Positions 1-64,000 of a stretch of DNA of 64,000 nt are shown in pieces (the stretch's first letter is position 1; every line of letters begins with the position of its first letter). The stretch is from Chroococcidiopsis thermalis PCC 7203 (lineage in GTDB: Bacteria > Cyanobacteriota > Cyanobacteriia > Cyanobacteriales > Chroococcidiopsidaceae): assembly GCF_000317125.1 (NCBI RefSeq), contig NC_019695.1, forward strand, positions 2,158,336 through 2,222,335, written 5' to 3'. Both the position numbers and the translations under genes were made by a program. The notes under the pieces were generated by a model, which saw only the letters and a program-made list of their open reading frames with translations, made no database searches and was not told the DNA's origin.

Positions 1-2
1 AA

Positions 3-1802
3 GGAGCGAAAGTAGTCAGCGTCGGCGGTCCTACAGAAACAACGCTGTGGAATATTTGGTATCCGATTGAGGAGTTTGACCCGAACTGGAAAAGCATTCC
101 CTACGGACGACCAATTTCCAATACTCGCTACTACATTTTCAACGATGCTTTGGTGGAATGTCCCGCTTGGGTGTCGGGGGAGATGTGCGTTGCTGGCGTG
201 GGAGTTGCCAAAGGTTACTGGCACGATCCAGAGAAAACCAACGCCAAATTTATTTTGCATCCCCGTACTGGCGAACGAATTTATCGAACTGGAGATATGG
301 GACGCTTCCGCCCCGATGGGACGATCGAGTTCATGGGACGGGTCGATTTTCAAGTTAAAATCAACGGTCAGCGGATCGAGCTAGGGGAAATCGAGTCAAC
401 TTTACAACAACACGCAGGTGTTAATTCGGCGATCGCGACGACTTACGACCAGAAAGGCAAAAAGCTTTTAGTAGCATACGTCATTCTGGCGAAAGAGTCA
501 GAGCTAAATACTGACGAACTGCGCTTGTTTTTACGCGGTAAGTTACCAGAACATATGGTTCCTGCTGCTTTCGTAATGCTAGAACAGTTTCCTTTGACTC
601 CTAATGGCAAAGTCGATCGCAAAGCGCTACCCGCACCTTTTGCAGCAGATGCTACCCCTGCTAAAAGTACAACTCAAAAGCAGTCTTCAGGGATTCAGGC
701 AAAAGTCAGTCGAATTGTGTGTAAAGTATTGCAGTTAGAAAATGTCGATTTGGACGCGAATTTATTGAGTGTAGGGGCGAATTCGCTCGATATGGTGAGA
801 ATTGGCAACCAACTAGAAAAGGAATTTAAGAATCGTCCCCGGATTGATGAATTGTTCCGCTTGCAGTCAATTCAAGCATTAGTTGATTATTACGAGCAGC
901 AAGAAAGTAAATCGGTTTCTAGCAATACAGATGACAGTCTGTTAGGAAATAAGCTACTGTCTTCCTACAGGATTATTCTCGATCCTGTGGAGCGGGAGAA
1001 ATTTAAGAAATCGCGCCCAGGAGTCCGGCGAGATCTGAAAGAGACACCTGCAATTCAATTAGAAAGACCTGTTGTTGATGAGGAGTTACAGAAAAAATAT
1101 CGCGATCGCAGCAGTTATCGTAAGTTCTTGTTAAAATCAATTCCATTTGAGAATTTCAGCCTATTTTTAAGCTGTTTATCTCAAATTATCCTAGACGGTC
1201 AATCTAAGTTTCTCTATGCCTCCCCTGGCGGTTTGAATCCAACTCAAGTTTACTTGCATGTCAAACCCGGACGCATTGAAAATGTGCCAGCTGGTGTTTA
1301 CTACTATCATCCAGAGGAACATCAACTCGTTGTTTTGACATCTAATGTCGATATTGACAGAGGAGTCCATATTCCATTCATTAATACACCAATGTTTGAT
1401 GAATGTGCCTTCTCCATCTTCTTCATTGCCGATTTAGATGCGATTGGACCTGGCTATGGCGAGCGAGGAATTCACTTCGTTACCTTGGAATCGGGAATTA
1501 TGGCACATCAGCTAGAGGTTTCGGCTCCAAGTTACGGAATTGGGATGTGTCAAGTTGGTAGTATTGCTTTTGAACGGATTCGTCCCTGGTTTAAGCTCAA
1601 GGACACCCATATCCTGATTCACTCCACGCTAGGAGGTTATATTGACTCTAGCCGCTCTAGCCGACCCGATCTGAGCAATACTTCGGGACAAACACCGGAG
1701 AAAATGGCAGTTGAATTGTTGGAACGAATCGAGTCTCTTTCTCCCAGTGAAGTTAAGGGATTGCTGGAGGCTTATCAACAGCTAGAAGGGAGCAGGGAAT
1801 AA
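3..1802 (+). CDS. Nonribosomal peptide synthetase, C-terminal part (A-PCP-Ox), 5' truncated by window edge
   Basis: The reading frame is open to the left edge, so this is the last 599 residues of a larger enzyme. In order it shows the adenylation core from motif A5 (GGPTETT, about residues 8-14), A7 (YRTGDMG), A8 (GRVDFQVKINGQRIELGEIE) and A10 (NGKVDRKALP). A carrier domain follows with the phosphopantetheine serine in GANSLD (about residue 261). After it comes a SagB-type nitroreductase/oxidase domain (about residues 350-560; RSSYRKF and YASPGGLNPTQVY). Family knowledge: such flavin domains oxidise thiazoline or oxazoline rings or carrier-bound residues. There is no thioesterase after the Ox domain. 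The ATG at 150 is internal and not the start. The substrate cannot be read because most specificity residues lie outside the window. Confidence 0.9.
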   Translation, partial: GAKVVSVGGPTETTLWNIWYPIEEFDPNWKSIPYGRPISNTRYYIFNDALVECPAWVSGEMCVAGVGVAKGYWHDPEKTNAKFILHPRTGERIYRTGDMGRFRPDGTIEFMGRVDFQVKINGQRIELGEIESTLQQHAGVNSAIATTYDQKGKKLLVAYVILAKESELNTDELRLFLRGKLPEHMVPAAFVMLEQFPLTPNGKVDRKALPAPFAADATPAKSTTQKQSSGIQAKVSRIVCKVLQLENVDLDANLLSVGANSLDMVRIGNQLEKEFKNRPRIDELFRLQSIQALVDYYEQQESKSVSSNTDDSLLGNKLLSSYRIILDPVEREKFKKSRPGVRRDLKETPAIQLERPVVDEELQKKYRDRSSYRKFLLKSIPFENFSLFLSCLSQIILDGQSKFLYASPGGLNPTQVYLHVKPGRIENVPAGVYYYHPEEHQLVVLTSNVDIDRGVHIPFINTPMFDECAFSIFFIADLDAIGPGYGERGIHFVTLESGIMAHQLEVSAPSYGIGMCQVGSIAFERIRPWFKLKDTHILIHSTLGGYIDSSRSSRPDLSNTSGQTPEKMAVELLERIESLSPSEVKGLLEAYQQLEGSRE

Positions 1803-1830
1803 GGGATTGAGACTTTTCGGTTAAGACTAG

Positions 1831-1893
1831 ATCCCCCCTAACTCCCCTTAAAAAGGGGGGAACAAAGCCCCTTTTTCAAGGGGTTGGGGGATC
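1831..1893. repeat. Interspersed C-rich/G-rich inverted repeat (GATCCCCC type)
   Basis: GATCCCCCCTAACTCCCCTT is followed by a run of A and G, then by GGGGTTGGGGGATC, so the two ends are inverted copies that can fold. Related units lie at 19195-19226 and 19335-19363. It lies just after the synthetase gene and could act as a transcript end. Confidence 0.7.
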
Positions 1894-2029
1894 TCCAAGA
1901 TCTTTTCGTCGTTAAACGAGATGTATCGAGTAGGGAATGACTTTTCTTTCTATAAATTGCGACTAGGCGATCGCAGAGTCGGCAAACAAGATAAACTAAC
2001 AAGCGCACTCAATCTGTTAATTTATCCCC

Positions 2030-3376
2030 ATGTTGGCTTCTCCGTTCGCAGTTGAAACTATCGATCGCCAGCAAAATCTGATTGTCACTAGACCCCAGAC
2101 AGGGTTTTGCTTGCGCGGTCGCATTCGGATTCCTGGCGATAAATCAATTTCCCATCGGGCTTTGATGTTAGGGGCGCTGGCAAATGGGGAAACCCAAATT
2201 CAAGGGCTGCTGTTGGGGGAAGACCCCAGGAGTACGGCGAGCTGTTTTCGAGCAATGGGGGCGGAAATTTCAGAACTCAATACAGATTTGGTGCGGGTGA
2301 AAGGGATCGGTTTGGGTCAGTTGCAGGAACCAGCAGACGTATTGGATGCAGGAAATTCTGGGACGACGATCCGGTTGATGTTGGGAATTTTAGCTTCTCA
2401 TCCAGAAAGATTTTTTACAGTGACGGGAGATAGTTCGTTGCGATCGCGTCCCATGTCTCGCGTCGTCAAACCTTTGCAACAAATGGAAGCGCAAATTTGG
2501 GGACGTAAGGGTAATTCTCTCGCACCTTTGGCAATTCAAGGGCAAAACCTCAAACCAATCCACTATCAATCTCCCATCGCTTCGGCACAGGTGAAATCGT
2601 GTATTCTGCTAGCTGGGTTGATGACTGAGGGAAAAACAACGGTAACAGAACCAGCTTTATCCCGCGACCACAGCGAACGGATGTTGCAAGCTTTTGGGGC
2701 GCAATTGAGCGTCGATCCCCAAACCCATAGTGTCACGGTAACCGGACCAGCGCAACTGCAAGGACAGCAGGTAGTCGTTCCTGGTGATATTAGTTCGGCT
2801 GCTTTTTGGTTGGTGGCTGGGGCGATCGTCCCAGATTCAGAATTGGTCATTGAAAATGTTGGCGTTAACCCTACGCGCACTGGGATTTTAGCAGCTTTGG
2901 AAATGATGGGGGCAGATATTCAACTGGAAAATCAGCGAGTTGTTGCTGGGGAACCAGTCGCCGATCTGCGGGTGCGTTCTGGCGGTTTAAAAGCGTGTAC
3001 GATCGCAGGTGACTTAATTCCGCGTCTAATTGACGAAATTCCGATTTTAGCAGTAGCAGCAGTGTTTGCTAGCGGTACGACGATAATTCGGGACGCAGCA
3101 GAGTTAAGGGTTAAAGAAAGCGATCGCCTTGCAGCTATGGCAACCGAGTTAAATCGTATGGGTGCGAAAGTCACGGAATTACCCGATGGTTTAGAAATTA
3201 CTGGTGGGACGGCTTTAAAGGGTACGGAGGTAGATAGTTACACCGATCATCGCATTGCTATGAGTTTGGCGATCGCGGCTTTGAATGCCAGCGGTACGAC
3301 AACTATAAGTCGAGCCGAAGCCGCAGCAATTTCTTATCCAGATTTCATCCCAACTCTGCAACAAGTTTGCCAGTAG
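2030..3376 (+). CDS. aroA: 3-phosphoshikimate 1-carboxyvinyltransferase (EPSP synthase)
   Basis: Joins phosphoenolpyruvate to shikimate-3-phosphate in the chorismate pathway, in the cytoplasm. The 448-residue length is usual. Visible motifs are [12 protein letters not shown] near residue 37, [38 protein letters not shown] and, near the C-terminus, KESDRLAAM and DHRIAMSLA. The set RDHSE, GDKS, SAQVK and NPTR fits the class II enzymes described as glyphosate-tolerant; that property is inferred from family motifs. About 25 residues precede the first conserved block; no better start was seen. It stands alone between repeats. Confidence 0.97.
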
Positions 3377-3393
3377 CACGAACTACTTTTGCT

Positions 3394-3417
3394 GTAGGTG
3401 GGCAACGCCCACCTGAC
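3394..3417. repeat. 24-bp palindrome GTAGGTGGGC...GCCCACCTGAC
   Basis: A near-perfect palindrome of 24 bp centred on GGGCAACGCCC, between the convergent aroA and methyltransferase genes. It begins with GTAG like the other palindromes in this window and could form a bidirectional hairpin terminator. Confidence 0.6.
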
Positions 3418-3426
3418 TATTTTGGT

Positions 3427-4287
3427 TTATTTCCTACCAACTAAGACTGCTGTTTGATAATTGTAAGCTTCTGTCGTTACCGAATGTATTTTGTAGAGCT
3501 TGCTCAGTTTTTTACAGAAATAATCGATGTCGTAAAAAACTTGCGAACCCGTATCGCGACCGATTGTCAGAACAGCCATATCATTTTTAGTTTGATTGTA
3601 CAAATCTGAAGCTCGGAGTTTTTTAGACAGGAAAATGTTCTGGAAATCAGTATGCAGTAATTTGATAGTTTGATTGTCGTGAATTGTCAGGTAAAGCCTT
3701 CCTTTTGGAGAAAGAATTCGCCGAAGTTCTAACAACCAAGCTTCAGTCAAATCGTCAACGTGGGTAAATAGCGAACCAGCATAGATCAAATCGAAATATC
3801 GATCTTCAAATGGTAAGTGAGGAATTGTCGTTGTGACTGCAAAATTGAAGAGTGGCTCTAAGTGTTCTTTGCACCAATAAATCATGTCAGCATCAATGTC
3901 TACTCCCCAGATCTCGCATGACTGCGCGTATTTTTGCAAATGACGAGTCATTCTACATGCACCGCAACCAAAATCTAAAACGCGATCGCCTGCGGTTAGT
4001 GTAAGTCCTGAAGATTTGGCTAATTCCAACATCTTCTGCGTGTCTTCTGCTCCAGACGACAAGTATTCTTCCCTTGTCTTGCCATATCCTAACCAAAATT
4101 CTTGTGGAGGTACTGCTAATTCTACGTTATCGGCTTGCCGATCTGTAAGAGATGATTTGGGGATGACGTAAGAAGATACTCCCTTTTTATATGGCTTATA
4201 TTTGTACAGCGTTGTGAAAAACCCAGCAAATTTGTGTTCTAGAGATCGGAGCCAAAATCTAAGTGAGGTTGGGAGTTTTTTGAGCAT
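3427..4287 (-). CDS. Class I SAM-dependent methyltransferase
   Basis: A 286-residue protein with a Rossmann-type methyltransferase core: motif I VLDFGCGACRM (about residues 103-113), the acidic end of strand 2 in GVDIDADMI, and post-I motifs FEDRYFDLIYAGSLFTHVDD and LRRILSPKGRLYLTIHD. An N-terminal stretch of about 70 residues lacks clear motifs, and the C-terminal 60 residues may shape the substrate pocket. The fold is clear; the substrate is not. It is isolated, with an A+T-rich upstream region. Confidence 0.85.
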   Translation of the reverse strand: MLKKLPTSLRFWLRSLEHKFAGFFTTLYKYKPYKKGVSSYVIPKSSLTDRQADNVELAVPPQEFWLGYGKTREEYLSSGAEDTQKMLELAKSSGLTLTAGDRVLDFGCGACRMTRHLQKYAQSCEIWGVDIDADMIYWCKEHLEPLFNFAVTTTIPHLPFEDRYFDLIYAGSLFTHVDDLTEAWLLELRRILSPKGRLYLTIHDNQTIKLLHTDFQNIFLSKKLRASDLYNQTKNDMAVLTIGRDTGSQVFYDIDYFCKKLSKLYKIHSVTTEAYNYQTAVLVGRK

Positions 4288-4658
4288 TTTGTCTATTGTT
4301 GGGCGTGACTAATACTACTGGAAAGCTTCTATTTCTACACACATTTTTTAACATTCGCTATCCATAGCCGTGCATATTAACATTAATTTGTGTCAAAAAC
4401 AATTGCTAAAAGCAAAATTTTCTTTATTCAATTTTGATGTGTAACTGAAACCATTGACTTTCAAGTTATAGAGCCTTTTTCTGTTATTTGACAAATAACT
4501 ATTTAGTAATTTTTAGCTTTAGCACTTAATAATGCTTCGAGCAAAAAAACTATGTATAAAAAACAATACCTGAATCCACAAGTCGTCTATCAATAAATAG
4601 TTCAAGAGCGATAAATTTGTATTCGATCGTAGATTGAATAATATTTAATTTACTTATT
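4288..4658. other. A+T-rich intergenic region
   Basis: 371 bp between two minus-strand genes. It is clearly more A+T-rich than its surroundings and lacks HIP1 sites. No small ORF with a ribosome binding site, no strong hairpin and no RNA gene was recognised. It should hold the promoter of the methyltransferase gene. Confidence 0.5.
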
Positions 4659-5765
4659 TTATAGAAATGCTTGCAACTGATTTCGCTCTTGTGGTAAACC
4701 AAACGATCTGAGCAGATGCGCCATATTACTATTGAACTGCCAAACGCGATCGTACGAGGCGATCGCTTCTATGACAGATTTTTGTACAGATGTATTCTTG
4801 TATTCGATCGTGTCTGCTAATTTGTGTCCGTTAAAAGCTAGATATAGTAGCGTTCGTACTAAACTTAAAGCACTATAACCATCTACAGTTTTCAGAGCAT
4901 TTATTAAGGCTGGAATGACAACATTTCCTGTTGCCCCTAGATAGCATAAGCAAGCGCAAGCATCGCTAATAACATCGCTATTAGCCCAAGGTAATCGAGC
5001 ATACGCTTCTTTCACAGATATCGGATGTTCGATAATTTCGATCGGTATTGCTATGGCTTCCAGTGGAGTTTTATCTTTTGCTAGCCTTACAAGTGTCATT
5101 GCAGCCGCTAAGCGCACGAGATCGCTTTCCTCAGAACTCAGAAATTGCATAAATAGTTCTATGTTTGCTAATTGCGGCGGCTCCAAAAAACCCAGGCTTA
5201 ATATTAAACTGGCTCTGACTTGAGAGCTTCGTTCTTGCGCTAAACAGTGCTTTAGATAAGGAATAAATTCCGACGCTTGCCGTTGGCAATAAGCGAGGAT
5301 GTAAGGTGCAGCAATTCTGAGTTTTGAATCATTATGTTTTAGCAAACTCAGATAAACATTTATCCCACTACGAACAGCACGATTAACACGTCTTATCCAG
5401 ATCATTTCGTGTTGTATTTGCACTTGAAACTCAGGCTTATCTAATTCATCGTTATAAAACAATAAATTTTGATGTTCTTCTAAATAAGAATGACTGCGTG
5501 CTAGGTGTGCCAAATAAATTAAAATTTTATCTCTATCTTGTACTGCTTCAGTTTGACTCAGTTCTAGTAAAAATGGTATTGCGTATACTGTAGCTTCAAA
5601 AACAGTACCTTGATGATAAATATTACTGTACAATTTAGACAAAGCATCTTGACGAGACGGGGCATCAGCGGAGGCTAAACTTCTGAGCAGCTCGGGTACA
5701 TCATCAGCCATACCGTAAGCGTGTTCGAGTTCGTGCCAATTAATTACTTCTAAGCCTTCTAGCAC
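4659..5765 (-). CDS. HEAT-repeat protein of unknown role
   Basis: 368 residues starting at GTG 5765, preceded by GGAG at suitable spacing. The N-terminus (INWHELEHAYGMADDVPELLRSLASAD, shown here in two halves: INWHELEHAYG and DDVPELLRSLASAD) and YHQGTVFEATVYAIPFLLEL match a widespread bacterial family of HEAT/PBS-lyase-like proteins. The rest is helical, with repeats such as LRIAAPYILAYC, VRASLILSLGFLE and VRLAAAMTLVRLA. These repeats usually mediate protein binding. No catalytic motif is visible and neighbours give no hint. Confidence 0.75.
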   Translation of the reverse strand: MLEGLEVINWHELEHAYGMADDVPELLRSLASADAPSRQDALSKLYSNIYHQGTVFEATVYAIPFLLELSQTEAVQDRDKILIYLAHLARSHSYLEEHQNLLFYNDELDKPEFQVQIQHEMIWIRRVNRAVRSGINVYLSLLKHNDSKLRIAAPYILAYCQRQASEFIPYLKHCLAQERSSQVRASLILSLGFLEPPQLANIELFMQFLSSEESDLVRLAAAMTLVRLAKDKTPLEAIAIPIEIIEHPISVKEAYARLPWANSDVISDACACLCYLGATGNVVIPALINALKTVDGYSALSLVRTLLYLAFNGHKLADTIEYKNTSVQKSVIEAIASYDRVWQFNSNMAHLLRSFGLPQERNQLQAFL

Positions 5766-5959
5766 AATTTATTCTCCAGCAGAGTAATGGCGCAATATTT
5801 ACCTCACTGCCATCAAGATTTTATCTAGCCATTTTTGACTACTTCCATCTTTACCACAACCTCAGTTGTAACCGTTTGTCGTTTTTTCAGAAATTAATTT
5901 GTTACCGGTAATTCAGACAATTTTGCGAATATGGTTGTATAAAATTTGGGAATTGTCCC

Positions 5960-7780
5960 TTATTGACAGTGGAAAAGTTTGGCTCGGTAGCCATTGACTT
6001 TAGCTCGGCGTTGTGAATCTGGGACACAAATTTGATTATTTCCTTCCTCTAAGTCGTGTCTGGCGCTAGTAAAGTTGACAACCCATAAATCTAGGGGTTT
6101 TGGTAGTTCAGCAATTGTTTTGTAAAGAGTTTCTACTGAGCGATTCGAGCTACGGTCGTGCTGAGCTAAAAGAAACAAAGGAGAATTTACTTGAGAACCA
6201 TACAGATGTTTAAACTGCCAACCCAGTGTCATGAGTTCTCTCACCTGTGCGCGAGTATAGTGAGCTGTAGCGATTAAAATTGGATTTTGCGATCCTTGTT
6301 GCATAATTGGTACGAGGCGATCGGGTCTTTCAATCTTTTGATAACCAAAGTTAAAAACGACAGTTAAAGCACCGAGCAAACCGAGTAGCCAAATTAGCAC
6401 GACTGCAACTTTACCTCTTGTTTGCAGAAACTTGAGTCGTAACTGCTGACGAGGAGTCCAGTTTAACTCTGTATGTTGAACTAATCGATTGCTATCCCAA
6501 CAAATTGCTAATGCCGCGCTGACGATCGCAATCAAGGCTGGAAAGTAAACAAAGTGATAGCGCGAGGCAATACTCAAATCTGCACCCAAGGCGTAGGTAA
6601 CAATCGAAAATAGCGCGATCGCTACCAAAACAAATCCACCTACAACTTGAGTTCCACTGCGAGATCGCGATCGCCATAACTGAATTTTCCAACCGCTAAT
6701 GAGTATGGGCAACGTCCAAAATAGAAAAGCGACGATAATTACACCGCAAACCAGGGCAATTGGTTGACTCACGCCCTCAACGGGTAGCAGCCACAGCATT
6801 GAAATCATCCATGCTAAAAACCTCGCCGTGCTTTCTAAAATACTGCCGAAAGGATTACCACGATAAATCCAATCTGTCATTTGGTTATCTGGAATACTTT
6901 GCAAGAAAGGCAACCAGATTAAACCCCCTGCTGTGGTTCCAGCTGCAACGGCAATGAGTCGGGAGGTGGTAGGGGCGAGTTTAGCAAGCATATTCACGCT
7001 TATGTCAATAAATCTTCGACCGAAACCCGCCCGTACAGTGGATTCGGGGAATTGTGAATTGTGAATTTTGAATTGTTTCCACACCACAGCAAGCAAAACT
7101 ATTGCCTCGGCACAGAGGGTGAGGGTGAAAAAGTAATGAACGGCGATTCCTAAAGTGTTAGTTCCCACCCAAGTGAAAACTAACCAAATTGGGATTGGTT
7201 TTCGGTTCTCTAGACAGCGTGTAGCAACAACTAAGCAAGCTAGAGACGCAATAATAACTAAAATTGCTAAGGTATAGTGGCGCGGTTCTTGGGCTTGGTA
7301 GATGCCATAGGGTGAGACTGCCATCATTGCGGCGGCGATTTGTCCTACCAGGCGGGAACGAAAAGCTAGCCAGCACAGACCAAAAATAGCAGGAATTGCA
7401 GCCACTCCCAGAATGGCACTGAAGGCTCTTGCTGCCCATAATGAGACTAGTCCCTCATCTGGGGGAAATAGCTGTAACCATAGGTGATTGAGGAGGAAAT
7501 AGACAGGAGGATGGGTACTCTCTGTCATTAAATTGTGAAAAACATCACCAAAACTGGCAGATGGACGAGGCTGTAGTGGTTGTAGTAGGGTGTCTAGGGC
7601 GATCGCTCGATCTAAAGGGACAGTGCGAAAACTATTACCTAAACTAAATACTAAGGTGGCAAATTCATCCGACCAAGGTGGCTTCGCATCCAAATTAATA
7701 AATCTAATAATCGTGCCGATCGCAATCCAGCCGAAAAGTGTTAGCCATTGAAGCCAACTTCTCTGGGTAAAATTCACCAA
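5960..7780 (-). CDS. Multi-pass membrane glycosyltransferase, GT39/ArnT-like
   Basis: 606 residues with about 10-12 hydrophobic segments. Near the N-terminus WSDEFATL and, about 75 residues later, THPPVYFLLNHLW are typical of lipid-linked sugar transferases of the PMT_2 group; the acidic pair in the first loop is the usual catalytic site. They move sugars from polyprenyl phosphate at the outer face of the membrane. Start is TTG 7780 or GTG 7777. Residues about 240-270, between two membrane segments, are encoded by repeat DNA: a short AATTGTG heptamer run and then a 68-bp palindrome-ended element at 6969-7036, both in frame. The acceptor substrate is unknown. Confidence 0.82.
   Translation of the reverse strand: MVNFTQRSWLQWLTLFGWIAIGTIIRFINLDAKPPWSDEFATLVFSLGNSFRTVPLDRAIALDTLLQPLQPRPSASFGDVFHNLMTESTHPPVYFLLNHLWLQLFPPDEGLVSLWAARAFSAILGVAAIPAIFGLCWLAFRSRLVGQIAAAMMAVSPYGIYQAQEPRHYTLAILVIIASLACLVVATRCLENRKPIPIWLVFTWVGTNTLGIAVHYFFTLTLCAEAIVLLAVVWKQFKIHNSQFPESTVRAGFGRRFIDISVNMLAKLAPTTSRLIAVAAGTTAGGLIWLPFLQSIPDNQMTDWIYRGNPFGSILESTARFLAWMISMLWLLPVEGVSQPIALVCGVIIVAFLFWTLPILISGWKIQLWRSRSRSGTQVVGGFVLVAIALFSIVTYALGADLSIASRYHFVYFPALIAIVSAALAICWDSNRLVQHTELNWTPRQQLRLKFLQTRGKVAVVLIWLLGLLGALTVVFNFGYQKIERPDRLVPIMQQGSQNPILIATAHYTRAQVRELMTLGWQFKHLYGSQVNSPLFLLAQHDRSSNRSVETLYKTIAELPKPLDLWVVNFTSARHDLEEGNNQICVPDSQRRAKVNGYRAKLFHCQ
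6969..7036. repeat. 68-bp palindrome-ended element (GGGCGGGTTT family), inside the GT39 gene
   Basis: Begins GTAGGGGCGAGTTTAGC and ends GAAACCCGCCCGTAC; the ends are inverted copies. Internal sequence AATAAATCTTCG resembles GCGATAAATCTTGG of the copy at 45566. It is read in frame as about 23 residues of the GT39 protein. Confidence 0.75.
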
Positions 7781-7831
7781 CCCTCACACCCCTTACACCA
7801 AATAAATTACACCAATAAATTAATCAAGCAG

Positions 7832-8131
7832 CTATCGCGGTTCATAGTAGCGACAACCCTCACAGGGTCCTTCAGGATTGACCGCACACCTAATATACCC
7901 GGAACGAGCATTGTAGCGACAGCTGATGTCACCAACTAGATATCCTACTCCTTCCAAATAGTAGCGATCGCTATGAAGTGGTGTAGCTTCGCTTCTCTGT
8001 GTCCTGATGGAGGTAAAGTCGATCGCTTGCCTAAATCTCGCTTGTATTTGCGCCTCTCTTCGGCGCAGTAGCCACAGCGATAGCAATGATGGCATTAGTC
8101 CTAAAGCAAGAATCCAGAGTGCTACTCCCAC
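7832..8131 (-). CDS. DUF6464 family small membrane protein
   Basis: 99 residues from GTG 8131, preceded by AGAGGT. An N-terminal hydrophobic segment (about residues 3-21) is followed by a basic stretch, then a conserved cyanobacterial domain: DRYYLEGVGYLVGDISCRY and CAVNPEGPCEGCRYYE. The three late cysteines (C..CxxC) could bind metal or form disulfides; this is inference. Function is unknown. It ends just downstream of the GT39 start. Confidence 0.8.
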   Translation of the reverse strand: MGVALWILALGLMPSLLSLWLLRRREAQIQARFRQAIDFTSIRTQRSEATPLHSDRYYLEGVGYLVGDISCRYNARSGYIRCAVNPEGPCEGCRYYEPR

Positions 8132-8179
8132 CTGTGCTTTACCTCTTGTCAGCTGTCAGTTGTCAGTTATCAGTTATCG

Positions 8180-8232
8180 GTGACTAGTGACTGGTGGCTA
8201 GTGACTAGAAAGGAGTCCAGCCACTAGCCAGT
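8180..8232. repeat. Paired inverted heptamer array (hairpin-like)
   Basis: Left arm made of TGACTAG/TGGCTAG heptamers, spacer AAAGGAGTC, right arm CCAGCCACTAGCCAG. The arms can pair. Five more composites of this kind lie at about 16491, 37798, 40812, 58607 and 63381. Confidence 0.7.
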
Positions 8233-8273
8233 ACGCCGTTAACCAACAACCAACAACCCTCTTACTCCCTAAT

Positions 8274-8780
8274 CTATAACAACCAATTCAGTAGAGGGAA
8301 TTTTTGCTTGGTTTTTGTCTTTTGTCTCAATGTTTGCGCTAGCTGTTGTGCTTCTCTTTCAGCTTGAAATAAATCGATGACTTTAGTTGTCAAAATGAAT
8401 TCACTTGTATTGCGGCGCTTGACTTGGGGGACAATGACTGAGCGATACTCGCAAGCACTTCCAGATAGCTGTTGAGTATAGTTTATTTGGTTGGCGATCG
8501 CTTTTAATCCAAAGATTGCTGCTTCTAGTTCTGCGGCTAATTGATTAATTTTGTCTGCTTGTGCTGCCAAGTGCTGCCATTCGCGGCGATTGCTGTGAGA
8601 CAATTCTGATGGGATTTGAGGCTGCAAGGGTGGTATTGCCTGATGTTCTCGCTTTGGGATTGCGATCGCCGTTACACACGATCGATGGCGTTCGGGAGAT
8701 ACTGGTAATGTTACGACTCTAGAACGCCCTAGATGCTGCTGGATGGGAAATTGGACTAAGTTTGATTTGAGTTTTGTCAT
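8274..8780 (-). CDS. Hypothetical protein, coiled-coil-like
   Basis: 168 residues from ATG 8780; an upstream TTG at 8810 would add 10 residues but has no better support. The middle (AAQADKINQLAAELEAAIFG) looks like an amphipathic helix or short coiled coil. The C-terminus is basic and ends in FPLLNWLL. No signal peptide, membrane segment or known motif was recognised. It is divergent from ppk2, sharing a 120-bp upstream region. Confidence 0.65.
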   Translation of the reverse strand: MTKLKSNLVQFPIQQHLGRSRVVTLPVSPERHRSCVTAIAIPKREHQAIPPLQPQIPSELSHSNRREWQHLAAQADKINQLAAELEAAIFGLKAIANQINYTQQLSGSACEYRSVIVPQVKRRNTSEFILTTKVIDLFQAEREAQQLAQTLRQKTKTKQKFPLLNWLL

Positions 8781-8901
8781 ACTATTTCTCGATTGGAGAT
8801 CGCCGCTCAAATTTTAACTGCATGTTAGTACAAGCGAACTATATTGACAAGGAAAGAACAGGTTAACTTTTTTAAAAAAAATTCGTTTAGGAGAAAAACC
8901 C

Positions 8902-9753
8902 ATGTCAGCTATAGATCGAAATGGGACTCATGCAGCAGTCAAGTCTGCTGAAAGCACCAAAGAGAACAAATCGAAGAAAAAGCTGAACGGTAAGTTATAC
9001 GAAAAAGAATTGGCACGACTGCAAACAGAGTTGGTGAAATTGCAGTACTGGGTTAAACATCAAGGTTTAAAAGTAGCGCTGATTTTTGAAGGACGTGATG
9101 CAGCCGGAAAGGGAGGCGCAATTGGTTGCGTGACGGAATACCTCAATCCGCGTGGTTGTCGTGTGGTGGCTTTGGGTACGCCTTCAGATGTGGAAAAGAC
9201 GCAGTGGTACTTTCAGCGTTATGTTGCCCATCTACCTGCGGCGGGGGAAATTGTGCTGTTCGATCGCAGTTGGTACAATCGTGCGGGGGTAGAACGGGTG
9301 ATGGGTTTTTGTACTGAGGCTCAATATCAAGAGTTTATGCAATCTTGCCCTGAATTCGAGCGGATGTTGGTGCGATCGGGGATTATTTTGTTGAAGTACT
9401 GGTTTTCTGTCAGCGATGAGGAACAGGAACGCCGTTTTCAAGCGCGGGTAAAAGATCCGGCTAAACGCTGGAAACTCAGTCCGATGGATATTGAAGCCCG
9501 CGATCGCTGGGAGGAATATTCTAAAGCTAAGGATGTCATGCTAGCTCATACTAACATTCCAGAGGCTCCTTGGTTTACGGTGGAAGCCGACGATAAAAAA
9601 CGGGCGCGACTTAACTTAATTCAACACATTTTAAGCAAGATTCCCTATCAAGATATGACTCCAGATGCATTCGATTTACCACCTAGAAAACCTGGAACTG
9701 GCTATAATCGTCCACCTCTAAACGAACAGTTTTTCGTTCCCCAGGTTTATTAA
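8902..9753 (+). CDS. ppk2: Polyphosphate kinase 2 family protein
   Basis: 283 residues, the usual length. Walker A is FEGRDAAGKGGAI (about residues 60-72); the second conserved block is LFDRSWYNRAGVERVMGFC; the lid motif is RRFQARVKDPAKRWKLS. PPK2 enzymes move phosphate between polyphosphate and nucleoside mono- or diphosphates. A single PPK2 domain with an N-terminal basic tail suggests the NDP-kinase type, but the nucleotide is not certain. A ribosome binding site AGGAG precedes ATG 8902 at good spacing. It ends 34 bp from the convergent cofH. Confidence 0.93.
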   Translation: MSAIDRNGTHAAVKSAESTKENKSKKKLNGKLYEKELARLQTELVKLQYWVKHQGLKVALIFEGRDAAGKGGAIGCVTEYLNPRGCRVVALGTPSDVEKTQWYFQRYVAHLPAAGEIVLFDRSWYNRAGVERVMGFCTEAQYQEFMQSCPEFERMLVRSGIILLKYWFSVSDEEQERRFQARVKDPAKRWKLSPMDIEARDRWEEYSKAKDVMLAHTNIPEAPWFTVEADDKKRARLNLIQHILSKIPYQDMTPDAFDLPPRKPGTGYNRPPLNEQFFVPQVY

Positions 9754-9787
9754 ATAATTTGTAGTAGCGTCAAGAAGATTTCATAAC

Positions 9788-10924
9788 TTAAATGAGATTG
9801 CCATACAAGGTATCTCTTTGACGGTAGGGACGATTGAGGGAAGCGATCGCTGTTTGTAGTGTGTCTACTTCCATGCAAGTACCGCCAACTGCGCCTGCCA
9901 TTGTGGTAATGTGTTCTTCCATCAGCGTGCCGCCAATATCGTTGCAACCCCATTCTAAAGCTGTTGTTGCGCCTGCGAGTCCGAGTTTGACCCAACTCGG
10001 TTGATGGTTGGGAATCCATTTTCCTAGATAAATTCGCGCCACTGCTGTGAGTAGCAAAGCATCTGCTAAAACTGGCTGATCTCTTCCCACCCGCTTTCTT
10101 AACGGCTTAGGTGCTTCTTGTCCGACGAAAGGCAGTAAAATAAACTCTGTAATTTTTGTAGGATACTGCCGCTCGATCGCAATTTGTTGAAGCGATCGCA
10201 AGTGTTCTAGGTGACGAATTTGCTGTTGGGGTGTTTCAATATGTCCAGATAGCATGGTACTTGTTGTCGGCAAGCCAAGCTTATGTGCCGTACTTACAAT
10301 TTCTAACCATGTCGCTGTATTAATCTTTTCTGGACAAAGAATTCGCCTAACATCATCATCCAATACTTCTGCTGCTGTTCCTGGCATTGAACCAACACCA
10401 GCATCCCGCAAAGCAGCGATAACGGTGGCGTAGCTCAAACCGTCTCCCCTAGCAATAAATTGCACTTCTTGGGGAGAAAAGGCATGTAAATGCAATTGGG
10501 GAAATTCAGCTTTAATAGTTTTGACTAAGTGCAAATAGTATGACAGCGATTTGCCATCTATTTTTGCTGTAGGGTGAAGTCCCCCCTGCATACAAATTTC
10601 TGTTGCCCCTCTTTGTACGGCATCGGTAGCTTTTTCTAAGATTTGTCCCCATTCCAACCAGTAGGAACCTGCTTCGCCCGCATCGCGACGAAAGGCGCAG
10701 AAACTACAGTGTTGTTCGCAAATATTGGTAAAGTTGATATTGCGGTTAATGACATAAGTAACGGTATCGCCCGCTTGTTGATGGCGGAGTTTATCGGCAG
10801 TATCGCGGATGAGAGCAATTGCTTCCGGTGCAGTTTGTTGTAATAACTCTACTCCTTCGGCTGGAAAGATATCGTCTCCAGATAAGGCGCGATCGAGAAT
10901 AGGTTCAATTGTTTTGGTTATCAT
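9788..10924 (-). CDS. cofH: FO synthase subunit 2 (CofH), radical SAM
   Basis: 378 residues. The radical SAM cluster is C69-x3-C73-x2-C76 ([14 protein letters not shown]). Further family blocks are [31 protein letters not shown] and, near the end, [16 protein letters not shown]. CofH couples a tyrosine-derived radical to the flavin precursor made by CofG, giving FO (8-hydroxy-5-deazaflavin), which serves as an antenna in some DNA photolyases. No cofG lies in this window, so the partner must be elsewhere; cyanobacteria commonly keep them apart. Confidence 0.94.
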
Positions 10925-10934
10925 TCTTTGAAGT

Positions 10935-10970
10935 AAGTCGTGAGTCGTGAGTCGTGAATCGTGAGTCGCG
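10935..10970. repeat. GAGTCGT heptamer tandem repeat
   Basis: About five copies of a 7-bp unit (AGTCGTG) with one or two substitutions, directly upstream of cofH on its 5' side. Confidence 0.75.
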
Positions 10971-11115
10971 AAGAGGTTTAAGTAGATTCTTCACTCTTTA
11001 CTTCTGCCACTCAGATTTTTACAATCATCTTTTTAAACTCATAATTTTATTATCGACAAATTCAATTCCTGGTAAGGATATTTATATATCGCAATTCTCG
11101 TTGTGAGGCGCATTT

Positions 11116-11143
11116 GTAGGGGCGCATAGCCGTGCGCCCCTAC
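11116..11143. repeat. 28-bp palindrome GTAGGGGCGC...GCGCCCCTAC
   Basis: Centre is ATAGCCGT, so the copy is slightly diverged from the CACAGCTGTG form at 12782, 17992, 50089 and 54399. Intergenic here. Confidence 0.85.
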
Positions 11144-11169
11144 AGATCTTGTATTTCATCTCACTCCCG

Positions 11170-12126
11170 ATCCCTCTTCTGTCACTTTAGGCAAATTCAA
11201 CGAATCTACGTGGTTTTAGCCTACGAAAAATCAAGGTTTCACCCCAGTTTGACAGAAGAGGGATCAACACTATTTCCCACCACCGCTCAATACTGGTATA
11301 GTCAGTGACTCGAAAATCTGCCCTTCCCCTGTTCATTTTTCACCTGTTTAAATCCATACTCAATCCAACCGCGAAGGCTATAGCGTTTCCCCAATTGTAA
11401 CTGCCAAGATTTAGGTAGATTAGTCATCACAAACCAAGTCTCAAGTGGATTTGTAGTTGGGCTGTTTGTTTGACTGATTTTGTAGTAGCGGATTGGATGG
11501 GCTTTGCTAAAGACAATTTCGCGCTCTCTAGCAAGTTTCATCTGGTCGATGAGAGAGAGCTTGAACGGATGCACGCGGCTCGGTTGTAATGGACTTTCTG
11601 ACCTGCTACTACTAGTAGCACACCATGAGGACTACGAATTGCAACCAGACAAGGAAGTTTTAAGCGAAGAAATTCGTGAATCACATCTCCACTTTCTCCA
11701 TATCAGCTGTCTGCTAGTACTAGCACAAGAGCGGAATTTCCATTCCTCAAGTGCTTGTAAAATTTCCACCGCTAATTGGGGGGCGCGTTTTATATAGCAA
11801 TCCTATTTGATTCATGAACGTGGAGCAGGCTAGAAGCCTACTTTACAAATCATTTAGAACTGCTATATACATCACCCGGTTGCAGTCGTGAGCGTGGTTT
11901 GAATATCTTCAATCGCAATGGGTACGTGATGCGATCTACGACTGCATCAGCGTTGACTGACACGATTCCATTATCAGTTTTACCCAAGTTACCAATGTAT
12001 TGCTTGGCAACAGAAATCGACGAAGCCAACAGTAGTAACGGCAGGACGTGGCTCAACCATGCTCTAGCAGTGAAAGAGAAAGTTTTACCATCTATTTTAC
12101 TCCCGCTAAGGTGACAGAAGAAAGAT
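11170..12126. mobile_element. Decayed insertion sequence with terminal inverted repeats
   Basis: The left end ATCCCTCTTCTGTCACTTT (11170-11188) and the inverse of the right end (12108-12126, reading AAGGTGACAGAAGAAAGAT) match at 16 of 19 positions. Between them lie transposase fragments on the minus strand. An extra inverted copy of the left end, GACAGAAGAGGGATC, lies inside at 11251-11265. The whole is about 957 bp. No target duplication was established. Confidence 0.7.
11302..12115 (-). pseudogene. Transposase remnant (DDE type, IS701-like as I read it)
   Basis: Two frames retain transposase-like sequence. The N-proximal part (about 12115-11860) reads HLSGSKIDGKTFSF and then AKQYIGNLGKTDNGIVSVNA. 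The C-terminal part (11574-11302) includes ETWFVMTNLPKSW and LRGWIEYGFKQVKNE. Between them the frame is lost by several frameshifts, though pieces such as PQLAVEILQALEEW are still readable on the minus strand. These blocks resemble the YIGNLGK and WIEYGFKQ blocks of DDE transposases common in cyanobacteria. The gene cannot make an active enzyme. Confidence 0.75.
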
Positions 12127-12183
12127 AACAAATTTAAAATTGGTAATCGGTAGTTGGTAATTGGTAGTTGGCGAGAGGTATTT

Positions 12184-13113
12184 TCATGCATCACTCTCTA
12201 CTGTCAACTGACCCTTATCTGCATCTAGAGTTGCAGAGATACCAACTGGTAATGCGGCGTTGCAACCATCGTGACCGAAAGGCAAATCTGAAACTATGGG
12301 AAGATTTAAATCCCCTAAGCGATCGCATAATACTTCTTCTATGGTCAAACTAGAAATATTTGGCGGTGGTTCGCAACGGCTAAAACGTCCTAAAGCAATA
12401 CCTTTAACCTTAGTAAATGCACCGCTCAAACGCCATTGTGTCAAAAGGCGATCGATCCGATACGGTGCTTCGGTAACATCTTCTAAGGCAAGAATAACAT
12501 CATCAAAATTCGGTTGAATCGACGTACCCAGGAGATGAGTCGCAACAGTCAGATTTGCTGGTAGCAGCACGCCCGTCACCACGCCACCACCCCAACCCTT
12601 CCCCTGGAGAGGAGATAGGGGACGACCTTCCACCCAATCGAATAATCTTTGTCTAGACCAATCTGGTTCCCCTGCTAGCGTCGTCAGTACAGGCGCGTGA
12701 ACGCCTGAAATTCCTTCTTTACATAGACTCCAGAGTAAGGCGGTAATGTCGGAAAAACCGATAAGCCATTTGGGAAAGGATGTGGGGGCGCACAGCTGTG
12801 CGCCCTTAGCAGCCATCCACGTCCAATCTTCCAGAATTCTCATCCCACCATAGCCACCCCTAGCGCAGAGAATACCGCGACAGTCGGGATCTTGCCACGC
12901 ATCGAGGAGTTGTTGGCGACGACTCGCATCGGTTCCGGCTAAATATCCAAAACTGTCGCCGATTGTAGGACTAACCTTAACTTGATAACCACGCGATCGC
13001 CATATTTCGATCCCCTGTTCAAATGCTGCCATTTCTCGCAAAGCGCCGCTAGGGGCAATTACTTTTAATAAATCTCCTGGTTTTAGTGGCGGTGGCGGTT
13101 GGCAAATAGGCAT
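12184..13113 (-). CDS. ldcA: LD-carboxypeptidase (peptidase family S66)
   Basis: 309 residues. S66 enzymes remove the terminal D-alanine from tetrapeptide stems during murein recycling. Visible are the N-terminal KPGDLLKVIAPSG, the family ARGGYGGMRIL, the nucleophile serine in LIGFSDITALLWS, and the later catalytic Glu and His regions ALEDVTEAPYRIDR and LPFGHDGCNAALPVG. Residues about 102-111 (GAQLCAPTSF) are encoded by a 28-bp palindromic repeat (12782-12809) just before the nucleophile. A second G-rich segment (LQGKGWGGGVVTG) also looks added. Both keep the frame. No cleaved signal peptide was seen, which fits a cytoplasmic recycling enzyme. Confidence 0.9.
   Translation of the reverse strand: MPICQPPPPLKPGDLLKVIAPSGALREMAAFEQGIEIWRSRGYQVKVSPTIGDSFGYLAGTDASRRQQLLDAWQDPDCRGILCARGGYGGMRILEDWTWMAAKGAQLCAPTSFPKWLIGFSDITALLWSLCKEGISGVHAPVLTTLAGEPDWSRQRLFDWVEGRPLSPLQGKGWGGGVVTGVLLPANLTVATHLLGTSIQPNFDDVILALEDVTEAPYRIDRLLTQWRLSGAFTKVKGIALGRFSRCEPPPNISSLTIEEVLCDRLGDLNLPIVSDLPFGHDGCNAALPVGISATLDADKGQLTVESDA
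12782..12809. repeat. 28-bp palindrome inside ldcA
   Basis: GTGGGGGCGC, ACAGCTGT and GCGCCCTTAG in succession; it differs from the consensus only near the ends. It is read in frame on the minus strand as about nine residues. Confidence 0.85.
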
Positions 13114-13203
13114 TGCTGCATATAACGAAACTGTAGTTAGCGTAAAATATACCTGGGAGGTATACGATTATGCAAATAGCTAATACAGATTTAATGGGAA
13201 GAA

Positions 13204-14274
13204 TTATAACTGCAAAATATCCCTAAACCACGCCTCAAACCGATCGCCTAACGCCTCTAAAGAAAATTCAGCTTCGGCTTGTTGACGACAAGTATAACGA
13301 TTGATTTCATCTAAACGCGCGATCGCATTTACCAATCCCTCTACACTATCTGGTTCGACTAAAAATCCCGTCTTTCCATCTTGAATAATTTCGGCGGGTC
13401 CCCCACGGCGATATGATATGACTGGTACGCCACAAGCTAAGGCTTCAATTGCTACATTGCCGAATGCTTCTACCCAACGGGGAGTCATTAACATTGCCCG
13501 ACACTGACGCAATTCTTGTTGCATTTTTGTGGTTGAAAGAAACCCTAAATACTCAAAAGGTGCGTTAGCATAAGTCTGGCAAATTTGCTGCCAGTAGTCT
13601 TCATCTTGAATTTTTCCCATAACTTTTAAGGGAATTTTAGCAATTTGAGCTGCAGCGATCGCATCTTCTAAGCCTTTTTCAGGAGCAATCCTTGCTAACC
13701 AAGCTAATTTGTTTTGAGGATGAGAACAGAACTCATATAAGGATAAATCTATGCCACTACTAAGATAATATATAGACCTATCACTAGTTTCTACAAAAGA
13801 AAATGTTGCTCCTTGGGAGGGAGTGTAGAAACCAATCGTCCTTGGAAATTGCTCTGCAACTTGTGCCACAATTTCATCCATCGCAGCATAAATTGAACCC
13901 ATGCTCACAAAATGGGCAATAGGAGTTTTAAAAAATGGGGTGAGATAAAATGGCAACCAATCGTAAGCAAAATTGACAATTAAATCGTACTCATTCTGTA
14001 CTTGTCTTGCATATTCACACAGATTCGCCAGCACAGAATTTTCCGGCATAGTAATGGGTGCATTTCTTTCCTGGTTCTGGGCAATAATTTGTAAATTACC
14101 AGGAATTTCTACAATTGGCATTGACTCAAGTTTCGACCCTTGAGGGGCAAGAATTTGCAGCGTATGCCCCCGCTTTATCATTTCTTGAGCAATATTGTAC
14201 AGGCTTAATTCTACTCCACCCCCCAATCCTGTGCCGAGGGGTCCCACGGAAGTAGAGATAAATAATAGTTTCAA
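13204..14274 (-). CDS. Glycosyltransferase family 4 protein
   Basis: 356 residues with the GT-B layout. The N-terminal nucleotide-fold domain begins KLLFISTSVGPLGTGLGGGV and has the usual RGHTLQILAPQG. The C-terminal donor domain has ARIAPEKGLEDAI, then MTPRWVEAFGNVAIEALACG, in which the EAFG...EALACG block binds the nucleotide sugar, and VISYRRGGPAEII. It retains activated-sugar transferase motifs; donor and acceptor are unknown. The 5' side is a TAGTTGG heptamer array. Confidence 0.9.
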   Translation of the reverse strand: MKLLFISTSVGPLGTGLGGGVELSLYNIAQEMIKRGHTLQILAPQGSKLESMPIVEIPGNLQIIAQNQERNAPITMPENSVLANLCEYARQVQNEYDLIVNFAYDWLPFYLTPFFKTPIAHFVSMGSIYAAMDEIVAQVAEQFPRTIGFYTPSQGATFSFVETSDRSIYYLSSGIDLSLYEFCSHPQNKLAWLARIAPEKGLEDAIAAAQIAKIPLKVMGKIQDEDYWQQICQTYANAPFEYLGFLSTTKMQQELRQCRAMLMTPRWVEAFGNVAIEALACGVPVISYRRGGPAEIIQDGKTGFLVEPDSVEGLVNAIARLDEINRYTCRQQAEAEFSLEALGDRFEAWFRDILQL

Positions 14275-14300
14275 TGGTAGTTGGTAGTTGGTAGTTGGTC
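14275..14300. repeat. TAGTTGG heptamer tandem repeat
   Basis: Three to four tandem 7-bp units immediately before the start of the minus-strand GT4 gene. Confidence 0.7.
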
Positions 14301-14390
14301 ATGAGTGAATAGCGCATGGCAGAGATTGTCTCTACATCCTTCTGACTCCTGACTCCTCAGTTTTAACTTTTGACTTTTAGCTTTTGACTT

Positions 14391-15479
14391 TCATAACTCT
14401 GATTCTTTCATAGGAACAGGTACGGACTTTGCTGTTTCCAAAACTTTTTCCGATTCGGATAGATGTGACTCTTTGGCTGTAGATTTCTGAAACAATTGTT
14501 CTAATTTCTCTCGCTGATTGACGAGATAAATACTAACTAAGGTGAGAGAAACGCCCGTCCACTGGATGGGGCTGAGAACTTCGGAGAGAATTAAGCTACC
14601 AAATAAGAGGGCAAATACAGGTGTGAGAAAGGTAAGGGCGCTAAGACTGGTAAGGTTACCGCTAGAGGCAAAGTAGAAGAATAACCCATAGGCGATCGCA
14701 CTACCAAAAATCGTGGCATAACTTAGCGATATCCACCCAGATAAACTAATATCTGCCCATTGCCCAGCCTCTAACCCCGCAGAAAGAGCAAATAAGGGAA
14801 TTCCACCAATAATCATATGCCATCCCGTTGCTGACACCGGATCGGCGTGACGACAAACATAACGAATAGCTACCGTACCGACAGCCATTGATAGGGCTGC
14901 GAGTAACATCAACCATTCGCCGCTGGCGAATAAGGATTGTAGGGGCGGGTTCTGAAATATTTGTTGCAACACTGACATATCTGGTAAACTCGCCCGCACA
15001 GGGGTAATACCAGAAAATAGGTTGAGAATTAAATCGTCTGGTAAGCCAATTAAACTAATCCCCAGTACGCCAAACATCAATCCCAGCCATCCCCATAAAC
15101 CGATTCGTTCGCCAAATAACCAACTCGACATTAAAGCCACAGCTAGAGGCTGGGAGTCAATCATAACCGATCCTAAACCCGCCCCAGTTCTCACTAAACC
15201 TTCTGCCAAAAAGCCTTGAAACAGCGATCCATCAATTAAGGCAAATAGACTAATCCACAACCACGCCGCCCATCCTTTAGGCTGAGGTCTACCCATCGCC
15301 ATTGCTGCACCTAATACTAATATGCCAGCAGGCAACAGTCTGACTCCTGCCATGAATAAAGGTGTTGTATGGGGAATAACGCCTTTCATCGCTACCATTG
15401 CTGTTCCCCAGAGGAAAAAGGGTGCGATTAGTAGCACGGAGGCAAAGGGTAATCTTGATTCAGTCAGTTTCAGATGCAT
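14391..15479 (-). CDS. EamA/DMT-superfamily transporter
   Basis: 362 residues with about ten hydrophobic segments in two five-helix halves, the usual plan of the drug/metabolite transporter group. Recognisable are LIAPFFLWGTAMVAMKGVIP in the first half and YATIFGSAIAYGLFFYFASS in the second. The C-terminal 40 residues are hydrophilic and probably cytoplasmic. The substrate is unknown. About 90 bp of repeat-rich sequence separates it from the GT4 gene downstream. Confidence 0.88.
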   Translation of the reverse strand: MHLKLTESRLPFASVLLIAPFFLWGTAMVAMKGVIPHTTPLFMAGVRLLPAGILVLGAAMAMGRPQPKGWAAWLWISLFALIDGSLFQGFLAEGLVRTGAGLGSVMIDSQPLAVALMSSWLFGERIGLWGWLGLMFGVLGISLIGLPDDLILNLFSGITPVRASLPDMSVLQQIFQNPPLQSLFASGEWLMLLAALSMAVGTVAIRYVCRHADPVSATGWHMIIGGIPLFALSAGLEAGQWADISLSGWISLSYATIFGSAIAYGLFFYFASSGNLTSLSALTFLTPVFALLFGSLILSEVLSPIQWTGVSLTLVSIYLVNQREKLEQLFQKSTAKESHLSESEKVLETAKSVPVPMKESEL

Positions 15480-15639
15480 GGGATGGCTGACGGCTGGGAT
15501 GAGAAGATAACATTTCTCCGATCTTAATCGATTATGTATTTTTGTGAAGCGATCGCTATGTACTGTAACAGAAATCTACAGAGAAAAAATGTTCTATGCT
15601 TAAAGTCTAAATTGAGTTACGTCTGGTATATAACTGTAC

Positions 15640-16461
15640 ATGCTACGGCTGTTTAAAACCCCTTTTCGCAAACAAATTGCACGGCTAGAAATTACTGGGG
15701 CGATCGCGAGTGCGACGCGCAAAAGAGTTCTAGAAGCCCTCAAAACTGTAGAAGAAAGACGCTTTCCCGCCTTACTACTCCGCATTGATAGCCCTGGCGG
15801 TACGGTAGGAGACTCTCAGGAAATCTATAGTGCTTTAAAACGACTGCGAGAAAAAATCAAAATTGTTGCCAGTTTTGGTAATATCTCTGCTTCTGGCGGT
15901 GTCTATATTGGCATGGGAGCCAGTCATATTGTGGCAAACCCAGGTACGATTACGGGTAGTATTGGGGTAATTCTGCGGGGCAACAACCTAGAACGCTTGC
16001 TAGATAAAATTGGTGTTTCGTTCAAAACAATCAAATCTGGACCCTATAAAGATATCCTGGCTTTCGATCGCGAATTGACAGAACCAGAACAACATATTTT
16101 GCAAGAATTGATCGATACCAGCTATCGGCAATTCGTTCAATCTGTGGCTGAAGGGCGAAATCTGACAGAGGAAGCTGTGAGAAGCTTTGCAGACGGACGC
16201 ATTTTCACCGGACAGCAAGCTTTAGAGTTAGGCGTTGTGGATCGGTTGGGAACTGAAGAAGATGCCCGTCGTTGGGCAGCAGAATTAGTCGGACTCGATC
16301 CAGAAAAAACCAAGTGTTTCACTCTAGAAGAACGCAAACCCCCATTGCAGCGATTACTTTCTAGGGAGTCTACGGTAGCATCTGGTTTATTAACTGGGGT
16401 AGATTGGTTAGAGTTTGAGCTATCTACCAGCGGCTTACCTTTGTGGCTATATCGTCCGTAA
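15640..16461 (+). CDS. sppA: Signal peptide peptidase SppA, short form
   Basis: 273 residues, the single-domain form. LLRIDSPGGTVGDSQ starts the peptidase core; the serine in NISASGGVYIGMGA (about S85) is the likely nucleophile and IKSGPYKD (about residues 131-138) holds the lysine general base. ANPGTITGSIGVI and DGRIFTGQQALELGVVD are also family blocks. SppA cleaves leftover signal peptides in the membrane. This copy has only a weak N-terminal hydrophobic stretch, so membrane attachment is uncertain. Confidence 0.92.
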   Translation: MLRLFKTPFRKQIARLEITGAIASATRKRVLEALKTVEERRFPALLLRIDSPGGTVGDSQEIYSALKRLREKIKIVASFGNISASGGVYIGMGASHIVANPGTITGSIGVILRGNNLERLLDKIGVSFKTIKSGPYKDILAFDRELTEPEQHILQELIDTSYRQFVQSVAEGRNLTEEAVRSFADGRIFTGQQALELGVVDRLGTEEDARRWAAELVGLDPEKTKCFTLEERKPPLQRLLSRESTVASGLLTGVDWLEFELSTSGLPLWLYRP

Positions 16462-16490
16462 TTGAGATGATTTTGGCTGATTCTAGATCC

Positions 16491-16553
16491 TAGTGGCTAG
16501 CGACTAGTGACTAGATCGGAATAAGAATCTAGCCACCAACCACTAGCCACTCA
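16491..16553. repeat. Paired inverted heptamer array (hairpin-like)
   Basis: Left arm AGTGGCTAGCGACTAGTGAC, spacer about ATCGGAATAAGAATC, right arm TAGCCACCAACCACTAGCCA. It lies between sppA and aroH on the same strand, where it could end transcription. Confidence 0.7.
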
Positions 16554-16586
16554 TCAACACAAACAACTATTCGGTTAATTTAATTT

Positions 16587-16593
16587 AAGGAGG
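16587..16593 (+). promoter_or_regulatory. Strong ribosome binding site deciding the aroH start
   Basis: AAGGAGG lies 8 bases before GTG 16602 but only 2 bases before the in-frame TTG 16596, so GTG is the likely start. Confidence 0.75.
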
Positions 16594-16601
16594 AATTGAG
16601 C

Positions 16602-17018
16602 GTGGAGTGGCGATTAAAAGCAATTCGTGGGGCAACAACCGTTACAGAAAATACGGTGCAGGCAATTGACGAAGCCGTGACAGAAATGTTAGATGAGTTG
16701 GAGATGAAGAATCAGCTAGATCCGACTCAAATTGTGAGCGTCACTTTTACTGTCACTCGCGATCTCGATGCCATTTTTCCCGCTGCAATCGCCCGTAAGC
16801 GTCCTTTCTGGGACTGTGTAGCCATGCTTGACGTACAGCAGATGCATGTAGAAGGTAGTTTAGAACGTTGCATCCGCTGCTTAATCCACGCAAATCTTCC
16901 TGCTAATCAAGTCCAGGTTTGGCATCCTTATTTACGCAAAGCAAAGAGTTTACGCCCCGATTGGAGTTCTCCTCAAAGGCTTGTACAACCAGAATCAGTC
17001 CAAACTCATTTAAGGTGA
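16602..17018 (+). CDS. aroH: Chorismate mutase, AroH class
   Basis: 138 residues from GTG 16602, chosen by the Shine-Dalgarno spacing. The opening WRLKAIRGATTVTENTVQAI holds the Arg-Gly-Ala-Thr-Thr block of the trimeric AroH family; later DPTQIVSVTFTVTRDLDAIFPA and the C-terminal VQVWHPYLRKAKSLRPD match the fold. The enzyme converts chorismate to prephenate for phenylalanine and tyrosine. The 11-bp gap to the convergent amidohydrolase gene leaves no room for a separate terminator. Confidence 0.93.
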   Translation: MEWRLKAIRGATTVTENTVQAIDEAVTEMLDELEMKNQLDPTQIVSVTFTVTRDLDAIFPAAIARKRPFWDCVAMLDVQQMHVEGSLERCIRCLIHANLPANQVQVWHPYLRKAKSLRPDWSSPQRLVQPESVQTHLR

Positions 17019-17029
17019 AAAGACAGCTT

Positions 17030-18259
17030 TCAACTGCAAAACTTTTCCACGCAACGTACAAAAATTTCTACTCCCATACCCAAAGCAGTTTCATCAAAAT
17101 CAAATCGAGGATGATGGTGAGGATAAGCTAAGTTTTTGCTGAGATTAGCAGAGCCTAAAAAGAAGTAGCATCCTGGGACTTCTTGTAAGAAAAATGACAT
17201 ATCTTCACCACCCATTGTTTGACATTCCGGCACGATACCAATGGGCGTTTCTACAACTTTTTCAGCTTGCGATCGCACCAAATCTGCTATTTCTGCATTA
17301 TTAATTACAGGTGGGTACAATTGCCAGTATTCTAACTCGTAACTCGCACCTTGACTCTGACAAACACCTGCAATAATTTGTTCAAATCGTTGACCGAAAT
17401 AGCCGTCATATTTCGGATTAAAATAGCGGACTGTACCGCCCAGATGGGCTGAATCTGCAATGACGTTATGGGCAGAACCAGCATGAAATTCTCCTACTGT
17501 GACGACAGCAGAATCAATTGGATCGACATTTCGCGCCACAATTGTTTGTAAAGCATTCACAACTTGACTGGCGACGAGAATTGCATCTACTGTTTGATGC
17601 GGCATTGCACCATGTCCGCCTTTCCCCTTAATTTTGAGGTCGAATAGTTCTACCGCAGCCATTAACGCGCCGCTACGCACTCCAACCGTACCCAAAGGTA
17701 AGTTATTCCACAGATGCAAACCGATAATTGCATCCACATCGGGATTTTTTAACACTCCCGCTTCAATCATGGGTTTTGCGCCGCCTGGTCCTTCTTCTGC
17801 TGGTTGAAAGATAATTTTTACAGTACCTGCAAAATCTTCTTGGTGCTGAGATAGATAGTATGCTGTCCCTAGTGCGATCGCGGTATGTCCGTCGTGTCCG
17901 CAAGCGTGCATTACACCATCATGCTGCGACTTATAAGGCACGTCATTTTGTTCTTGGATGGGTAACGCATCCATATCGGCGCGAATGGCTAGAACGGGCG
18001 CACAGCTGTGCGTCCCTACAGATTTTTTGCCTTTGATTGTGGTTACGATTCCTGTTTTGGCAATTCCTGTTTGGTGTTCGATGCCCCATTCTTGTAGCTT
18101 TTGGGTAATAAATTCAGATGTAATAAGTTCCTTAAACCCTAGTTCTGGACGTTGATGCAGCCGCCGCCGCCATTCTACCAATTGCGCTTGCAACGCTTGG
18201 ATATCTGGGCGAATGCGAGAACGATCGACTGTGAGAGGATTTAAGGAAGTAGAAACCAT
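17030..18259 (-). CDS. M20-family amidohydrolase (N-acyl amino acid / IAA-conjugate hydrolase type)
   Basis: 409 residues. Metal-binding and catalytic blocks are RRRLHQRPELGFKE, LAIRADMDALPIQE, MHACGHDGHTAIALG, FQPAEEGPGGAKPMIEAGVL and, near the end, MGGEDMSFFLQEVPGCYFFL. The internal lid domain (about residues 190-300) has GKGGHGAMPHQTVDAI. Such enzymes hydrolyse N-acyl amino acids using two metal ions. Residues about 81-90 (VGTHSCAPVL), just before the LAIRADMD block, are encoded by a 28-bp palindromic repeat. Confidence 0.9.
   Translation of the reverse strand: MVSTSLNPLTVDRSRIRPDIQALQAQLVEWRRRLHQRPELGFKELITSEFITQKLQEWGIEHQTGIAKTGIVTTIKGKKSVGTHSCAPVLAIRADMDALPIQEQNDVPYKSQHDGVMHACGHDGHTAIALGTAYYLSQHQEDFAGTVKIIFQPAEEGPGGAKPMIEAGVLKNPDVDAIIGLHLWNNLPLGTVGVRSGALMAAVELFDLKIKGKGGHGAMPHQTVDAILVASQVVNALQTIVARNVDPIDSAVVTVGEFHAGSAHNVIADSAHLGGTVRYFNPKYDGYFGQRFEQIIAGVCQSQGASYELEYWQLYPPVINNAEIADLVRSQAEKVVETPIGIVPECQTMGGEDMSFFLQEVPGCYFFLGSANLSKNLAYPHHHPRFDFDETALGMGVEIFVRCVEKFCS
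17992..18019. repeat. 28-bp palindrome inside the M20 gene
   Basis: The core GGGCGCACAGCTGTGCG is followed by TCCCTAC. It is read in frame on the minus strand a few residues before the metal-binding aspartate block. Confidence 0.85.
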
Positions 18260-18458
18260 GCTGAGTAAATAATCTTTTGGGGCAGAATTGCTGACATACC
18301 TATACTCAGTTTAAGGTGCAGCGAGGAAAACTGCATCTTGTATGGTTAACTGGTGCGATCGCGCTAGTCAATAGTCAAAAGTCAAGAGTTAAAAGTCAAA
18401 ATAATAGGTATTTATAGTGAGATTTAAGTATAGGATGAGCAATGCCCTCATAATTAAA

Positions 18459-19106
18459 TTAAATTGAATTTTTACTAAATTGCGATCGCAGTCTTTGGCG
18501 AAAATCTTTTGCAGCTGCTAAGGGGTTGGAGTTAGTGAGGCATTCAGCCAGTAAATTAATATCTAAACTCGGTAATATTTCGCTTCGATCTATTCTCTCA
18601 TAGCCAAAGGTTTGCTGAAACTGAGAAGGCGTTTCTTCACGCAAATGATAAAGAGAGAAATTCTCATTTTGCCAAAACCAAACTTCTCGTACATTCAATC
18701 GCTGATAGAGTTCTAATTTATTAATTCCACCGCCAGTTACTACTACTTCAATAGCTAAATTGGGAAAATCTTTTTCAGTGCCAATACAATAGCTTTCATC
18801 TGGTTCTCCACCTGCTTGGCTTTCTTCCTTGCGAAAAGTCGTAGAACCTGTAGGAAAGTACTCTGTATCTGTTTCTAAAAAGAAAAGTTCTAATAATCCA
18901 CCAATACGAGTTTTTCCCTTTTCATGACGGCGACTTGGCGACACAATTTCTAAAACTCCATCCAAATAAGCAACCCGATAGCCAGAATTATCGCCTAAAT
19001 CGGCAACTAAGGCTTCGTAATGCTGCCAACTCACTCCAGTAACAATCCGTTTCTCTTCTGGATCGTCAGCTTGCAGGCGTTGAGTTAAATCGTTGAGTAA
19101 CACCAT
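18459..19106 (-). CDS. Uma2-family (DUF820) PD-(D/E)XK nuclease-like protein
   Basis: 215 residues. PNLAIEVVVTGGGINKLELY and then NVREVWFWQNE are the conserved Uma2 blocks; with the upstream Asp in GEPDESYCI they form the nuclease-fold site. These proteins are numerous in cyanobacteria and often lie near mobile DNA; their cellular role is not settled. It is flanked on both sides by AAAAGTCAAAAGT-type repeats. Confidence 0.88.
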   Translation of the reverse strand: MVLLNDLTQRLQADDPEEKRIVTGVSWQHYEALVADLGDNSGYRVAYLDGVLEIVSPSRRHEKGKTRIGGLLELFFLETDTEYFPTGSTTFRKEESQAGGEPDESYCIGTEKDFPNLAIEVVVTGGGINKLELYQRLNVREVWFWQNENFSLYHLREETPSQFQQTFGYERIDRSEILPSLDINLLAECLTNSNPLAAAKDFRQRLRSQFSKNSI

Positions 19107-19431
19107 AGTCGAAAGTCAAAAGTTAAAAGTCAAAAGTCAAAATAATATGTTAAAGACAATCTTCTATAGCCCTCCTTATTAAGGGAGATTTCTATAGCCC
19201 CCCTTAAAAAGGGGGGTTGGGGGGATCTTTCTGCCGTAGTCAAAAAGTTATTGGTTAATAGATATACTATAAAAACCAATCTTCAACTGGGTTCATTTCA
19301 ACACATTTCAATCTGCAAAATCGAAGATCTTGGAGATCCCCCAACCCCCTTAAAAAGGGGGCTAAGACTCGAAATTGAATCGTATATCTTGGAGACTCCC
19401 AACCCCCCAAAGAGTCTATTATAATTCGATC
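19107..19431. repeat. Repeat-rich intergenic stretch with two GATCCCCC elements
   Basis: Holds AAGTCAAAAGTCAAAA heptamers near 19110, then CCCCCCTTAAAAAGGGGGG followed by TTGGGGGGATC (19195-19226) and, in the opposite orientation, GATCCCCCAACCCCCTTAAA (from 19335). The opposed copies could base-pair over 140 bp. No gene seen. Confidence 0.7.
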
Positions 19432-21774
19432 CTAACCCGAAACAGGCTGCGGTTCCCCCACTGCTTCCACAGCTTCAGTAGCGCGATCGCGGACGTATTC
19501 AACTGCCCATAAAATAGCTTCAGGAGTTGCAGGAGAAGCTAAAGGAACGTAATCTGTATCCCCAAACGCCGCCACTGCTGCCCGAATCGCTTCCCGTACC
19601 GAAAGCGCCAACATCAACGGGGGTTCGCCGACAGCTTTACTACCATAAATTACCCCATCTTGAGCCGCCCGTTCTAACAAATGTAAATTGAAACTTTCCG
19701 GTATTTCCCCAATTGTAGGAATTTTATACGTACTAGGGGCATAAGTGCGAATGCGTCCTTTCTCATCCCACACCAACTCTTCCATCGTCAGCCAACCCAT
19801 CCCCTGTACGAAACCACCTTCAATTTGCCCGCGATCGACTAAGGGATTTAAAGATTCTCCCACATCATGCACGATGTCAACTTGTCGTAACTTAAAGTTA
19901 CCTGTAAAGCCGTCTACCTCAACTTCACTCACCGCCGCCCCGTAAGCATAATAGTAAAACGGTCTGCCTTTACCCGTCGCATCATCCCAATAAATATTAG
20001 GAGTGCGATAATACCCTGTAGCAGCAAGACTAATGCGATCGCCATACGCCTGTTTCGTCACCTCTTCAAAATGAATTCGCGCTGAAGGGTAAGTGCGACA
20101 GTAAATCCAATCGTCAGCAAATACCATCTCTTCGGGTGTATCCAACTTTAATAACCCAGCCGCCACCACAGCCAGCCGAGATTTCAGCGTTTCGCAAGCA
20201 TCTTTCACCGCTTGTCCGTTTAAGTCTGCACCGCTAGAAGCAGCAGTTGCAGAGGTATTCGGTACTTTTTCCGTACTCGTAGGCATGATCCGCAGGCGTT
20301 CGATCTTTACCCCTAGCGTTTGGGCGGCGACTTGCAACATTTTGGTATGCAACCCCTGTCCCATTTCCGTACCGCCGTGATTCAGTTGAATGCTACCGTC
20401 GGTGTAGATGAGGACTAATGCGCCTGCTTGGTTGTATTGAGTTTTATTAAATGAAATCCCGAATTTAATCGGAGTAATTGCCAAACCGCGTTTTTTGTAA
20501 GTGCTAGCTTGGTTGTACTGCGCGATCGCCTCTCTACGTGCGGTAAAATTCGAGCTATCTTTTACCTGTTGCCAAACTTTAGTAATGCGGTTATCAAAAA
20601 TTTCTTGGTCGTAATGAGTCGTATTCGTTTCTCCTTCCCCGTGGTAAAAGTTGCGTTCTCGCACCACTTCTGGCGGTAAACCCAAATACCGTGCTACTCG
20701 ATCCATAATATCTTCAATAACTACCATGCCTTGAGGACCGCCAAAACCTCGAAATGCTGTATTCGAGACTTTGTTAGTTTTGGCAATTTGTCCTCTGACT
20801 TCTAAATGGGGAATGTAATAAGCATTATCTACATGTAACATTGCCCGCAAAAGTACGGGAGGAGATAAATCCAAACTCCAGCCACCATCGGCATATAAAT
20901 CTACATCCAAAGCAACGATTTTGCCATCATTAGTAAAACCGACTTTATATTGTCCTAAAAAGCCGTGACGCTTGCCCGTCAAAATTATATCGTGGTGACG
21001 TTTTAATTTTACCCGCACCGGACGACCTGTTTTACATGCTGCGATCGCGGCTACACCTGCAAAAGGATTTGCTTGCGATTCTTTTCCGCCAAATCCGCCA
21101 CCCATTCTGATACAAGTGACGACAACTTGATTCTTATTAATTCCCAACACGCGGGAAACGACAATTTGTGTTTCTGTGGGATGCTGGGTAGAAGCATAGA
21201 CTTGGTAATTACCTTCTCCGTCTGGTATGACCCAACTCGCATGGGTTTCCAGGTAGAAATGATCCTGACCGTTCATTGCCATTTCACCTTCAACATAGCA
21301 ATCTACCTGCTGTAAAGCTGTTGTTGGATCGCCTCGTTTAATCACTCTCGGTTTAAGATGAAAGCTACCTGCTGCGATCGCGTCTTTTATCGTCAGAATT
21401 GGTTCTAGTGGTTCGTATTCGACGACAACTTTTTCTGCACCCAGTCTTGCAACTTCATCGGTTTCCCCTGCTACCCAAACTACTGCTTGTCCGTAGTAAC
21501 TAATTTCCTTGTCGGGAAGCAGGATTTCATCGTAGACAATCGTTCCAGTATCGTTTACGCCTGGTACGTCTGCGGCGGTGATGACTGTGACGACACCATC
21601 AATTTCATATGCGCCAGCAGGATCGATTTTTGTAATTCGCGCTTTTGCGTGGGGAGAGAGTACGGGGTAGAGGGAAAGCATCCCTGCTGGTAAGCGTTGG
21701 TCGTCAGTATAAATTGCTTTACCGCTGACGTGTCCGGCGGCGCTTTCGTGGCTTCTTGTTTTCCCTACTGTCAT
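19432..21774 (-). CDS. xdhB: Xanthine dehydrogenase, molybdenum-binding subunit
   Basis: 780 residues from ATG 21774, which is preceded by a purine-rich GAGGGGG; an upstream in-frame start would add 23 non-homologous residues. Family blocks: HVSGKAIYTDDQRLPAGM, CIRMGGGFGGKESQANPFAG, NTAFRGFGGPQGM, GTEMGQGLHTKMLQVAA, EGGFVQGMGWLTMEE and the active-site glutamate in GSKAVGEPPLMLA. It oxidises hypoxanthine and xanthine to urate together with XdhA. No xdhC-type cofactor chaperone follows. Confidence 0.95.
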   Translation of the reverse strand: MTVGKTRSHESAAGHVSGKAIYTDDQRLPAGMLSLYPVLSPHAKARITKIDPAGAYEIDGVVTVITAADVPGVNDTGTIVYDEILLPDKEISYYGQAVVWVAGETDEVARLGAEKVVVEYEPLEPILTIKDAIAAGSFHLKPRVIKRGDPTTALQQVDCYVEGEMAMNGQDHFYLETHASWVIPDGEGNYQVYASTQHPTETQIVVSRVLGINKNQVVVTCIRMGGGFGGKESQANPFAGVAAIAACKTGRPVRVKLKRHHDIILTGKRHGFLGQYKVGFTNDGKIVALDVDLYADGGWSLDLSPPVLLRAMLHVDNAYYIPHLEVRGQIAKTNKVSNTAFRGFGGPQGMVVIEDIMDRVARYLGLPPEVVRERNFYHGEGETNTTHYDQEIFDNRITKVWQQVKDSSNFTARREAIAQYNQASTYKKRGLAITPIKFGISFNKTQYNQAGALVLIYTDGSIQLNHGGTEMGQGLHTKMLQVAAQTLGVKIERLRIMPTSTEKVPNTSATAASSGADLNGQAVKDACETLKSRLAVVAAGLLKLDTPEEMVFADDWIYCRTYPSARIHFEEVTKQAYGDRISLAATGYYRTPNIYWDDATGKGRPFYYYAYGAAVSEVEVDGFTGNFKLRQVDIVHDVGESLNPLVDRGQIEGGFVQGMGWLTMEELVWDEKGRIRTYAPSTYKIPTIGEIPESFNLHLLERAAQDGVIYGSKAVGEPPLMLALSVREAIRAAVAAFGDTDYVPLASPATPEAILWAVEYVRDRATEAVEAVGEPQPVSG

Positions 21775-21890
21775 CTCGTCCCCCTCAAGGTTATGTGATT
21801 TTGGTCGCGCAAAGACGCAGAGGCGCAAAGATAAGGAAGTCAAAAGCTAAAAGTTAAAAGTCAAAATCACTAACAACTACCAACTACCAA

Positions 21891-23303
21891 CTACCCATTA
21901 CCCATTTCCACAAAAAACTTCTCAAACAAATTCGCAACTAGCATCTTGCGATACTCGGCGCTACCTCGCAAGTCGGTAAGTGGTGTGAAGGCTTGTTTCA
22001 ATTCTTGCTTGGCTTGTTTTACTGTTTCAGCATTCCAGGGTTTGCCAATTAGCTTCGATTCTACTGCTACTGCCCTGGCTGGTGTTGCGGCAACTCCGCC
22101 ATATGCGAGTCTGGCGTGTTCGATTCGATCGCGATCGCCTAAATCGATCGTAAATGCGGCTGCGACAATACTAATATCGTCCGTGCCGCGTTTGCCTACT
22201 TTATAAGATTGACTCAAGCGGCGAGTCGCGCCAGGTGTAATGTTTTTGGGAATTTGAACGGAGACGATGACTTCTCCTGGCTGCAAATCTGTTTTTCTAT
22301 ATCCTTTGAAGAAATCTGCAATGGGAACAGTTCTTTCACCTTCAATTCCAGCTATACGCAGTTGGGCATCTAAAGCGAGTAATACTGGAGGCAAGTCGCC
22401 AATTGGTGAAGCTGTACCGATATTACCGCCTAATGTGGCTCGATTTCTAATTTGACGCGCCGCAAACCAGTGCAGCATCTCATCCATTGCTGGAAAGACA
22501 CCGCGTAAGTTATCTTCTATATGACTTAGTGGTACTGCTGCGCCAATTTCTACTAATTCAGGTGTATTTGTCAGCGTTTTCAATTCTGCTACCGCTTCTA
22601 AGGAAATCAGCACCGGAAAGCTTTTGCTATGATGGCTCATTTCCAGTCCTAAGTCTGTTGCCCCTGCGACTAAGCTAGCGCCAGGATGCTGTTGCAGTAA
22701 TTCTAAAACTGTCTGTAGTTGCGTCGGGCGATAAAACTTTTGGTTTTCACAACTGTAGCTAATTTGACTGACTTCAGTTGTTGCTTGTGCTACCTTCTGG
22801 CTGAAACAATCGCTTGGCGGCTGCATTTGCATCACTTGTTGGGCAGCACGGCGAATTGGCAAATATCCCGTACAACGGCACAAGTTTCCTTCTATTGCCA
22901 TATCGTCTACTTGGCGATCGTAGTAGGCAGCGAACATACTCATAATAAAGCCAGGGGTACAGTAGCCACACTGGGAACCACCTGTTTCTACCATTGCGGC
23001 TTGAACTGGGTGTAACTGTCCGTTGGCAACCCCTTCTACAGTAATAATTTCTCTTCCCGCTACTGCACCCAAGGGAATAAGACAGCTATTCACTGCTTGA
23101 TAGTGGGGTTTTCCATCCGCGCCTTCACCTACAATGGCAACAGTACATGCTCCACAGTCGCCATCCCCACAGCCTTCTTTCGTCCCGATGCGTCCGCTTT
23201 GCCGCAAGTACTCTAACAGCGTTATCGTAGGTGAGACATCTTTTAGGCGGACTGTTTCGCCATTGATGGTTAAAATTAAGCGTTCTGGTGATAATTGCTG
23301 CAC
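21891..23303 (-). CDS. xdhA: Xanthine dehydrogenase, iron-sulfur and FAD subunit
   Basis: 470 residues from GTG 23303. The first [2Fe-2S] cluster uses GTKEGCGDGDCGACTVA and CLIP; the second uses QCGYCTPGFIMSM and NLCRCTGYLPIR (residues up to about 155). From about residue 185 the FAD domain has LVAGATDLGLEM, then RNRATLGGNIGTASPIGDLP. Gene order xdhA-xdhB with a 116-bp gap of repeat-like DNA suggests co-transcription. A GTATACTGTATACA palindrome lies about 120 bp upstream. Confidence 0.95.
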   Translation of the reverse strand: MQQLSPERLILTINGETVRLKDVSPTITLLEYLRQSGRIGTKEGCGDGDCGACTVAIVGEGADGKPHYQAVNSCLIPLGAVAGREIITVEGVANGQLHPVQAAMVETGGSQCGYCTPGFIMSMFAAYYDRQVDDMAIEGNLCRCTGYLPIRRAAQQVMQMQPPSDCFSQKVAQATTEVSQISYSCENQKFYRPTQLQTVLELLQQHPGASLVAGATDLGLEMSHHSKSFPVLISLEAVAELKTLTNTPELVEIGAAVPLSHIEDNLRGVFPAMDEMLHWFAARQIRNRATLGGNIGTASPIGDLPPVLLALDAQLRIAGIEGERTVPIADFFKGYRKTDLQPGEVIVSVQIPKNITPGATRRLSQSYKVGKRGTDDISIVAAAFTIDLGDRDRIEHARLAYGGVAATPARAVAVESKLIGKPWNAETVKQAKQELKQAFTPLTDLRGSAEYRKMLVANLFEKFFVEMGNG

Positions 23304-23420
23304 TTTCTAAATCCACATAGTTAAAAAGTGACTTCGCGATCGATCTTAGACGAGTCAGCCACTGGGCTGCATAAAAGTGCTTGACCAATGCGATCGCGCC
23401 ATCCAATTAAATTTATTTAA

Positions 23421-23434
23421 GTATACTGTATACA
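23421..23434. promoter_or_regulatory. Candidate operator upstream of xdhA
   Basis: GTATACTGTATACA is an odd-centred near-palindrome in the 328-bp gap between divergent xdhA and psaI. Half sites GTATAC are 1 bp apart. It could bind a dimeric regulator; none is identified. The rest of this gap shows nothing else clear. Confidence 0.3.
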
Positions 23435-23631
23435 ATAAAAATGCCAGAATAAAAGTATTCTGAAATACTGAAATGAGGAAATTGTGGCGATCGCGACCTC
23501 TAGTACTTTGCTGAGAGGCGCTTAATCCTACTTCACTATTGTTAAAAATTTTTAGAAAATGCCGCAGCGATCGCAAATTGCAGTAAATTCGTTTTTGGTT
23601 GTAGTCTTATATTCATAAGGAATCTAGCAAT

Positions 23632-23751
23632 ATGTTTTCAGCATCGTTTTTACCATCAATCCTAGTTCCGCTGACGGTTCTAGTATTTCCTTCCGTAGCA
23701 ATGGCTTTGTTGTTTCTCTACATCGAGCGTGAAGACCCCTCAGGGATCTAG
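23632..23751 (+). CDS. psaI: Photosystem I reaction centre subunit VIII
   Basis: 39 residues. After MFSASFLPSILVP comes one membrane helix ending MALLFLYIERED, the hallmark of PsaI, a small PSI subunit near the trimer contact. Short length, single helix and the FLYIE end match the family. AAGGAA about 10 bp before ATG is the likely ribosome site. A good terminator follows at 23895. Confidence 0.9.
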   Translation: MFSASFLPSILVPLTVLVFPSVAMALLFLYIEREDPSGI

Positions 23752-23894
23752 AGAGTTCGGGACTATGGCAGAAGGCAGTTATGCTGAGGGCAGAAGGAAA
23801 ATACCTTTCATGTAAAGAAGACAAGCTGCTTTCATGTCCTCATCTTTCCACGCTATAACTCTGTTAACTCAGCCCTGTTTCCTAATCCCTAATT

Positions 23895-23931
23895 AAAAAC
23901 CGCTTACCTAAACTGGATAAGCGGTTTTTTT
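23895..23931 (+). terminator. Rho-independent terminator after psaI
   Basis: AAAACCGCTTA and TAAGCGGTTTT form an 11-bp stem with a short loop, followed by T residues. It lies between convergent psaI and psbJ and may serve both. Confidence 0.85.
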
Positions 23932-24092
23932 AGCATTATTGTCGATAACGATATACTCGATCCCAAGAACTTCAGCTAGCTAGTACAGCATTGCAGAATT
24001 AGGGCGATCGTTCAAGGTCTGTCAAAAGTCTCCAATAGGAACGTCATAATTTTTGACTTTTGGCTTTTGCCTTTTGACTTTTGCAAAAGTTC

Positions 24093-24212
24093 TTACAACG
24101 AGGAACCTAAATGAGTGTAAGAACCGTAAAAGAATGTTCCAACAACAACAATCACGCCCAAACCAGCAATAGTTGCTACAACCCAAAGGGGTATTCTTCC
24201 ACTTCCAGACAC
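24093..24212 (-). CDS. psbJ: Photosystem II protein PsbJ
   Basis: 39 residues from GTG 24212, with AGGAG about 10 bases upstream. [20 protein letters not shown] opens the single membrane helix and [13 protein letters not shown] closes it, as in PsbJ. It affects electron flow from QA and assembly of PSII. Last gene of the psbE-F-L-J cluster. Confidence 0.95.
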
Positions 24213-24274
24213 AGCTTTTTCTCCTACCTAAATTACACGGTTAGATAAATTAAAGACAACAGCCTTGAATCTAG

Positions 24275-24400
24275 TTAGTTGAAGAAATAACTAGAAAACA
24301 AAATGCCCAGCACGAATATTAGCAGCAAACCCAAGTATAGGGAAGTCCGGTTTAATTCTACAGGCTGGTTATTAGGGTTTTTCGATCTCTCTAATGGCAT
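24275..24400 (-). CDS. psbL: Photosystem II protein PsbL
   Basis: 41 residues. [20 protein letters not shown] and FSSYFFN are characteristic; one membrane helix. PsbL sits at the PSII monomer interface and supports plastoquinone binding. AGGAGA lies just before ATG 24400. It follows psbF by 9 bp. Confidence 0.96.
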
Positions 24401-24409
24401 AAACTTCTC

Positions 24410-24544
24410 CTATCGCTGAATAAACTGCATAGAAGCGATCGCACCTAAGAAAAATACTGTCGGTACAGCTAAGGTGTGAACGGCTAGCCAGCGGACGGTA
24501 AAAATTGGATATTGAATTGGTTGATTGACTTGATTGGTATTCAT
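24410..24544 (-). CDS. psbF: Cytochrome b559 beta subunit
   Basis: 44 residues. [20 protein letters not shown] contains the haem-ligand histidine at the start of the membrane helix. With PsbE it forms cytochrome b559 in the PSII core. It starts 6 bp after psbE ends. Confidence 0.97.
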
Positions 24545-24550
24545 TTCAAA

Positions 24551-24799
24551 CTACTTTCCTATAAATTCCTCGATCTGTTTTCTGCTTTCAAAGCGATCGC
24601 TCACGATTGGCAACTCTTGCCGTTCTTGGGGATAGTATTCGTTTGGTCGGGGTGTTCCAAATACATCATAGGCAAGACCAGTACTAACAAATAACCAGCC
24701 AGCGATAAACAAAGCTGGAATCGTAATACTGTGAATCACCCAGTAACGCACGCTGGTAATAATATCCGAAAACGGACGCTCGCCTGTCGTTCCTGACAT
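24551..24799 (-). CDS. psbE: Cytochrome b559 alpha subunit
   Basis: 82 residues, the standard length. [20 protein letters not shown] carries the haem-ligand histidine before the single helix; [20 protein letters not shown] is the conserved lumenal tail. First of the tightly packed psbE-F-L-J set, with 222 bp to ycf48 upstream. Confidence 0.98.
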
Positions 24800-24957
24800 T
24801 TACCTTCCTCCATTAAGAACCATTACTTTCTTACTCATTATCATACGAAACCTTGACCAGTAGTTAGCGATTAGTCGGGAGTAAAGAATGGCTGCGAACA
24901 TTTGATAATTGGTTGACAGTAGACAGCTATCAGTAGCTAGGCGCTAGTGGCTAGAGT

Positions 24958-25003
24958 TTCTTCCTTGTCTCCCTTGTCTCTCTTGTCTCCCTTGTCTCTT
25001 TCT
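24958..25003. repeat. CCCTTGTCT nonamer repeat
   Basis: Four to five 9-bp units of TTGTCTCCC/TTGTCTCTC between ycf48 and psbE. It resembles, on the other strand, the GGGGGACAA arrays elsewhere in the window. Confidence 0.7.
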
Positions 25004-25021
25004 TCCCGATCCCCAAATTCA

Positions 25022-26026
25022 TTAAGCTGATTCTGCTTGACCTTGATAACGCAGCAAAATTCCGCGCTGACCGATAATAAATCCTTTCTCTGGAGAGAGA
25101 AAGACGATCTTGTAAAGATTCGAGGGGACTGATTCTACGCCTCGGTCTTTTTGCCAAGTTTTTCCGCCATCTGGACTGCAAAGTAGATTACCGCTACCAC
25201 CAGTCACCCAAATTTCTTCAGGTGTCCGGTAAGCCAAATCTAACAATCCCCAACTAGTAGATAACTCTGGATTTTGTACTTCTTCCCATTCTTCTGTATT
25301 ATCTGCCTTAGTAAATTGCACCTGACCGCCTCGTGCCAGCATCCATACACGCCCGTCTTTACCAAATCCCATATTTTGCAGGCGACGGGAACTATTCCGG
25401 TTATGACCTTGCCATGCCGTTTGACCTGGTTCCCAGGTTGAATAGAAATTCCCCTTAGCAGAAACAGCAATGTACTTACCATCTTCGGAACGCGCCACGT
25501 TTCGCAGCACGCCTACGGCTTCCTGTACCATTGCTTTCCAGTTTTTACCACCGTCAGTAGTGCGGTAAATTGCGCCTACATCTGTAGTCATCTCCGCTGA
25601 CTGTTGCCCCAGCGCCACGATTGTGTTTGGGTTGCCTGGTAGCTTTTCACTTAAGAGAATCCGCGACCAAGTTTCGCCACCATCATTTGTATGTAGCAGT
25701 AAAGATGGTTCGCCAACAATCCATCCTTCTTGACCGGAAAAACTCACGGAAGACAGAATAAAGTTTTTGTCACCTAAATCCAAACTCTTCTGCTGCCAGG
25801 TTTTGCCACCATCCTTAGTTTCAAATAAAGCAGATTTATTCCCCACTAACCAGCCATGTTGGGTATCGTCCGTAAAGCCAACATCTTGCAAGTTAACATC
25901 CGTTGGTAAAGTAACTACCTCCCAAGGATTGTAACTAGTAGAGGGAACGCTACTACAGCCGACGCACAGCAAGACGACTGCTACGAGGACAACAATCTTT
26001 TGCCAAAATTTTAACGGTGAAAACAT
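25022..26026 (-). CDS. ycf48: Photosystem II assembly factor Ycf48 (HCF136)
   Basis: 334 residues. A lipoprotein signal ends at LLCVGC (cysteine about 24), so it is probably anchored on the lumenal side. The mature part is a seven-bladed propeller with repeated blocks such as GWLVGNKSALFETKDGGKTW, GAIYRTTDGGKNW and GGSGNLLCSPDGGKTWQ. It helps insert the D1 precursor during PSII assembly and repair. The order rubA-ycf48-psbE-F-L-J is conserved in cyanobacteria and links all to PSII biogenesis. Confidence 0.96.
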   Translation of the reverse strand: MFSPLKFWQKIVVLVAVVLLCVGCSSVPSTSYNPWEVVTLPTDVNLQDVGFTDDTQHGWLVGNKSALFETKDGGKTWQQKSLDLGDKNFILSSVSFSGQEGWIVGEPSLLLHTNDGGETWSRILLSEKLPGNPNTIVALGQQSAEMTTDVGAIYRTTDGGKNWKAMVQEAVGVLRNVARSEDGKYIAVSAKGNFYSTWEPGQTAWQGHNRNSSRRLQNMGFGKDGRVWMLARGGQVQFTKADNTEEWEEVQNPELSTSWGLLDLAYRTPEEIWVTGGSGNLLCSPDGGKTWQKDRGVESVPSNLYKIVFLSPEKGFIIGQRGILLRYQGQAESA

Positions 26027-26177
26027 GCTGATTTTACGTGCTCTACTTAAACAAATTGAATGTATTGTAAGAATATTTCAGTATGCCGATAGGTCGAATG
26101 AAAGCCTATCTACTTGTCAGCATACAGATATATGGTTAGGCGATCGCCGTCTGCACCAAGCTTGCCTGACAGCAGGT

Positions 26178-26513
26178 TCACTGTAACCCATATAGGCTGA
26201 GAAAAAACAAGACGGCTAATGCTAAAGCACCAAAGATCAAAATGTTCTTCTGACCTGGAGTGAGCTGATTCACGCCAAGCCCGTAGCCGAGATTTTCCTT
26301 AAAGCCAGAGGCTTGTCCCACTGGACCAATGTTGGCAAATGCGTTTTTACGCGCTCCACAAACTGGACATCGCCAAGTAGAAGATAGTTCTGCAAATGGT
26401 ATGCCAGGGGCAATATCGTGCTTATCATCGCCGCGATCGGGTTCGTACACATAGCCGCAAGCCCGACATTCATATCGGTCTAGCGCTTGGGTATCAATAG
26501 CTGGTTCGCTCAT
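26178..26513 (-). CDS. rubA: Membrane-anchored rubredoxin RubA
   Basis: 111 residues from ATG 26513; the longer reading adds ten hydrophobic residues without support. The iron is held by YECRACGYVY and WRCPVCGARK. The C-terminus (ILIFGALALAVLFFLSLYGL) is a membrane anchor. Rubredoxin of this type is needed for PSII assembly. It is the first gene of the rubA-ycf48-psb cluster and divergent from ndhC. Confidence 0.95.
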   Translation of the reverse strand: MSEPAIDTQALDRYECRACGYVYEPDRGDDKHDIAPGIPFAELSSTWRCPVCGARKNAFANIGPVGQASGFKENLGYGLGVNQLTPGQKNILIFGALALAVLFFLSLYGLQ

Positions 26514-26604
26514 AGTAAGGCAAATGAGAAAGTAGAGGCGCAAAACTTAAAATCATGTTAAAAATTATGACGCGAAATGACTTCTTCTACAAGGGGTAAG
26601 GGAG

Positions 26605-26640
26605 CAGTTATCAGTGACCAGTGACCAGTGACCAGTGACT
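26605..26640. repeat. CAGTGAC heptamer tandem repeat
   Basis: Four to five copies of CAGTGAC between divergent rubA and ndhC; part of a 347-bp gap that also holds TCGCTCC-type repeats near 26690 and a possible promoter. Confidence 0.75.
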
Positions 26641-26802
26641 GATTAACATGCACCACTCTCTCTTAACAAATTCCGAATTTTCCTCACTCCTCGCTCCTCG
26701 CTCCTCATCCCTAACTCATGCATAGATTTTCTCAATCAGAAGCAGAACTGAATCGAATGATGCCAAGGGTTAGGTTTTGCTAGTGCGTGAAACCCAAATA
26801 TA

Positions 26803-26808
26803 TATAAT
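26803..26808 (+). promoter_or_regulatory. Possible -10 element of ndhC-K-J
   Basis: TATAAT lies in an A+T run 53 bp before ndhC. No good -35 was found at standard spacing, so this is tentative. Confidence 0.3.
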
Positions 26809-26860
26809 ATGTAAAGACAGATAACAAAATTATTGACTCTAGCAACGGTAATTATCCATC

Positions 26861-27223
26861 GTGTTTGTTCTTAGCGGCTACGAGTATTTACTAGGCTTCC
26901 TCTTAATCTGTAGTTTAGTTCCAGCGCTTGCCCTTTCTGCATCTAAGCTCCTCCGACCGAGCGGACGCAGCCCAGAACGCCGGACGACATACGAATCAGG
27001 CATGGAACCCATAGGCGGAGCCTGGATTCAGTTCAATATCCGCTACTATATGTTTGCACTGGTCTTCGTGGTCTTTGATGTAGAAACAGTATTTCTCTAT
27101 CCTTGGGCAGTTGCATTCCACAGCCTCGGTCTGTTGGCTTTTATCGAAGCCCTCATTTTCATTGCAATCTTAGTTGTTGCCCTTGTATATGCATGGCGTA
27201 AAGGAGCTTTGGAATGGTCTTAA
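26861..27223 (+). CDS. ndhC: NAD(P)H-quinone oxidoreductase subunit 3
   Basis: 120 residues from GTG 26861. Three membrane helices; the loop after helix 1 has [20 protein letters not shown], then [20 protein letters not shown], both invariant in this subunit. Part of the membrane arm of the thylakoid NDH-1 complex for cyclic electron flow and respiration. Overlaps ndhK by 10 bp. Confidence 0.97.
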
Positions 27224-27945
27224 ATATCGATCCAGCCGGACAAAAAGAACGCATCATTAACCCAATCGAGCGCCCTTCAGTTACTCAAGAACTATCTGAA
27301 AACGTCATTCTCACCACGGTTGACGATCTCTATAACTGGTCTAGACTCTCTAGTTTGTGGCCTCTATTGTTTGGTACGGCGTGCTGCTTTATCGAATTTG
27401 CTGCTTTAATTGGCTCGCGATTTGACTTCGATCGCTTCGGACTCATCCCCCGTTCTAGCCCCCGTCAAGCTGACTTAATCATCACAGCTGGCACGATCAC
27501 GATGAAGATGGCTCCGCAGTTGGTGCGGCTCTACGAACAAATGCCAAACCCCAAGTACGTCATTGCTATGGGAGCTTGCACTATCACTGGTGGTATGTTC
27601 AGCGTGGATTCGCCAACCGCCGTGCGGGGTGTCGATAAATTGATTCCCGTCGATGTTTACTTACCTGGTTGCCCTCCTCGTCCCGAAGCTATCATCGATG
27701 CAATCATCAAGTTACGCAAGAAAATTGCGAACGAGTCGATGCAGGAGCGGACTCCAATCAAGCAAACTCACCGCTACTACAGCACGACCCATAGCATGAA
27801 GGTTGTACCACCTATCAGCGATGGTAAATATCTACAGGTTGCTACACGGCAAGCGCCACCGAAGGAGCTGACAGAGGCAATTGGTATGCCCATACCACCA
27901 GCCCTGCAATCTGTTGCCAAAAAAGAGGAAGTGAACCGTGGCTGA
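27214..27945 (+). CDS. ndhK: NAD(P)H-quinone oxidoreductase subunit K
   Basis: 243 residues. Cluster N2 cysteines are in [24 protein letters not shown] and [13 protein letters not shown]. It joins the peripheral arm to the membrane arm of NDH-1. The C-terminal 60 residues form the usual cyanobacterial extension. Overlaps ndhC by 10 bp and ndhJ by 8 bp, suggesting coupled translation. Confidence 0.98.
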
Positions 27946-28477
27946 AGAAGAAACAAAAGAAGAGACTAAACCCGTACCTGCCGAAGAAACAAAAATTGTC
28001 GAAGCGGGAAAGACTTCCAAGTGGTTGAAGGAAAACGGCTTCGATCACGAAGTTATGGAGCCAGACCACTTGGGAGTGGAGATTATTAAAGTCGATCGCA
28101 ATTTTCTCTTGCCGATCGCCACAGCACTATATGCTTACGGTTTTAACTATCTCCAGTGTCAGTGCGGCTACGATTCTGGTCCAGGACAAGATTTAGTCAG
28201 CATGTATCATTTAATCAAGCTGAGCGATAATGCTGACAGACCAGAGGAAGTGCGGATTAAAGTTTTTCTGCCTAGAGAAGACCCCCGCATACCTTCGGTT
28301 TACTGGATTTGGAAAGCCGTAGACTGGCAAGAACGAGAATCGTACGATATGTTTGGCATCGTCTATGAAGGACATCCAAATTTGAAACGGCTGCTCATGC
28401 CTGAAGATTGGGTTGGTTTTCCCTTACGTAAAGATTACGTCTCCCCCGACTTCTACGAATTGCAGGATGCTTTTTAA
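27938..28477 (+). CDS. ndhJ: NAD(P)H-quinone oxidoreductase subunit J
   Basis: 179 residues from GTG 27938. The acidic, Glu/Lys-rich N-terminus is followed by the 30-kDa subunit signature: [20 protein letters not shown], then [20 protein letters not shown] and [16 protein letters not shown]. Last gene of the ndhC-K-J operon. Confidence 0.97.
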
Positions 28478-28478
28478 C

Positions 28479-28509
28479 AGTGACCAGTGACCAGTGACCA
28501 GTGACCAGA
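28479..28509. repeat. CAGTGAC heptamer repeat after ndhJ
   Basis: Four tandem CAGTGAC units directly after the ndhJ stop. Confidence 0.8.
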
Positions 28510-28537
28510 ATGAACATCGATCGCTGATTTAGTTTTT

Positions 28538-28565
28538 GTAGAGACGTTACGTGTAACGTCTCTAC
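28538..28565. repeat. 28-bp palindrome GTAGAGACGTTAC...GTAACGTCTCTAC
   Basis: Perfect 28-bp palindrome between convergent ndhJ and the GNAT gene. Its end supplies the TAG stop codon of the GNAT gene (28562-28564). Could also work as a bidirectional terminator. Confidence 0.9.
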
Positions 28566-29041
28566 AAATTTTTGACATAAATGCGATCGCAGCGTGCTGT
28601 TTCTACCCCTGTTGCAGGTTGATAGCCGCTGCTTTCGTATAATTTAATCGCTTCTACAAGAACGCTGGCAGTTTCAATCCAAATTTGCTGAAATCCCTTC
28701 GCTGCGATCGCTTTTTCTAACTCTTGTAATAAAAATCTCCCCAAACCCAACTTTCTAGCTTGGGATAGAAGATACATTTTTCTAATTTCTACAGCTGTCT
28801 CGCCACGATGGAAAGGATAGTAACCAGCCGTTCCCACTACTTGACCCTGGGATTCTACTACCCAAAACTCTCCACCGGTGGCTAAATAATAATTTTCGAC
28901 CTCCAACACATCTCGGTCAGCACCTAGAGGTTCCCAATCCAAACTATATTCTGCCAACACAGAACCAATAACCGCTGCCACCAGATTGCGATCGCTTTGG
29001 CTCCAATCTCGAATGAGAAAATCTTTGTAAATAGCTTGCAT
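28562..29041 (-). CDS. GNAT-family N-acetyltransferase
   Basis: 159 residues with the acetyl-CoA fold: VVESQGQVVGTAGYYPF (strand 4), EIRKMYLLSQARKLGLGRFL, containing the pyrophosphate-binding RKLGLG loop, and the C-terminal AIKLYESSGYQPATG. The substrate is unknown. The final codons run into a palindromic repeat that provides the stop. Confidence 0.88.
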   Translation of the reverse strand: MQAIYKDFLIRDWSQSDRNLVAAVIGSVLAEYSLDWEPLGADRDVLEVENYYLATGGEFWVVESQGQVVGTAGYYPFHRGETAVEIRKMYLLSQARKLGLGRFLLQELEKAIAAKGFQQIWIETASVLVEAIKLYESSGYQPATGVETARCDRIYVKNL

Positions 29042-29140
29042 AACTGGTAATGGGTAATGGGAAAGTCAAAATTCAAAAGTCGAAAGTCAAAACACTACTC
29101 ACTACTCGCTACTTACTCGTGACCAATGACCAATGACCAA

Positions 29141-29746
29141 CTAACTATGAATCCTCGGTTGAGGATGTAATGTTGATAATAACTGACTTTCTACCACTGC
29201 TAATTCTTCTAGCCTTTGGGTGAACGCAGCGCGATCGAAATAAGTATCTGCCAAAATCCAATATGTACCAAAATGTCTAGCTTCCGAAGCCATCAAACCG
29301 CGATAAAATTTAGCTAGCTCTGGTTCTGGGCAATGGGTGGCTAAAAGTCCTAACCGTTCGTGACTGCGAGCTTCAATCAAACCAGAGACGAGCAAAGAAT
29401 CCAACATCCGTTCTGGCTCTTTGGCACGAATTTGCGCCTTTAACCCCGCGCCGTAAGGAGGTGGTGCTAAGGGTGCTAGAGGAATTCCTCGCCGTTCCAA
29501 CCATTGGTTCACCTGCTCGAAGTGTTCCAGTTCTTCCCGGGCGATCGCTGTTAGCGATCGGACTAATTTTTGGCTCGAAGGGTAACGAAATATTAAATTT
29601 AGAGCTACCCCAGCTGCTTTGCGTTCGCATTGGGAATGATCCAATAAGATGGTATCCAAGTTAGCGATTGCTTGTTCTACCCACTCCTCGGTGGTTGGGA
29701 CGACTAGAGCGTTAATTTTGGCAACTGTTAAATCGGCTACATTCAT
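29141..29746 (-). CDS. miaE: tRNA 2-methylthio-N6-isopentenyladenosine hydroxylase
   Basis: 201 residues of ferritin-like helices. Di-iron ligands are visible in HSQCERKAAGVAL, REELEHFEQV, SGLIEARSHERLG and MASEARHFGTYW. MiaE hydroxylates the isopentenyl group of modified A37 in tRNA using oxygen. Length and motif order fit the family. Confidence 0.92.
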   Translation of the reverse strand: MNVADLTVAKINALVVPTTEEWVEQAIANLDTILLDHSQCERKAAGVALNLIFRYPSSQKLVRSLTAIAREELEHFEQVNQWLERRGIPLAPLAPPPYGAGLKAQIRAKEPERMLDSLLVSGLIEARSHERLGLLATHCPEPELAKFYRGLMASEARHFGTYWILADTYFDRAAFTQRLEELAVVESQLLSTLHPQPRIHS

Positions 29747-29908
29747 ACTTACTCAATTTCACTAGAGCTGATTTTTTTGGCTTAAGCCATAATTAAAATG
29801 AAAGATTAATATCTTCCAAACATTCTTCATCCATTCTTTAACCAATATCTCCTTGAGTACAGATAGGCTGGAATCAACAAGCGGTATTATTGTTAACCCA
29901 AAACTTCT

Positions 29909-30649
29909 ATGAGCGCAGCGCACCAACGTCGCATTATTATCGGTGATGTGCACGGTCACTATGACGGACTGATGATTTTGCTTGAGGCGATCGCCCCTGG
30001 CGCAGCCGATGAAGTTTATTTCTTGGGAGACTTAATCGATCGCGGACCGCAAAGCGCACAAGTCGTTGATTTTGTCAAGCAAAGTCCTTACTATTGCTTG
30101 CTTGGCAATCACGAACAAATGCTGCTAGATGTGTTGACTAAACGCGCTTCCAATCAAATTCGCCAAGCTTGGCTTTATAGCGGCGGATATGAGACTTTAA
30201 GCAGTTACAAAACAGCCACTATTCCTCGCGATCATATCGAATGGCTGCAAACCTTGCCTACTCACCTCGACTTAGGCGATATTTGGTTAGCTCATGCTGG
30301 ACTCGATCCCAGGCTTCCCTTGGAAGAGCAGTCAGTCGAGCAATTTTGTTGGGTGCGGCAGGAATTCCACAGCATGAAGCAGCCCTTCTTTGAAAACAAA
30401 CTCATTATTGTCGGTCATACAATCACGTTTACCCTACCAGGAGTACGCCCTGGAGAACTTGCCCAAGGACAAGGTTGGTTGGATATCGATACTGGTGCTT
30501 ATCATCCCAGAAGCGGTTGGCTCACAGCAGTTGATATCAATAATCAGATTGTTTATCAAGTCGATGTCTACGATAAGCTAGTTCGGACATTGCCTCTGTC
30601 AGAAGCCGCGATTCGCATTAATCCTGCCCAGGTGTTAGCGCGATTGTAG
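29909..30649 (+). CDS. Metallophosphoesterase, PPP (protein phosphatase) type
   Basis: 246 residues. The three PPP signatures are in order: IIGDVHGHYDGL, YFLGDLIDRGPQS and CLLGNHEQML, with later histidines in WLAHAGLDPR and IIVGHTITF. It may act on phosphoproteins or on diadenosine tetraphosphate. The stop codon TAG at 30647-30649 lies inside a palindromic repeat. Confidence 0.9.
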   Translation: MSAAHQRRIIIGDVHGHYDGLMILLEAIAPGAADEVYFLGDLIDRGPQSAQVVDFVKQSPYYCLLGNHEQMLLDVLTKRASNQIRQAWLYSGGYETLSSYKTATIPRDHIEWLQTLPTHLDLGDIWLAHAGLDPRLPLEEQSVEQFCWVRQEFHSMKQPFFENKLIIVGHTITFTLPGVRPGELAQGQGWLDIDTGAYHPRSGWLTAVDINNQIVYQVDVYDKLVRTLPLSEAAIRINPAQVLARL

Positions 30650-30673
30650 AGACACTCTACCGAACGTCTCTAC
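30646..30673. repeat. 28-bp imperfect palindrome of the GTAGAGACG family
   Basis: GTAGAGACACTCTACCGAAC followed by GTCTCTAC. The ends match the copies at 28538 and 56016; the centre has diverged. It supplies the stop of the phosphatase gene and lies between convergent genes. Confidence 0.75.
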
Positions 30674-30682
30674 AAATAAAAA

Positions 30683-31537
30683 TTAACGTAAAAGCGGGCG
30701 AATTCTAGCTCTGTAAGCGGCGCTATCTAACCCATCGCCCTCATCTGCTGCTTGAGAGTCGATCGCTTCTCTTAATCTGGCAATACGGCTCTGAGTGGCT
30801 GGATGAGTACTCAAAACAGCAGGTGTGGAACCACCTTTCTTTAATAATTTCTCCATAAACGAAACCATTGCTTCTCGATCGTAGCCAGCTTGTCCTAACA
30901 TTTCTAACCCTGTCGTATCTGCTTCGTACTCATCTTTACGACTGTTAGGACGGCGTAAAGCCAGATCGACACCAATCGCCACAGCTCGGTTACGGTTTAA
31001 GCCAGCCGCAGTTGCCAGTCCTCCCGCGATCGCCGTGCTACGCATTTGCTTAATTAAGTGACGATTGGTAATGTGACCGATTTCGTGACCTAGTACGCTA
31101 GCTAATTCTGCTTCGTTATCGGCAGTACGCAGCAATTCAGTAGTGACATAGACAAAACCCCCAGCCGTAGCAAAGGCATTGACGCTGTTATTGTCTACAA
31201 TTTGAAACTGGTAAGGAAGATTAGGGCGATCGCTTTCAGCCGCTACCCGTTCTCCTACCCGTTCAACATAACGATTGACGCTCGGATTGCGATAGAGGCG
31301 GAATTCTTTCCCAACCATCTGTTGGTTAATTTGCTTGCCTAACTCGACTTCCTCTTCCTCAGAAACATCAGACAGTTGGATGATTTGCGCTCCCTGTTGA
31401 ATGAGATCGAACCAGGAAATGGCTTTTGCCAACCCAGCCGAACCAATCAGTAAGCCGATGACTACTGATAGTGATATGAGCGGATAAAGCCAGCGACGCT
31501 GGATGCGACGAGAGAACGAAAAGAATAGGTTGAACAT
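30683..31537 (-). CDS. M48-family zinc metalloprotease
   Basis: 284 residues. A basic N-terminus and hydrophobic segment (about residues 15-40) direct export or anchoring. Zinc is held by LGHEIGHITNRH and by the glutamate in KDEYEADTTGLEML. NAFATAGGFVYVTTELLRTA is also a family block. Resembles periplasmic BepA/LoiP-type proteases that handle outer-membrane proteins; the precise target is not known. Confidence 0.92.
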   Translation of the reverse strand: MFNLFFSFSRRIQRRWLYPLISLSVVIGLLIGSAGLAKAISWFDLIQQGAQIIQLSDVSEEEEVELGKQINQQMVGKEFRLYRNPSVNRYVERVGERVAAESDRPNLPYQFQIVDNNSVNAFATAGGFVYVTTELLRTADNEAELASVLGHEIGHITNRHLIKQMRSTAIAGGLATAAGLNRNRAVAIGVDLALRRPNSRKDEYEADTTGLEMLGQAGYDREAMVSFMEKLLKKGGSTPAVLSTHPATQSRIARLREAIDSQAADEGDGLDSAAYRARIRPLLR

Positions 31538-31640
31538 CGCCGGGAATTGTTGTTTGAAAGACTGAAAAATTTTTAAACTTGCTGTAGTGATAGACGGGCA
31601 AAAAAGCTTTTGGTTGCCATATAGGGGAATGAGAAAGGCG

Positions 31641-31696
31641 ATAAGGGGGACAAGGGGGACAAGGGGGACAAGGGGGACAAGGGGGATAAGGGGAAG
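31641..31696. repeat. GGGGGACAA nonamer tandem array
   Basis: About five 9-bp units ending in variant GGGGGATAA, between divergent M48 and DUF4330 genes. Also TTTGACTTTTGACTT heptamers at 31799-31830. Confidence 0.9.
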
Positions 31697-31862
31697 AAAT
31701 ATAGTCTCCCCGATTCTTGTCTATTCAAATCGTAAAATATCTCTCATCGCAGTAGAATCGTGCTACCCTTTCATTGACTAGCGACCAGCAACCAGTTAAT
31801 TTTGACTTTTGACTTTTGACTTTTGACTTGTTTCCCTTGTTCCCTCGTCTCTTCCCTTAAGT

Positions 31863-32393
31863 ATGAAAATTTTAGATTCCCAAGGGCGTTTATTTGGTAA
31901 AGTCAGTCTCCTCGACATCGGAGCAGCCTTAGTCATCTTCTTGGTAGTGGTGGGGATCTTTTTCTTCCCTGGCACTTCTGGAGCGCAAATTGGCGTGACT
32001 ACCAAACCTGTAGAAATTGACGTGATCGTGCGGGGTTTGAGCGTGCGCGATCCGCAACAGCTATTTGAGCAGGGACTAAAGCCAGGTGGAAAAACCAACA
32101 TCATTATCCGCAATCAGCCTTACGGTCAGGTAGGCGTGAAAGCTGTTAAACAACTACCGAGAACCACCCTCGTACCTCAACCTGATGGCTCCGTGAAAGT
32201 TTTGCCCGATCCACGCGAAAATCAATACATTATGGATATGGTCGTCACTTTAGAAGGCAACGCTCAATTAACCAAAAATGGTCCAGTTATTGGTAACAGC
32301 AAACTTAAAATTGGCATTCCTGCTCAGCTAGAAGGCTTTAACTATGATTTTACTGGTGGTGTCATCGCTCTAAGATTTCCAGAAAAAGGATGA
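31863..32393 (+). CDS. DUF4330 family protein
   Basis: 176 residues. The start MKILDSQGRLFGKVSLLDIG and the following hydrophobic helix (about residues 20-36) match this cyanobacterial family; the rest is a beta-rich soluble part such as VEIDVIVRGLSVRDP. Probably a single-pass envelope protein. Function unknown. Confidence 0.85.
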   Translation: MKILDSQGRLFGKVSLLDIGAALVIFLVVVGIFFFPGTSGAQIGVTTKPVEIDVIVRGLSVRDPQQLFEQGLKPGGKTNIIIRNQPYGQVGVKAVKQLPRTTLVPQPDGSVKVLPDPRENQYIMDMVVTLEGNAQLTKNGPVIGNSKLKIGIPAQLEGFNYDFTGGVIALRFPEKG

Positions 32394-32488
32394 ATGAGAA
32401 TTCGGAATACCCCTGCGGGGAAGCAAGCTACGGAATTCGGAATTCGGAATTGAGAGTGGAGACGCAAGAATTTGCCTCCGTAAAGAGT

Positions 32489-33406
32489 TTATACAACAGC
32501 AGCTACAGAGCTAGTTAAGGAAGGTAAAAATTGCCGAATCAGTCCGATTGTCACGGCTGGAAGTTCTAGCTGTGGTGTCAAGCCGACTTCTGGTAATTTT
32601 TGAAAAATCTTAATGGCTTGAGGATTGATCTGGGCAAATCGCTGTCCGATTTCTGGGGAAGTGAATTCAGATTTTTGTCCCCAAATGATAGCTGTAGGAA
32701 CGGTCAGTTGGGGAATATAGAGAGATAAGTCGAAGCACAAGTCGCCACGGACAAAAGATAAGGCGGCGTACTCAGCGTTTGGTTGAGTCGCAGATTCGAG
32801 GTAAGCAGCAACTATTTCTTCATAAATACGGTTGGGTTGGGCAAACTGCCGCTGTTCTAAGAAACTACGAATCCCGTTACTCGTAGCAACCCCCGTGCTG
32901 TAGAGCAAGCGATCGAGAATGGGAACGCTGACGATTTGAGCAAAGAAACTACGGGAATAGTTTTCGCCAAAATCAGATAGTCCGGCAGGTGTAGTCAAGA
33001 TTAAAGATTGAAATAATTCTGGACGAGCGATCGCTACCCTAACAACCATCGCTGCTGTCAGAGAGGAAGCAATAACTGTTACCGCACCCTGACAAGTCTG
33101 TTCTAAAAATTCCGCGATCGTTGTTAAATAATCTTCAACGCGATAGTTCCGTGCTGGATGCTCCGATCGCCCCCAGCCAATTAAATCGGGCGCGATAATG
33201 CGATACTCCGCAGCAAAAGCTGGATAAACCTTCGACCATTCGTAAGCTGAAGATCCGCCACCAAAACCATGTATAAAGACTAAAGTTGGTTTCTCAGCAT
33301 TATCAGCTCCATCTTTCAGCCAAGGCTCTCCAGCATCGGTATAGTAAACCATTCTGCCTAGTGAGGTCATCACAGAACGCTGTTCAAATCCAGGTGGTAA
33401 AAACAT
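32489..33406 (-). CDS. Alpha/beta hydrolase with unusual active-site residues
   Basis: 305 residues with the fold's FIHGFGGGSSAYEWSKVYP oxyanion loop and APDLIGWGRSEHP block. The nucleophile elbow is VIASSLTAAMVVR, keeping serine but not the glycines of GxSxG. Where a catalytic histidine is expected near the end (GH-x-P-x-x-E) the sequence is EVGLTPQLELP, with leucine. It may therefore be inactive, use another residue, or belong to a cyanobacterial subgroup with its own rules. Confidence 0.82.
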   Translation of the reverse strand: MFLPPGFEQRSVMTSLGRMVYYTDAGEPWLKDGADNAEKPTLVFIHGFGGGSSAYEWSKVYPAFAAEYRIIAPDLIGWGRSEHPARNYRVEDYLTTIAEFLEQTCQGAVTVIASSLTAAMVVRVAIARPELFQSLILTTPAGLSDFGENYSRSFFAQIVSVPILDRLLYSTGVATSNGIRSFLEQRQFAQPNRIYEEIVAAYLESATQPNAEYAALSFVRGDLCFDLSLYIPQLTVPTAIIWGQKSEFTSPEIGQRFAQINPQAIKIFQKLPEVGLTPQLELPAVTIGLIRQFLPSLTSSVAAVV

Positions 33407-33479
33407 AATTTGTTATTGGTCATTGGTCATTGGTCATTTGCTAATAGCTAGCCACTAGTCACTAGTTACTGATAACTGG

Positions 33480-33992
33480 TCACTGATTCACGAGTTCTGC
33501 TTTTTCTACTGATTTATCGGTGACTCCCAAAGTCAGTTTTAAGGGCGTGCGCGTGGGGTAAGCTTTGACCACTTGGCGATAGACTTGATAATTCGTCGGT
33601 AAAGTGACTTGGCGATCGCCTTGGGGATAACTAAACTGATACTCCACAGATTTGATTAACTCTGGAGTACTCGCCCGTTCGCCCGATTTCTTTCTTTGTT
33701 CTACCTCGTCTACTGTAGGGCGTGGTGGTAGAGCCGCCCACCACAATCCTCGATCGTCGGGACCAGTCACTGCACCCATTGGTTTAATTCCATTACGATT
33801 GATTAAGGACGTGGAAGCAAAAGTTTCAAATCGAGGTGATTTGTTATTAAGGTCGATGGCGTATTTGACTTGCCAAGTGTAAATTGTTTTTGCAGTGGCT
33901 TCGTATTGGTCAATTGTTAGATTAGAACAACCACTTAGGGCGATCGCGATCGCACCCCCCACTACCATCAGTCCATACCAAGAATTGCTCAT
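33480..33992 (-). CDS. Hypothetical lipoprotein
   Basis: 170 residues with a signal of about 20 residues ending at ALSGC, a clear lipobox. The mature part includes YEATAKTIYTWQVKYAIDL and ends in a basic-polar tail. No known enzyme motif; reads like a beta-rich envelope protein. The stop codon borders ACTGATAACTGGTCACTG repeats. Confidence 0.75.
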   Translation of the reverse strand: MSNSWYGLMVVGGAIAIALSGCSNLTIDQYEATAKTIYTWQVKYAIDLNNKSPRFETFASTSLINRNGIKPMGAVTGPDDRGLWWAALPPRPTVDEVEQRKKSGERASTPELIKSVEYQFSYPQGDRQVTLPTNYQVYRQVVKAYPTRTPLKLTLGVTDKSVEKAELVNQ

Positions 33993-34096
33993 CAGTTGTC
34001 AGTTATCAGTTATCAGTTATCAGCGAGTCGGGAAATTTTAACTTTTAACTTTTGACTTTTAACTTTCCCTACTCCCTACTCTCTACTCCCTCATTA

Positions 34097-34822
34097 ATGC
34101 AGCTAGCTCCCTTCTTACCCCTAATGTATCGAATTCTCAAGCCGTCGTTTCCTAGTTGCTTGTGGTCTGGACACGATCGCGCCCGCTCGATCGCTTTGAC
34201 TTTCGATGACGGTCCCCATCCTTCCCATACGCCTAAGTTACTAGAAGTTTTAGACCGCTATGCCATCCCTGCTAGTTTCTTTTGGCTGGGTGCTTGCGTT
34301 CGACGCTCTCCCGAGCTTGCCAAAGCAATTTATCAACGAGGACATTGGATCGGTAATCACGGCTACGACCATCGCTCTTTTCCCATGCTGACACCTACCG
34401 AATTGCAACACAGCTTGGTAGCTACCCAAGAGGCGATCGCGACTGCTTGTGACTTGCCTACTGCTCGCGTGCGTGATGTCCGTCCGCCAAATGGTTTATT
34501 TACACCTCAAACCTTAAATTTGTTACATCAATGGGACTACAGACCCGTAATGTGGAGTGTGGTTCCTGAAGATTGGGTTTGTCCTGGGGTGGCTGTTGTC
34601 GTTCAACGGGTCATGCAGCAGGTACAAAACGGTTCGCTGATCGTACTGCACGACGGTGCTTGTGGTGGTACAGATGTTGCCGATGTTGCTGCTCTCTTAA
34701 TTCCTCAATTGTTAAGCTTGGGTTACGAATTTGTCACGATCGATACCTTGTGGCAACAATCTCTATCCCTTACGAATCAAGGTTTTTTCTCTTCTTTGAC
34801 TAGTGGCGATCGCTCTTTTTGA
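34097..34822 (+). CDS. Polysaccharide deacetylase (NodB-type, CE4)
   Basis: 241 residues from ATG 34097; an earlier TTG would translate repeat DNA. Motif 1 is LTFDDGPHPSHTP, with the catalytic and metal-binding aspartates; motif 2 is IGNHGYDHRSF, with the metal-binding histidines; later RDVRPPNGLFTPQ and SLIVLHDGACG. It removes acetyl groups from cell-wall or other polysaccharides. No signal peptide is obvious beyond a short hydrophobic N-terminus. Confidence 0.92.
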   Translation: MQLAPFLPLMYRILKPSFPSCLWSGHDRARSIALTFDDGPHPSHTPKLLEVLDRYAIPASFFWLGACVRRSPELAKAIYQRGHWIGNHGYDHRSFPMLTPTELQHSLVATQEAIATACDLPTARVRDVRPPNGLFTPQTLNLLHQWDYRPVMWSVVPEDWVCPGVAVVVQRVMQQVQNGSLIVLHDGACGGTDVADVAALLIPQLLSLGYEFVTIDTLWQQSLSLTNQGFFSSLTSGDRSF

Positions 34823-35674
34823 CACAAATTTAGTGAATTTCTCGTGAGGGGAGCTGTCATCTGCCTTCAGTATTAATTACAATGACAGAGAAAAGTTTAT
34901 TAGTTTGTCAAGAACACGTAGGTTGAAATATCCGTACAACCTCAGTTAACTTGTGATTATGATTGACGATCGAATCAGTTGCATCTCAATCAAAATTAGA
35001 ACATTTGCACTAAGTGGTAAGTTTGATGTTTTGGAAAATGCCAAAACCTATCTCCGCACCAGTGCAGAGTTACTGGTACTACTATTGTCAATCGCGCTTA
35101 GGGGACACATGAACGACTAAACAAGGCTGAATAGGTGGTCTAGACTATTTTTCCTCGCAAAACACGCAATGGCAAAAAACGCTCTGCTCCTGTTGTCTTA
35201 CACTACTAAGCATTACACTTCACCATCAATTTGCACTCTGCAACCTGGGTAGATCTACGCGATTTTTCTCCAGATTGCGGAAGACAAATTTAAGATGTAA
35301 TTCGTAGGTGTAAATACAAATTGGGAAACAATTGAACTTGTCTTGACCTTCTGACTTCAAAATTAGAACACTAAATCTGCCCAAATTTTGTGAAACAGGC
35401 TACAATCGGAACGGTCTTCATTACCTAAGAGATAAATAGCTATTGGTGCATCTATCCAAGGCTATGTCTATTAAATTGAGCAGAGCTTATTTTAGACCAA
35501 TCGGTTAATCTCAAAGTATGTTTTCAGGCAAGAATCCTACCACCATATCGTTCGGATCTGCCCATGAATCTTCCCGACAGAGAATCTCTTTGCAGCCAGT
35601 CGCTAGCTGATGCAATGAGAGCAATTTTTAAGTGACTAAATGTTTGTTGAATCAAGGAGCATGAGGAACGCGGC
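34823..35674. other. Long leader/intergenic region before sigA
   Basis: 852 bp without a recognisable gene. It lacks heptamer arrays, unlike most gaps here. A 30-codon frame (35518-35610) is present but lacks support. No strong hairpin was seen. It probably holds one or more sigA promoters and a long untranslated leader. Confidence 0.5.
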
Positions 35675-36853
35675 ATGAACCAGGCTAACAACGTACTACT
35701 CGAAAATATTCAACAGTCTGAACCCCAAATGGCTCGCCAGTCTGATTTCGAGCGCGATTTTGACTTTTCATTAGAAGAAGCAGAAGAGTTACAAAGCTTA
35801 GAAGTAGATGATAGTGACGGATTTTTAGAAGTTCAGCCTGACGAGGATGACGCTAAGCCTGGGAAAGGTGGAAAAACCCGTCGGCGGGCGCAAACCAAGA
35901 AAAAACAATATACCGAAGACTCGATTCGCCTTTACTTACAAGAAATCGGTAGAATTCGTCTCCTACGAGCAGACGAAGAGATTGAATTAGCGCGAAAAAT
36001 TGCCGATTTACTAGAGCTAGAGAGAATTCGAGAAAAGCTATCCGATCGCTTAGATCGCGAACCGCAAGACAGTGAATGGGCGGAAGCAGTTAAGCAGAAT
36101 TTGCCCGCATTTCGCTATCGCTTGCATGTCGGACGACGGGCTAAGGACAAGATGGTGCAGTCAAACCTGCGCCTAGTGGTTTCGATCGCTAAAAAATATA
36201 TGAATCGCGGGCTGTCGTTCCAAGACTTGATTCAGGAAGGTTCTTTAGGTTTGATTCGGGCGGCTGAGAAGTTCGACCACGAAAAAGGCTATAAGTTTTC
36301 TACCTACGCTACATGGTGGATTCGCCAAGCAATTACTCGCGCTATTGCCGATCAATCTCGTACTATTCGCCTACCAGTCCACCTCTACGAAACTATTTCT
36401 CGCATTAAGAAAACCACTAAATTGCTATCGCAAGAAATGGGTCGCAAGCCAACCGAAGAGGAAATTGCTACCCGCATGGAAATGACAATCGAAAAGCTGC
36501 GGTTTATTGCTAAATCAGCCCAGCTACCAATTTCATTAGAAACGCCCATCGGTAAGGAAGAAGATTCCCGACTGGGCGATTTTATTGAGTCGGATGGAGA
36601 AACGCCAGAAGATCAGGTTTCTAAGAATTTATTGCGCGAAGACTTAGAAAAAGTTTTGGATAGTCTCAGCCCACGGGAAAGAGACGTGTTGCGTTTGCGC
36701 TATGGCTTAGATGACGGTCGAATGAAAACGCTAGAAGAGATAGGTCAGATCTTCAACGTGACTCGCGAAAGAATCCGTCAAATCGAAGCAAAAGCTTTAC
36801 GTAAACTTCGCCATCCCAACCGTAATAGCGTGCTGAAAGAATATATTAGATGA
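35675..36853 (+). CDS. sigA: Principal RNA polymerase sigma factor SigA
   Basis: 392 residues. Region 1.2 starts [16 protein letters not shown]; region 2 has [40 protein letters not shown] and [11 protein letters not shown]; region 3 follows; region 4.2 has [20 protein letters not shown]. The acidic N-terminus and the near-perfect core mark a group 1 (housekeeping) factor, though group 2 factors look similar. A GGAG-like site precedes ATG 35675. Confidence 0.95.
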
Positions 36854-36973
36854 AGTCGGAAGTCAGAAGTCAGAAGTCGGAATTAAAGATTTTTAGATGT
36901 ATCTAGACTAACTTCTGGTTTTGAAGAGAAAAATGCATGATTGGTGTGAAGATAGTTGTGGATTGTCTTCACA

Positions 36974-37013
36974 CAAAAAAAGACTTGGGAATGCCTGTTT
37001 CCAAGTCTTTTTG
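36974..37013. terminator. Bidirectional terminator between sigA and HLIP gene
   Basis: AAAAAAAGACTTGG and CCAAGTCTTTTT form a stem of about 12 bp with a loop of about 12. A and T runs on both sides allow use from either strand. Confidence 0.88.
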
Positions 37014-37038
37014 TTGCTCTAAAGTCGATATCACCGAT

Positions 37039-37218
37039 TTACAGAATTCCCCAGAAGTGTAGGAAACCTTGACCTGAGAATAGTTCGATCGCAACAGCTG
37101 CTAGAAAACCGATCATTGCCAAACGACCGTTCCAAATTTCAGCTTGTGGTGTGAAGCCCCAACGCCATGCGTTGCGATCGTCAATGATTGGTGTGGTAAC
37201 TTTAGTTGTGTCTTGCAT
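37039..37218 (-). CDS. hli: High-light-inducible protein (one-helix chlorophyll-binding)
   Basis: 59 residues. [20 protein letters not shown], then [16 protein letters not shown], is the chlorophyll-binding helix with the ExxNGRxAM motif. HLIPs protect newly made photosystem proteins and chlorophyll under strong light. The related gene at 37529 shares the same first residues (MQDTTK), indicating duplication. Confidence 0.95.
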
Positions 37219-37383
37219 GATTGATGCTCCTAAATTGGTACTTCAGTCAGAAAACTGTAACTCTTTATTTAGTTATGTAAACTAATATAACAATTAGTTG
37301 ATGGAGATGCAACAGCTTAAATGAAATTTACTGGCAAAAAGTCGGACTGAAGCAAAGAAGATCGAACCAAAATCAAAAAAATC

Positions 37384-37423
37384 AGCTAGCGTACATTCAA
37401 ATTAGCTAGCGCACATTCAAATT
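37384..37423. repeat. 20-bp tandem duplication
   Basis: AGCTAGCGTACATTCAAATT is repeated directly as AGCTAGCGCACATTCAAATT, one difference, between the two HLIP genes. Confidence 0.85.
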
Positions 37424-37433
37424 ACAGTATATG

Positions 37434-37478
37434 AGCGGGCAAGATGCCCACTCCACACAGGCAAGATGCCCACTCTAC
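37434..37478. repeat. GGGCAAGATGCCCAC double hairpin repeat
   Basis: GCGGGCAAGATGCCCACTCC followed by GGCAAGATGCCCACTCTAC. Each unit is an inverted repeat around AAGAT; the last ends in CTAC like other palindromes here. It lies just beyond the downstream HLIP stop. Confidence 0.7.
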
Positions 37479-37528
37479 AAAAGCTAGAACATTCGCTAAC
37501 CAAAAACGAGTGGTTGCCTAGCCTCACA

Positions 37529-37669
37529 CTATCGGTAAAGAAATAAGGCGATGAAAAAGCCTACCATTGCCAAGCGACCATTCCAGAGTTCTGCTTGAGG
37601 GGTGAAACCCCAGCGCCACGCATTGCGATCTTCCATCACTGTAGTGGCAAGTTTTGTAGTATCTTGCAT
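37529..37669 (-). CDS. hli: High-light-inducible protein, short form
   Basis: 46 residues. Opens MQDTTKLATTVMEDRNAWRW and continues GFTPQAELWNGRLAMVGFFI, the HLIP signature; ends four residues past the helix. It is about 13 residues shorter than its neighbour at 37039. Too short for most ORF callers. Confidence 0.93.
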   Translation of the reverse strand: MQDTTKLATTVMEDRNAWRWGFTPQAELWNGRLAMVGFFIALFLYR

Positions 37670-37797
37670 ACTTCTATCTCCAGTTAGCCCTGACTCATTA
37701 AGAATTACAACAGAATATGTAAATTAATGTAAAAAATCAAGATTCTGCTGCGCTCTATCTTAAGGAGGAGATAGGTAGTTGTCAGTTATCAGTTATC

Positions 37798-37863
37798 AGT
37801 GGCTAGTGGCTAGTGACTAGCAAAAAGTCAAGCCACTGGTTCCACCAGCCACTAGCCACTCAC
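37798..37863. repeat. Paired inverted heptamer array (hairpin-like)
   Basis: Left arm AGTGGCTAGTGGCTAGTGAC, spacer about CAAAAAGTC, right arm with CACCAGCCACTAGCCACTCA. Ends at the stop of the ABC ATPase gene. Confidence 0.75.
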
Positions 37864-39188
37864 TACTCCCAATTAACTGCTAAATTAGTTGCTGGATCGA
37901 AAAAGTGAATTTTTTCTGGGTGAAGCGATAGCCATAATTGTTCGCCAATGTTCACCGTCTGCTCTGGTGGAATACGTACTTGTAACGGAGTAGGAGTAGC
38001 ATTAGCCGCAGCCGTAGTGGTGACAAAGAGGTAGGTTTCGTTGCCCAAAGCTTCCACTAGCTCGACTTGTACCGGAAGATTATGAGGTGCGGCGCTACTC
38101 AAATTTAGGTGTTCTGGTCGAATGCCCAAAATTAAATCTCGTCCATCGTACTTCTGTAAAGCAGATGCCCAAACTTCAGGGAGATTGAGACGAAATAGGG
38201 GATGAACGATCGCCGAAGCTTGAAACTGAACTGAGAGAAAGTTCATGGGTGGCGAACCGATGAATTCAGCCACAAACTTAGTCGCGGGGTGATTGTAAAG
38301 CTCTAGCGGACGAGCGACTTGCTCGATTTGTCCTTGGTGCATCACAGCAATGCGATCGCCCATTGTCATTGCTTCTGTTTGATCGTGGGTGACGTAGATT
38401 GTTGTCGTTCCCAACTGGCGTTGCAGTTTGACAATTTGAGCGCGGGTTTCTGCTCGTAATTTTGCATCTAGATTGGACAGGGGTTCGTCCATCAAAAAGA
38501 CTTGGGGGTTGCGGGCGATCGCTCTACCGAGAGCTACCCTTTGCTTTTGCCCCCCCGATAGCTGTTTTGGCAAGCGCTGCAAAAACGATTCGATTTGTAA
38601 CAATGCCGCAACACTTCTAACTCGCTGGTCGATCGCCCGTTCTCTTGCTGTCATGTAACGCAGTCCTTTCGGCAATCGACTGGTCATCCCCACCAAGAAA
38701 TTTTGGATCTGAAGCGGAACTCTTGTCTCCCCTGCTCCCTCGGCTCCCCCAGTTTTGGTACGTCGCAGTCCAAAAGCAATATTGTCATACACCGACATAT
38801 GGGGATAGAGAGCGTAATTTTGAAACACCATCGCGATGTCTCGTGCTTTAGGCGGGAGTTGGTTGACCAAACGATCGCCAACCCAAATGTTGCCTGAACT
38901 TAATTCTTCCAACCCCGCGATCGAGCGCAACAGCGTACTTTTCCCGCAGCCTGAAGGTCCAACCAGCACCATAAACTCGCCATCCTCAATAGTGAGGTTA
39001 ATCGAGCGCAAGACATCGACATTTTCTGCTTGCTTTGGTACTTTCTCCACCTGCGACTTAGATGGAACTTCCATTGCAGGTGTAACCTCAACCGGAGCGA
39101 GTAGATCTGCTGCCATTGGGACTACAGCGCGATCGCCAGGACGAGCGGGAAAGCTTTTGTAAACGTTTTCTAGGGTGACTGCTGCCAT
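37863..39188 (-). CDS. ABC transporter ATP-binding protein, PotA/UgpC type
   Basis: 441 residues from ATG 39188; upstream in-frame codons are heptamer repeat. Walker A GPSGCGKST, Q-loop VFQNYALYPHMSVYDN, signature LSGGQKQRVALGRAI, Walker B VFLMDEPLSNLDAK, H-loop YVTHDQTEAM. A C-terminal TOBE-like part follows from about residue 285. Two additions are unusual: about 35 residues between the first strand and Walker A (VEVTPAMEVPSKSQ), and about 15-20 residues after GLRR encoded by C-rich repeat-like DNA (38717-38760). Operon context: aldehyde dehydrogenase and two permeases of the spermidine/putrescine type lie upstream. Confidence 0.92.
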   Translation of the reverse strand: MAAVTLENVYKSFPARPGDRAVVPMAADLLAPVEVTPAMEVPSKSQVEKVPKQAENVDVLRSINLTIEDGEFMVLVGPSGCGKSTLLRSIAGLEELSSGNIWVGDRLVNQLPPKARDIAMVFQNYALYPHMSVYDNIAFGLRRTKTGGAEGAGETRVPLQIQNFLVGMTSRLPKGLRYMTARERAIDQRVRSVAALLQIESFLQRLPKQLSGGQKQRVALGRAIARNPQVFLMDEPLSNLDAKLRAETRAQIVKLQRQLGTTTIYVTHDQTEAMTMGDRIAVMHQGQIEQVARPLELYNHPATKFVAEFIGSPPMNFLSVQFQASAIVHPLFRLNLPEVWASALQKYDGRDLILGIRPEHLNLSSAAPHNLPVQVELVEALGNETYLFVTTTAAANATPTPLQVRIPPEQTVNIGEQLWLSLHPEKIHFFDPATNLAVNWE

Positions 39189-39198
39189 TGATGAGGAA

Positions 39199-39240
39199 GT
39201 CGAGAGTCGGGAGTCGGGAGTCGGGAGTCGGGAGTCGGAA
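39199..39240. repeat. GAGTCGG heptamer tandem array
   Basis: Five to six copies of GAGTCGG just upstream of the ATPase start, where its ribosome binding site would be expected. Confidence 0.85.
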
Positions 39241-39310
39241 GTGGTGGAGGACAAGCAAAATTCTGATTCCACTAGCCACCAGCCACTAGTCACTGATAAC
39301 TGATAACTGA

Positions 39311-40788
39311 TTAAGCATCGCCAAATACTGTAAAGTGCCAGGGTTTTTTGACTGCGCCGCTGAGGTCGAACATAACGTGTTTGGCAATTGTATATTCATC
39401 AAAAGCATATCGTGAGAGATCTTTGCCGAAGCCGGACTCTTTAAAGCCACCGTGGGGCATTTCGGAAGCCAGGGCAAATGGTCGTTAATCCATACCGTGC
39501 CAAATTGTAGCGCACTCGCAACGCGCCATGCTTTAGCAGAGTCTTTCGTCCACACAGAGGCAGCCAAACCGTATTTCACGTCATTTGCAACTGCGATCGC
39601 CTCTGCCTCAGAATCAAACGAGTTGACTACCAGGACGGGACCGAATACCTCTTCTTGCATAATTTCACTTTGAGTGGCAGCCTGACAAAATATTGTTGGT
39701 TGGTAGAAAAAACCCTTGCCTTCGGGTATTCCGCCTGGTAAGTGCGCGGTAATTCCATCTGCCTTGGCTCTTTCTACAAATCCATACACCCGTTGGCGTT
39801 GGTCAGATGAGATTAATGGACCCATATCTGTTGTTTCTGCTTGTGGCGTTCCCAAGCGGATCTGTTGCGACAGTTCGGTAAAAGCCGATAAGAAATCTTG
39901 ATAGCGGGAGCGTTCTACTAAAATTCGCGTGGCTGCCGTACAATCTTGTCCTGTATTGATGTAAGCGCCAACGACTGCACCTCTAGCTGCTGCTTCGATA
40001 TCTGCATCAGCAAACACGACAAAGGGAGCTTTTCCGCCTAATTCTAAATGCACTCGCGTCACTTTTTGGGCTGCTAGTTCCATAATCCGCTTACCCGTGC
40101 GGGTAGAACCAGTAAACGATACCATTCGCACGTCGGCATGATTGACCAGAGGTTCCCCTACCCCTGGACCTTTACCTGTCACGACATTAATAACGCCTGG
40201 TGGAAAGCCGACTTCTAAAGCTGTTTGAGCCAGCATTATAGTTGTTAGAGGAGTTTGGGGTGCGGGTTTAATCACAACGGTATTACCCGCTGCAACTGCT
40301 GGGGCAATTTTCCATGCTGCCATCATGATTGGATAATTCCAAGGGGCAATGGAGGCAACTACACCGATTGGTTCGCGACGGATAGTAGAAGTGTAGCCAG
40401 GAACAAACTCTCCAGATGCAATTCCCTCTACGACTCTGGCTTGTGCGGCAAAGTAGCGAATATTATCGATCGCAAAGGGAATATCGCCGTTGGCTGCTAG
40501 TTTTATTGGTTTACCGACATTGAGGCTTTCAGTTTGTGCTATTGTTTCTGCTTTTGCTTCTAAAGCATTGGCAAGTTTATACAGCAATGTACTCCGTTCG
40601 CTTGGAGAGAGACTAGACCATGAAGGAAAAGCTTGTTTTGCAGCCTCTACAGCTTTATTCACATCAGCATAGTCTGCTTGCGGGACTTCCGCGATCGCTT
40701 CTTCCGTGGCAGGATCGATGACCGTTTCCCAGTTAGCACTCACCGCTGCCACTGCTTCCCCGCCGATAATCATCTTATGTTGTTCCAT
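39311..40788 (-). CDS. Aldehyde dehydrogenase (aminobutyraldehyde type), frameshifted near the C-terminus
   Basis: NAD-dependent enzyme with VASIAPWNYPIMMAAWKIAP, the glutamate in HLELGGKAPFVVF and the cysteine in NTGQDCTAATRIL. The fold and the polyamine-transporter neighbours suggest oxidation of 4-aminobutyraldehyde from putrescine. After VWINDHLP the frame shifts: the strand reads CATTTGCCCTGGCT, and one extra C would restore LASEMPHGGFKESGFGKDLS to the natural end at 39311. As written, the frame instead continues to 39286 with an unrelated tail. The shift is at about 39472-39474; it is either a real mutation in a C run or a sequencing error. Confidence 0.88.
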
Positions 40789-40811
40789 AATCCCCTCAGT
40801 TATTCAGTTAT

Positions 40812-40875
40812 TGGTGACTAGTGACTAGTGGCTCGAATCTTTGTCTAGTCACTAGCCACCAGCCGCTAGCCACTT
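40812..40875. repeat. Paired inverted heptamer array (hairpin-like)
   Basis: Left arm GGTGACTAGTGACTAGTGGC, spacer about CGAATCTTTGT, right arm CTAGTCACTAGCCACCAGCC and CTAGCCACTT. Lies between permease and dehydrogenase genes. Confidence 0.75.
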
Positions 40876-40883
40876 CCGACTCC

Positions 40884-41672
40884 TCACTCCTCACTCCTCA
40901 CCCCTAACCACTGGCTCAACAGTACCAAACCGACTGAAAATAAAAGAATTAGTGTTACTGTAGCGTTAATTTCTGGGGTCATACCAAAACGCAGTCGCGC
41001 CCATATTTCCATTGGTAGTGTATTATCCTGCCCCGTGAGGAAGATTGTCACGACGATCTCATCAAAACTTAGGGTAAAGGCAAGTAAGGTAGCTGAAATC
41101 AGAGCCGAACGTAACCCAGGAAATACCACTTTCCAAAACGCTTCCCAAGGGGGGGAACCTAAATCGGCGGCGGCTTCTTCCAAACTGCGGGGTAGGCGAG
41201 CAATTCGGGCGGCGACAGTGTTAAATACAACTGGAAAGCCAAACGTGGCATGACCGATGATGACAGTCATTAATCCCAAGGGTAGGTTTATTGCTGAAAA
41301 GAAGCTAAGCATGGCTACCCCCGTGACAATTCCAGGCAGAACAATCGGTAAGATGACTGCGGCGCGAAAGAAGTTTTTGCCAAAGAATTGATATCGCTGG
41401 ATGGCTAAAGCTGCCAAAGTTCCTAAAGTTGCAGCAATAGTACAAGATGCGATCGCCACTTTTAAACTATTAAATAATCCTACTTGCAGTTGTTCGTCCT
41501 GCAAAGCCTTGGCATACCAATCTAGCGTCCAACCGTGAATTGGTAGAGATAGCACTCTCCCCTGACTGAAGCTAAAGATAGCGATCGTCAGGATGGGCAA
41601 ATACATGAATAAATAGATTATCAGCGTAACTGTGCCGAAAATCAATTTAGGGAGTCGTAGGGGCAGGTTCAC
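40884..41672 (-). CDS. ABC transporter permease, PotC type
   Basis: 262 residues from GTG 41672, six hydrophobic segments. The EAA loop, which contacts the ATPase, is EAAADLGSPPWEAFWKVVFP. Opening YLFMYLPILTIAIFSF is typical of spermidine/putrescine permeases. Pairs with the PotB-type permease upstream. Confidence 0.92.
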   Translation of the reverse strand: MNLPLRLPKLIFGTVTLIIYLFMYLPILTIAIFSFSQGRVLSLPIHGWTLDWYAKALQDEQLQVGLFNSLKVAIASCTIAATLGTLAALAIQRYQFFGKNFFRAAVILPIVLPGIVTGVAMLSFFSAINLPLGLMTVIIGHATFGFPVVFNTVAARIARLPRSLEEAAADLGSPPWEAFWKVVFPGLRSALISATLLAFTLSFDEIVVTIFLTGQDNTLPMEIWARLRFGMTPEINATVTLILLFSVGLVLLSQWLGVRSEE

Positions 41673-41783
41673 ACAGAATCTCTATTGAGTACGAAGTTTT
41701 TTTGCGCCCGTACGGGAGTCGGGAGTCGAGAGGGTTCAAGTCCGAATTCCGAATTCCGAATTCCCTTTTGTCTCCTAATAATT

Positions 41784-42659
41784 TCATAAGTTTTCTAAAG
41801 CACCTTTGCGGGAGATAATGGCTATCAGTCCAAATATTAGCAACAATACTACCATTGCTAAAGCAGAACCAAGAGGCCAGTTATCAGCGACACCAAATTG
41901 ATTGGCAACAATATTACCAATCAAAATATCTCCTGCCCCACCCACTAAGGAAGGGGTAATATAATCTCCCATTGTCAAACTGAATACTGATAGCGAACCT
42001 GCCAAAAATCCTGGCAAAACCAGAGGAAAAGTGACTCTACGAAAAGTGTATAAAGGATGTCCTCCTAAATCTGCCGATGCTTCCAGTAAGTTATTCGGCA
42101 ATCTTTCAAAAGCAGTTACTAAAGGTAAAATCGTAAATGGTAGCCATACGTAGCAGAGAGTGACAACCATTGAGAATTGATTGTAGAGAAATAGAGAAGA
42201 AGGCTGGGACAGTATACCTAGAGATATTAGTAAGCTATTGAGTACGCCGTTGTAGCCTAAAATAATTCGCCACGCAAAGACGCGCACGAGATAACTAGAC
42301 CACAGCGGCAAGAGAATTAAGATTGTTAGTAATTGTTTATATTTTCCTGCATACTTAGTCAGAAAGTAGGCAACTGGAAAAGCTAATAAAGTATCAATTA
42401 TAGTGACAGCGATCGCAATGTATAGAGTACGAATAACTGTATTGCGGTAGCCAGAATTAGTTACGATTTGGGCAAAATTTTCCCAGGTGAATCGAGGAAT
42501 AACCTCCACATATTGGTGCTGCATGAAAGCATAACTGAGGAGTATGGCTAGGGGAATGAAATAAAACCCCAACATCCATAAGCAAGGAGGCAAAAAATTG
42601 ACCCAAAAATTTGCTGGTTTAATAGCAGGTTTTGATTGGACTGTTATGGTTGAGTCCAT
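41784..42659 (-). CDS. ABC transporter permease, PotB type
   Basis: 291 residues from ATG 42659; the longer reading starts at a TTG in repeat DNA. Six hydrophobic segments; EAA loop EASADLGGHPLYTFRRVTFP. The set permease-permease-dehydrogenase-ATPase resembles polyamine uptake operons, but no substrate-binding protein (PotD) is present in this window. Confidence 0.92.
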   Translation of the reverse strand: MDSTITVQSKPAIKPANFWVNFLPPCLWMLGFYFIPLAILLSYAFMQHQYVEVIPRFTWENFAQIVTNSGYRNTVIRTLYIAIAVTIIDTLLAFPVAYFLTKYAGKYKQLLTILILLPLWSSYLVRVFAWRIILGYNGVLNSLLISLGILSQPSSLFLYNQFSMVVTLCYVWLPFTILPLVTAFERLPNNLLEASADLGGHPLYTFRRVTFPLVLPGFLAGSLSVFSLTMGDYITPSLVGGAGDILIGNIVANQFGVADNWPLGSALAMVVLLLIFGLIAIISRKGALENL

Positions 42660-42781
42660 TGAGAAAGTCAAAAGTTAAAAGTCAAAAGTCAAAACTTGAG
42701 AAAGTCAAAAGTTAAAAGTCAAAAGTCAAAACTGAGGAGTCAGAAAACAGAAGATAGGAGACAGAGGTTAACATTACGATC

Positions 42782-42817
42782 GATCGCTGGTCACTGGTCA
42801 CTGGTCACTGGTCACTG
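42782..42817. repeat. CACTGGT heptamer array overlapping the 3' end of thiS
   Basis: Five tandem units of TCACTGG. The first units are translated as the last residues of ThiS (TVTSDQ) and provide its TGA stop. Confidence 0.9.
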
Positions 42818-43031
42818 TTGCTCCGCCACCAACAATTGTAACGACTTCTAGGCGATCGCCTGCTTGTAGTTGCGTATTCTCCCAAAATTGACGGTGCAAA
42901 ATTTCGCCGTTGTATTCTACTGCGACCAAGCGCGGGTTAAAACCGAGTTGTTCTAGCGCCTCTGGAAGTCGAGCAGTATTAGCACAATTACGAGTTTCTC
43001 CATTCACTTGTAAGCTAATTTGTTCGGTCAT
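42798..43031 (-). CDS. thiS: Sulfur carrier protein ThiS with repeat-encoded C-terminal tail
   Basis: 77 residues. EQISLQVNGETRNC opens the ubiquitin-like fold; LQAGDRLEVVTIVGGG is the conserved end. In the family the diglycine is terminal so that ThiF can adenylate it and sulfur can be loaded for thiazole synthesis. Here seven residues (ATVTSDQ) follow, mostly encoded by CAGTGAC heptamers. Unless trimmed, the protein could not be activated. It lies 35 bp after thiE in the same direction. Confidence 0.9.
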   Translation of the reverse strand: MTEQISLQVNGETRNCANTARLPEALEQLGFNPRLVAVEYNGEILHRQFWENTQLQAGDRLEVVTIVGGGATVTSDQ

Positions 43032-43066
43032 AAATCTCGATTAACTCCTATTTATGGAGTCTTTAT

Positions 43067-44098
43067 TTATGGAGTTGTACGTGGTTGTACGCGGGCGAGC
43101 TGTGCTAAAAAATACTGCGTTACTAGAGTGGGTTGCTCGGCTCGCACGATCGCTCTTACGACTGCAACTCTCTGCGCACCTGCGTTTAGCACTTCATTCA
43201 CATTGTTAACGTCTATGCCACCGATCGCAAACCAGGGAATGGAAACATTTTTAGCCACATGGCGAATATATTCTAATCCTACTGGTGCTTTACCTGCTTT
43301 TGTCGGCGTTTCGTAGACCGGACCTACACCAATATAATCGGCTCCTTCCTGAATTGCCCGTTGCATTTCTTCTGGATTTGTGGTGGAGCGTCCGATAATT
43401 TTCTGGGGTCCAAGGAGTTGACGGGCGATCGCGATGGGCATATCCTGTTGTCCTAGATGCACTCCATCGGCATCTACTGCCAAAGCAAGATCGATGCGAT
43501 CGTTGACTAAAAAAATTGCCCCGTATTGGTGACAGAGTTGACGTAATTGTCGAGCAGTCTCCAGGCGATCGAGATCTGCGGTATCCTTATCGCGGTACTG
43601 TACGAGGCTCAGCCCTCCTTGCAGTGCTGCTTCTACTACATGAAACAGCCCCTCTGTCGGAGAAGTCACTAAATATAAGTACGATTGCGCTAGTCGTTGG
43701 TGTCGTTGATAACCTAGTAAGTGACTTTCTAGGATATAAACTCGATAACGCATCTGTTTAAAGGCAGCTCCCATTTTCGGATTGTAGAGCTTGCTATATT
43801 CTTCTACTACTCGCAAAGCTTCTTCTACTCGGCAGAAATTGGCTTGCAGCAAAGTTCCCAAGCCAGATCGTTGCTCCTCTTGGGGATGAGTCAGTTCTGT
43901 CCCAGGATCGCCAGGAGTATCTCGTGCCAAACGTAAATCTAGGGTATGCCAGCTGGCTAGCTCTTGGCGTAACTGCTTGCATTCATCGCTGAATTGGCTG
44001 CTATTCAATCCAAATCGACACCATTCTTCTACAATCCGCAAGCCTTCACGGGCGCGGTCTAAATTTGCATCCAAAATTCGGCAGACAGCTGGCTGCAC
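43067..44098 (-). CDS. thiE: Thiamine-phosphate synthase with cyanobacterial N-terminal domain
   Basis: 343 residues. Residues 1-130 form the extra domain common in cyanobacteria (LDRAREGLRIVEEWCRFGL). The TIM-barrel part from about 140 has LVQYRDKDTADLDR, FLVNDRIDLALAVDADGVHL, GRSTTNPEEMQRAIQEGADY and GVGPVYETPTKAGKAPVGLE. It joins the pyrimidine and thiazole halves to thiamine phosphate. Genes thiE-thiS are probably co-transcribed. No TPP riboswitch was recognised upstream. Confidence 0.94.
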   Translation of the reverse strand: MQPAVCRILDANLDRAREGLRIVEEWCRFGLNSSQFSDECKQLRQELASWHTLDLRLARDTPGDPGTELTHPQEEQRSGLGTLLQANFCRVEEALRVVEEYSKLYNPKMGAAFKQMRYRVYILESHLLGYQRHQRLAQSYLYLVTSPTEGLFHVVEAALQGGLSLVQYRDKDTADLDRLETARQLRQLCHQYGAIFLVNDRIDLALAVDADGVHLGQQDMPIAIARQLLGPQKIIGRSTTNPEEMQRAIQEGADYIGVGPVYETPTKAGKAPVGLEYIRHVAKNVSIPWFAIGGIDVNNVNEVLNAGAQRVAVVRAIVRAEQPTLVTQYFLAQLARVQPRTTP

Positions 44099-44208
44099 TT
44101 GTCCTCTCCCGTTTCGTAGCTACTTGACTGAGAACAGACCATTTGATGTTCTAATCGTAACAGTCCCTGCTCAGTTTACGACAGTCGGGAGTCGGGAATT
44201 GGGAGTCG

Positions 44209-44336
44209 GGGGAGAAGGGGGACAAGGGGGACAAGGGGGGAGAAGGGGGACAAGGGGGAGAAGGGGGACAAGGGGGACAAGGGGGACAAGGGAGCAATTA
44301 CCAATTACCAATTACCAACTACCAATTACCAATTAC
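44209..44336. repeat. GGGGGACAA nonamer array followed by ATTACCA heptamers
   Basis: 44209-44292: about nine 9-bp units, some variant GGGGGAGAA. 44297-44336: five to six ATTACCA/ACTACCA units. Both lie in the leader of the DUF1565 gene. Confidence 0.88.
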
Positions 44337-44466
44337 CTCTTGACTTTTAGACTCTTTAGCTATATAAGGAGGCAGAACAAGTCAAAGTAGAAAAAAGCTA
44401 AACTTTATTGCCATTTAAAATTTGGCAGTAAAATTCTGTGTCTGTGTGAGAAGGAGTGCCGTGAGT

Positions 44467-46473
44467 ATGAAAAGTTTCCGTAGCGATCGCCATCCCTATT
44501 TATCCTTCCAGACGATGGCGCAAAAAACTTGCATTCACGGTTTATTCTCAAGTGCCACTAGAATTAGTCTAACTATATTTTTCTGGCTGTGTTTCAGTCA
44601 TGTAGGTGTTGCTATCCCACCACTGCAACTGACGCAAACCCCAACTAGCGAATCTCAAACTGCGAAGAAAGTTATATTTGTCAATCCTACAGCTGGTGAG
44701 AATGGCAATGGCAGTGAAAGCAGTCCTTTTAAAACGATTGCTCAAGCCCTTCAACAAGCTGAATCCAATGTCATCATTAAACTAGCGGCGGGAACTTATA
44801 GCAGAGAATCTGGTGAGACATTTCCGCTCAGACTGAAACCAGGAGTTACTCTTCAAGGCGACTCTAGCAGCCAGGGTAGCAATATTGTTATCAAAGGTGG
44901 GGGAATGTACATGAGTCCTACCTTTGCCCGTCAAGATGTAGCAATTTTAGGGGCGGATGAAGCCGGATTGACAGGAATAACAGTCACGAATCCCAACCCA
45001 CGCGGTTATGGATTATGGATTGAGTCATGCAGTCCGGCGATCGCGGATAATACTTTTACTGGTAGCAGCCACGATGGAATTTCCATCACGGGTGATAGTG
45101 CGCCAATCATCCGTAACAACCGCTTTACTCAAAATGGCGCGAATGGAATTACAGTTTACGGAATTTCCAAACCAGAGATCCGCGCTAATGTCTTTGAGCA
45201 AACCGGTTATGGCATTAATGTTGCTCAACGAGCTGCACCGTTAATTGTAGAGAATCAAATTCTAAATAATCGGGCTGGTGTCGTGTCTCAAGCTTTCACA
45301 AAACCAGTCCTTCGCAATAACATTATCGAGGGTAATAAAGAAGATGGTGTCGTGGCGATCGCCAACAGTCAACCCAATTTAGGCACGCCAACCGAACCAG
45401 GTAACAATCAATTTCGCCAAAATGGTCGTTATGACATCAATAGCAGCGCAGCCAAGCGAGTTACAATCTCTGCGGTAGGCAATCAAGTTACCGCAGATCG
45501 TTCAATTGGTAATATCGATTTTGTAGGAACGAGTAATGTTGCCTCAAATGCGGGAGTCGAGAATCGTAGAGGCGGGTTTAGCGAAAGTGCCACCGATGAA
45601 GCGATAAATCTTGGTTCAAAACCCGCCCGTACAGGAGTCGTAGGGGCGGGTTTACCAGAAGATCCTGTGCGCAAACCTACAATTCCATCAAACTCGCCCG
45701 CACGAGAATCTTTGATGCCGAATTCCGAAGTCAAGCAGGCGGATGACGAGGTTTCCTCGTCATTAAAGCCGCGTCGAATTCCGAATTCTCCTCCAGTTTC
45801 TCAACCAGCATTAGAAGTCGTAGAAATTCCCGTACCGCCTCCAGAGTCGGAATCAGCGCCAGTTCAAAAGAAGCCCGCTCAAAAGCCCAAGAAGCCTTCA
45901 GCATCTAAGCCTAGCAAACCTGCATCACAAAACCAATCTCCAAAAGTTGCGACATCAACGACAAAACCTAAGCCCGAAGTAGCAAAAGCTCCTGCAACTA
46001 AACCCAAGCCCGAAGCAACGAAAGCCCCTGCTACAAATGAGAAGCAACCGCTTGCTGCCAACCCTCAAACTGAAGTGGAAATTCCTGTCAGCCGATCGCA
46101 GCCACCAGCAAAAGGCGATACGATAACTCAAGGCTTACCAACTTTAAAACCAGCTGCCGTCAATCCTAACGAATTGTTACCCGTTCCCGATGGTGACATA
46201 CCTTCTGGTAGCGATCGCCCTGCCCGAATTGCTGCGGTATCATCGCGTAACTCTTCTCAAGTGGGAAGTTTGCGCTATCGAGTCTTGGTAGAAGCAGAAA
46301 ACGCACCTACACAAGAAAAAGTGCGATCGCTCGTTCCTGGTTCGTTTCGGGTTATTGCTAAGGGTAAAACAATTATGCAAGCGGGCGCATTTAGCGATCG
46401 CTCTAAGGCTGATGAAGTCGCGCAGTTACTCACTAGCAACGGGTTAAAAGCTAAAGTTGAACAGATGAATTAG
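44467..46473 (+). CDS. Exported DUF1565 beta-helix protein with C-terminal SPOR domain
   Basis: 668 residues from ATG 44467 (AAGGAG about 10 bp upstream; GTG 44461 is an alternative). A signal segment (ISLTIFFWLCFSHVGVAIPP) precedes DUF1565 (KVIFVNPTAGENGNGSESSP) and right-handed beta-helix repeats such as APIIRNNRFTQNGANGITVY. A Pro/Lys/Ala-rich linker follows (about 370-590), then a SPOR-like end (MQAGAFSDRSKADEVAQLL). SPOR binds denuded septal peptidoglycan in other bacteria. Part of the linker (about 366-432) is encoded by repeat DNA: a 67-bp element, a second half element and a small hairpin. Confidence 0.85.
   Translation: MKSFRSDRHPYLSFQTMAQKTCIHGLFSSATRISLTIFFWLCFSHVGVAIPPLQLTQTPTSESQTAKKVIFVNPTAGENGNGSESSPFKTIAQALQQAESNVIIKLAAGTYSRESGETFPLRLKPGVTLQGDSSSQGSNIVIKGGGMYMSPTFARQDVAILGADEAGLTGITVTNPNPRGYGLWIESCSPAIADNTFTGSSHDGISITGDSAPIIRNNRFTQNGANGITVYGISKPEIRANVFEQTGYGINVAQRAAPLIVENQILNNRAGVVSQAFTKPVLRNNIIEGNKEDGVVAIANSQPNLGTPTEPGNNQFRQNGRYDINSSAAKRVTISAVGNQVTADRSIGNIDFVGTSNVASNAGVENRRGGFSESATDEAINLGSKPARTGVVGAGLPEDPVRKPTIPSNSPARESLMPNSEVKQADDEVSSSLKPRRIPNSPPVSQPALEVVEIPVPPPESESAPVQKKPAQKPKKPSASKPSKPASQNQSPKVATSTTKPKPEVAKAPATKPKPEATKAPATNEKQPLAANPQTEVEIPVSRSQPPAKGDTITQGLPTLKPAAVNPNELLPVPDGDIPSGSDRPARIAAVSSRNSSQVGSLRYRVLVEAENAPTQEKVRSLVPGSFRVIAKGKTIMQAGAFSDRSKADEVAQLLTSNGLKAKVEQMN
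45566..45653. repeat. 67-bp palindrome-ended element plus an adjoining half, inside the DUF1565 gene
   Basis: 45566-45632 begins GTAGAGGCGGGTTTAGC and ends CAAAACCCGCCCGTAC. The interior AAGCGATAAATCTTGG matches AAGCGATAAATTTTGG in the 59114 copy. A second left end, GTAGGGGCGGGTTT, follows at 45640-45653. Confidence 0.88.
45743..45763. repeat. 21-bp hairpin in the DUF1565 linker
   Basis: ATGACGAGG, loop TTT, CCTCGTCAT: a perfect 9-bp stem within the coding sequence, flanked by CCGAATT repeats. Confidence 0.7.
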
Positions 46474-46521
46474 TCCTTCACGGTCAGATTTTAACCATGT
46501 ACCTATCTCTAACAAAAACTA

Positions 46522-47715
46522 TTACATAGCTTCAATCTCCTTTGTTATCCAATTAATAATTTCTAAAAATAAATGCAAAGCTTTCTCATCCTTTAGTTGG
46601 GAAATTGGGAAGCTAGGATATTTATTATTAACAGCATTGATGGGAATAGCGATACCAGGGATCTCATTCAAACGCTGGATTAATTCTAGACACTTGGTGT
46701 TATCTTGTTTGGATATTATTTGGTTTAATTCTGGAAAACAAATCTGAACTGTTGCGGTTGGATTATTGATTGATGTTATAGCCCATACTGCCATTAGCTT
46801 GACTTCTTTTACATTAGACTGTTGAGTCAGATAAAAACCTCCAAGTTTGCCTTGGCTCCAGCGAATTTGTAAATGTTGATGATTCTCGATCCAATCATAT
46901 AGTTTTCTTGCAACCCAGACTTCGTCAGTATTTTGTTTAGCTTCTAACTTTTCAAAAAATAAAGATGCATTCCATTGTATGTCTTCTCGCAAAGCACGAT
47001 ACAGTTTTTTATCCCTTGCTGCTGTTGTCTGATTGATAACTCTAGGAATGAGAACTTTTAAATTTTGCCCTTCAAATTTCTTAATTTCAACTCCTATAAC
47101 CTCTGCTGGGTTCATCTGCCTATTTAAAAATTCTATAATTTGCTGAAGTTCAGATGGAATTTTATCAGCTACAAATACTAAACGAATTTTACCTGTCTGC
47201 AAATTATCTTTAACGCTTTGCCAAAAATTAGAGATTTGAATATCATCTTCAATAAGATCGAATAATGTTGGACGATCGGGTACAAGGAAATGCGATAACA
47301 ATGTGTTAGGTTCTAAACCTCTAATCTGACAATTTGCTTCAAACTGAGTAATAATTTTTTCAATTGACCAATAAACTACAGCATGAGATGCATAATCTAA
47401 CATTTGACCGACAACCTCTCGCCGAATTCGGGTATCACAGCTACGCTTGACTTCCACAATTGTAGGAATTCCGTCTTGGTCGAGAAATAAATGATCGACA
47501 AACCAGCGTCCATATCCATCTTCTTCTGAAGGAACTTCCATTTCTGGTTTTATTAATAACCAGCGTCGCGGTGTGGTGCTGTCTATTCGATCCCCAGCTA
47601 GAAGGCTAGGATAATCCACTAACAATTTTTGTAGTAAAGCTTCTGAGTTATAGGCTTGTTCCGTCATTTCTACTAATCGCTCGTCATCCTGAATTAAATA
47701 AATGCCACCAGTCAT
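46522..47715 (-). CDS. Uncharacterised PD-(D/E)XK nuclease-like protein
   Basis: 397 residues. WFVDHLFLDQDGIPTIVEVK carries the pattern D-x(n)-E-x-K of the PD-(D/E)XK fold, with QMLDYASH about 23 residues later as the supporting Q..Y motif. The middle has IRLVFVADKIPSELQQIIEF, also seen in proteins with such domains. The C-terminal 150 residues are not recognised. It may be a DNA nuclease or an inactive relative; no toxin, methylase or helicase partner is adjacent. Confidence 0.7.
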   Translation of the reverse strand: MTGGIYLIQDDERLVEMTEQAYNSEALLQKLLVDYPSLLAGDRIDSTTPRRWLLIKPEMEVPSEEDGYGRWFVDHLFLDQDGIPTIVEVKRSCDTRIRREVVGQMLDYASHAVVYWSIEKIITQFEANCQIRGLEPNTLLSHFLVPDRPTLFDLIEDDIQISNFWQSVKDNLQTGKIRLVFVADKIPSELQQIIEFLNRQMNPAEVIGVEIKKFEGQNLKVLIPRVINQTTAARDKKLYRALREDIQWNASLFFEKLEAKQNTDEVWVARKLYDWIENHQHLQIRWSQGKLGGFYLTQQSNVKEVKLMAVWAITSINNPTATVQICFPELNQIISKQDNTKCLELIQRLNEIPGIAIPINAVNNKYPSFPISQLKDEKALHLFLEIINWITKEIEAM

Positions 47716-47775
47716 AGAAAATCTCTTGTGTTGACATATATATAATTCCCACTCTCATAAAGCGAAATATAAATA

Positions 47776-49167
47776 TTAACAACGTGCAATTCCCTCCTGA
47801 CGGGCAGCGCGTTGCACAGCCGCAGCTACAGTAGGAACAACTCTAGCGTCAAATATAGAGGGAATAATATGTTCGCGGTTGAGTTCTGTGGGTGCTACTA
47901 AAGAAGCGATCGCCTGTGCTGCTTCTAAACACATCATGGTAGTTATTGTCGTGGCACGACAGTCTAAAGCGCCGCGAAATACCCCAGGAAATGCCAGAAT
48001 ACTATCGATTTGATTTGAGTAGTCGCTGCGCCCCGTTGCTATGACTGCAACATCATTATTTACTAGTTCTGGCTGTATTTCAGGGATTGGATTTGCCATC
48101 GCCATCACAATTGGATTTTTTGCCATCGATCGCACCATATCTCGCGTTAATATACCTGGGGCGCTAACACCAATAAATATGTCAGTACCGACTAAAGCAC
48201 CTGCCAAAGTTCCCATTTGACTGACGGCAAATTCTTGCTTTTGGGCAGGTAAATCTTGACGCTGCGTGGAGAGAATACCTTTAGAGTCGCACATTAAAAT
48301 ATGGGCAGCACCAGCTTTTTTCAACAGCCGCGCGATCGCAACTCCCGCCGCCCCCGCACCGTTAATAACGATTCTCACTTCCGTTATTGACTTATTAACT
48401 AACTTCAAAGCATTAGTCAGCGCCGCCAGCGTCGCGATCGCTGTCCCCTGCTGGTTGCCGTGAAACACGGGAATATCTAATTCTTGCCGCAGCCGTCGTT
48501 CGATCTCAAAGCAATGCGGGGCAGCAATATCTTCCAAGTCTATGCCACCAAATACGGGAGCAATTTTTTTCACAGTAGCGATAATTGCTTGTGTATCCTG
48601 AGTCGCCAAACAAATTGGAAAAGCATTAATCCCAGCAAATTCTTTAAAGATCGTGGCTTTGCCTTCCATGACAGGTAATGCCCCCGCCGCCCCCAGATTT
48701 CCCAATTCTAAAACTGCACTCCCATCAGTGACGATCGCCACGGTGTTTTGTTTGATTGTCAGACTGTACACCTGTTCTGGATCGCGGGCGATCGCCAAGC
48801 AAACTCGCCCCACTCCTGGCGTGTATGCCATTGCCAAATCATCTTGACTTTTAAGCGGAATTCTGCTGTTGACGGAGATTTTGCCACCCCGATGCAAATT
48901 AAAAGTGCGATCGTAGACATTAATCACTTCAATTTCTGGTAATGCCCGTACTGCCTGCACGATCGCCTCAGCCTGTGCCGTGCTATAAGCATCTACACTC
49001 AGATCGCGAATTGCCTGCGATCGCGTGCGTTCCACCAGATCGATTTGACCGAGAGTTCCACCACAAGAGGCGATCGCTTGAGTCACGCTAGCCAACATCC
49101 CAACGCGATTGGGAATCTGCAAGCGCAGCGTCAAACTAAAACTAGGATTTGGAGTCGAGTCAATCAT
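47776..49167 (-). CDS. NAD-dependent malic enzyme with N-terminal ACT domain
   Basis: 463 residues. An ACT domain (LRLQIPNRVGMLASVTQAIA, residues about 13-85) precedes the malic enzyme core: DDLAMAYTPGVGRVCLAI, VTDGSAVLELGNLGAAGALP, EDIAAPHCFEIERRL and the NAD fold VINGAGAAGVAIARLL. It decarboxylates malate to pyruvate. The ACT domain suggests control by a small molecule. The start is followed on its 5' side by a long nonamer array. Confidence 0.94.
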   Translation of the reverse strand: MIDSTPNPSFSLTLRLQIPNRVGMLASVTQAIASCGGTLGQIDLVERTRSQAIRDLSVDAYSTAQAEAIVQAVRALPEIEVINVYDRTFNLHRGGKISVNSRIPLKSQDDLAMAYTPGVGRVCLAIARDPEQVYSLTIKQNTVAIVTDGSAVLELGNLGAAGALPVMEGKATIFKEFAGINAFPICLATQDTQAIIATVKKIAPVFGGIDLEDIAAPHCFEIERRLRQELDIPVFHGNQQGTAIATLAALTNALKLVNKSITEVRIVINGAGAAGVAIARLLKKAGAAHILMCDSKGILSTQRQDLPAQKQEFAVSQMGTLAGALVGTDIFIGVSAPGILTRDMVRSMAKNPIVMAMANPIPEIQPELVNNDVAVIATGRSDYSNQIDSILAFPGVFRGALDCRATTITTMMCLEAAQAIASLVAPTELNREHIIPSIFDARVVPTVAAAVQRAARQEGIARC

Positions 49168-49172
49168 AGAGA

Positions 49173-49297
49173 GGGGGACAAGGGGGACAAGGGGGACAAG
49201 GGGGACAAGGGGGACAAGGGGGACAAGGGGACAAGGGGGACAAGGGGGACAAGGGGGACAAGGGGGACAAGGGGGACAAGGGGGACAAGGGGGACAA
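49173..49297. repeat. Long GGGGGACAA nonamer tandem array
   Basis: About 14 units; all are 9 bp except one 8-bp unit near 49227. It lies 5 bp from the maeB-type start and within the shared upstream region of lepB. Confidence 0.95.
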
Positions 49298-49300
49298 ATA

Positions 49301-49393
49301 CAATTACCAATTACCCATTACCCATTACCCATTACCCATTACCCATTACCCATTACCAATTACCCATTACCAACTACCAACTACCAACTACCC
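49301..49393. repeat. CCCATTA/CCAACTA heptamer tandem array
   Basis: About 13 heptamers: two ATTACCA-like, then seven ACCCATT in a row, then ACCAACT units. Adjacent to the nonamer array. Confidence 0.92.
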
Positions 49394-49478
49394 TGATAAC
49401 TGCAATCGGGAACCAAGAAATATAACTTCAGTCATAGCTAACCAGTTATTGTACTTATAACTTGCATTTAGCCTGCGT

Positions 49479-50063
49479 TTGCCAATGCCTAAACGGAATC
49501 TCCAACAGCCAAAGCCAGAGAATTTGTGGATAGAGGGACTGAAAACTGTAGGTCTGAGCTTGTTTTTAGCATTTGGAATTCGTGCTGGTGTCGCCCAGTC
49601 TTTTTTTATTCCTTCTGGTTCAATGGAACCGACCCTAGAAGTTGACGATCGCTTGATGGTAGACAAACTCAGCTACCGCTTTCAAGCACCCCAAAGAGGC
49701 GACATTGTAGTATTTCAACCACCTCCCGCTGCAATCTCTGCGTGTGGATTGCCATCTAACTCGCAAGATTCGTTTATTAAGCGAATCGTGGGACTCCCGG
49801 GGGAACGAGTCGCAGTAAAAGCGGGACAAGTGTATATCAACGATCGCCCTCTAGCAGAAAACTATATTGCCAGCAAACCAGATTACGAGCAATCGGTTCG
49901 AGTTATCCCACCGAATTTTTACTTGGTACTGGGAGATAATCGTAACAATAGTTGTGACGGACACGAATGGGGCTTTGTAAAACGCGATCGCATTATCGGT
50001 AAGGCGATCGTCCGTTTCTATCCCTTCGATCGCATTGGTCTTTTTAGTCGCAATCGCTCTTGA
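49479..50063 (+). CDS. lepB: Signal peptidase I
   Basis: 194 residues. One N-terminal membrane helix (VGLSLFLAFGIRAGVA). The nucleophile serine is in FFIPSGSMEPTL (about S48) and the lysine base in DSFIKRIVGLPGERVAVK (about K101). YLVLGDNRNNSCDGHEWGFV is the last family box. It removes signal peptides from exported proteins, such as the lumenal and outer-envelope proteins. Confidence 0.96.
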   Translation: MPMPKRNLQQPKPENLWIEGLKTVGLSLFLAFGIRAGVAQSFFIPSGSMEPTLEVDDRLMVDKLSYRFQAPQRGDIVVFQPPPAAISACGLPSNSQDSFIKRIVGLPGERVAVKAGQVYINDRPLAENYIASKPDYEQSVRVIPPNFYLVLGDNRNNSCDGHEWGFVKRDRIIGKAIVRFYPFDRIGLFSRNRS

Positions 50064-50088
50064 TTAGTGGGTGATGAGGCGGGAGTTG

Positions 50089-50116
50089 GCAGGGGCGCAC
50101 AGCTGTGCGCCCCTAC
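50089..50116. repeat. 28-bp palindrome GCAGGGGCGC...GCGCCCCTAC
   Basis: Nearly perfect copy with the centre ACAGCTGT, in the lepB to synthetase gap. Confidence 0.9.
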
Positions 50117-50248
50117 CGACAACTGAATTAGTAGACAGCAATGCTTGTGTCCTAACTTAATAGCTCAAATGCATCTATCGCAAGGTAAGTTGTATGTATA
50201 CAGGACTGCAAACGAACTTTACCAGCGATTGAGTTTGTCGCACGAGTT

Positions 50249-52273
50249 ATGTCGCACAACCGCCCCTCCAACTATTATTTCAACTTAACCGAGCGAGAAC
50301 GCTCCAATTTAAAACGCACAGTTGATTATTCCAGCGTGCAGTCATTGCCAGAAATTTGGGCGATCGCTGTCAAAAAATTCGGCGATACCGTGGCGCTGCA
50401 CGATCCCCACCTCAAACCAGAGACAACTTTCACCTACAATCAGTTGTACCAGCACATTCAAATCTTTGCCGCAGGATTGCAAGCGCTGGGGGTAGCAGCA
50501 GGCGATCGGGTGGGACTCATAGCTGATAACAGTCCGCGTTGGATGATTGCAGATCAAGGAATATTAACCGCTGGGGGAGTGGATGTCGTGCGTAGCTCCC
50601 AAGCGGAAAAACAAGAATTACTATACATCTTGGAACATAGCGGTAGTACAACCCTGGTAATAGAAGACCGCAAGACTTTAAGTAAAGTGCGCGAAGGCTT
50701 GGACAAACTACCAATTCAGTTGGTGGTGTTGCTGTCAGATGAAATTCTAGATGAAAGCGACTCGCTCAAAATTATGAATTTCTCTCAACTGATGGCGGTG
50801 GGAGAAAACCAACCACTCCAACCAGTAGCACAGAATCGGGATACCCTTGCCACCCTGATGTACACTTCTGGGACGACGGGTAAACCCAAGGGTGTCATGC
50901 TGTCTCACGGAAATTTACTGCATCAAGTTACGTCATTTGGCGCAGTCGTACAACCAGAAATTGGCGATCGCATTCTCAGTATCTTACCTGTCTGGCACTG
51001 TTACGAGCGGAGTGTCGAATATTTCCTCCTTTCTCAAGGTTGTACCCAGATATACACGAATATTCGTCACGTCAAAGCAGACTTAAAAGCATTCAAACCT
51101 CGCCTCATGGTAGGCGTTCCTCGGTTGTGGGAATCGATTTACGAAGGGGTGCAAAAACAGTTCCGCGACCAACCCGTTAAAAAACAACGTCTGATCTATT
51201 CCCTGTTGAATATCAGCCAACGTTACATAAAAGCACGGCGAATTGTTCGAGGATTAGCATTAGATAACCTCTATCCTTCTCCATTGCAACGCCTGCAAGC
51301 TGGGATTCAAACCGCAGTTTTAGCACCGATTCACAATCTTGCAGATCGTCTGATCTACAAACAGGTACGAGAAGCAACGGGAGGACGAATTAGGCAGGTG
51401 ATTAGCGGTGGTGGTTCCCTTGCCATGCACCTCGAAAACTTTTTTGAAATTGTTGGTGTCGAAATTTTAGTAGGATATGGTTTAACCGAAACCTCTCCCG
51501 TGACCCACGTTCGTCGTCCTTGGCGCAATCTACGCGGTTCCTCTGGGTTGCCAATGGCAGGCACGGAAGCCAAAATCGTCGATCCTGAAACTCGCCAAAC
51601 CTTACCACCGATGCAGCGCGGCTTGGTCTTGATCCGAGGACCCCAGGTGATGCAGGGTTACTACAAAAACCCAGAGGCGACAGCCAAAGCGATCGATCCT
51701 GAAGGTTGGTTCGATACTGGCGATTTAGGTCTAGTTACACCGAAAAACGACATCGTGCTGACAGGTAGGGCAAAAGATACGATTGTCTTGTCTAACGGTG
51801 AAAATATCGAACCGCAGCCAATCGAAGATGCGTGTCTGCGCAGTCCTTACATCGACCAAATTATGCTAGTCGGACAAGACCAGCGATCGCTCGGAGCCTT
51901 AATCGTCCCTAACTTAGAAGCATTGCAGCAGTGGGCAGTTTCTCAGAATTTGCAATTGGCTTTACCAGAGGTAAGACAAGGGGGACAAGGAGAACAAGGG
52001 GGAACTCCCGACTCCCGTACGGGCGGGTTTGGAAACCCACCCCTACCGACAATCGATCTCAACCACCCAGCCATCCAAAACTTATTCCGCCAAGAGTTAA
52101 CGCGGGAAGTTCAAGACCGTCCAGGGTATCGTCCCGACGATCGCATCAGTACATATCGGCTGATTTTAGAGCCATTTTCAATTGAGAATGGAATGTTAAC
52201 CCAAACCTTAAAAATTCGCCGACCCGTTGTCATGGAGCGCTATCACGATATGATTGACGGGATGTTTAGGTAA
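50249..52273 (+). CDS. AMP-forming long-chain acyl-CoA/acyl-ACP synthetase
   Basis: 674 residues. The AMP-binding loop is LMYTSGTTGKPKGVMLSHGN; further blocks are LVGYGLTETSPVTH, GWFDTGDLG and LTGRAKDTIVLSNGENIEP. Cyanobacterial enzymes of this type recycle free fatty acids by loading them onto ACP; that function is inferred. Residues about 574-599 (GGQGEQGGTPDSRTGGFG) are encoded by repeat DNA: nonamer-like GGGGGACAAGG units and a 30-bp palindrome. They fall in the small C-terminal domain and keep the frame. Confidence 0.93.
   Translation: MSHNRPSNYYFNLTERERSNLKRTVDYSSVQSLPEIWAIAVKKFGDTVALHDPHLKPETTFTYNQLYQHIQIFAAGLQALGVAAGDRVGLIADNSPRWMIADQGILTAGGVDVVRSSQAEKQELLYILEHSGSTTLVIEDRKTLSKVREGLDKLPIQLVVLLSDEILDESDSLKIMNFSQLMAVGENQPLQPVAQNRDTLATLMYTSGTTGKPKGVMLSHGNLLHQVTSFGAVVQPEIGDRILSILPVWHCYERSVEYFLLSQGCTQIYTNIRHVKADLKAFKPRLMVGVPRLWESIYEGVQKQFRDQPVKKQRLIYSLLNISQRYIKARRIVRGLALDNLYPSPLQRLQAGIQTAVLAPIHNLADRLIYKQVREATGGRIRQVISGGGSLAMHLENFFEIVGVEILVGYGLTETSPVTHVRRPWRNLRGSSGLPMAGTEAKIVDPETRQTLPPMQRGLVLIRGPQVMQGYYKNPEATAKAIDPEGWFDTGDLGLVTPKNDIVLTGRAKDTIVLSNGENIEPQPIEDACLRSPYIDQIMLVGQDQRSLGALIVPNLEALQQWAVSQNLQLALPEVRQGGQGEQGGTPDSRTGGFGNPPLPTIDLNHPAIQNLFRQELTREVQDRPGYRPDDRISTYRLILEPFSIENGMLTQTLKIRRPVVMERYHDMIDGMFR
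52017..52046. repeat. 30-bp short form of the GGGCGGGTTT element
   Basis: GTACGGGCGGGTTT and AAACCCACCCCTAC joined with only GG between. Looks like an internal deletion of the 67-bp form; read in frame inside the synthetase gene. Confidence 0.8.
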
Positions 52274-52318
52274 TCTTAGGATTACCGCAAACTATGTAAC
52301 AAATACCAATCATCAACT

Positions 52319-52771
52319 ATGGATGCCGCAAACCCTCAACAGATGTTGTTAAAGCGCCCGATCAACGTCAAAGCAGTTGTGACTCCCCGCTGGAAAGATG
52401 AAGTCCAGCAGCAGCTACAAGCACAAATTAACGCCGTTGACCAGCAATTGCAACAATTAGAAAAACAAGGACAACGGGCGATCGCCGAGATCCAAAAACA
52501 AAGCATACAGCCTCCAGGTCCAGAAACTCGCCAGCAGATCGAAAGCATTCAACTGCAAGTCAACGAGAAGAAAAGCGAACTGTTGGAGCAAAAAAACCAG
52601 AGTTTGCAGAACCTTCAGCAGGTGCAACTGCTCGAAATGAATCAAGAAGTCAGCCAATTTCAATTAGAAGGGATCTTCAGCGTCCAGCCAGGGGACAACT
52701 TGATCGCCAAACTTCAAGTTGAAATTCTGTTGCGCGACGGAATTGTAGAAGAAATTCGCGGTGAAATTTAA
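52319..52771 (+). CDS. YlqD family protein
   Basis: 150 residues. After NVKAVVTPRWKDEVQQQLQA comes a long Gln/Glu-rich coiled coil (about residues 30-105), then FSVQPGDNLIAKLQVEILLR, the conserved end. The family has no firmly known function. It is 45 bp after the acyl-CoA synthetase gene, suggesting co-transcription. Confidence 0.85.
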   Translation: MDAANPQQMLLKRPINVKAVVTPRWKDEVQQQLQAQINAVDQQLQQLEKQGQRAIAEIQKQSIQPPGPETRQQIESIQLQVNEKKSELLEQKNQSLQNLQQVQLLEMNQEVSQFQLEGIFSVQPGDNLIAKLQVEILLRDGIVEEIRGEI

Positions 52772-52774
52772 GCA

Positions 52775-52895
52775 TGGGTAATGGGTAATGGGTAATGGAA
52801 AATGTGGATCGTGAATGGTGAATGGTTAATAGTTGATGAAAATTAACTACCAACCACCAACTACCAATTACCAATTACCAACTACCAATTACCAT
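52775..52895. repeat. Heptamer arrays (TAATGGG, ACTACCA, ATTACCA)
   Basis: 52775-52800: four TAATGGG units; 52843-52895: about seven ACCAACT/ACCAATT units of inverse sense, so the two arms may pair. Between YlqD and E2 genes. Confidence 0.85.
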
Positions 52896-52969
52896 CTCAC
52901 TAAAGGTAAAATAACCTTCTAGTTTATTTCTAAAAACTAATCGATCGCGCTCTGTTGGGAAACCACTCC

Positions 52970-54298
52970 ATGACTCTACACGAAGTTTTCATGCCCGCTC
53001 TCAGTTCTACAATGACCGAAGGCAAAATTGTCTCTTGGGTCAAATCGCCTGGTGACAAGGTAGAAAAAGGCGAAACAGTCCTAGTAGTTGAGTCCGATAA
53101 GGCAGACATGGATGTGGAATCCTTTTACGAAGGATATTTTGCCACCATCCTCGTCCCCGCTGGAGAAGCTGCCCCTGTAGGAGCTACAATCGCCTTAATT
53201 GCCGAGACAGAAGCAGAAATTGCGATCGCGCAACAACAAGCGCAGTCGGGAAATCAAACAACTTCAGCACCTGCTGCTACAACTTCCCCAGGGCAGACAG
53301 CAGATGTAAAAAATACAGCCCCTACTCCAACTCCAGTCAGTGCAGTTGCAACTGACTCTCAAGCTGAGTCTCAAAATGGTGCAAGTCGTAGTGATGGGCG
53401 GGTTATCGCTTCACCCCGCGCTCGCAAGTTAGCGAAGGATTTAAAAGTCGATCTAAATACTCTTAAAGGTAGCGGTCCTCACGGTCGGATTGTAGCGGAG
53501 GATGTGGAAGCTTTTGCTGGCAAGACTACAGCCCCATCGGTTCCAGCAAAACCTCAAGTAACGACTCCTAGTGCAGCCCCAGCACCTCAACCAGTTGCTA
53601 CCCCTACCCCTGTAAGTACCGTTGCTGGCTCCGTGCAGCCCCTCACCACATTACAAAACGCTGTGGTACGGAATATGGTTGCTAGCCTGCAAGCACCTGA
53701 TTTTCGGGTGGGTTATACCATCACTACCGATGCACTAGATAAGCTTTACAAGCAAATTAAGTCCAAGGGCGTAACAATGACAGCTTTACTAGCTAAAGCT
53801 GTAGCGGTGACACTACAAAAGCATCCATTAGTGAATGCTAGTTACTCAGAACAGGGAATTGTCTATCACCCTAACATTAATATTGCTGTGGCTGTAGCAA
53901 TGGATGACGGTGGCTTAATTACGCCAGTGCTGCAAAACGCCGACAAATTAGATATCTATTCACTTTCTCGCAATTGGAAGTCTTTAGTAGACCGTGCCAG
54001 AGCCAAGCAGTTACAACCAGAGGAATATAACAGCGGCACGTTTACGCTGTCAAATTTAGGGATGTTTGGCGTAGACCGTTTCGATGCTATTTTACCCCCA
54101 GGACAAGGAGCAATTTTAGCGATCGGTGCGTCGCGTCCCCAGGTTGTAGCTACAGCTGATGGAATGTTGGGCGTGCGCCAGCAAATGCAGGTCAATATGA
54201 CCAGCGACCACCGGATTATTTACGGCGCTCATGCAGCAGCGTTCTTGCAAGATTTGGCAAAGTTAATTGAAACGAACGCTCAGTCTTTGACAATGTAG
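52970..54298 (+). CDS. pdhC: Dihydrolipoamide acetyltransferase (E2 of pyruvate dehydrogenase)
   Basis: 442 residues from ATG 52970. A single lipoyl domain (lysine about 44 in VVESDKADMDVE), an Ala/Pro/Thr linker, the E3-binding domain (ASPRARKLAKDLKVDLNTLK), another linker and the catalytic domain. The end reads TSDHRIIYGAHAAAFLQDLA, keeping the active-site His but with Tyr where many E2 proteins have Asp-Gly. The enzyme makes acetyl-CoA with E1 and E3, which are not in this window. Confidence 0.94.
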   Translation: MTLHEVFMPALSSTMTEGKIVSWVKSPGDKVEKGETVLVVESDKADMDVESFYEGYFATILVPAGEAAPVGATIALIAETEAEIAIAQQQAQSGNQTTSAPAATTSPGQTADVKNTAPTPTPVSAVATDSQAESQNGASRSDGRVIASPRARKLAKDLKVDLNTLKGSGPHGRIVAEDVEAFAGKTTAPSVPAKPQVTTPSAAPAPQPVATPTPVSTVAGSVQPLTTLQNAVVRNMVASLQAPDFRVGYTITTDALDKLYKQIKSKGVTMTALLAKAVAVTLQKHPLVNASYSEQGIVYHPNINIAVAVAMDDGGLITPVLQNADKLDIYSLSRNWKSLVDRARAKQLQPEEYNSGTFTLSNLGMFGVDRFDAILPPGQGAILAIGASRPQVVATADGMLGVRQQMQVNMTSDHRIIYGAHAAAFLQDLAKLIETNAQSLTM

Positions 54299-54300
54299 TC

Positions 54301-54693
54301 TATCTCGCACTCTTGCGACTGTAAGTCGCGACTACACAAACTAAGTCTGCCTGCGCAGACTGATGCGATCGCAATTCTCGATTGCGTGCGTGACAGTAGT
54401 AGGGGCGCACAGCTTTGCGCCCCTACTTATTATGTGTTGTACCCAATTGAAAACCTCTATAAAATGGCAGTTTTAGCCCGCGCAGGCGGGTTTTGTCTGT
54501 GTAGCAGCGAATTCTATTCGCCCAAACTCTTAACATTATCTACCGATCGCCAACCACTCCAAAGTAGAGACAATCGGGCATTCATTATTCAAAATAGTGA
54601 AAGTGAACCAAGAAGTAGGGAACAAAATCAAGTCACAAGTCGCAATTAATTCCGAATTCCGAATTTTCTCTCCACGCACCACGCACCACTCAT
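54301..54693. repeat. Repeat-rich intergenic stretch
   Basis: Holds the palindrome AGTCTGCCTGCGCAGACT near 54344, the 28-bp GTAGGGGCGC...GCGCCCCTAC copy at 54399-54426 (one mismatch in the centre, AGCTTTGC) and GCCCGCGCAGGCGGG near 54476 followed by GTAGCAGCGAATTCTATTCG. An 87-codon frame across it only translates repeats. Confidence 0.8.
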
Positions 54694-56004
54694 ATGTTAG
54701 ATCTGATTAGCTCAGGGTTGGTTGGTTTTTGGCTAGGTGTGGCAGGGATACACCCTGAAGCATCAGCAGCATGGGAATTATTGGCGCTACAAACTGCTCC
54801 GGCACTAGTGCTTAACTCAGTACCAGATAGCGTGGCGGCGACAACCTTGCAGCAGTATTTACAAGGGTTGAAAACCAAAGGAATAACCAGCCCCGAGCAG
54901 GGAATTTGGATACAGTCGGGACCGTTACTACTGAGCGAAAATAACGGTCGAGTTCCCTTACCGGCTGCCTCGTTGACGAAAATAGCTACATCCCTAGCTG
55001 CGTTAAAAACTTGGGGAGCAAACCACCGCTTCCAAACGCTGATTAGTGCCGCAGGACCGATTCAAAAAGGAGTTCTAGAAGGAGATTTAATCGTTACAGG
55101 CGGAGGAGATCCGCTGTTTGTTTGGGAGGAAGCGATCGCCCTGGGGAATAGTCTGAATCGATTGGGAATTTCTCGCGTTACGGGCAATTTGGTAGTGACT
55201 GGTAATTTTGCCATGAACTATCAATCCGATCCCCTCAAGGCTGGAGAACTGCTCAAACAAGGACTGGATGCCTCTACCTGGAAAGCTGCTGCTAAAATGC
55301 AATACTCTACCTTACCTCCAGGTACGCCAAAACCGCGTGTCTCGATCGCCGGAACCGTACAAGTTGCTGCGATCGCCAATCCCAAGCAAATCTTATTACT
55401 ACGTCATCATTCTTTATCTTTGGCACAAATTCTGAAGGAAATGAATGTTTACAGTAATAACGAAATGGCACAGATGTTAGGGCAAATGTTAGGTGGAGCG
55501 CCAAGCGTGCGCCAAATAGCGGCAACAACCACGGGAGTGCCAGACTCAGAAATTTTGTTGGGTAATACTTCTGGACTAGGGATGGAAAATCAAATTTCTC
55601 CCAGGGCAGCTTGTGCGATGTTTATGGCAGTACAACGAGAATTACTTCCCTATAAACTGAGCGTTGCTGACTTATTCCCCGTATCGGGACGCGATCGCCG
55701 AGGTACGCTAGAACTACGCCACGTCCCTGCGGGTGCTGTCGTCAAAACCGGAACCCTGAACGAAGTCAGCGCCTTAGCAGGAGTTTTACCCACCCGCGAT
55801 CGCGGTTTGGTTTGGTTTGTCATTATCAATAGAGGATGGCAGCTTGAAAGTCTGCGCGCAGGACAAGACAAATTCCTGCAAAATCTTCTCCATGAATGGC
55901 ACGCCTCCCCCGTCATTCCTACCGCGATCGCTCCCCACGCGATCGGCGTTACCCCTACTCCCCTGGGTGCAGCGAGTCGAAACGAGATTTTGTACAAGGG
56001 ATGA
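54694..56004 (+). CDS. dacB: D-alanyl-D-alanine carboxypeptidase/endopeptidase, PBP4 type
   Basis: 436 residues. The three penicillin-binding motifs are S93-L-T-K96 (LPAASLTKIATS), SNN in NVYSNNEMAQML and KTG in VVKTGTLNEVSALAG. DacB enzymes trim or cut peptidoglycan peptides in the periplasm. The N-terminus is only weakly hydrophobic, so export may use a short signal. The C-terminal tail is Pro/Ala-rich. Confidence 0.92.
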   Translation: MLDLISSGLVGFWLGVAGIHPEASAAWELLALQTAPALVLNSVPDSVAATTLQQYLQGLKTKGITSPEQGIWIQSGPLLLSENNGRVPLPAASLTKIATSLAALKTWGANHRFQTLISAAGPIQKGVLEGDLIVTGGGDPLFVWEEAIALGNSLNRLGISRVTGNLVVTGNFAMNYQSDPLKAGELLKQGLDASTWKAAAKMQYSTLPPGTPKPRVSIAGTVQVAAIANPKQILLLRHHSLSLAQILKEMNVYSNNEMAQMLGQMLGGAPSVRQIAATTTGVPDSEILLGNTSGLGMENQISPRAACAMFMAVQRELLPYKLSVADLFPVSGRDRRGTLELRHVPAGAVVKTGTLNEVSALAGVLPTRDRGLVWFVIINRGWQLESLRAGQDKFLQNLLHEWHASPVIPTAIAPHAIGVTPTPLGAASRNEILYKG

Positions 56005-56015
56005 CAGTTATCAGT

Positions 56016-56043
56016 GTAGAGACGTTACATGTAACGTCTGTAC
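56016..56043. repeat. 28-bp palindrome GTAGAGACGTTACATGTAAC...
   Basis: Same family as 28538, with centre ACATGT and one mismatch in the last arm (GTCTGTAC). 11 bp after the dacB stop. Confidence 0.88.
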
Positions 56044-56226
56044 TTATCAGTTATCAACGACCAATGACAAATGACAAATGACCAATTCAACAATCAACTT
56101 TTGTAACCAATTCAGCTCGATCTTGTTTTAAATTTGCAAACAAACCTTAATTTTCTGTAATTCTGCTTTAGGATCGGCATGAGTAAAGCTAAGAGGCAAG
56201 AGGTGAAAAACAAACAGTCAGTTCTT

Positions 56227-56266
56227 TCCTACTCCCTACTCCCTACTCCCTACTCCCTACTCCCTA
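56227..56266. repeat. ACTCCCT heptamer tandem array
   Basis: Five to six units of ACTCCCT, ending 3 bp before the start codon of the response regulator gene, where a ribosome site would be expected. Confidence 0.88.
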
Positions 56267-56269
56267 ACA

Positions 56270-58624
56270 ATGCGCATTTTAGTTGTAGAGGATGACGAGT
56301 TTATCGCTAATGCCCTAGATTTGGTGCTATCCGAGCAAAATTATGCTGTAGAAATAGCAGCCGATGGCGAATCAGGGTGGGAACTAGTTCAAGCTTACGA
56401 ATATGACCTGATCCTGTTAGATGTCATGTTGCCAAAGTTGGACGGAATTGAACTGTGCCGTCGCGTGCGATCGCAGGGTTACAAAATGCCAATTTTGTTG
56501 CTGACCGGACGAGATAGCAGTCACGATAAGGCAATCGGCTTAGATGCTGGTGCAGATGATTATCTGGTCAAACCCTTTGACCAAGAAGAATTATTTGCCC
56601 GCGTGCGAGCTTTATTGCGGCGTGGAAATACGAGTGTTTCGCCAGTATTAGAGTGGGGAGAGCTACGACTCGACCCGAGTAGCTGTGAAGTGACTTATAG
56701 CGGGCGATCGCTACAATTGACTCCCAAAGAGTACGCCTTGCTAGAACTGTTTTTACGGAACAATCGCCGGGTTTTCAGTTGCAGCGCCATCTTGGATCGT
56801 GTTTGGTCGTTTGATAAAACTCCAGGGGAAGAAGCCGTAAGGACGCAAATTAAAGGACTGCGGCAGAAATTAAAAGCAGTTGGCGCACCCGCAGATGCGA
56901 TCGAAACCGTCTACGGGATCGGCTATCGTCTTAAGTCGCCATCGGTCAATAAACTCACAATACCATCATCTGAAGAGCCAAGCGAGCAGACGCGACAACA
57001 AACTCTTACGGCTTTAGCAGGAGTATGGGAGCGATTTCAGGGTAGGGTAAACGAGCAGGTAACGCTATTAGAACAAGCTACAACTCAAATCTTGCCAGCT
57101 CAACTGACAGTAGAGCAACGTCACCATGCAGAACAAGCTGCTCACACTTTAGCAGGTTCTTTAGGTACTTTTGGTTTTGCCACAGGTTCGCAACTAGCAC
57201 GGAAAATCGAACGTAGTTTGCGAGCCAAAAAGCCGATGAGTCAAACAGAAACAAAGCATTTGCGAGAACTCGTAGCGGCTTTACGCCGCTCGATAGAACT
57301 AACTCCTCCCGAACTGACAACACCCGTCGTAGTTAAACAAGAGTTGCCGCAATTGTTAATCTTCAATAGCGATCGCCATTTGGCAGAGCCATTGATCGAA
57401 GAAGCGGGAGTGTGGGGCATTCAAGCAGAAATAGCCACTCACCTAGAATCAGCTAGGAAAGCGATCGCTTTATCGCCACCTCAAGTCGTATTACTCGATC
57501 TTGATGGCAATACAGCAGACAGCTTAGCACTCCTAGTCGAACTTAAACATCGCTATCCCTCCTTGCCCGTTCTCGTCCATAGCGATCGAGATAATTTGAT
57601 GACGCGACTTGAAGTTGCCCGTTGTGGCGGACATGCCTTTTTACCCAAGCCCGTACCGCCAGCCCAAGTTTTACAGGCAGTCACCCAATTACTACCAAAG
57701 GAAGCGACAGCAGCTAAGGTGATGGTAGTGGATGACGATCCTCAGATCCTGGCTACCCTACGCAGCCTGCTAGAACCGTGGGGTTTGAGGACGATTTGTA
57801 TCGAAGATCCGCGTCGTTTTTGGGAAACACTAGAAGCCTCAGCTCCAGATTTGCTCATTTTAGATATCAATATGCCCCATCTCAGCGGCTTAGAGCTGTG
57901 TCAGATCGTGCGCCAAGATTCGCACTGGTGCGGATTGCCAATTTTATTTCTGACTGCCTACAGCGATGCCAATACGGTAAATCAAGTGTTTGCAGTTGGG
58001 GCGGATGATTTTGTCAGCAAGCCGATTGTTGGACCGGAACTCGTAAACCGAATCATGAATCGGCTCGATCGGATCGAACTTTTGCGCAACTTAGCAGAAA
58101 TTGACCCGCTGACGGGAGTTGCTAATCGCCATAAATCTACTCAAGACTTAGAACGCTTGCTAAATCTAGCAAAGCGGCATCATCAACCCCTCTGTTTGGC
58201 AGTTTTAGATATCGATCGCTTTAAGCTAGTCAACGATACCTGCGGTCATGCAGTGGGCGATGCGGTGTTACGTCAGCTGGGACAGTGGTTACTGCATTCG
58301 TTGCGTCGAGAAGATATAGTAGCTCGTTGGGGTGGTGAAGAATTCATCTGCGGTTTGTACGGTATGACCAGCCAAGACGGAGTACAGCGATTGACAGATA
58401 TCTCGATCGGATGGCAGCAACAGCAGTCTACACACCCTCAATGCAACATACCCATCACCTTTAGCGCTGGAATTGCCCATTACCCGCAACACGGTGCAGA
58501 TCTAGAAACTTTGTATCGTGCAGCAGATAAAGCTCTTTATCGCGCCAAGAAAAATGGGCGCGGGCGTGTGGTTGCATCTAAGGAGACAGTGACCAGTGAC
58601 CAGTTATCAGTGGCTAGTGATTAG
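56270..58624 (+). CDS. Multi-domain response regulator: REC-HTH-Hpt-REC-REC-GGDEF
   Basis: 784 residues. REC1 (acceptor D51 in LILLDVMLPKLDG), OmpR-type DNA-binding domain (about 125-220, LRLDPSSCEVTYSGR), Hpt (about 245-345, histidine in AEQAAHTLAGSLGTFG), REC2 (about 353-465, VVLLDLDGNTADS), REC3 (about 478-595, LLILDINMPHLSG) and GGDEF (about 600-775, RREDIVARWGGEEF with an intact inhibitory RxxD). The first four domains resemble RcaC, the light-colour regulator of phycobilisome genes; the GGDEF end adds cyclic-di-GMP synthesis. The last 12 residues (TVTSDQLSVASD) are heptamer-encoded. Confidence 0.92.
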   Translation: MRILVVEDDEFIANALDLVLSEQNYAVEIAADGESGWELVQAYEYDLILLDVMLPKLDGIELCRRVRSQGYKMPILLLTGRDSSHDKAIGLDAGADDYLVKPFDQEELFARVRALLRRGNTSVSPVLEWGELRLDPSSCEVTYSGRSLQLTPKEYALLELFLRNNRRVFSCSAILDRVWSFDKTPGEEAVRTQIKGLRQKLKAVGAPADAIETVYGIGYRLKSPSVNKLTIPSSEEPSEQTRQQTLTALAGVWERFQGRVNEQVTLLEQATTQILPAQLTVEQRHHAEQAAHTLAGSLGTFGFATGSQLARKIERSLRAKKPMSQTETKHLRELVAALRRSIELTPPELTTPVVVKQELPQLLIFNSDRHLAEPLIEEAGVWGIQAEIATHLESARKAIALSPPQVVLLDLDGNTADSLALLVELKHRYPSLPVLVHSDRDNLMTRLEVARCGGHAFLPKPVPPAQVLQAVTQLLPKEATAAKVMVVDDDPQILATLRSLLEPWGLRTICIEDPRRFWETLEASAPDLLILDINMPHLSGLELCQIVRQDSHWCGLPILFLTAYSDANTVNQVFAVGADDFVSKPIVGPELVNRIMNRLDRIELLRNLAEIDPLTGVANRHKSTQDLERLLNLAKRHHQPLCLAVLDIDRFKLVNDTCGHAVGDAVLRQLGQWLLHSLRREDIVARWGGEEFICGLYGMTSQDGVQRLTDISIGWQQQQSTHPQCNIPITFSAGIAHYPQHGADLETLYRAADKALYRAKKNGRGRVVASKETVTSDQLSVASD

Positions 58625-58690
58625 TGGCTAGTGACAAGAATTGAGTCTAGTCACTAGCCACCAGCCACCAGCCACCAGCCACTCACCAAT
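58587..58690. repeat. Paired inverted heptamer array (hairpin-like), overlapping the regulator's 3' end
   Basis: Left arm GACCAGTGACCAG...AGTGGCTAGTGATTAGTGGC, spacer about AAGAATTGAGT, right arm CTAGTCACTAGCCACCAGCC repeated. The left arm codes the tail and stop of the upstream regulator. Confidence 0.8.
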
Positions 58691-58695
58691 GACCA

Positions 58696-59073
58696 ATGAC
58701 AGCCAAACGCATATTAGTAGTTGACAACGAACCATATATCCAAGAGGTTGCCCAAATTTGTTTGGAGATGGTAGCGGGTTGGCAAGTTAGCACGGCTAGT
58801 TCTGGTAGCGAGTGTTTGACCAAAGCCGCAGCCGAACAACCCGATGCTATCCTCCTTGATGTGATGATGCCTGAGATGGATGGATTAACAACTTATAAAG
58901 AGTTGCAGGCAAACAAAGCAACAAAACATATTCCCGTGATTTTCTTGACTGCCAAGGTACAACCAGCCGATCGCCGCCGCTACGCTCTGTTAGGTATGAA
59001 AGATGCGATCGCCAAACCCTTCGATCCTCTTCAGCTAGCCTCTCAAGTCGCTACTACTTTGGGCTGGAATTAA
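58696..59073 (+). CDS. Stand-alone response regulator receiver
   Basis: 125 residues, a lone receiver domain. KRILVVDNEPYIQEVAQ holds the acid pair, phospho-acceptor D55 is in ILLDVMMPEMDGLT, the threonine is in VIFLTAKVQPADR and the lysine in AIAKPFDPLQ. It follows the large regulator by 71 bp and probably works in the same phosphorelay as a shuttle or sink. Confidence 0.93.
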   Translation: MTAKRILVVDNEPYIQEVAQICLEMVAGWQVSTASSGSECLTKAAAEQPDAILLDVMMPEMDGLTTYKELQANKATKHIPVIFLTAKVQPADRRRYALLGMKDAIAKPFDPLQLASQVATTLGWN

Positions 59074-59113
59074 ATCATTACAATTCGCTACTACTCGTCG
59101 ATAACTGACAACT

Positions 59114-59182
59114 GTACGGGCGGGTTTAGCAAGCTAGATTGACCACCAAAGCGATAAATTTTGGCTCAAAACCCGCCCCTAC
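59114..59182. repeat. 69-bp palindrome-ended element (GGGCGGGTTT family)
   Basis: Begins GTACGGGCGGGTTTAGC and ends CAAAACCCGCCCCTAC. Intergenic copy; its interior closely matches the copy inside the DUF1565 gene. Confidence 0.9.
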
Positions 59183-59201
59183 GATAACCGCTCGCTGTTT
59201 C

Positions 59202-59219
59202 CTCACAAGTTCCTCAAAT
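59202..59219 (+). promoter_or_regulatory. Shared upstream motif, copy 1
   Basis: CTCACAAGTTCCTCAAAT lies 187 bp before the gene at 59407. The first 15 bases recur exactly at 60390 before another small gene, followed in both by a similar TCA...CTTA tail. Possibly an alternative sigma factor promoter or an activator site. Confidence 0.45.
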
Positions 59220-59406
59220 TGTCAGCTTATTCTAACAATAGAAGCAGATCGGTTACCCTCAGATATGAGAAACCGAATTCTGCTTGCTCAGCACCAATCC
59301 TGTAAGAACAGATTTAACAAACTCATTCGCAATTTTTCACAATTTCATAGATATTTCAGCAAGACCCAACAACTAACAACCAACAACTAATTTTGGAGAC
59401 TTGCCC

Positions 59407-59661
59407 ATGAGTACGCGAGAAGAAGCAAGAGAGGCAATGACGCAGCAGCGCCAGCAGGAAGAAAATTTGCAGCAGTCTATGTTGCAGCGTACAGAAGCAG
59501 AGTTAGCTGACTCTGGAGATTCGGAAATCCAACAAACAGCCAGAGAACGCATGACCGAACAAAGGCAACAAGAAGAACATCTCCAGCAGTCTATGTTAAG
59601 CCGTTCTGCTGCTGAGGTAGGTCTACCCACCCAAACAGACCCATCTGTTCAAACGCAATAG
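59407..59661 (+). CDS. Small hydrophilic protein with an internal duplication
   Basis: 84 residues from ATG 59407 with GGAG about 8 bases upstream. Two related units: AREAMTQQRQQEENLQQSML (about 7-26) and ARERMTEQRQQEEHLQQSML (about 45-64). Strongly Gln/Glu-rich and helical, so probably coiled-coil or disordered. No known family recognised. Together with the motif at 59202 it could be a stress-induced protein; that is inference. Confidence 0.75.
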   Translation: MSTREEAREAMTQQRQQEENLQQSMLQRTEAELADSGDSEIQQTARERMTEQRQQEEHLQQSMLSRSAAEVGLPTQTDPSVQTQ

Positions 59662-59699
59662 CTTGCTAGTGAATTTTAGTTGAATTAGGAGGGAAAAAT

Positions 59700-59885
59700 A
59701 TGTCGCTCAGTAGAACATCACGGCAAGTCGTACAGTTTGTATGGAATGCTTTAGCACAACTGGTAACTTATTTAGGAGCTGCGGTTAAGCGAATTTTTGC
59801 TCCGAACGACGACCAGTATCCAAATACAGGAGTTCAGCCTTTTGAAGGTGATATCAACGATAAAAAACACCGTTCTAAAGCATAG
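59700..59885 (+). CDS. Small hypothetical protein
   Basis: 61 residues with a strong AGGAGGG ribosome site 6 bases before ATG 59700. A short amphipathic-to-hydrophobic part (VVQFVWNALAQLVTYLGAAV) precedes a polar tail with NDDQYPNTGVQPFEGD. It follows the 84-residue gene by 38 bp, so the two are probably one transcript. Function unknown. Confidence 0.7.
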   Translation: MSLSRTSRQVVQFVWNALAQLVTYLGAAVKRIFAPNDDQYPNTGVQPFEGDINDKKHRSKA

Positions 59886-59943
59886 TAAATGCAGAGACAT
59901 TAAAGGTTAGAAATTAGGGGTTAAGACGATAAAAATAATTCCT

Positions 59944-60010
59944 GTACAGACGAGTTTTGTAGGAAGATTGTTGTCACTAACCATCGAGACTTTACTAAAC
60001 CCGCCCCTAC
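59944..60010. repeat. 67-bp palindrome-ended element, diverged left end
   Basis: Begins GTACAGACGAGTTTTG and ends CTAAACCCGCCCCTAC. The same 67-bp length as the 45566 and 60025 copies. Confidence 0.75.
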
Positions 60011-60024
60011 GGTTTCTGACTGCT

Positions 60025-60091
60025 GTAGGAGCGGGTTTCGCGTGAAGATTATTGCTGTAAACTGCCAATTTTTTGCTAAACCCATCCCTAC
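60025..60091. repeat. 67-bp palindrome-ended element
   Basis: Begins GTAGGAGCGGGTTTCG and ends CTAAACCCATCCCTAC, 14 bp after the previous copy. The following 380 bp up to 60475 shows no gene apart from the motif at 60390. Confidence 0.78.
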
Positions 60092-60389
60092 GATAACTGA
60101 TGCGATCGCCTAACAAATTTAGGTTTTTGTCTGCAAACTAACAGACATCCATACGGTTTTCATTATATTGTGTCAATCTATCTTTTGATAGAGAATCTCT
60201 TGACCAATGGTCGAGATGCAACTAACTAACAGGCTTGATTACAAGAAGAACGGTTGAAGCAAAATAGTTGTGATTATTTGCCATCGCTTAGCCAGAGTGA
60301 ATTGTGCTGCCACAATAGGAAAAATAGTTTACATCAGTTCATATTTTTGTTAACAAACTTAACTAGAAGTTTTAAAAAATTTTTATTTT

Positions 60390-60407
60390 CTCACAAGTTC
60401 CTCATAT
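60390..60407 (+). promoter_or_regulatory. Shared upstream motif, copy 2
   Basis: CTCACAAGTTCCTCATAT, identical over the first 15 bases to 59202, lies 68 bp before the gene at 60476. Confidence 0.5.
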
Positions 60408-60475
60408 TTATCACTTAGATTAAAACTACGACGATTTATGCAGATTTTAGAGATTGATAGATTGAGGTATAAAAA

Positions 60476-60823
60476 ATGACTAAAGCAGTTGTGAACTTAA
60501 CATTACCAATGGTTGTCGAACACATTGAAACTGCGTTAGAGGATTATCCTCATTACCCCTATCAAAAAGCTTTTGCAATTCCAGACTTACGCCAAAAATT
60601 GATCGCTTATATTTTAAGCAGAGTTGCTAACTCCTATACAGTTTTGGAAGAAGGAGAAAATTGCACTACTTTCGGAGATTGTAGTTCTTACCGAAAATTG
60701 CAGATCGAAAACTTAGCAAAGCAAGGAATTCAAGAGATATTACAGCAATATTGGGAATGGATCGTTCATCATATTCCTTCAGAAACGGAATCTGGATTAG
60801 CACCTTCCCACTGGTTTGGTTAG
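60476..60823 (+). CDS. Hypothetical protein, small and soluble
   Basis: 115 residues. Helical, opening LTLPMVVEHIETALEDYPHY and then PDLRQKLIAYILSRVANSYT; one later block has CTTFGDCSSYRKLQIENLAK, with two cysteines, and the end is aromatic (YWEWIVHHIPSE). No signal peptide or membrane segment. I do not recognise the family. The motif at 60390 suggests regulation shared with the gene at 59407. Confidence 0.75.
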   Translation: MTKAVVNLTLPMVVEHIETALEDYPHYPYQKAFAIPDLRQKLIAYILSRVANSYTVLEEGENCTTFGDCSSYRKLQIENLAKQGIQEILQQYWEWIVHHIPSETESGLAPSHWFG

Positions 60824-60948
60824 AGTCAGTTCTGAATTCTAAATTTTGAATTTGGAATTGTGACGATGTGCCTCCGATAGATCTGCATAAATAGACTCAA
60901 TCTTGCTGCTGTACGTCAGTTTCCACACTTTCACCCCAATCATTAGCT

Positions 60949-61110
60949 ATGTCTACACCAACTTGTCCTTGTTGTTCTCAAACATTACTACGCCACATTA
61001 GTGCTAAAGGCATTTATTGGTTTTGTCCGGCTTGCTATCAAGAAATGCCAACCTTAATTACAGAGGTTCTCGCAAGACGAAATCGAGAATTATTGACACT
61101 CAAAGTCTAA
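60949..61110 (+). CDS. Mini zinc-ribbon protein
   Basis: 53 residues. TPTCPCCSQTLLRHISAKGI followed by YWFCPACYQEMP has two CxxC pairs (C-P-C-C and C-P-A-C), so one zinc site is likely. The C-terminus is a short basic helix. No family name assigned; small zinc ribbons often bind nucleic acids or larger partners. A TTAG-rich stretch precedes it without a clear ribosome site. Confidence 0.6.
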   Translation: MSTPTCPCCSQTLLRHISAKGIYWFCPACYQEMPTLITEVLARRNRELLTLKV

Positions 61111-61128
61111 TCGTCATTTCAACCGAGT

Positions 61129-61767
61129 TTAACTTGACTCAGAAGGAAATATTTTTTGAATCTGCTCTTTAATTCCAGCTAAATCGATGTAGAGATCGGC
61201 AACATTGATCAGACTATCACTAGTCATAGACCGAAGACTGACGACCTCTACCCGTACACCTTGATAAGAAACTGCATCAACTGCATAGGCAAGATCTCCA
61301 TTTCCACTAACTAAAACGGCTGTATTATAACAGCCAGCTAGGGTCATCATATCAACGGCTATTTCTACATCTAACTTTGCTTTTTTAGAACCGTCAGGAA
61401 ATTGAATTAAGTCTTTACTAACGACGCGATAACCATTACGACGCATCCAAAGTAAGAAACCTTGTTGTTTATCGTTGATCGGATCGACACCCGTGTAGAA
61501 GAAAGCACGTAAGAGAGGGGCTTCTGCTGTTAACAGGCACAGCAGTTTAGTATAGTCTATTTCAATTCCTAGTTGTAAAGCAGCATAGAAGAGGCTAGAG
61601 CCATCGATAAAAATAGCGACTCGACCCCGACTGAAGGTATCTAATAGCTCACCGTTAGAGTGTGTGTTAGCCTCCTCGTAGGGGTTGATCTCTTTCTTCA
61701 TCTGTCTGGTCAAGATTTTGCTGCGATCGAGAACTTCATCTTGTGTTATCTCTTGATAAAAAGTCAT
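61129..61767 (-). CDS. NYN-domain protein (LabA/DUF88 type)
   Basis: 212 residues. RVAIFIDGSSLFYAALQLGI has the first conserved aspartate of the PIN-like fold; DVEIAVDMMTLAG the second; VLVSGNGDLAYAVDAVSYQG the third. An N-terminal tail of about 45 residues is polar. NYN proteins are predicted RNases; LabA in cyanobacteria affects clock-output feedback, but this could be another paralogue. GAGG precedes ATG 61767. Confidence 0.9.
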   Translation of the reverse strand: MTFYQEITQDEVLDRSKILTRQMKKEINPYEEANTHSNGELLDTFSRGRVAIFIDGSSLFYAALQLGIEIDYTKLLCLLTAEAPLLRAFFYTGVDPINDKQQGFLLWMRRNGYRVVSKDLIQFPDGSKKAKLDVEIAVDMMTLAGCYNTAVLVSGNGDLAYAVDAVSYQGVRVEVVSLRSMTSDSLINVADLYIDLAGIKEQIQKIFPSESS

Positions 61768-62264
61768 TGATACCTCAGAATTTGGAGATTGAGTTTGACT
61801 AGAACGATAGCAAAATGTAATAACTTACTTATACTAAAACGACCTGTATCGAACCAGCTTACTAGTACAGGTATTGCTAATTTGGATTAAATTGTAACAA
61901 GCTAATCTGACTTGGTTAGCACGGTCATAATATATAAACACAATATATAAACACAAATGTAAGAGGTAACTGTCTGGTAAAATTCACAGACTTTAAATCT
62001 AATCTGAAACTTTAACAATTAGCAGGCTCAATCCATTGTCATTTAATACTCTTAGTTAGTTAGGTATATCTAATTCAAAACGAATTGCTACATACGATAC
62101 ATAATCGATCGCTACAAGCGATCCAAAATTAACAGTTAAGGATAAAAAGTTGAATATTCATATAAATAAAACAATTTCTTTATTTCTTTATTCATAAATT
62201 AAAATGGCTTAATTTTTCTTAAGAATAAAGGCTGAGTTTGTCTTCAAAGGGAGCAGATCGCCTT
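61768..62264. other. A+T-rich intergenic region
   Basis: 497 bp, very A+T-rich, with a short direct repeat ATATATAAACACAA near 61930-61955. No gene, array or strong hairpin seen. Carries the upstream region of the NYN gene and the tail of the proline-rich gene. Confidence 0.5.
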
Positions 62265-63287
62265 TTAGAGATTGCTACTTAAATCTTGTCGTCGGAAAAT
62301 TATCATATCTTTGCCCACAACTGGACTACGAGCGATTATATTTCCTTTGGGATCGATCGCCTCCAAGCGACTGAAATCGAGTTCTCTGGATCTTTCTAGC
62401 ATTTGAGCTGCTAATTTGTCTTGCTCGGAAGACGGGAGATCGTACCAGTCATCGCCAAGCGTGAGTACCAAATTGCTACCCCCAAAATTGGGTTGAATAG
62501 ACTGTATTAATCCATCCGCAACGCGATCGCTAATTTCTTCAACTTGCTTTTGAATTGAGGCGACTAAAATCTCCTCTGGTGTCAGTTGTGCAACTAGGGT
62601 AGGCATTGACTCAGGAGGTGTGACAGTCTTTACTGGCTGCGGTACATCGGTTGCAGTTAACTCACTAGGAATAGCTATTTTTGGTTCAACTTCCACTGCG
62701 GAAGATGGTTCATCTGTAAGGGAAGGAGTCGTAACCTTTGGCGGTTCCGGTGTGGAAGGAGGCGTTGTCGCGATTGGTATTTCCCGTTCAGAAGCAGGAG
62801 TTGTAGTAACTGCTGGTAGTTCTGGTGCTGTAGGGGAAGGAATTGCTGTAACTGCTGGTAGTTCTGGTGCTGTAGGGGAAGGAATTGCTGTAACTGCTGG
62901 TAGTTCCGATCTGGGAGTAGGAGCAACTGCAACCTCTGTAGGGTTACCTGAAAATAGATTTGAGGTTGTCAGCACCAAAACTACTACAACTCCTGCCATA
63001 ATTCCGGTCAAAGCAGAGTTAGACAGCTTACCTGAAAGATTTGCTGGTAGCACAGAGCGAATTTTTCCCAAAACAGAACCCCAGCCATCTTGTAAAGGTT
63101 CCCACCAACTTGCTTCAGTCGTGGTTGTGGGTTCAGCTTCTAGTTGAGCGATCGCTCCTTCTATAACTCCGATTGTGCCACGCAGCAGTTTAATTGTTTG
63201 TGTTTTTACCGCTGCTTGAAAGGAATTTGCTTTTGGCTTACGTTCAGGGGAAGGTGACTTTTGGGAATTAGACGGTTCCTGTGACAT
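62265..63287 (-). CDS. Membrane-anchored proline-rich protein, function unknown
   Basis: 340 residues, with GGAGG before ATG 63287. A basic, cytoplasmic N-terminus (about 1-90) leads into one helix (ALTGIMAGVVVVLVLTTSN), then a Pro/Thr/Val-rich linker including ELPAVTAIPSPTAP repeated, then a compact end with VLTLGDDWYDLPSSEQDKLA and DPKGNIIARSPVVGK. The linker repeat is an exact 42-bp DNA duplication. Similar C-terminal domains occur in other cyanobacterial proteins of unknown role. Confidence 0.78.
   Translation of the reverse strand: MSQEPSNSQKSPSPERKPKANSFQAAVKTQTIKLLRGTIGVIEGAIAQLEAEPTTTTEASWWEPLQDGWGSVLGKIRSVLPANLSGKLSNSALTGIMAGVVVVLVLTTSNLFSGNPTEVAVAPTPRSELPAVTAIPSPTAPELPAVTAIPSPTAPELPAVTTTPASEREIPIATTPPSTPEPPKVTTPSLTDEPSSAVEVEPKIAIPSELTATDVPQPVKTVTPPESMPTLVAQLTPEEILVASIQKQVEEISDRVADGLIQSIQPNFGGSNLVLTLGDDWYDLPSSEQDKLAAQMLERSRELDFSRLEAIDPKGNIIARSPVVGKDMIIFRRQDLSSNL
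62806..62906. repeat. 42-bp tandem repeat in the proline-rich gene
   Basis: Two full units and a partial third starting GTAACTGCTGGTAGTTC, spaced exactly 42 bp (62806, 62848, 62890). It preserves the frame (14 codons). Confidence 0.9.
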
Positions 63288-63380
63288 AAATTTCTTCCTC
63301 CCAGGCAGCGAAACAGTCGAAGATAAGTTAAATTCTTAGCGGGTGCTGCACCTAGCTTATCAGTTAACAGTTATCAGTTA

Positions 63381-63460
63381 TCAGTGTCTAGTGGCTAGTG
63401 GCTGGTGACTAGTGACTGGATAAAGACTCTAGCCACTAGCCACCAGCTACCAGTCACTCA
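63381..63460. repeat. Paired inverted heptamer array (hairpin-like)
   Basis: Left arm CTAGTGGCTAGTGGCTGGTG, spacer about ATAAAGACTC, right arm TAGCCACTAGCCACCAGC and CAGTCACTCACC. In the divergent promoter region of the proline-rich gene and the phosphatase. Confidence 0.75.
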
Positions 63461-63481
63461 CCAATTACCAATTACCATCTT

Positions 63482-64000
63482 ATGAGTTTCAAACGCCGTC
63501 AATTTCTCTTCCTAAGTACATTGAGCTTTGTTGGTGTGGCGCTGTGGAACAAAATCCACGGACGTGCAGCCGTTACGCAGGATAAATCGACAATTACTGC
63601 TGGTGCTGACGATTTAAAGCCTAAACCGCCTGCAAATCCTTTGTTACGGTTTATCTCGGTGGCAGATACCGGAACGGGCGATCGCGGACAATATGCTGTA
63701 GCTGAGGCAATGACTGCCTATCATCGTCAAAACAAGTTTAATTTGGCAATTTTGGCAGGAGATAATATTTACAACAACGGCGAGATCGAAAAAATTCAAG
63801 CTGTATTCGAGCGTCCCTATGAACCCCTACTCAAACAAGGGGTTAAATTTTATGCTTGTCTTGGCAATCACGATATTCGCACCGCTAATGGCGATCCTCA
63901 AGTGCGCTATCCTGGCTTTAATATGCAGGGACGATTCTATACTTTCCGCCGCGATCCGGTACAGTTTTTTGCTCTCGATACCAACAGCAACGCCGATTGG
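63482..64000 (+). CDS. Tat-exported metallophosphoesterase, 3' truncated by window edge
   Basis: 173 residues visible; the frame is open at the right edge. KRRQFLFLSTLSFVGVALW is a twin-arginine signal. The metallophosphatase fold then shows FISVADTGTGDRG, LAILAGDNIYNNGEI, YACLGNHDIRTA and FFALDTNSN. This order fits purple-acid-phosphatase-like enzymes that act outside the cytoplasm. The substrate cannot be inferred. Confidence 0.88.
   Translation, partial: MSFKRRQFLFLSTLSFVGVALWNKIHGRAAVTQDKSTITAGADDLKPKPPANPLLRFISVADTGTGDRGQYAVAEAMTAYHRQNKFNLAILAGDNIYNNGEIEKIQAVFERPYEPLLKQGVKFYACLGNHDIRTANGDPQVRYPGFNMQGRFYTFRRDPVQFFALDTNSNADW

Follow-up and report, generated by a model that had tools for sequence, protein, structure and literature searches.

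A GTAG-tagged palindromic element in heptamer repeats and reading frames of Chroococcidiopsis thermalis PCC 7203

Results

A short palindromic element with fixed ends and fixed end polarity is present in many copies in the genome of C. thermalis PCC 7203, where it occupies an oriented, in-phase position among heptamer repeats with no clear copy-specific target duplication. The element has been recently amplified in one genome, has been inserted inside reading frames and has been duplicated in tandem. It is best read as a small, non-autonomous, GTAG-tagged hairpin element of REP/SDR-like type with no known mobiliser, a reading to which a probability of about 0.55 is assigned.

The copies found in the window, that is, the whole stretch of 64,000 nucleotides analysed (contig NC_019695.1, positions 2,158,336 to 2,222,335), are collected in Table 1. 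An earlier note on this DNA had listed six copies, all of which read as described there. It had placed two full copies and the short form inside genes, which is correct, but two further full in-gene copies (14939-14999 and 45640-45703) had been missed, and therefore four full copies and the short form lie within genes of the window. Allowing up to three mismatches, the end motif matched 25 times in the window against 3.74 matches expected, and none of 100 shuffles reached 25. The genome-wide search for the two ends that the earlier note had proposed gave 46 forward and 47 reverse matches with both ends exact and an interior of 26-56 bases, corresponding to 48 distinct places (0 in the control), and single ends with at most one mismatch matched 411 times versus 4 in the control. 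Multicopy dispersal was also found in the family genomes G300 (121 exact-ended places) and G299, of the same genus (94 places).

Table 1. Copies of the element in the window.
Feature	Positions	Strand	Context
68-bp copy, GTAG end left	6969..7036	+	Within membrane-protein-like ORF 5960-7780 (-); in-frame VRAGF...KLAPT
61-bp copy	14939..14999	+	Within EamA transporter ORF 14391-15479 (-); found in 3 of 3 genomes of the genus
Decayed copy of about 57 bp, right arm truncated	41657..41713	+	End counted by eye on the alignment; fuller orthologue in G299
67-bp copy	45566..45632	+	Within DUF1565 ORF 44422-46473 (+); reads RRGGF...KPART; absent from G299, present in G300
64-bp copy	45640..45703	+	In tandem with the 45566 copy, same DUF1565 ORF; reads VGAGL...SPAR; absent from G299, present in G300
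30-bp short form	52017..52046	-	Within acyl-CoA synthetase ORF 50249-52273 (+); reads RTGGFGNPPLP
69-bp intergenic copy	59114..59182	-	Site in G299 and G300 has a different interior, end polarity unchanged
67-bp intergenic copy	59944..60010	-	Conserved in G299 and G300
67-bp intergenic copy	60025..60091	.	GTAG at both ends here; GTAC and GTAG ends in G299

The element is an imperfect palindrome with one GTAG and one GTAC end. The arms, of 14 bases each (GTAGGGGCGGGTTT and AAACCCGCCCGTAC), pair with each other at every position but the fourth, where a constant mismatch confines the GTAG tag to one end. This GTAG/GTAC polarity was found in 59 of the 69 copies of this genome, with GTAG and GTAA ends in 8 further copies and symmetric ends in 2, and the G/C polarity was present in 56 of 63 copies of G299, 6 of the 63 being symmetric. 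By size, the 69 copies comprised 62 of 61-70 bp and seven of 30 bp. Among the 62 long copies, loci having been picked by their ends with a script that accepted 28-80 bp, 60 measured 63-70 bp and 46 measured 66-69 bp; together with the 48 exact-ended places, these values agree with the near-constant length and defined ends reported previously. Tests across copies assume independence, and tandem and related copies are not independent.

In the predicted folds of 12 copies, the two arms paired with each other, and by eye no inverted repeat was seen within a single 14-base arm. A second, inner stem had been suggested by the interior consensus AGATT...AATCT and was rejected because pairing matched expectation (sets of 23 and 27 copies) and RNAalifold, applied to a selection of 20 copies, recovered the arms only; no covariation was found in the inner pairing. 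On the preferred reading, the interior serves mainly as a passive spacer whose length is constrained.

The element shares the phase of the heptamer repeats around it and is oriented one way, with RRRAGTC before it and ARRAGTC after it. Within 30 bases of the 67 polar copies of this genome, AGTC was present for 45 and GACT for 3, the values for the 57 of G299 being 45 and 2; these were mostly in heptad phase, and the window-wide background was 261 AGTC versus 255 GACT. The same orientation was observed in the distant cyanobacterium G078, where, in 32 distinct copies examined out of 37, AGRAGTCA preceded the GTAG end in 27 and NNRAGT followed the other end in all 32. This fixed polarity relative to the heptamers is a concrete target rule, open to assay. 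Along the chromosome, polarity gave P values of 0.047 (runs) and 0.022 (arc) in G300, for the first 100 of 108 matches, but 0.38 (runs) and 0.57 (arc) in this genome, with no clear pattern, and a replication-strand bias is not claimed.

The 37 copies of G078 are near-identical, 23 of them being identical, and therefore the element moves; these copies, together with presence or absence at orthologous sites, bear out the proposal of a mobilised unit with defined ends. Within the genus, the presence of the element at orthologous sites varies between species, and many sites are common to three species. End polarity was unchanged in 40 of 40 informative orthologous pairs, drawn from three genomes and with sites in common between pairs, and the interior was sometimes replaced. 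The site of copy 6969 carries a different 28-bp palindrome in G299, and at the site of copy 59114 the interior in both G299 and G300 has the opposite orientation, as judged by group-specific ends. A simple inversion of this interior was rejected, identity to the relatives being low, and alike, in either direction (0.59/0.61 and 0.63/0.63), and for this reason 'replacement' is the safer word. Tandem duplications of the element plus heptamer were also seen, and a plasmid collection searched with one 68-base copy gave no match.

The copies in phase within heptamer arrays, the tandem element-plus-heptamer duplications and the interiors replaced at fixed sites would also be expected if heptamer repeats recombined or switched template and carried the hairpin between arrays with no dedicated enzyme. 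Such transposase-free spread is considered possible but doubtful, some copies lacking recognisable heptamers. Moreover, in G078 the left and right flanks each have a variable base, and the two are freely assorted on either side of an almost invariant 62-bp core (alike in 13 and different in 12 of 25), and therefore the 62-bp core moves as a unit.

Y1 transposase genes (PF01797 at E 0.001) were searched in the four carrier genomes of the family (this one and G298-G300), with 4 genes found in this genome and 15 in G298-G300. The REP-associated Y1 transposase for which the earlier note had proposed a search was not among these 19 genes, none of which was of RAYT type or had paired ends within 1.5 kb; 18 showed IS200-like Y..xQ tails and one YLEHH, none having the RAYT Y..NP tail. 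Weak single end-like matches exist near Y1 genes. The flanks of the element are oriented and show no clear duplication, but no IS200/IS605-type transposon matching the element was found. Each of the four more distant carriers examined had genes with a RAYT-like Y..NP tail (two in G078, one in G019, one in G118 and three in G284), and paired ends were found at 0 of the 15 Y1 loci of these distant carriers. At locus L111 of G078, the repeats beside the RAYT-like gene belong to another GTAG family (GTAGGTTGGGTT...AACCCAACA) and not to the present element, and this locus with its own repeats served as a positive control for the RAYT-flank search.

A genuine REPIN, dependent on a RAYT since lost from the genus or present in another strain, would account for the GTAG tag, the imperfect palindrome, the inverted arms and the high copy number, and the RAYT-like genes of the distant carriers agree with it. 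It is nevertheless unlikely, given the family carriers devoid of RAYT-type genes, the Y1 loci of distant carriers devoid of paired ends, the different family beside L111 and a single arm that forms no hairpin. Taken strictly, the REPIN label of the earlier note is unsupported, since the four family carriers yielded no RAYT-type gene and no Y1 gene that has paired ends within 1.5 kb.

No exact target-site duplication was found at 30 G078 loci, and no clear copy-specific one among the copies of this genome and G299. Left-right flank likeness was slightly above shuffled values (7-mers, 0.46 vs 0.43 and 0.55 vs 0.51), a few of 48 settings reaching P 0.007-0.02, which leaves room for a weak duplication or a local repeat effect at the flanks. 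The sites are repeat-rich and variable, and none was recovered in a clean empty state showing both junctions. A conventional MITE, bounded by terminal inverted repeats and dependent on a DDE transposase, would fit the defined inverted ends, the near-constant length and this weak flank similarity, but it is very improbable considering the missing duplications, the single fixed orientation towards the target and the asymmetry of the arms at a fixed position. The MITE label also given previously is accordingly unlikely in its classical sense, with no clear copy-specific target-site duplication.

Sixteen of the 69 copies were located within ORFs of at least 237 amino acids with at least 45 amino acids on either side. 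The DNA-repair protein RecN contains two in-frame element segments in 3 of 3 genomes of the genus and lacks them in all 13 genomes of other genera that were readable, and the acyl-CoA synthetase segment was found in 3 of 3 genomes of the genus and in 0 of 80 other orthologues. These orthologue alignments, a check suggested in the earlier note, sustain its view of the element as a source of new in-frame protein segments. Among the protein labels given before, that of acyl-CoA synthetase was confirmed (AMP-binding) and DUF1565-SPOR was confirmed for DUF1565 but not for SPOR (no Pfam match at E 0.001), whereas the GT39 label of ORF 5960-7780 was not recovered, with no Pfam family at E 0.001 (DUF1418 only, E 0.29) and no NCBIfam at E 0.01. 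The EamA family was confirmed for ORF 14391-15479.

An immobile site kept by selection for a regulatory or structural role (RNA hairpin, terminator or protein binding site) would explain the strongly conserved ends, although the ends also served to pick the loci, and the many sites common to three species, but it is hardly credible when unrelated genes contain copies whose GTAG end can be on either coding strand, presence at sites varies between species and no Rfam match was found within the window.

Discussion

As a non-autonomous GTAG-tagged hairpin, the element would transpose as a folded single strand, from one strand only. A Y1/HUH-type transposase supplied in trans, perhaps now rare or lost in the genus, would join it to the 3' side of a heptamer-like target. 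Later, copies would stay in place and duplicate in tandem with the heptamers, and interiors may occasionally be exchanged via the identical arms. Genic copies would survive only where the net insertion leaves the reading frame intact and the linker that receives it is tolerant. It is tentatively suggested that a RAYT-independent cyanobacterial hairpin that enters tandem heptamers in fixed register and polarity, keeps its mismatched GTAG/GTAC ends while the interior is swapped in place (at times for a reversed one) and writes in-frame segments into core proteins (RecN, QueA and homogentisate phytyltransferase) could represent a separate way of moving and a continuing supply of new protein segments.

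If the preferred reading is right, a genus rich in hairpin repeats but without RAYT tests whether REP-like elements require RAYTs. In RecN and further core enzymes, the copies read in frame provide protein segments of datable origin, genus-wide and missing in neighbours, and annotators should be warned that peptides such as VGAGL...NPPVP derive from a repeat.

Among known systems, the small dispersed repeats (SDR) of Nostoc, said to have been described by Elhai et al. in 2008, are reportedly very small mobile cyanobacterial elements of 21-27 nt, some with predicted hairpins and often in tandem heptamers. The present element shares the embedding in tandem heptamers and differs in its size of 67-68 bp, plus a 30-bp form, and in its common 14-base ends. 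A literature search judged by titles found no paper that describes the element sequence or its peptide.

GTAG-tagged REP repeats include the cyanobacterial families GTAG-12, -15 and -16 (Di Nocera et al. 2013, PMC3733652). As described there, they share with the present element the GTAG at one end, the stem-loop, the many copies, the dimers and clusters, the occurrence in Cyanobacteria and some copies inside ORFs, repair genes included, but they measure 20-40 bp, have stems of only 6-13 bp and usually a short loop, whereas here 14-base arms enclose a spacer of about 40 bases. Chroococcidiopsis is not named in the main text of that study. Kinship with GTAG-12, -15 or -16 may exist, the present element being set apart by description and not by consensus sequence. 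REPINs, as presented by Bertels and Rainey (2011, PMC3116915), likewise have two inverted conserved ends, a less conserved spacer and one hairpin, and move as a unit; they differ in being RAYT-linked, whereas no RAYT-type gene and no Y1 gene with paired ends accompany the element in the family carriers, in consisting of two inverted REPs each palindromic alone, which the arm here is not, and in that the present element sits in heptamer repeats. The one-end GTAG and irregular stem resemble what TnpA-REP of E. coli is described as requiring (PMC8266576), although there the GTAG is unpaired and a bulge lies mid-stem. Rickettsia palindromic elements are also palindromic, dispersed and in frame within unrelated conserved proteins, and differ in their CGTC ends, a length of about 150 bp in many cases and their phylum, GTAG/GTAC ends being found here (PMC10969869, PMC3733652). 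The earlier note had called the in-frame reading unusual for such an element; unusual it is, but not new, since intragenic GTAG REPs and Rickettsia RPEs have already been described (PMC3733652).

Copies of the element in the window and in the genome

The six stretches that the earlier note had read as copies of the element carry the sequence written there. The window (G000:C1:2158336-2222335, in the 6.69 Mb, three-contig genome of C. thermalis PCC 7203, here G000) contains 25 matches to the end motif against 3.74 expected, far above chance, and further copies were located in it, along with other palindromes and repeats (see table). A pattern of the two exact ends enclosing 26-56 bases matched at 48 places genome-wide and nowhere in the control. 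A set of 69 distinct G000 copies, picked by their ends, was assembled from the window and from fetched loci, and two genomes of the same genus, G299 and G300, were compared with G000. A Chroococcidiopsis plasmid is similar to a 3.4-kb stretch of G000 contig C3 (92% over 47% of its length).

Features located in the window and in loci fetched from related and distant genomes
Feature	Sequence	Location	Remarks
Further full copy		window 14939-14999	
Further full copy		window 45640-45703	
Decayed copy		window 41657	
Second palindrome family, about 28 bp	GTAGGGGCGCA...TGCGCCCCTAC	window 11112-11147, 50085-50120, 54398-54427	three imperfect copies
Third GTA-ended palindrome	GTAGAGACGTTAC...GTAACGTC...	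window 28535-28568, 56016-56043	two copies
MITE-like repeat		window 11169-11265	perfect 16-base inverted repeats, 65 nt between; matches at three places in G300 (85-94%)
Long arrays	units ACAAGGGGG and ATTACCC	window 49160-49390	
Tandem partial copies of the element		G299 L272 763-954	homogentisate phytyltransferase gene region; one copy in G000
Repeats around RAYT-like gene	GTAGGTTGGGTT...AACCCAACA	G078 L111 1323, 1956, 2007	separate REP family and its likely transposase

Structure and polarity of the element

The near-constant length claimed earlier holds in this end-selected set, in which 62 of the 69 copies are long (61-70 bp, mostly 67 or 68) and seven measure 30 bp. The arms pair into one hairpin, position 4 excepted, leaving GTAG at one end and GTAC at the other. 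The position-4 bases are G/C in 59/69 copies of G000 (G/A in 8, G/G in 1, C/C in 1) and in 56/63 of G299 (G/G in 5, G/A in 1, C/C in 1); free ends would be expected to give about half symmetric copies, an expectation to be read with the copies not being independent. That this mismatch is fixed is notable, as copying of one arm from the other would erase it. Interiors form two or more sequence groups. Of the 123 long copies in G000 and G299 together, 61 fit the larger group by its ends, and in its polar members the interior is oriented one way in 43 cases and the other way in 17. No covariation was found in the inner pairing of the interior.

Orthologous sites

The copy at 6969 is present in G300, and the G299 site holds a different 28-bp palindrome, GTAGGGGCGCAC...GTGCGCCCCTAC. 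A copy of the second palindrome family replaces the 67-bp element in this G299 orthologue of the 5960-7780 gene. The DUF1565 copy pair is missing from G299, and a copy near window position 54650 occurs in G299 and G300 and is missing from G000. Site comparisons gave 84 rows. Once those that repeated window loci, had several copies at a site or were empty (some of the empty ones being overlapping-match artefacts) had been set aside, 49 single-copy pairs remained. Polarity was constant in all 40 informative pairs and length was equal in 40/46 long pairs, whose interiors showed an identity of at least 0.78 in 41, 0.72 in two and at most 0.63 in three (two sites).

At window position 59114 G299 and G300 hold an interior that, judged by its group-specific ends, has the opposite orientation, with element ends and flanks kept. 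A simple inversion was rejected, since identity to the relatives is low in both directions, and the interior was therefore probably replaced. The L009/L342 site resembles this case (identity 0.68 both ways; two copies in G300). Interiors are thus mostly inherited, with a few replaced in place.

Heptamer setting

Copies are often flanked by tandem heptamers that keep phase with the element, RRRAGTC before the GTAG end and ARRAGTC after the GTAC end. AGTC lies within 30 bases of polar copies in 45/67 cases in G000 and 45/57 in G299, against 3/67 and 2/57 for GACT, whereas the whole window is unbiased (261 AGTC, 255 GACT). The bias holds for both interior orientations (12/21 and 4/6 in G000; 17/22 and 7/11 in G299), with GACT flanks in neither orientation of either genome. 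Heptamers on the two sides of a given copy resemble each other only a little more than shuffled ones do, so the pattern is read as a choice of target and not as duplication, with a weak excess of similarity remaining.

Distribution in other genomes

The strict GTAG...GTAC pattern was found in 5/292 genomes drawn from the phylum, G000 included, and in 4/19 genomes of the family a match was found when position 4 was allowed to be G or C. In the distant genome G078 a 62-bp version is present in 37 copies, of which 23 are identical; among 32 distinct copies examined, the left flank is AGRAGTCA in 27 and the right flank NNRAGT in all, and the variable flank base is the same on both sides in 13 and different in 12 of 25. 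Three identical 68-bp copies lie within 26 kb in G300 (L356, L357 and L358) and may be of recent origin or stem from a local duplication.

Copies inside genes

Sixteen of the 69 copies lie inside ORFs of 237 aa or more that extend 45 aa or more to either side of the copy, in a scan where many fetched stretches were short and some ORFs run past their ends. Hosts recognised by Pfam or NCBIfam included glycoside hydrolase 31, DUF1565, EamA, pyridine-nucleotide oxidoreductase, QueA, universal stress protein, hybrid kinase, chorismate-binding enzyme, RecN, homogentisate phytyltransferase and acyl-CoA synthetase; the 237-aa ORF of L231, which holds two copies, had no match in either collection. The 30-bp form, which by itself keeps the reading frame, is in such ORFs in 6/7 copies versus 10/62 long ones (P=0.0004), the seven being those among the genome matches listed and in the window, so that their total may be higher.

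RecN carries two tandem copies in 3/3 genomes of the genus and a short linker at that place in 13/13 readable genomes of other genera, G308 (unreadable there) and G295 (match ending earlier) being left out; RecN of G298, from the same family, retains an apparent single arm. The acyl-CoA synthetase segment occurs in 3/3 genus genomes and, as the earlier note's view of such segments as new would have it, in none of the 80 other orthologues kept from 501 found.

Candidate mobiliser and comparison with known systems

A Y1 family search (E 0.001) recovered 4 genes in G000 and 15 in the other family carriers. Their tail motifs, in the classes given in PMC6006769, were Y..xQ in 18 and YLEHH in 1. The REP-associated transposase suggested earlier did not appear among these 19 genes, with the RAYT tail (Y..NP) in 0 and paired element ends within 1.5 kb in 0; weak single end-like matches (11-12 of 14 bases) were seen nearby. 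In four distant carriers, 7/15 Y1 loci have the Y..NP tail and paired element ends were found at none of the 15. As a positive control, a RAYT-like gene of G078 (L111) is bordered by GTAG repeats that are its own and belong to a different family.

TnpA-REP enzymes, as described in PMC8266576, require GTAG on one strand and an irregular stem, and the anatomy of the element resembles such substrates. This likeness makes a single-strand Y1 mechanism the likeliest, though the enzyme is missing. REP-like elements within ORFs are already known (PMC3733652), and the element is therefore a variation on something already described; what is special to it is the lack of RAYTs in the genus, the fixed polarity within heptamers and the exchange of interiors.
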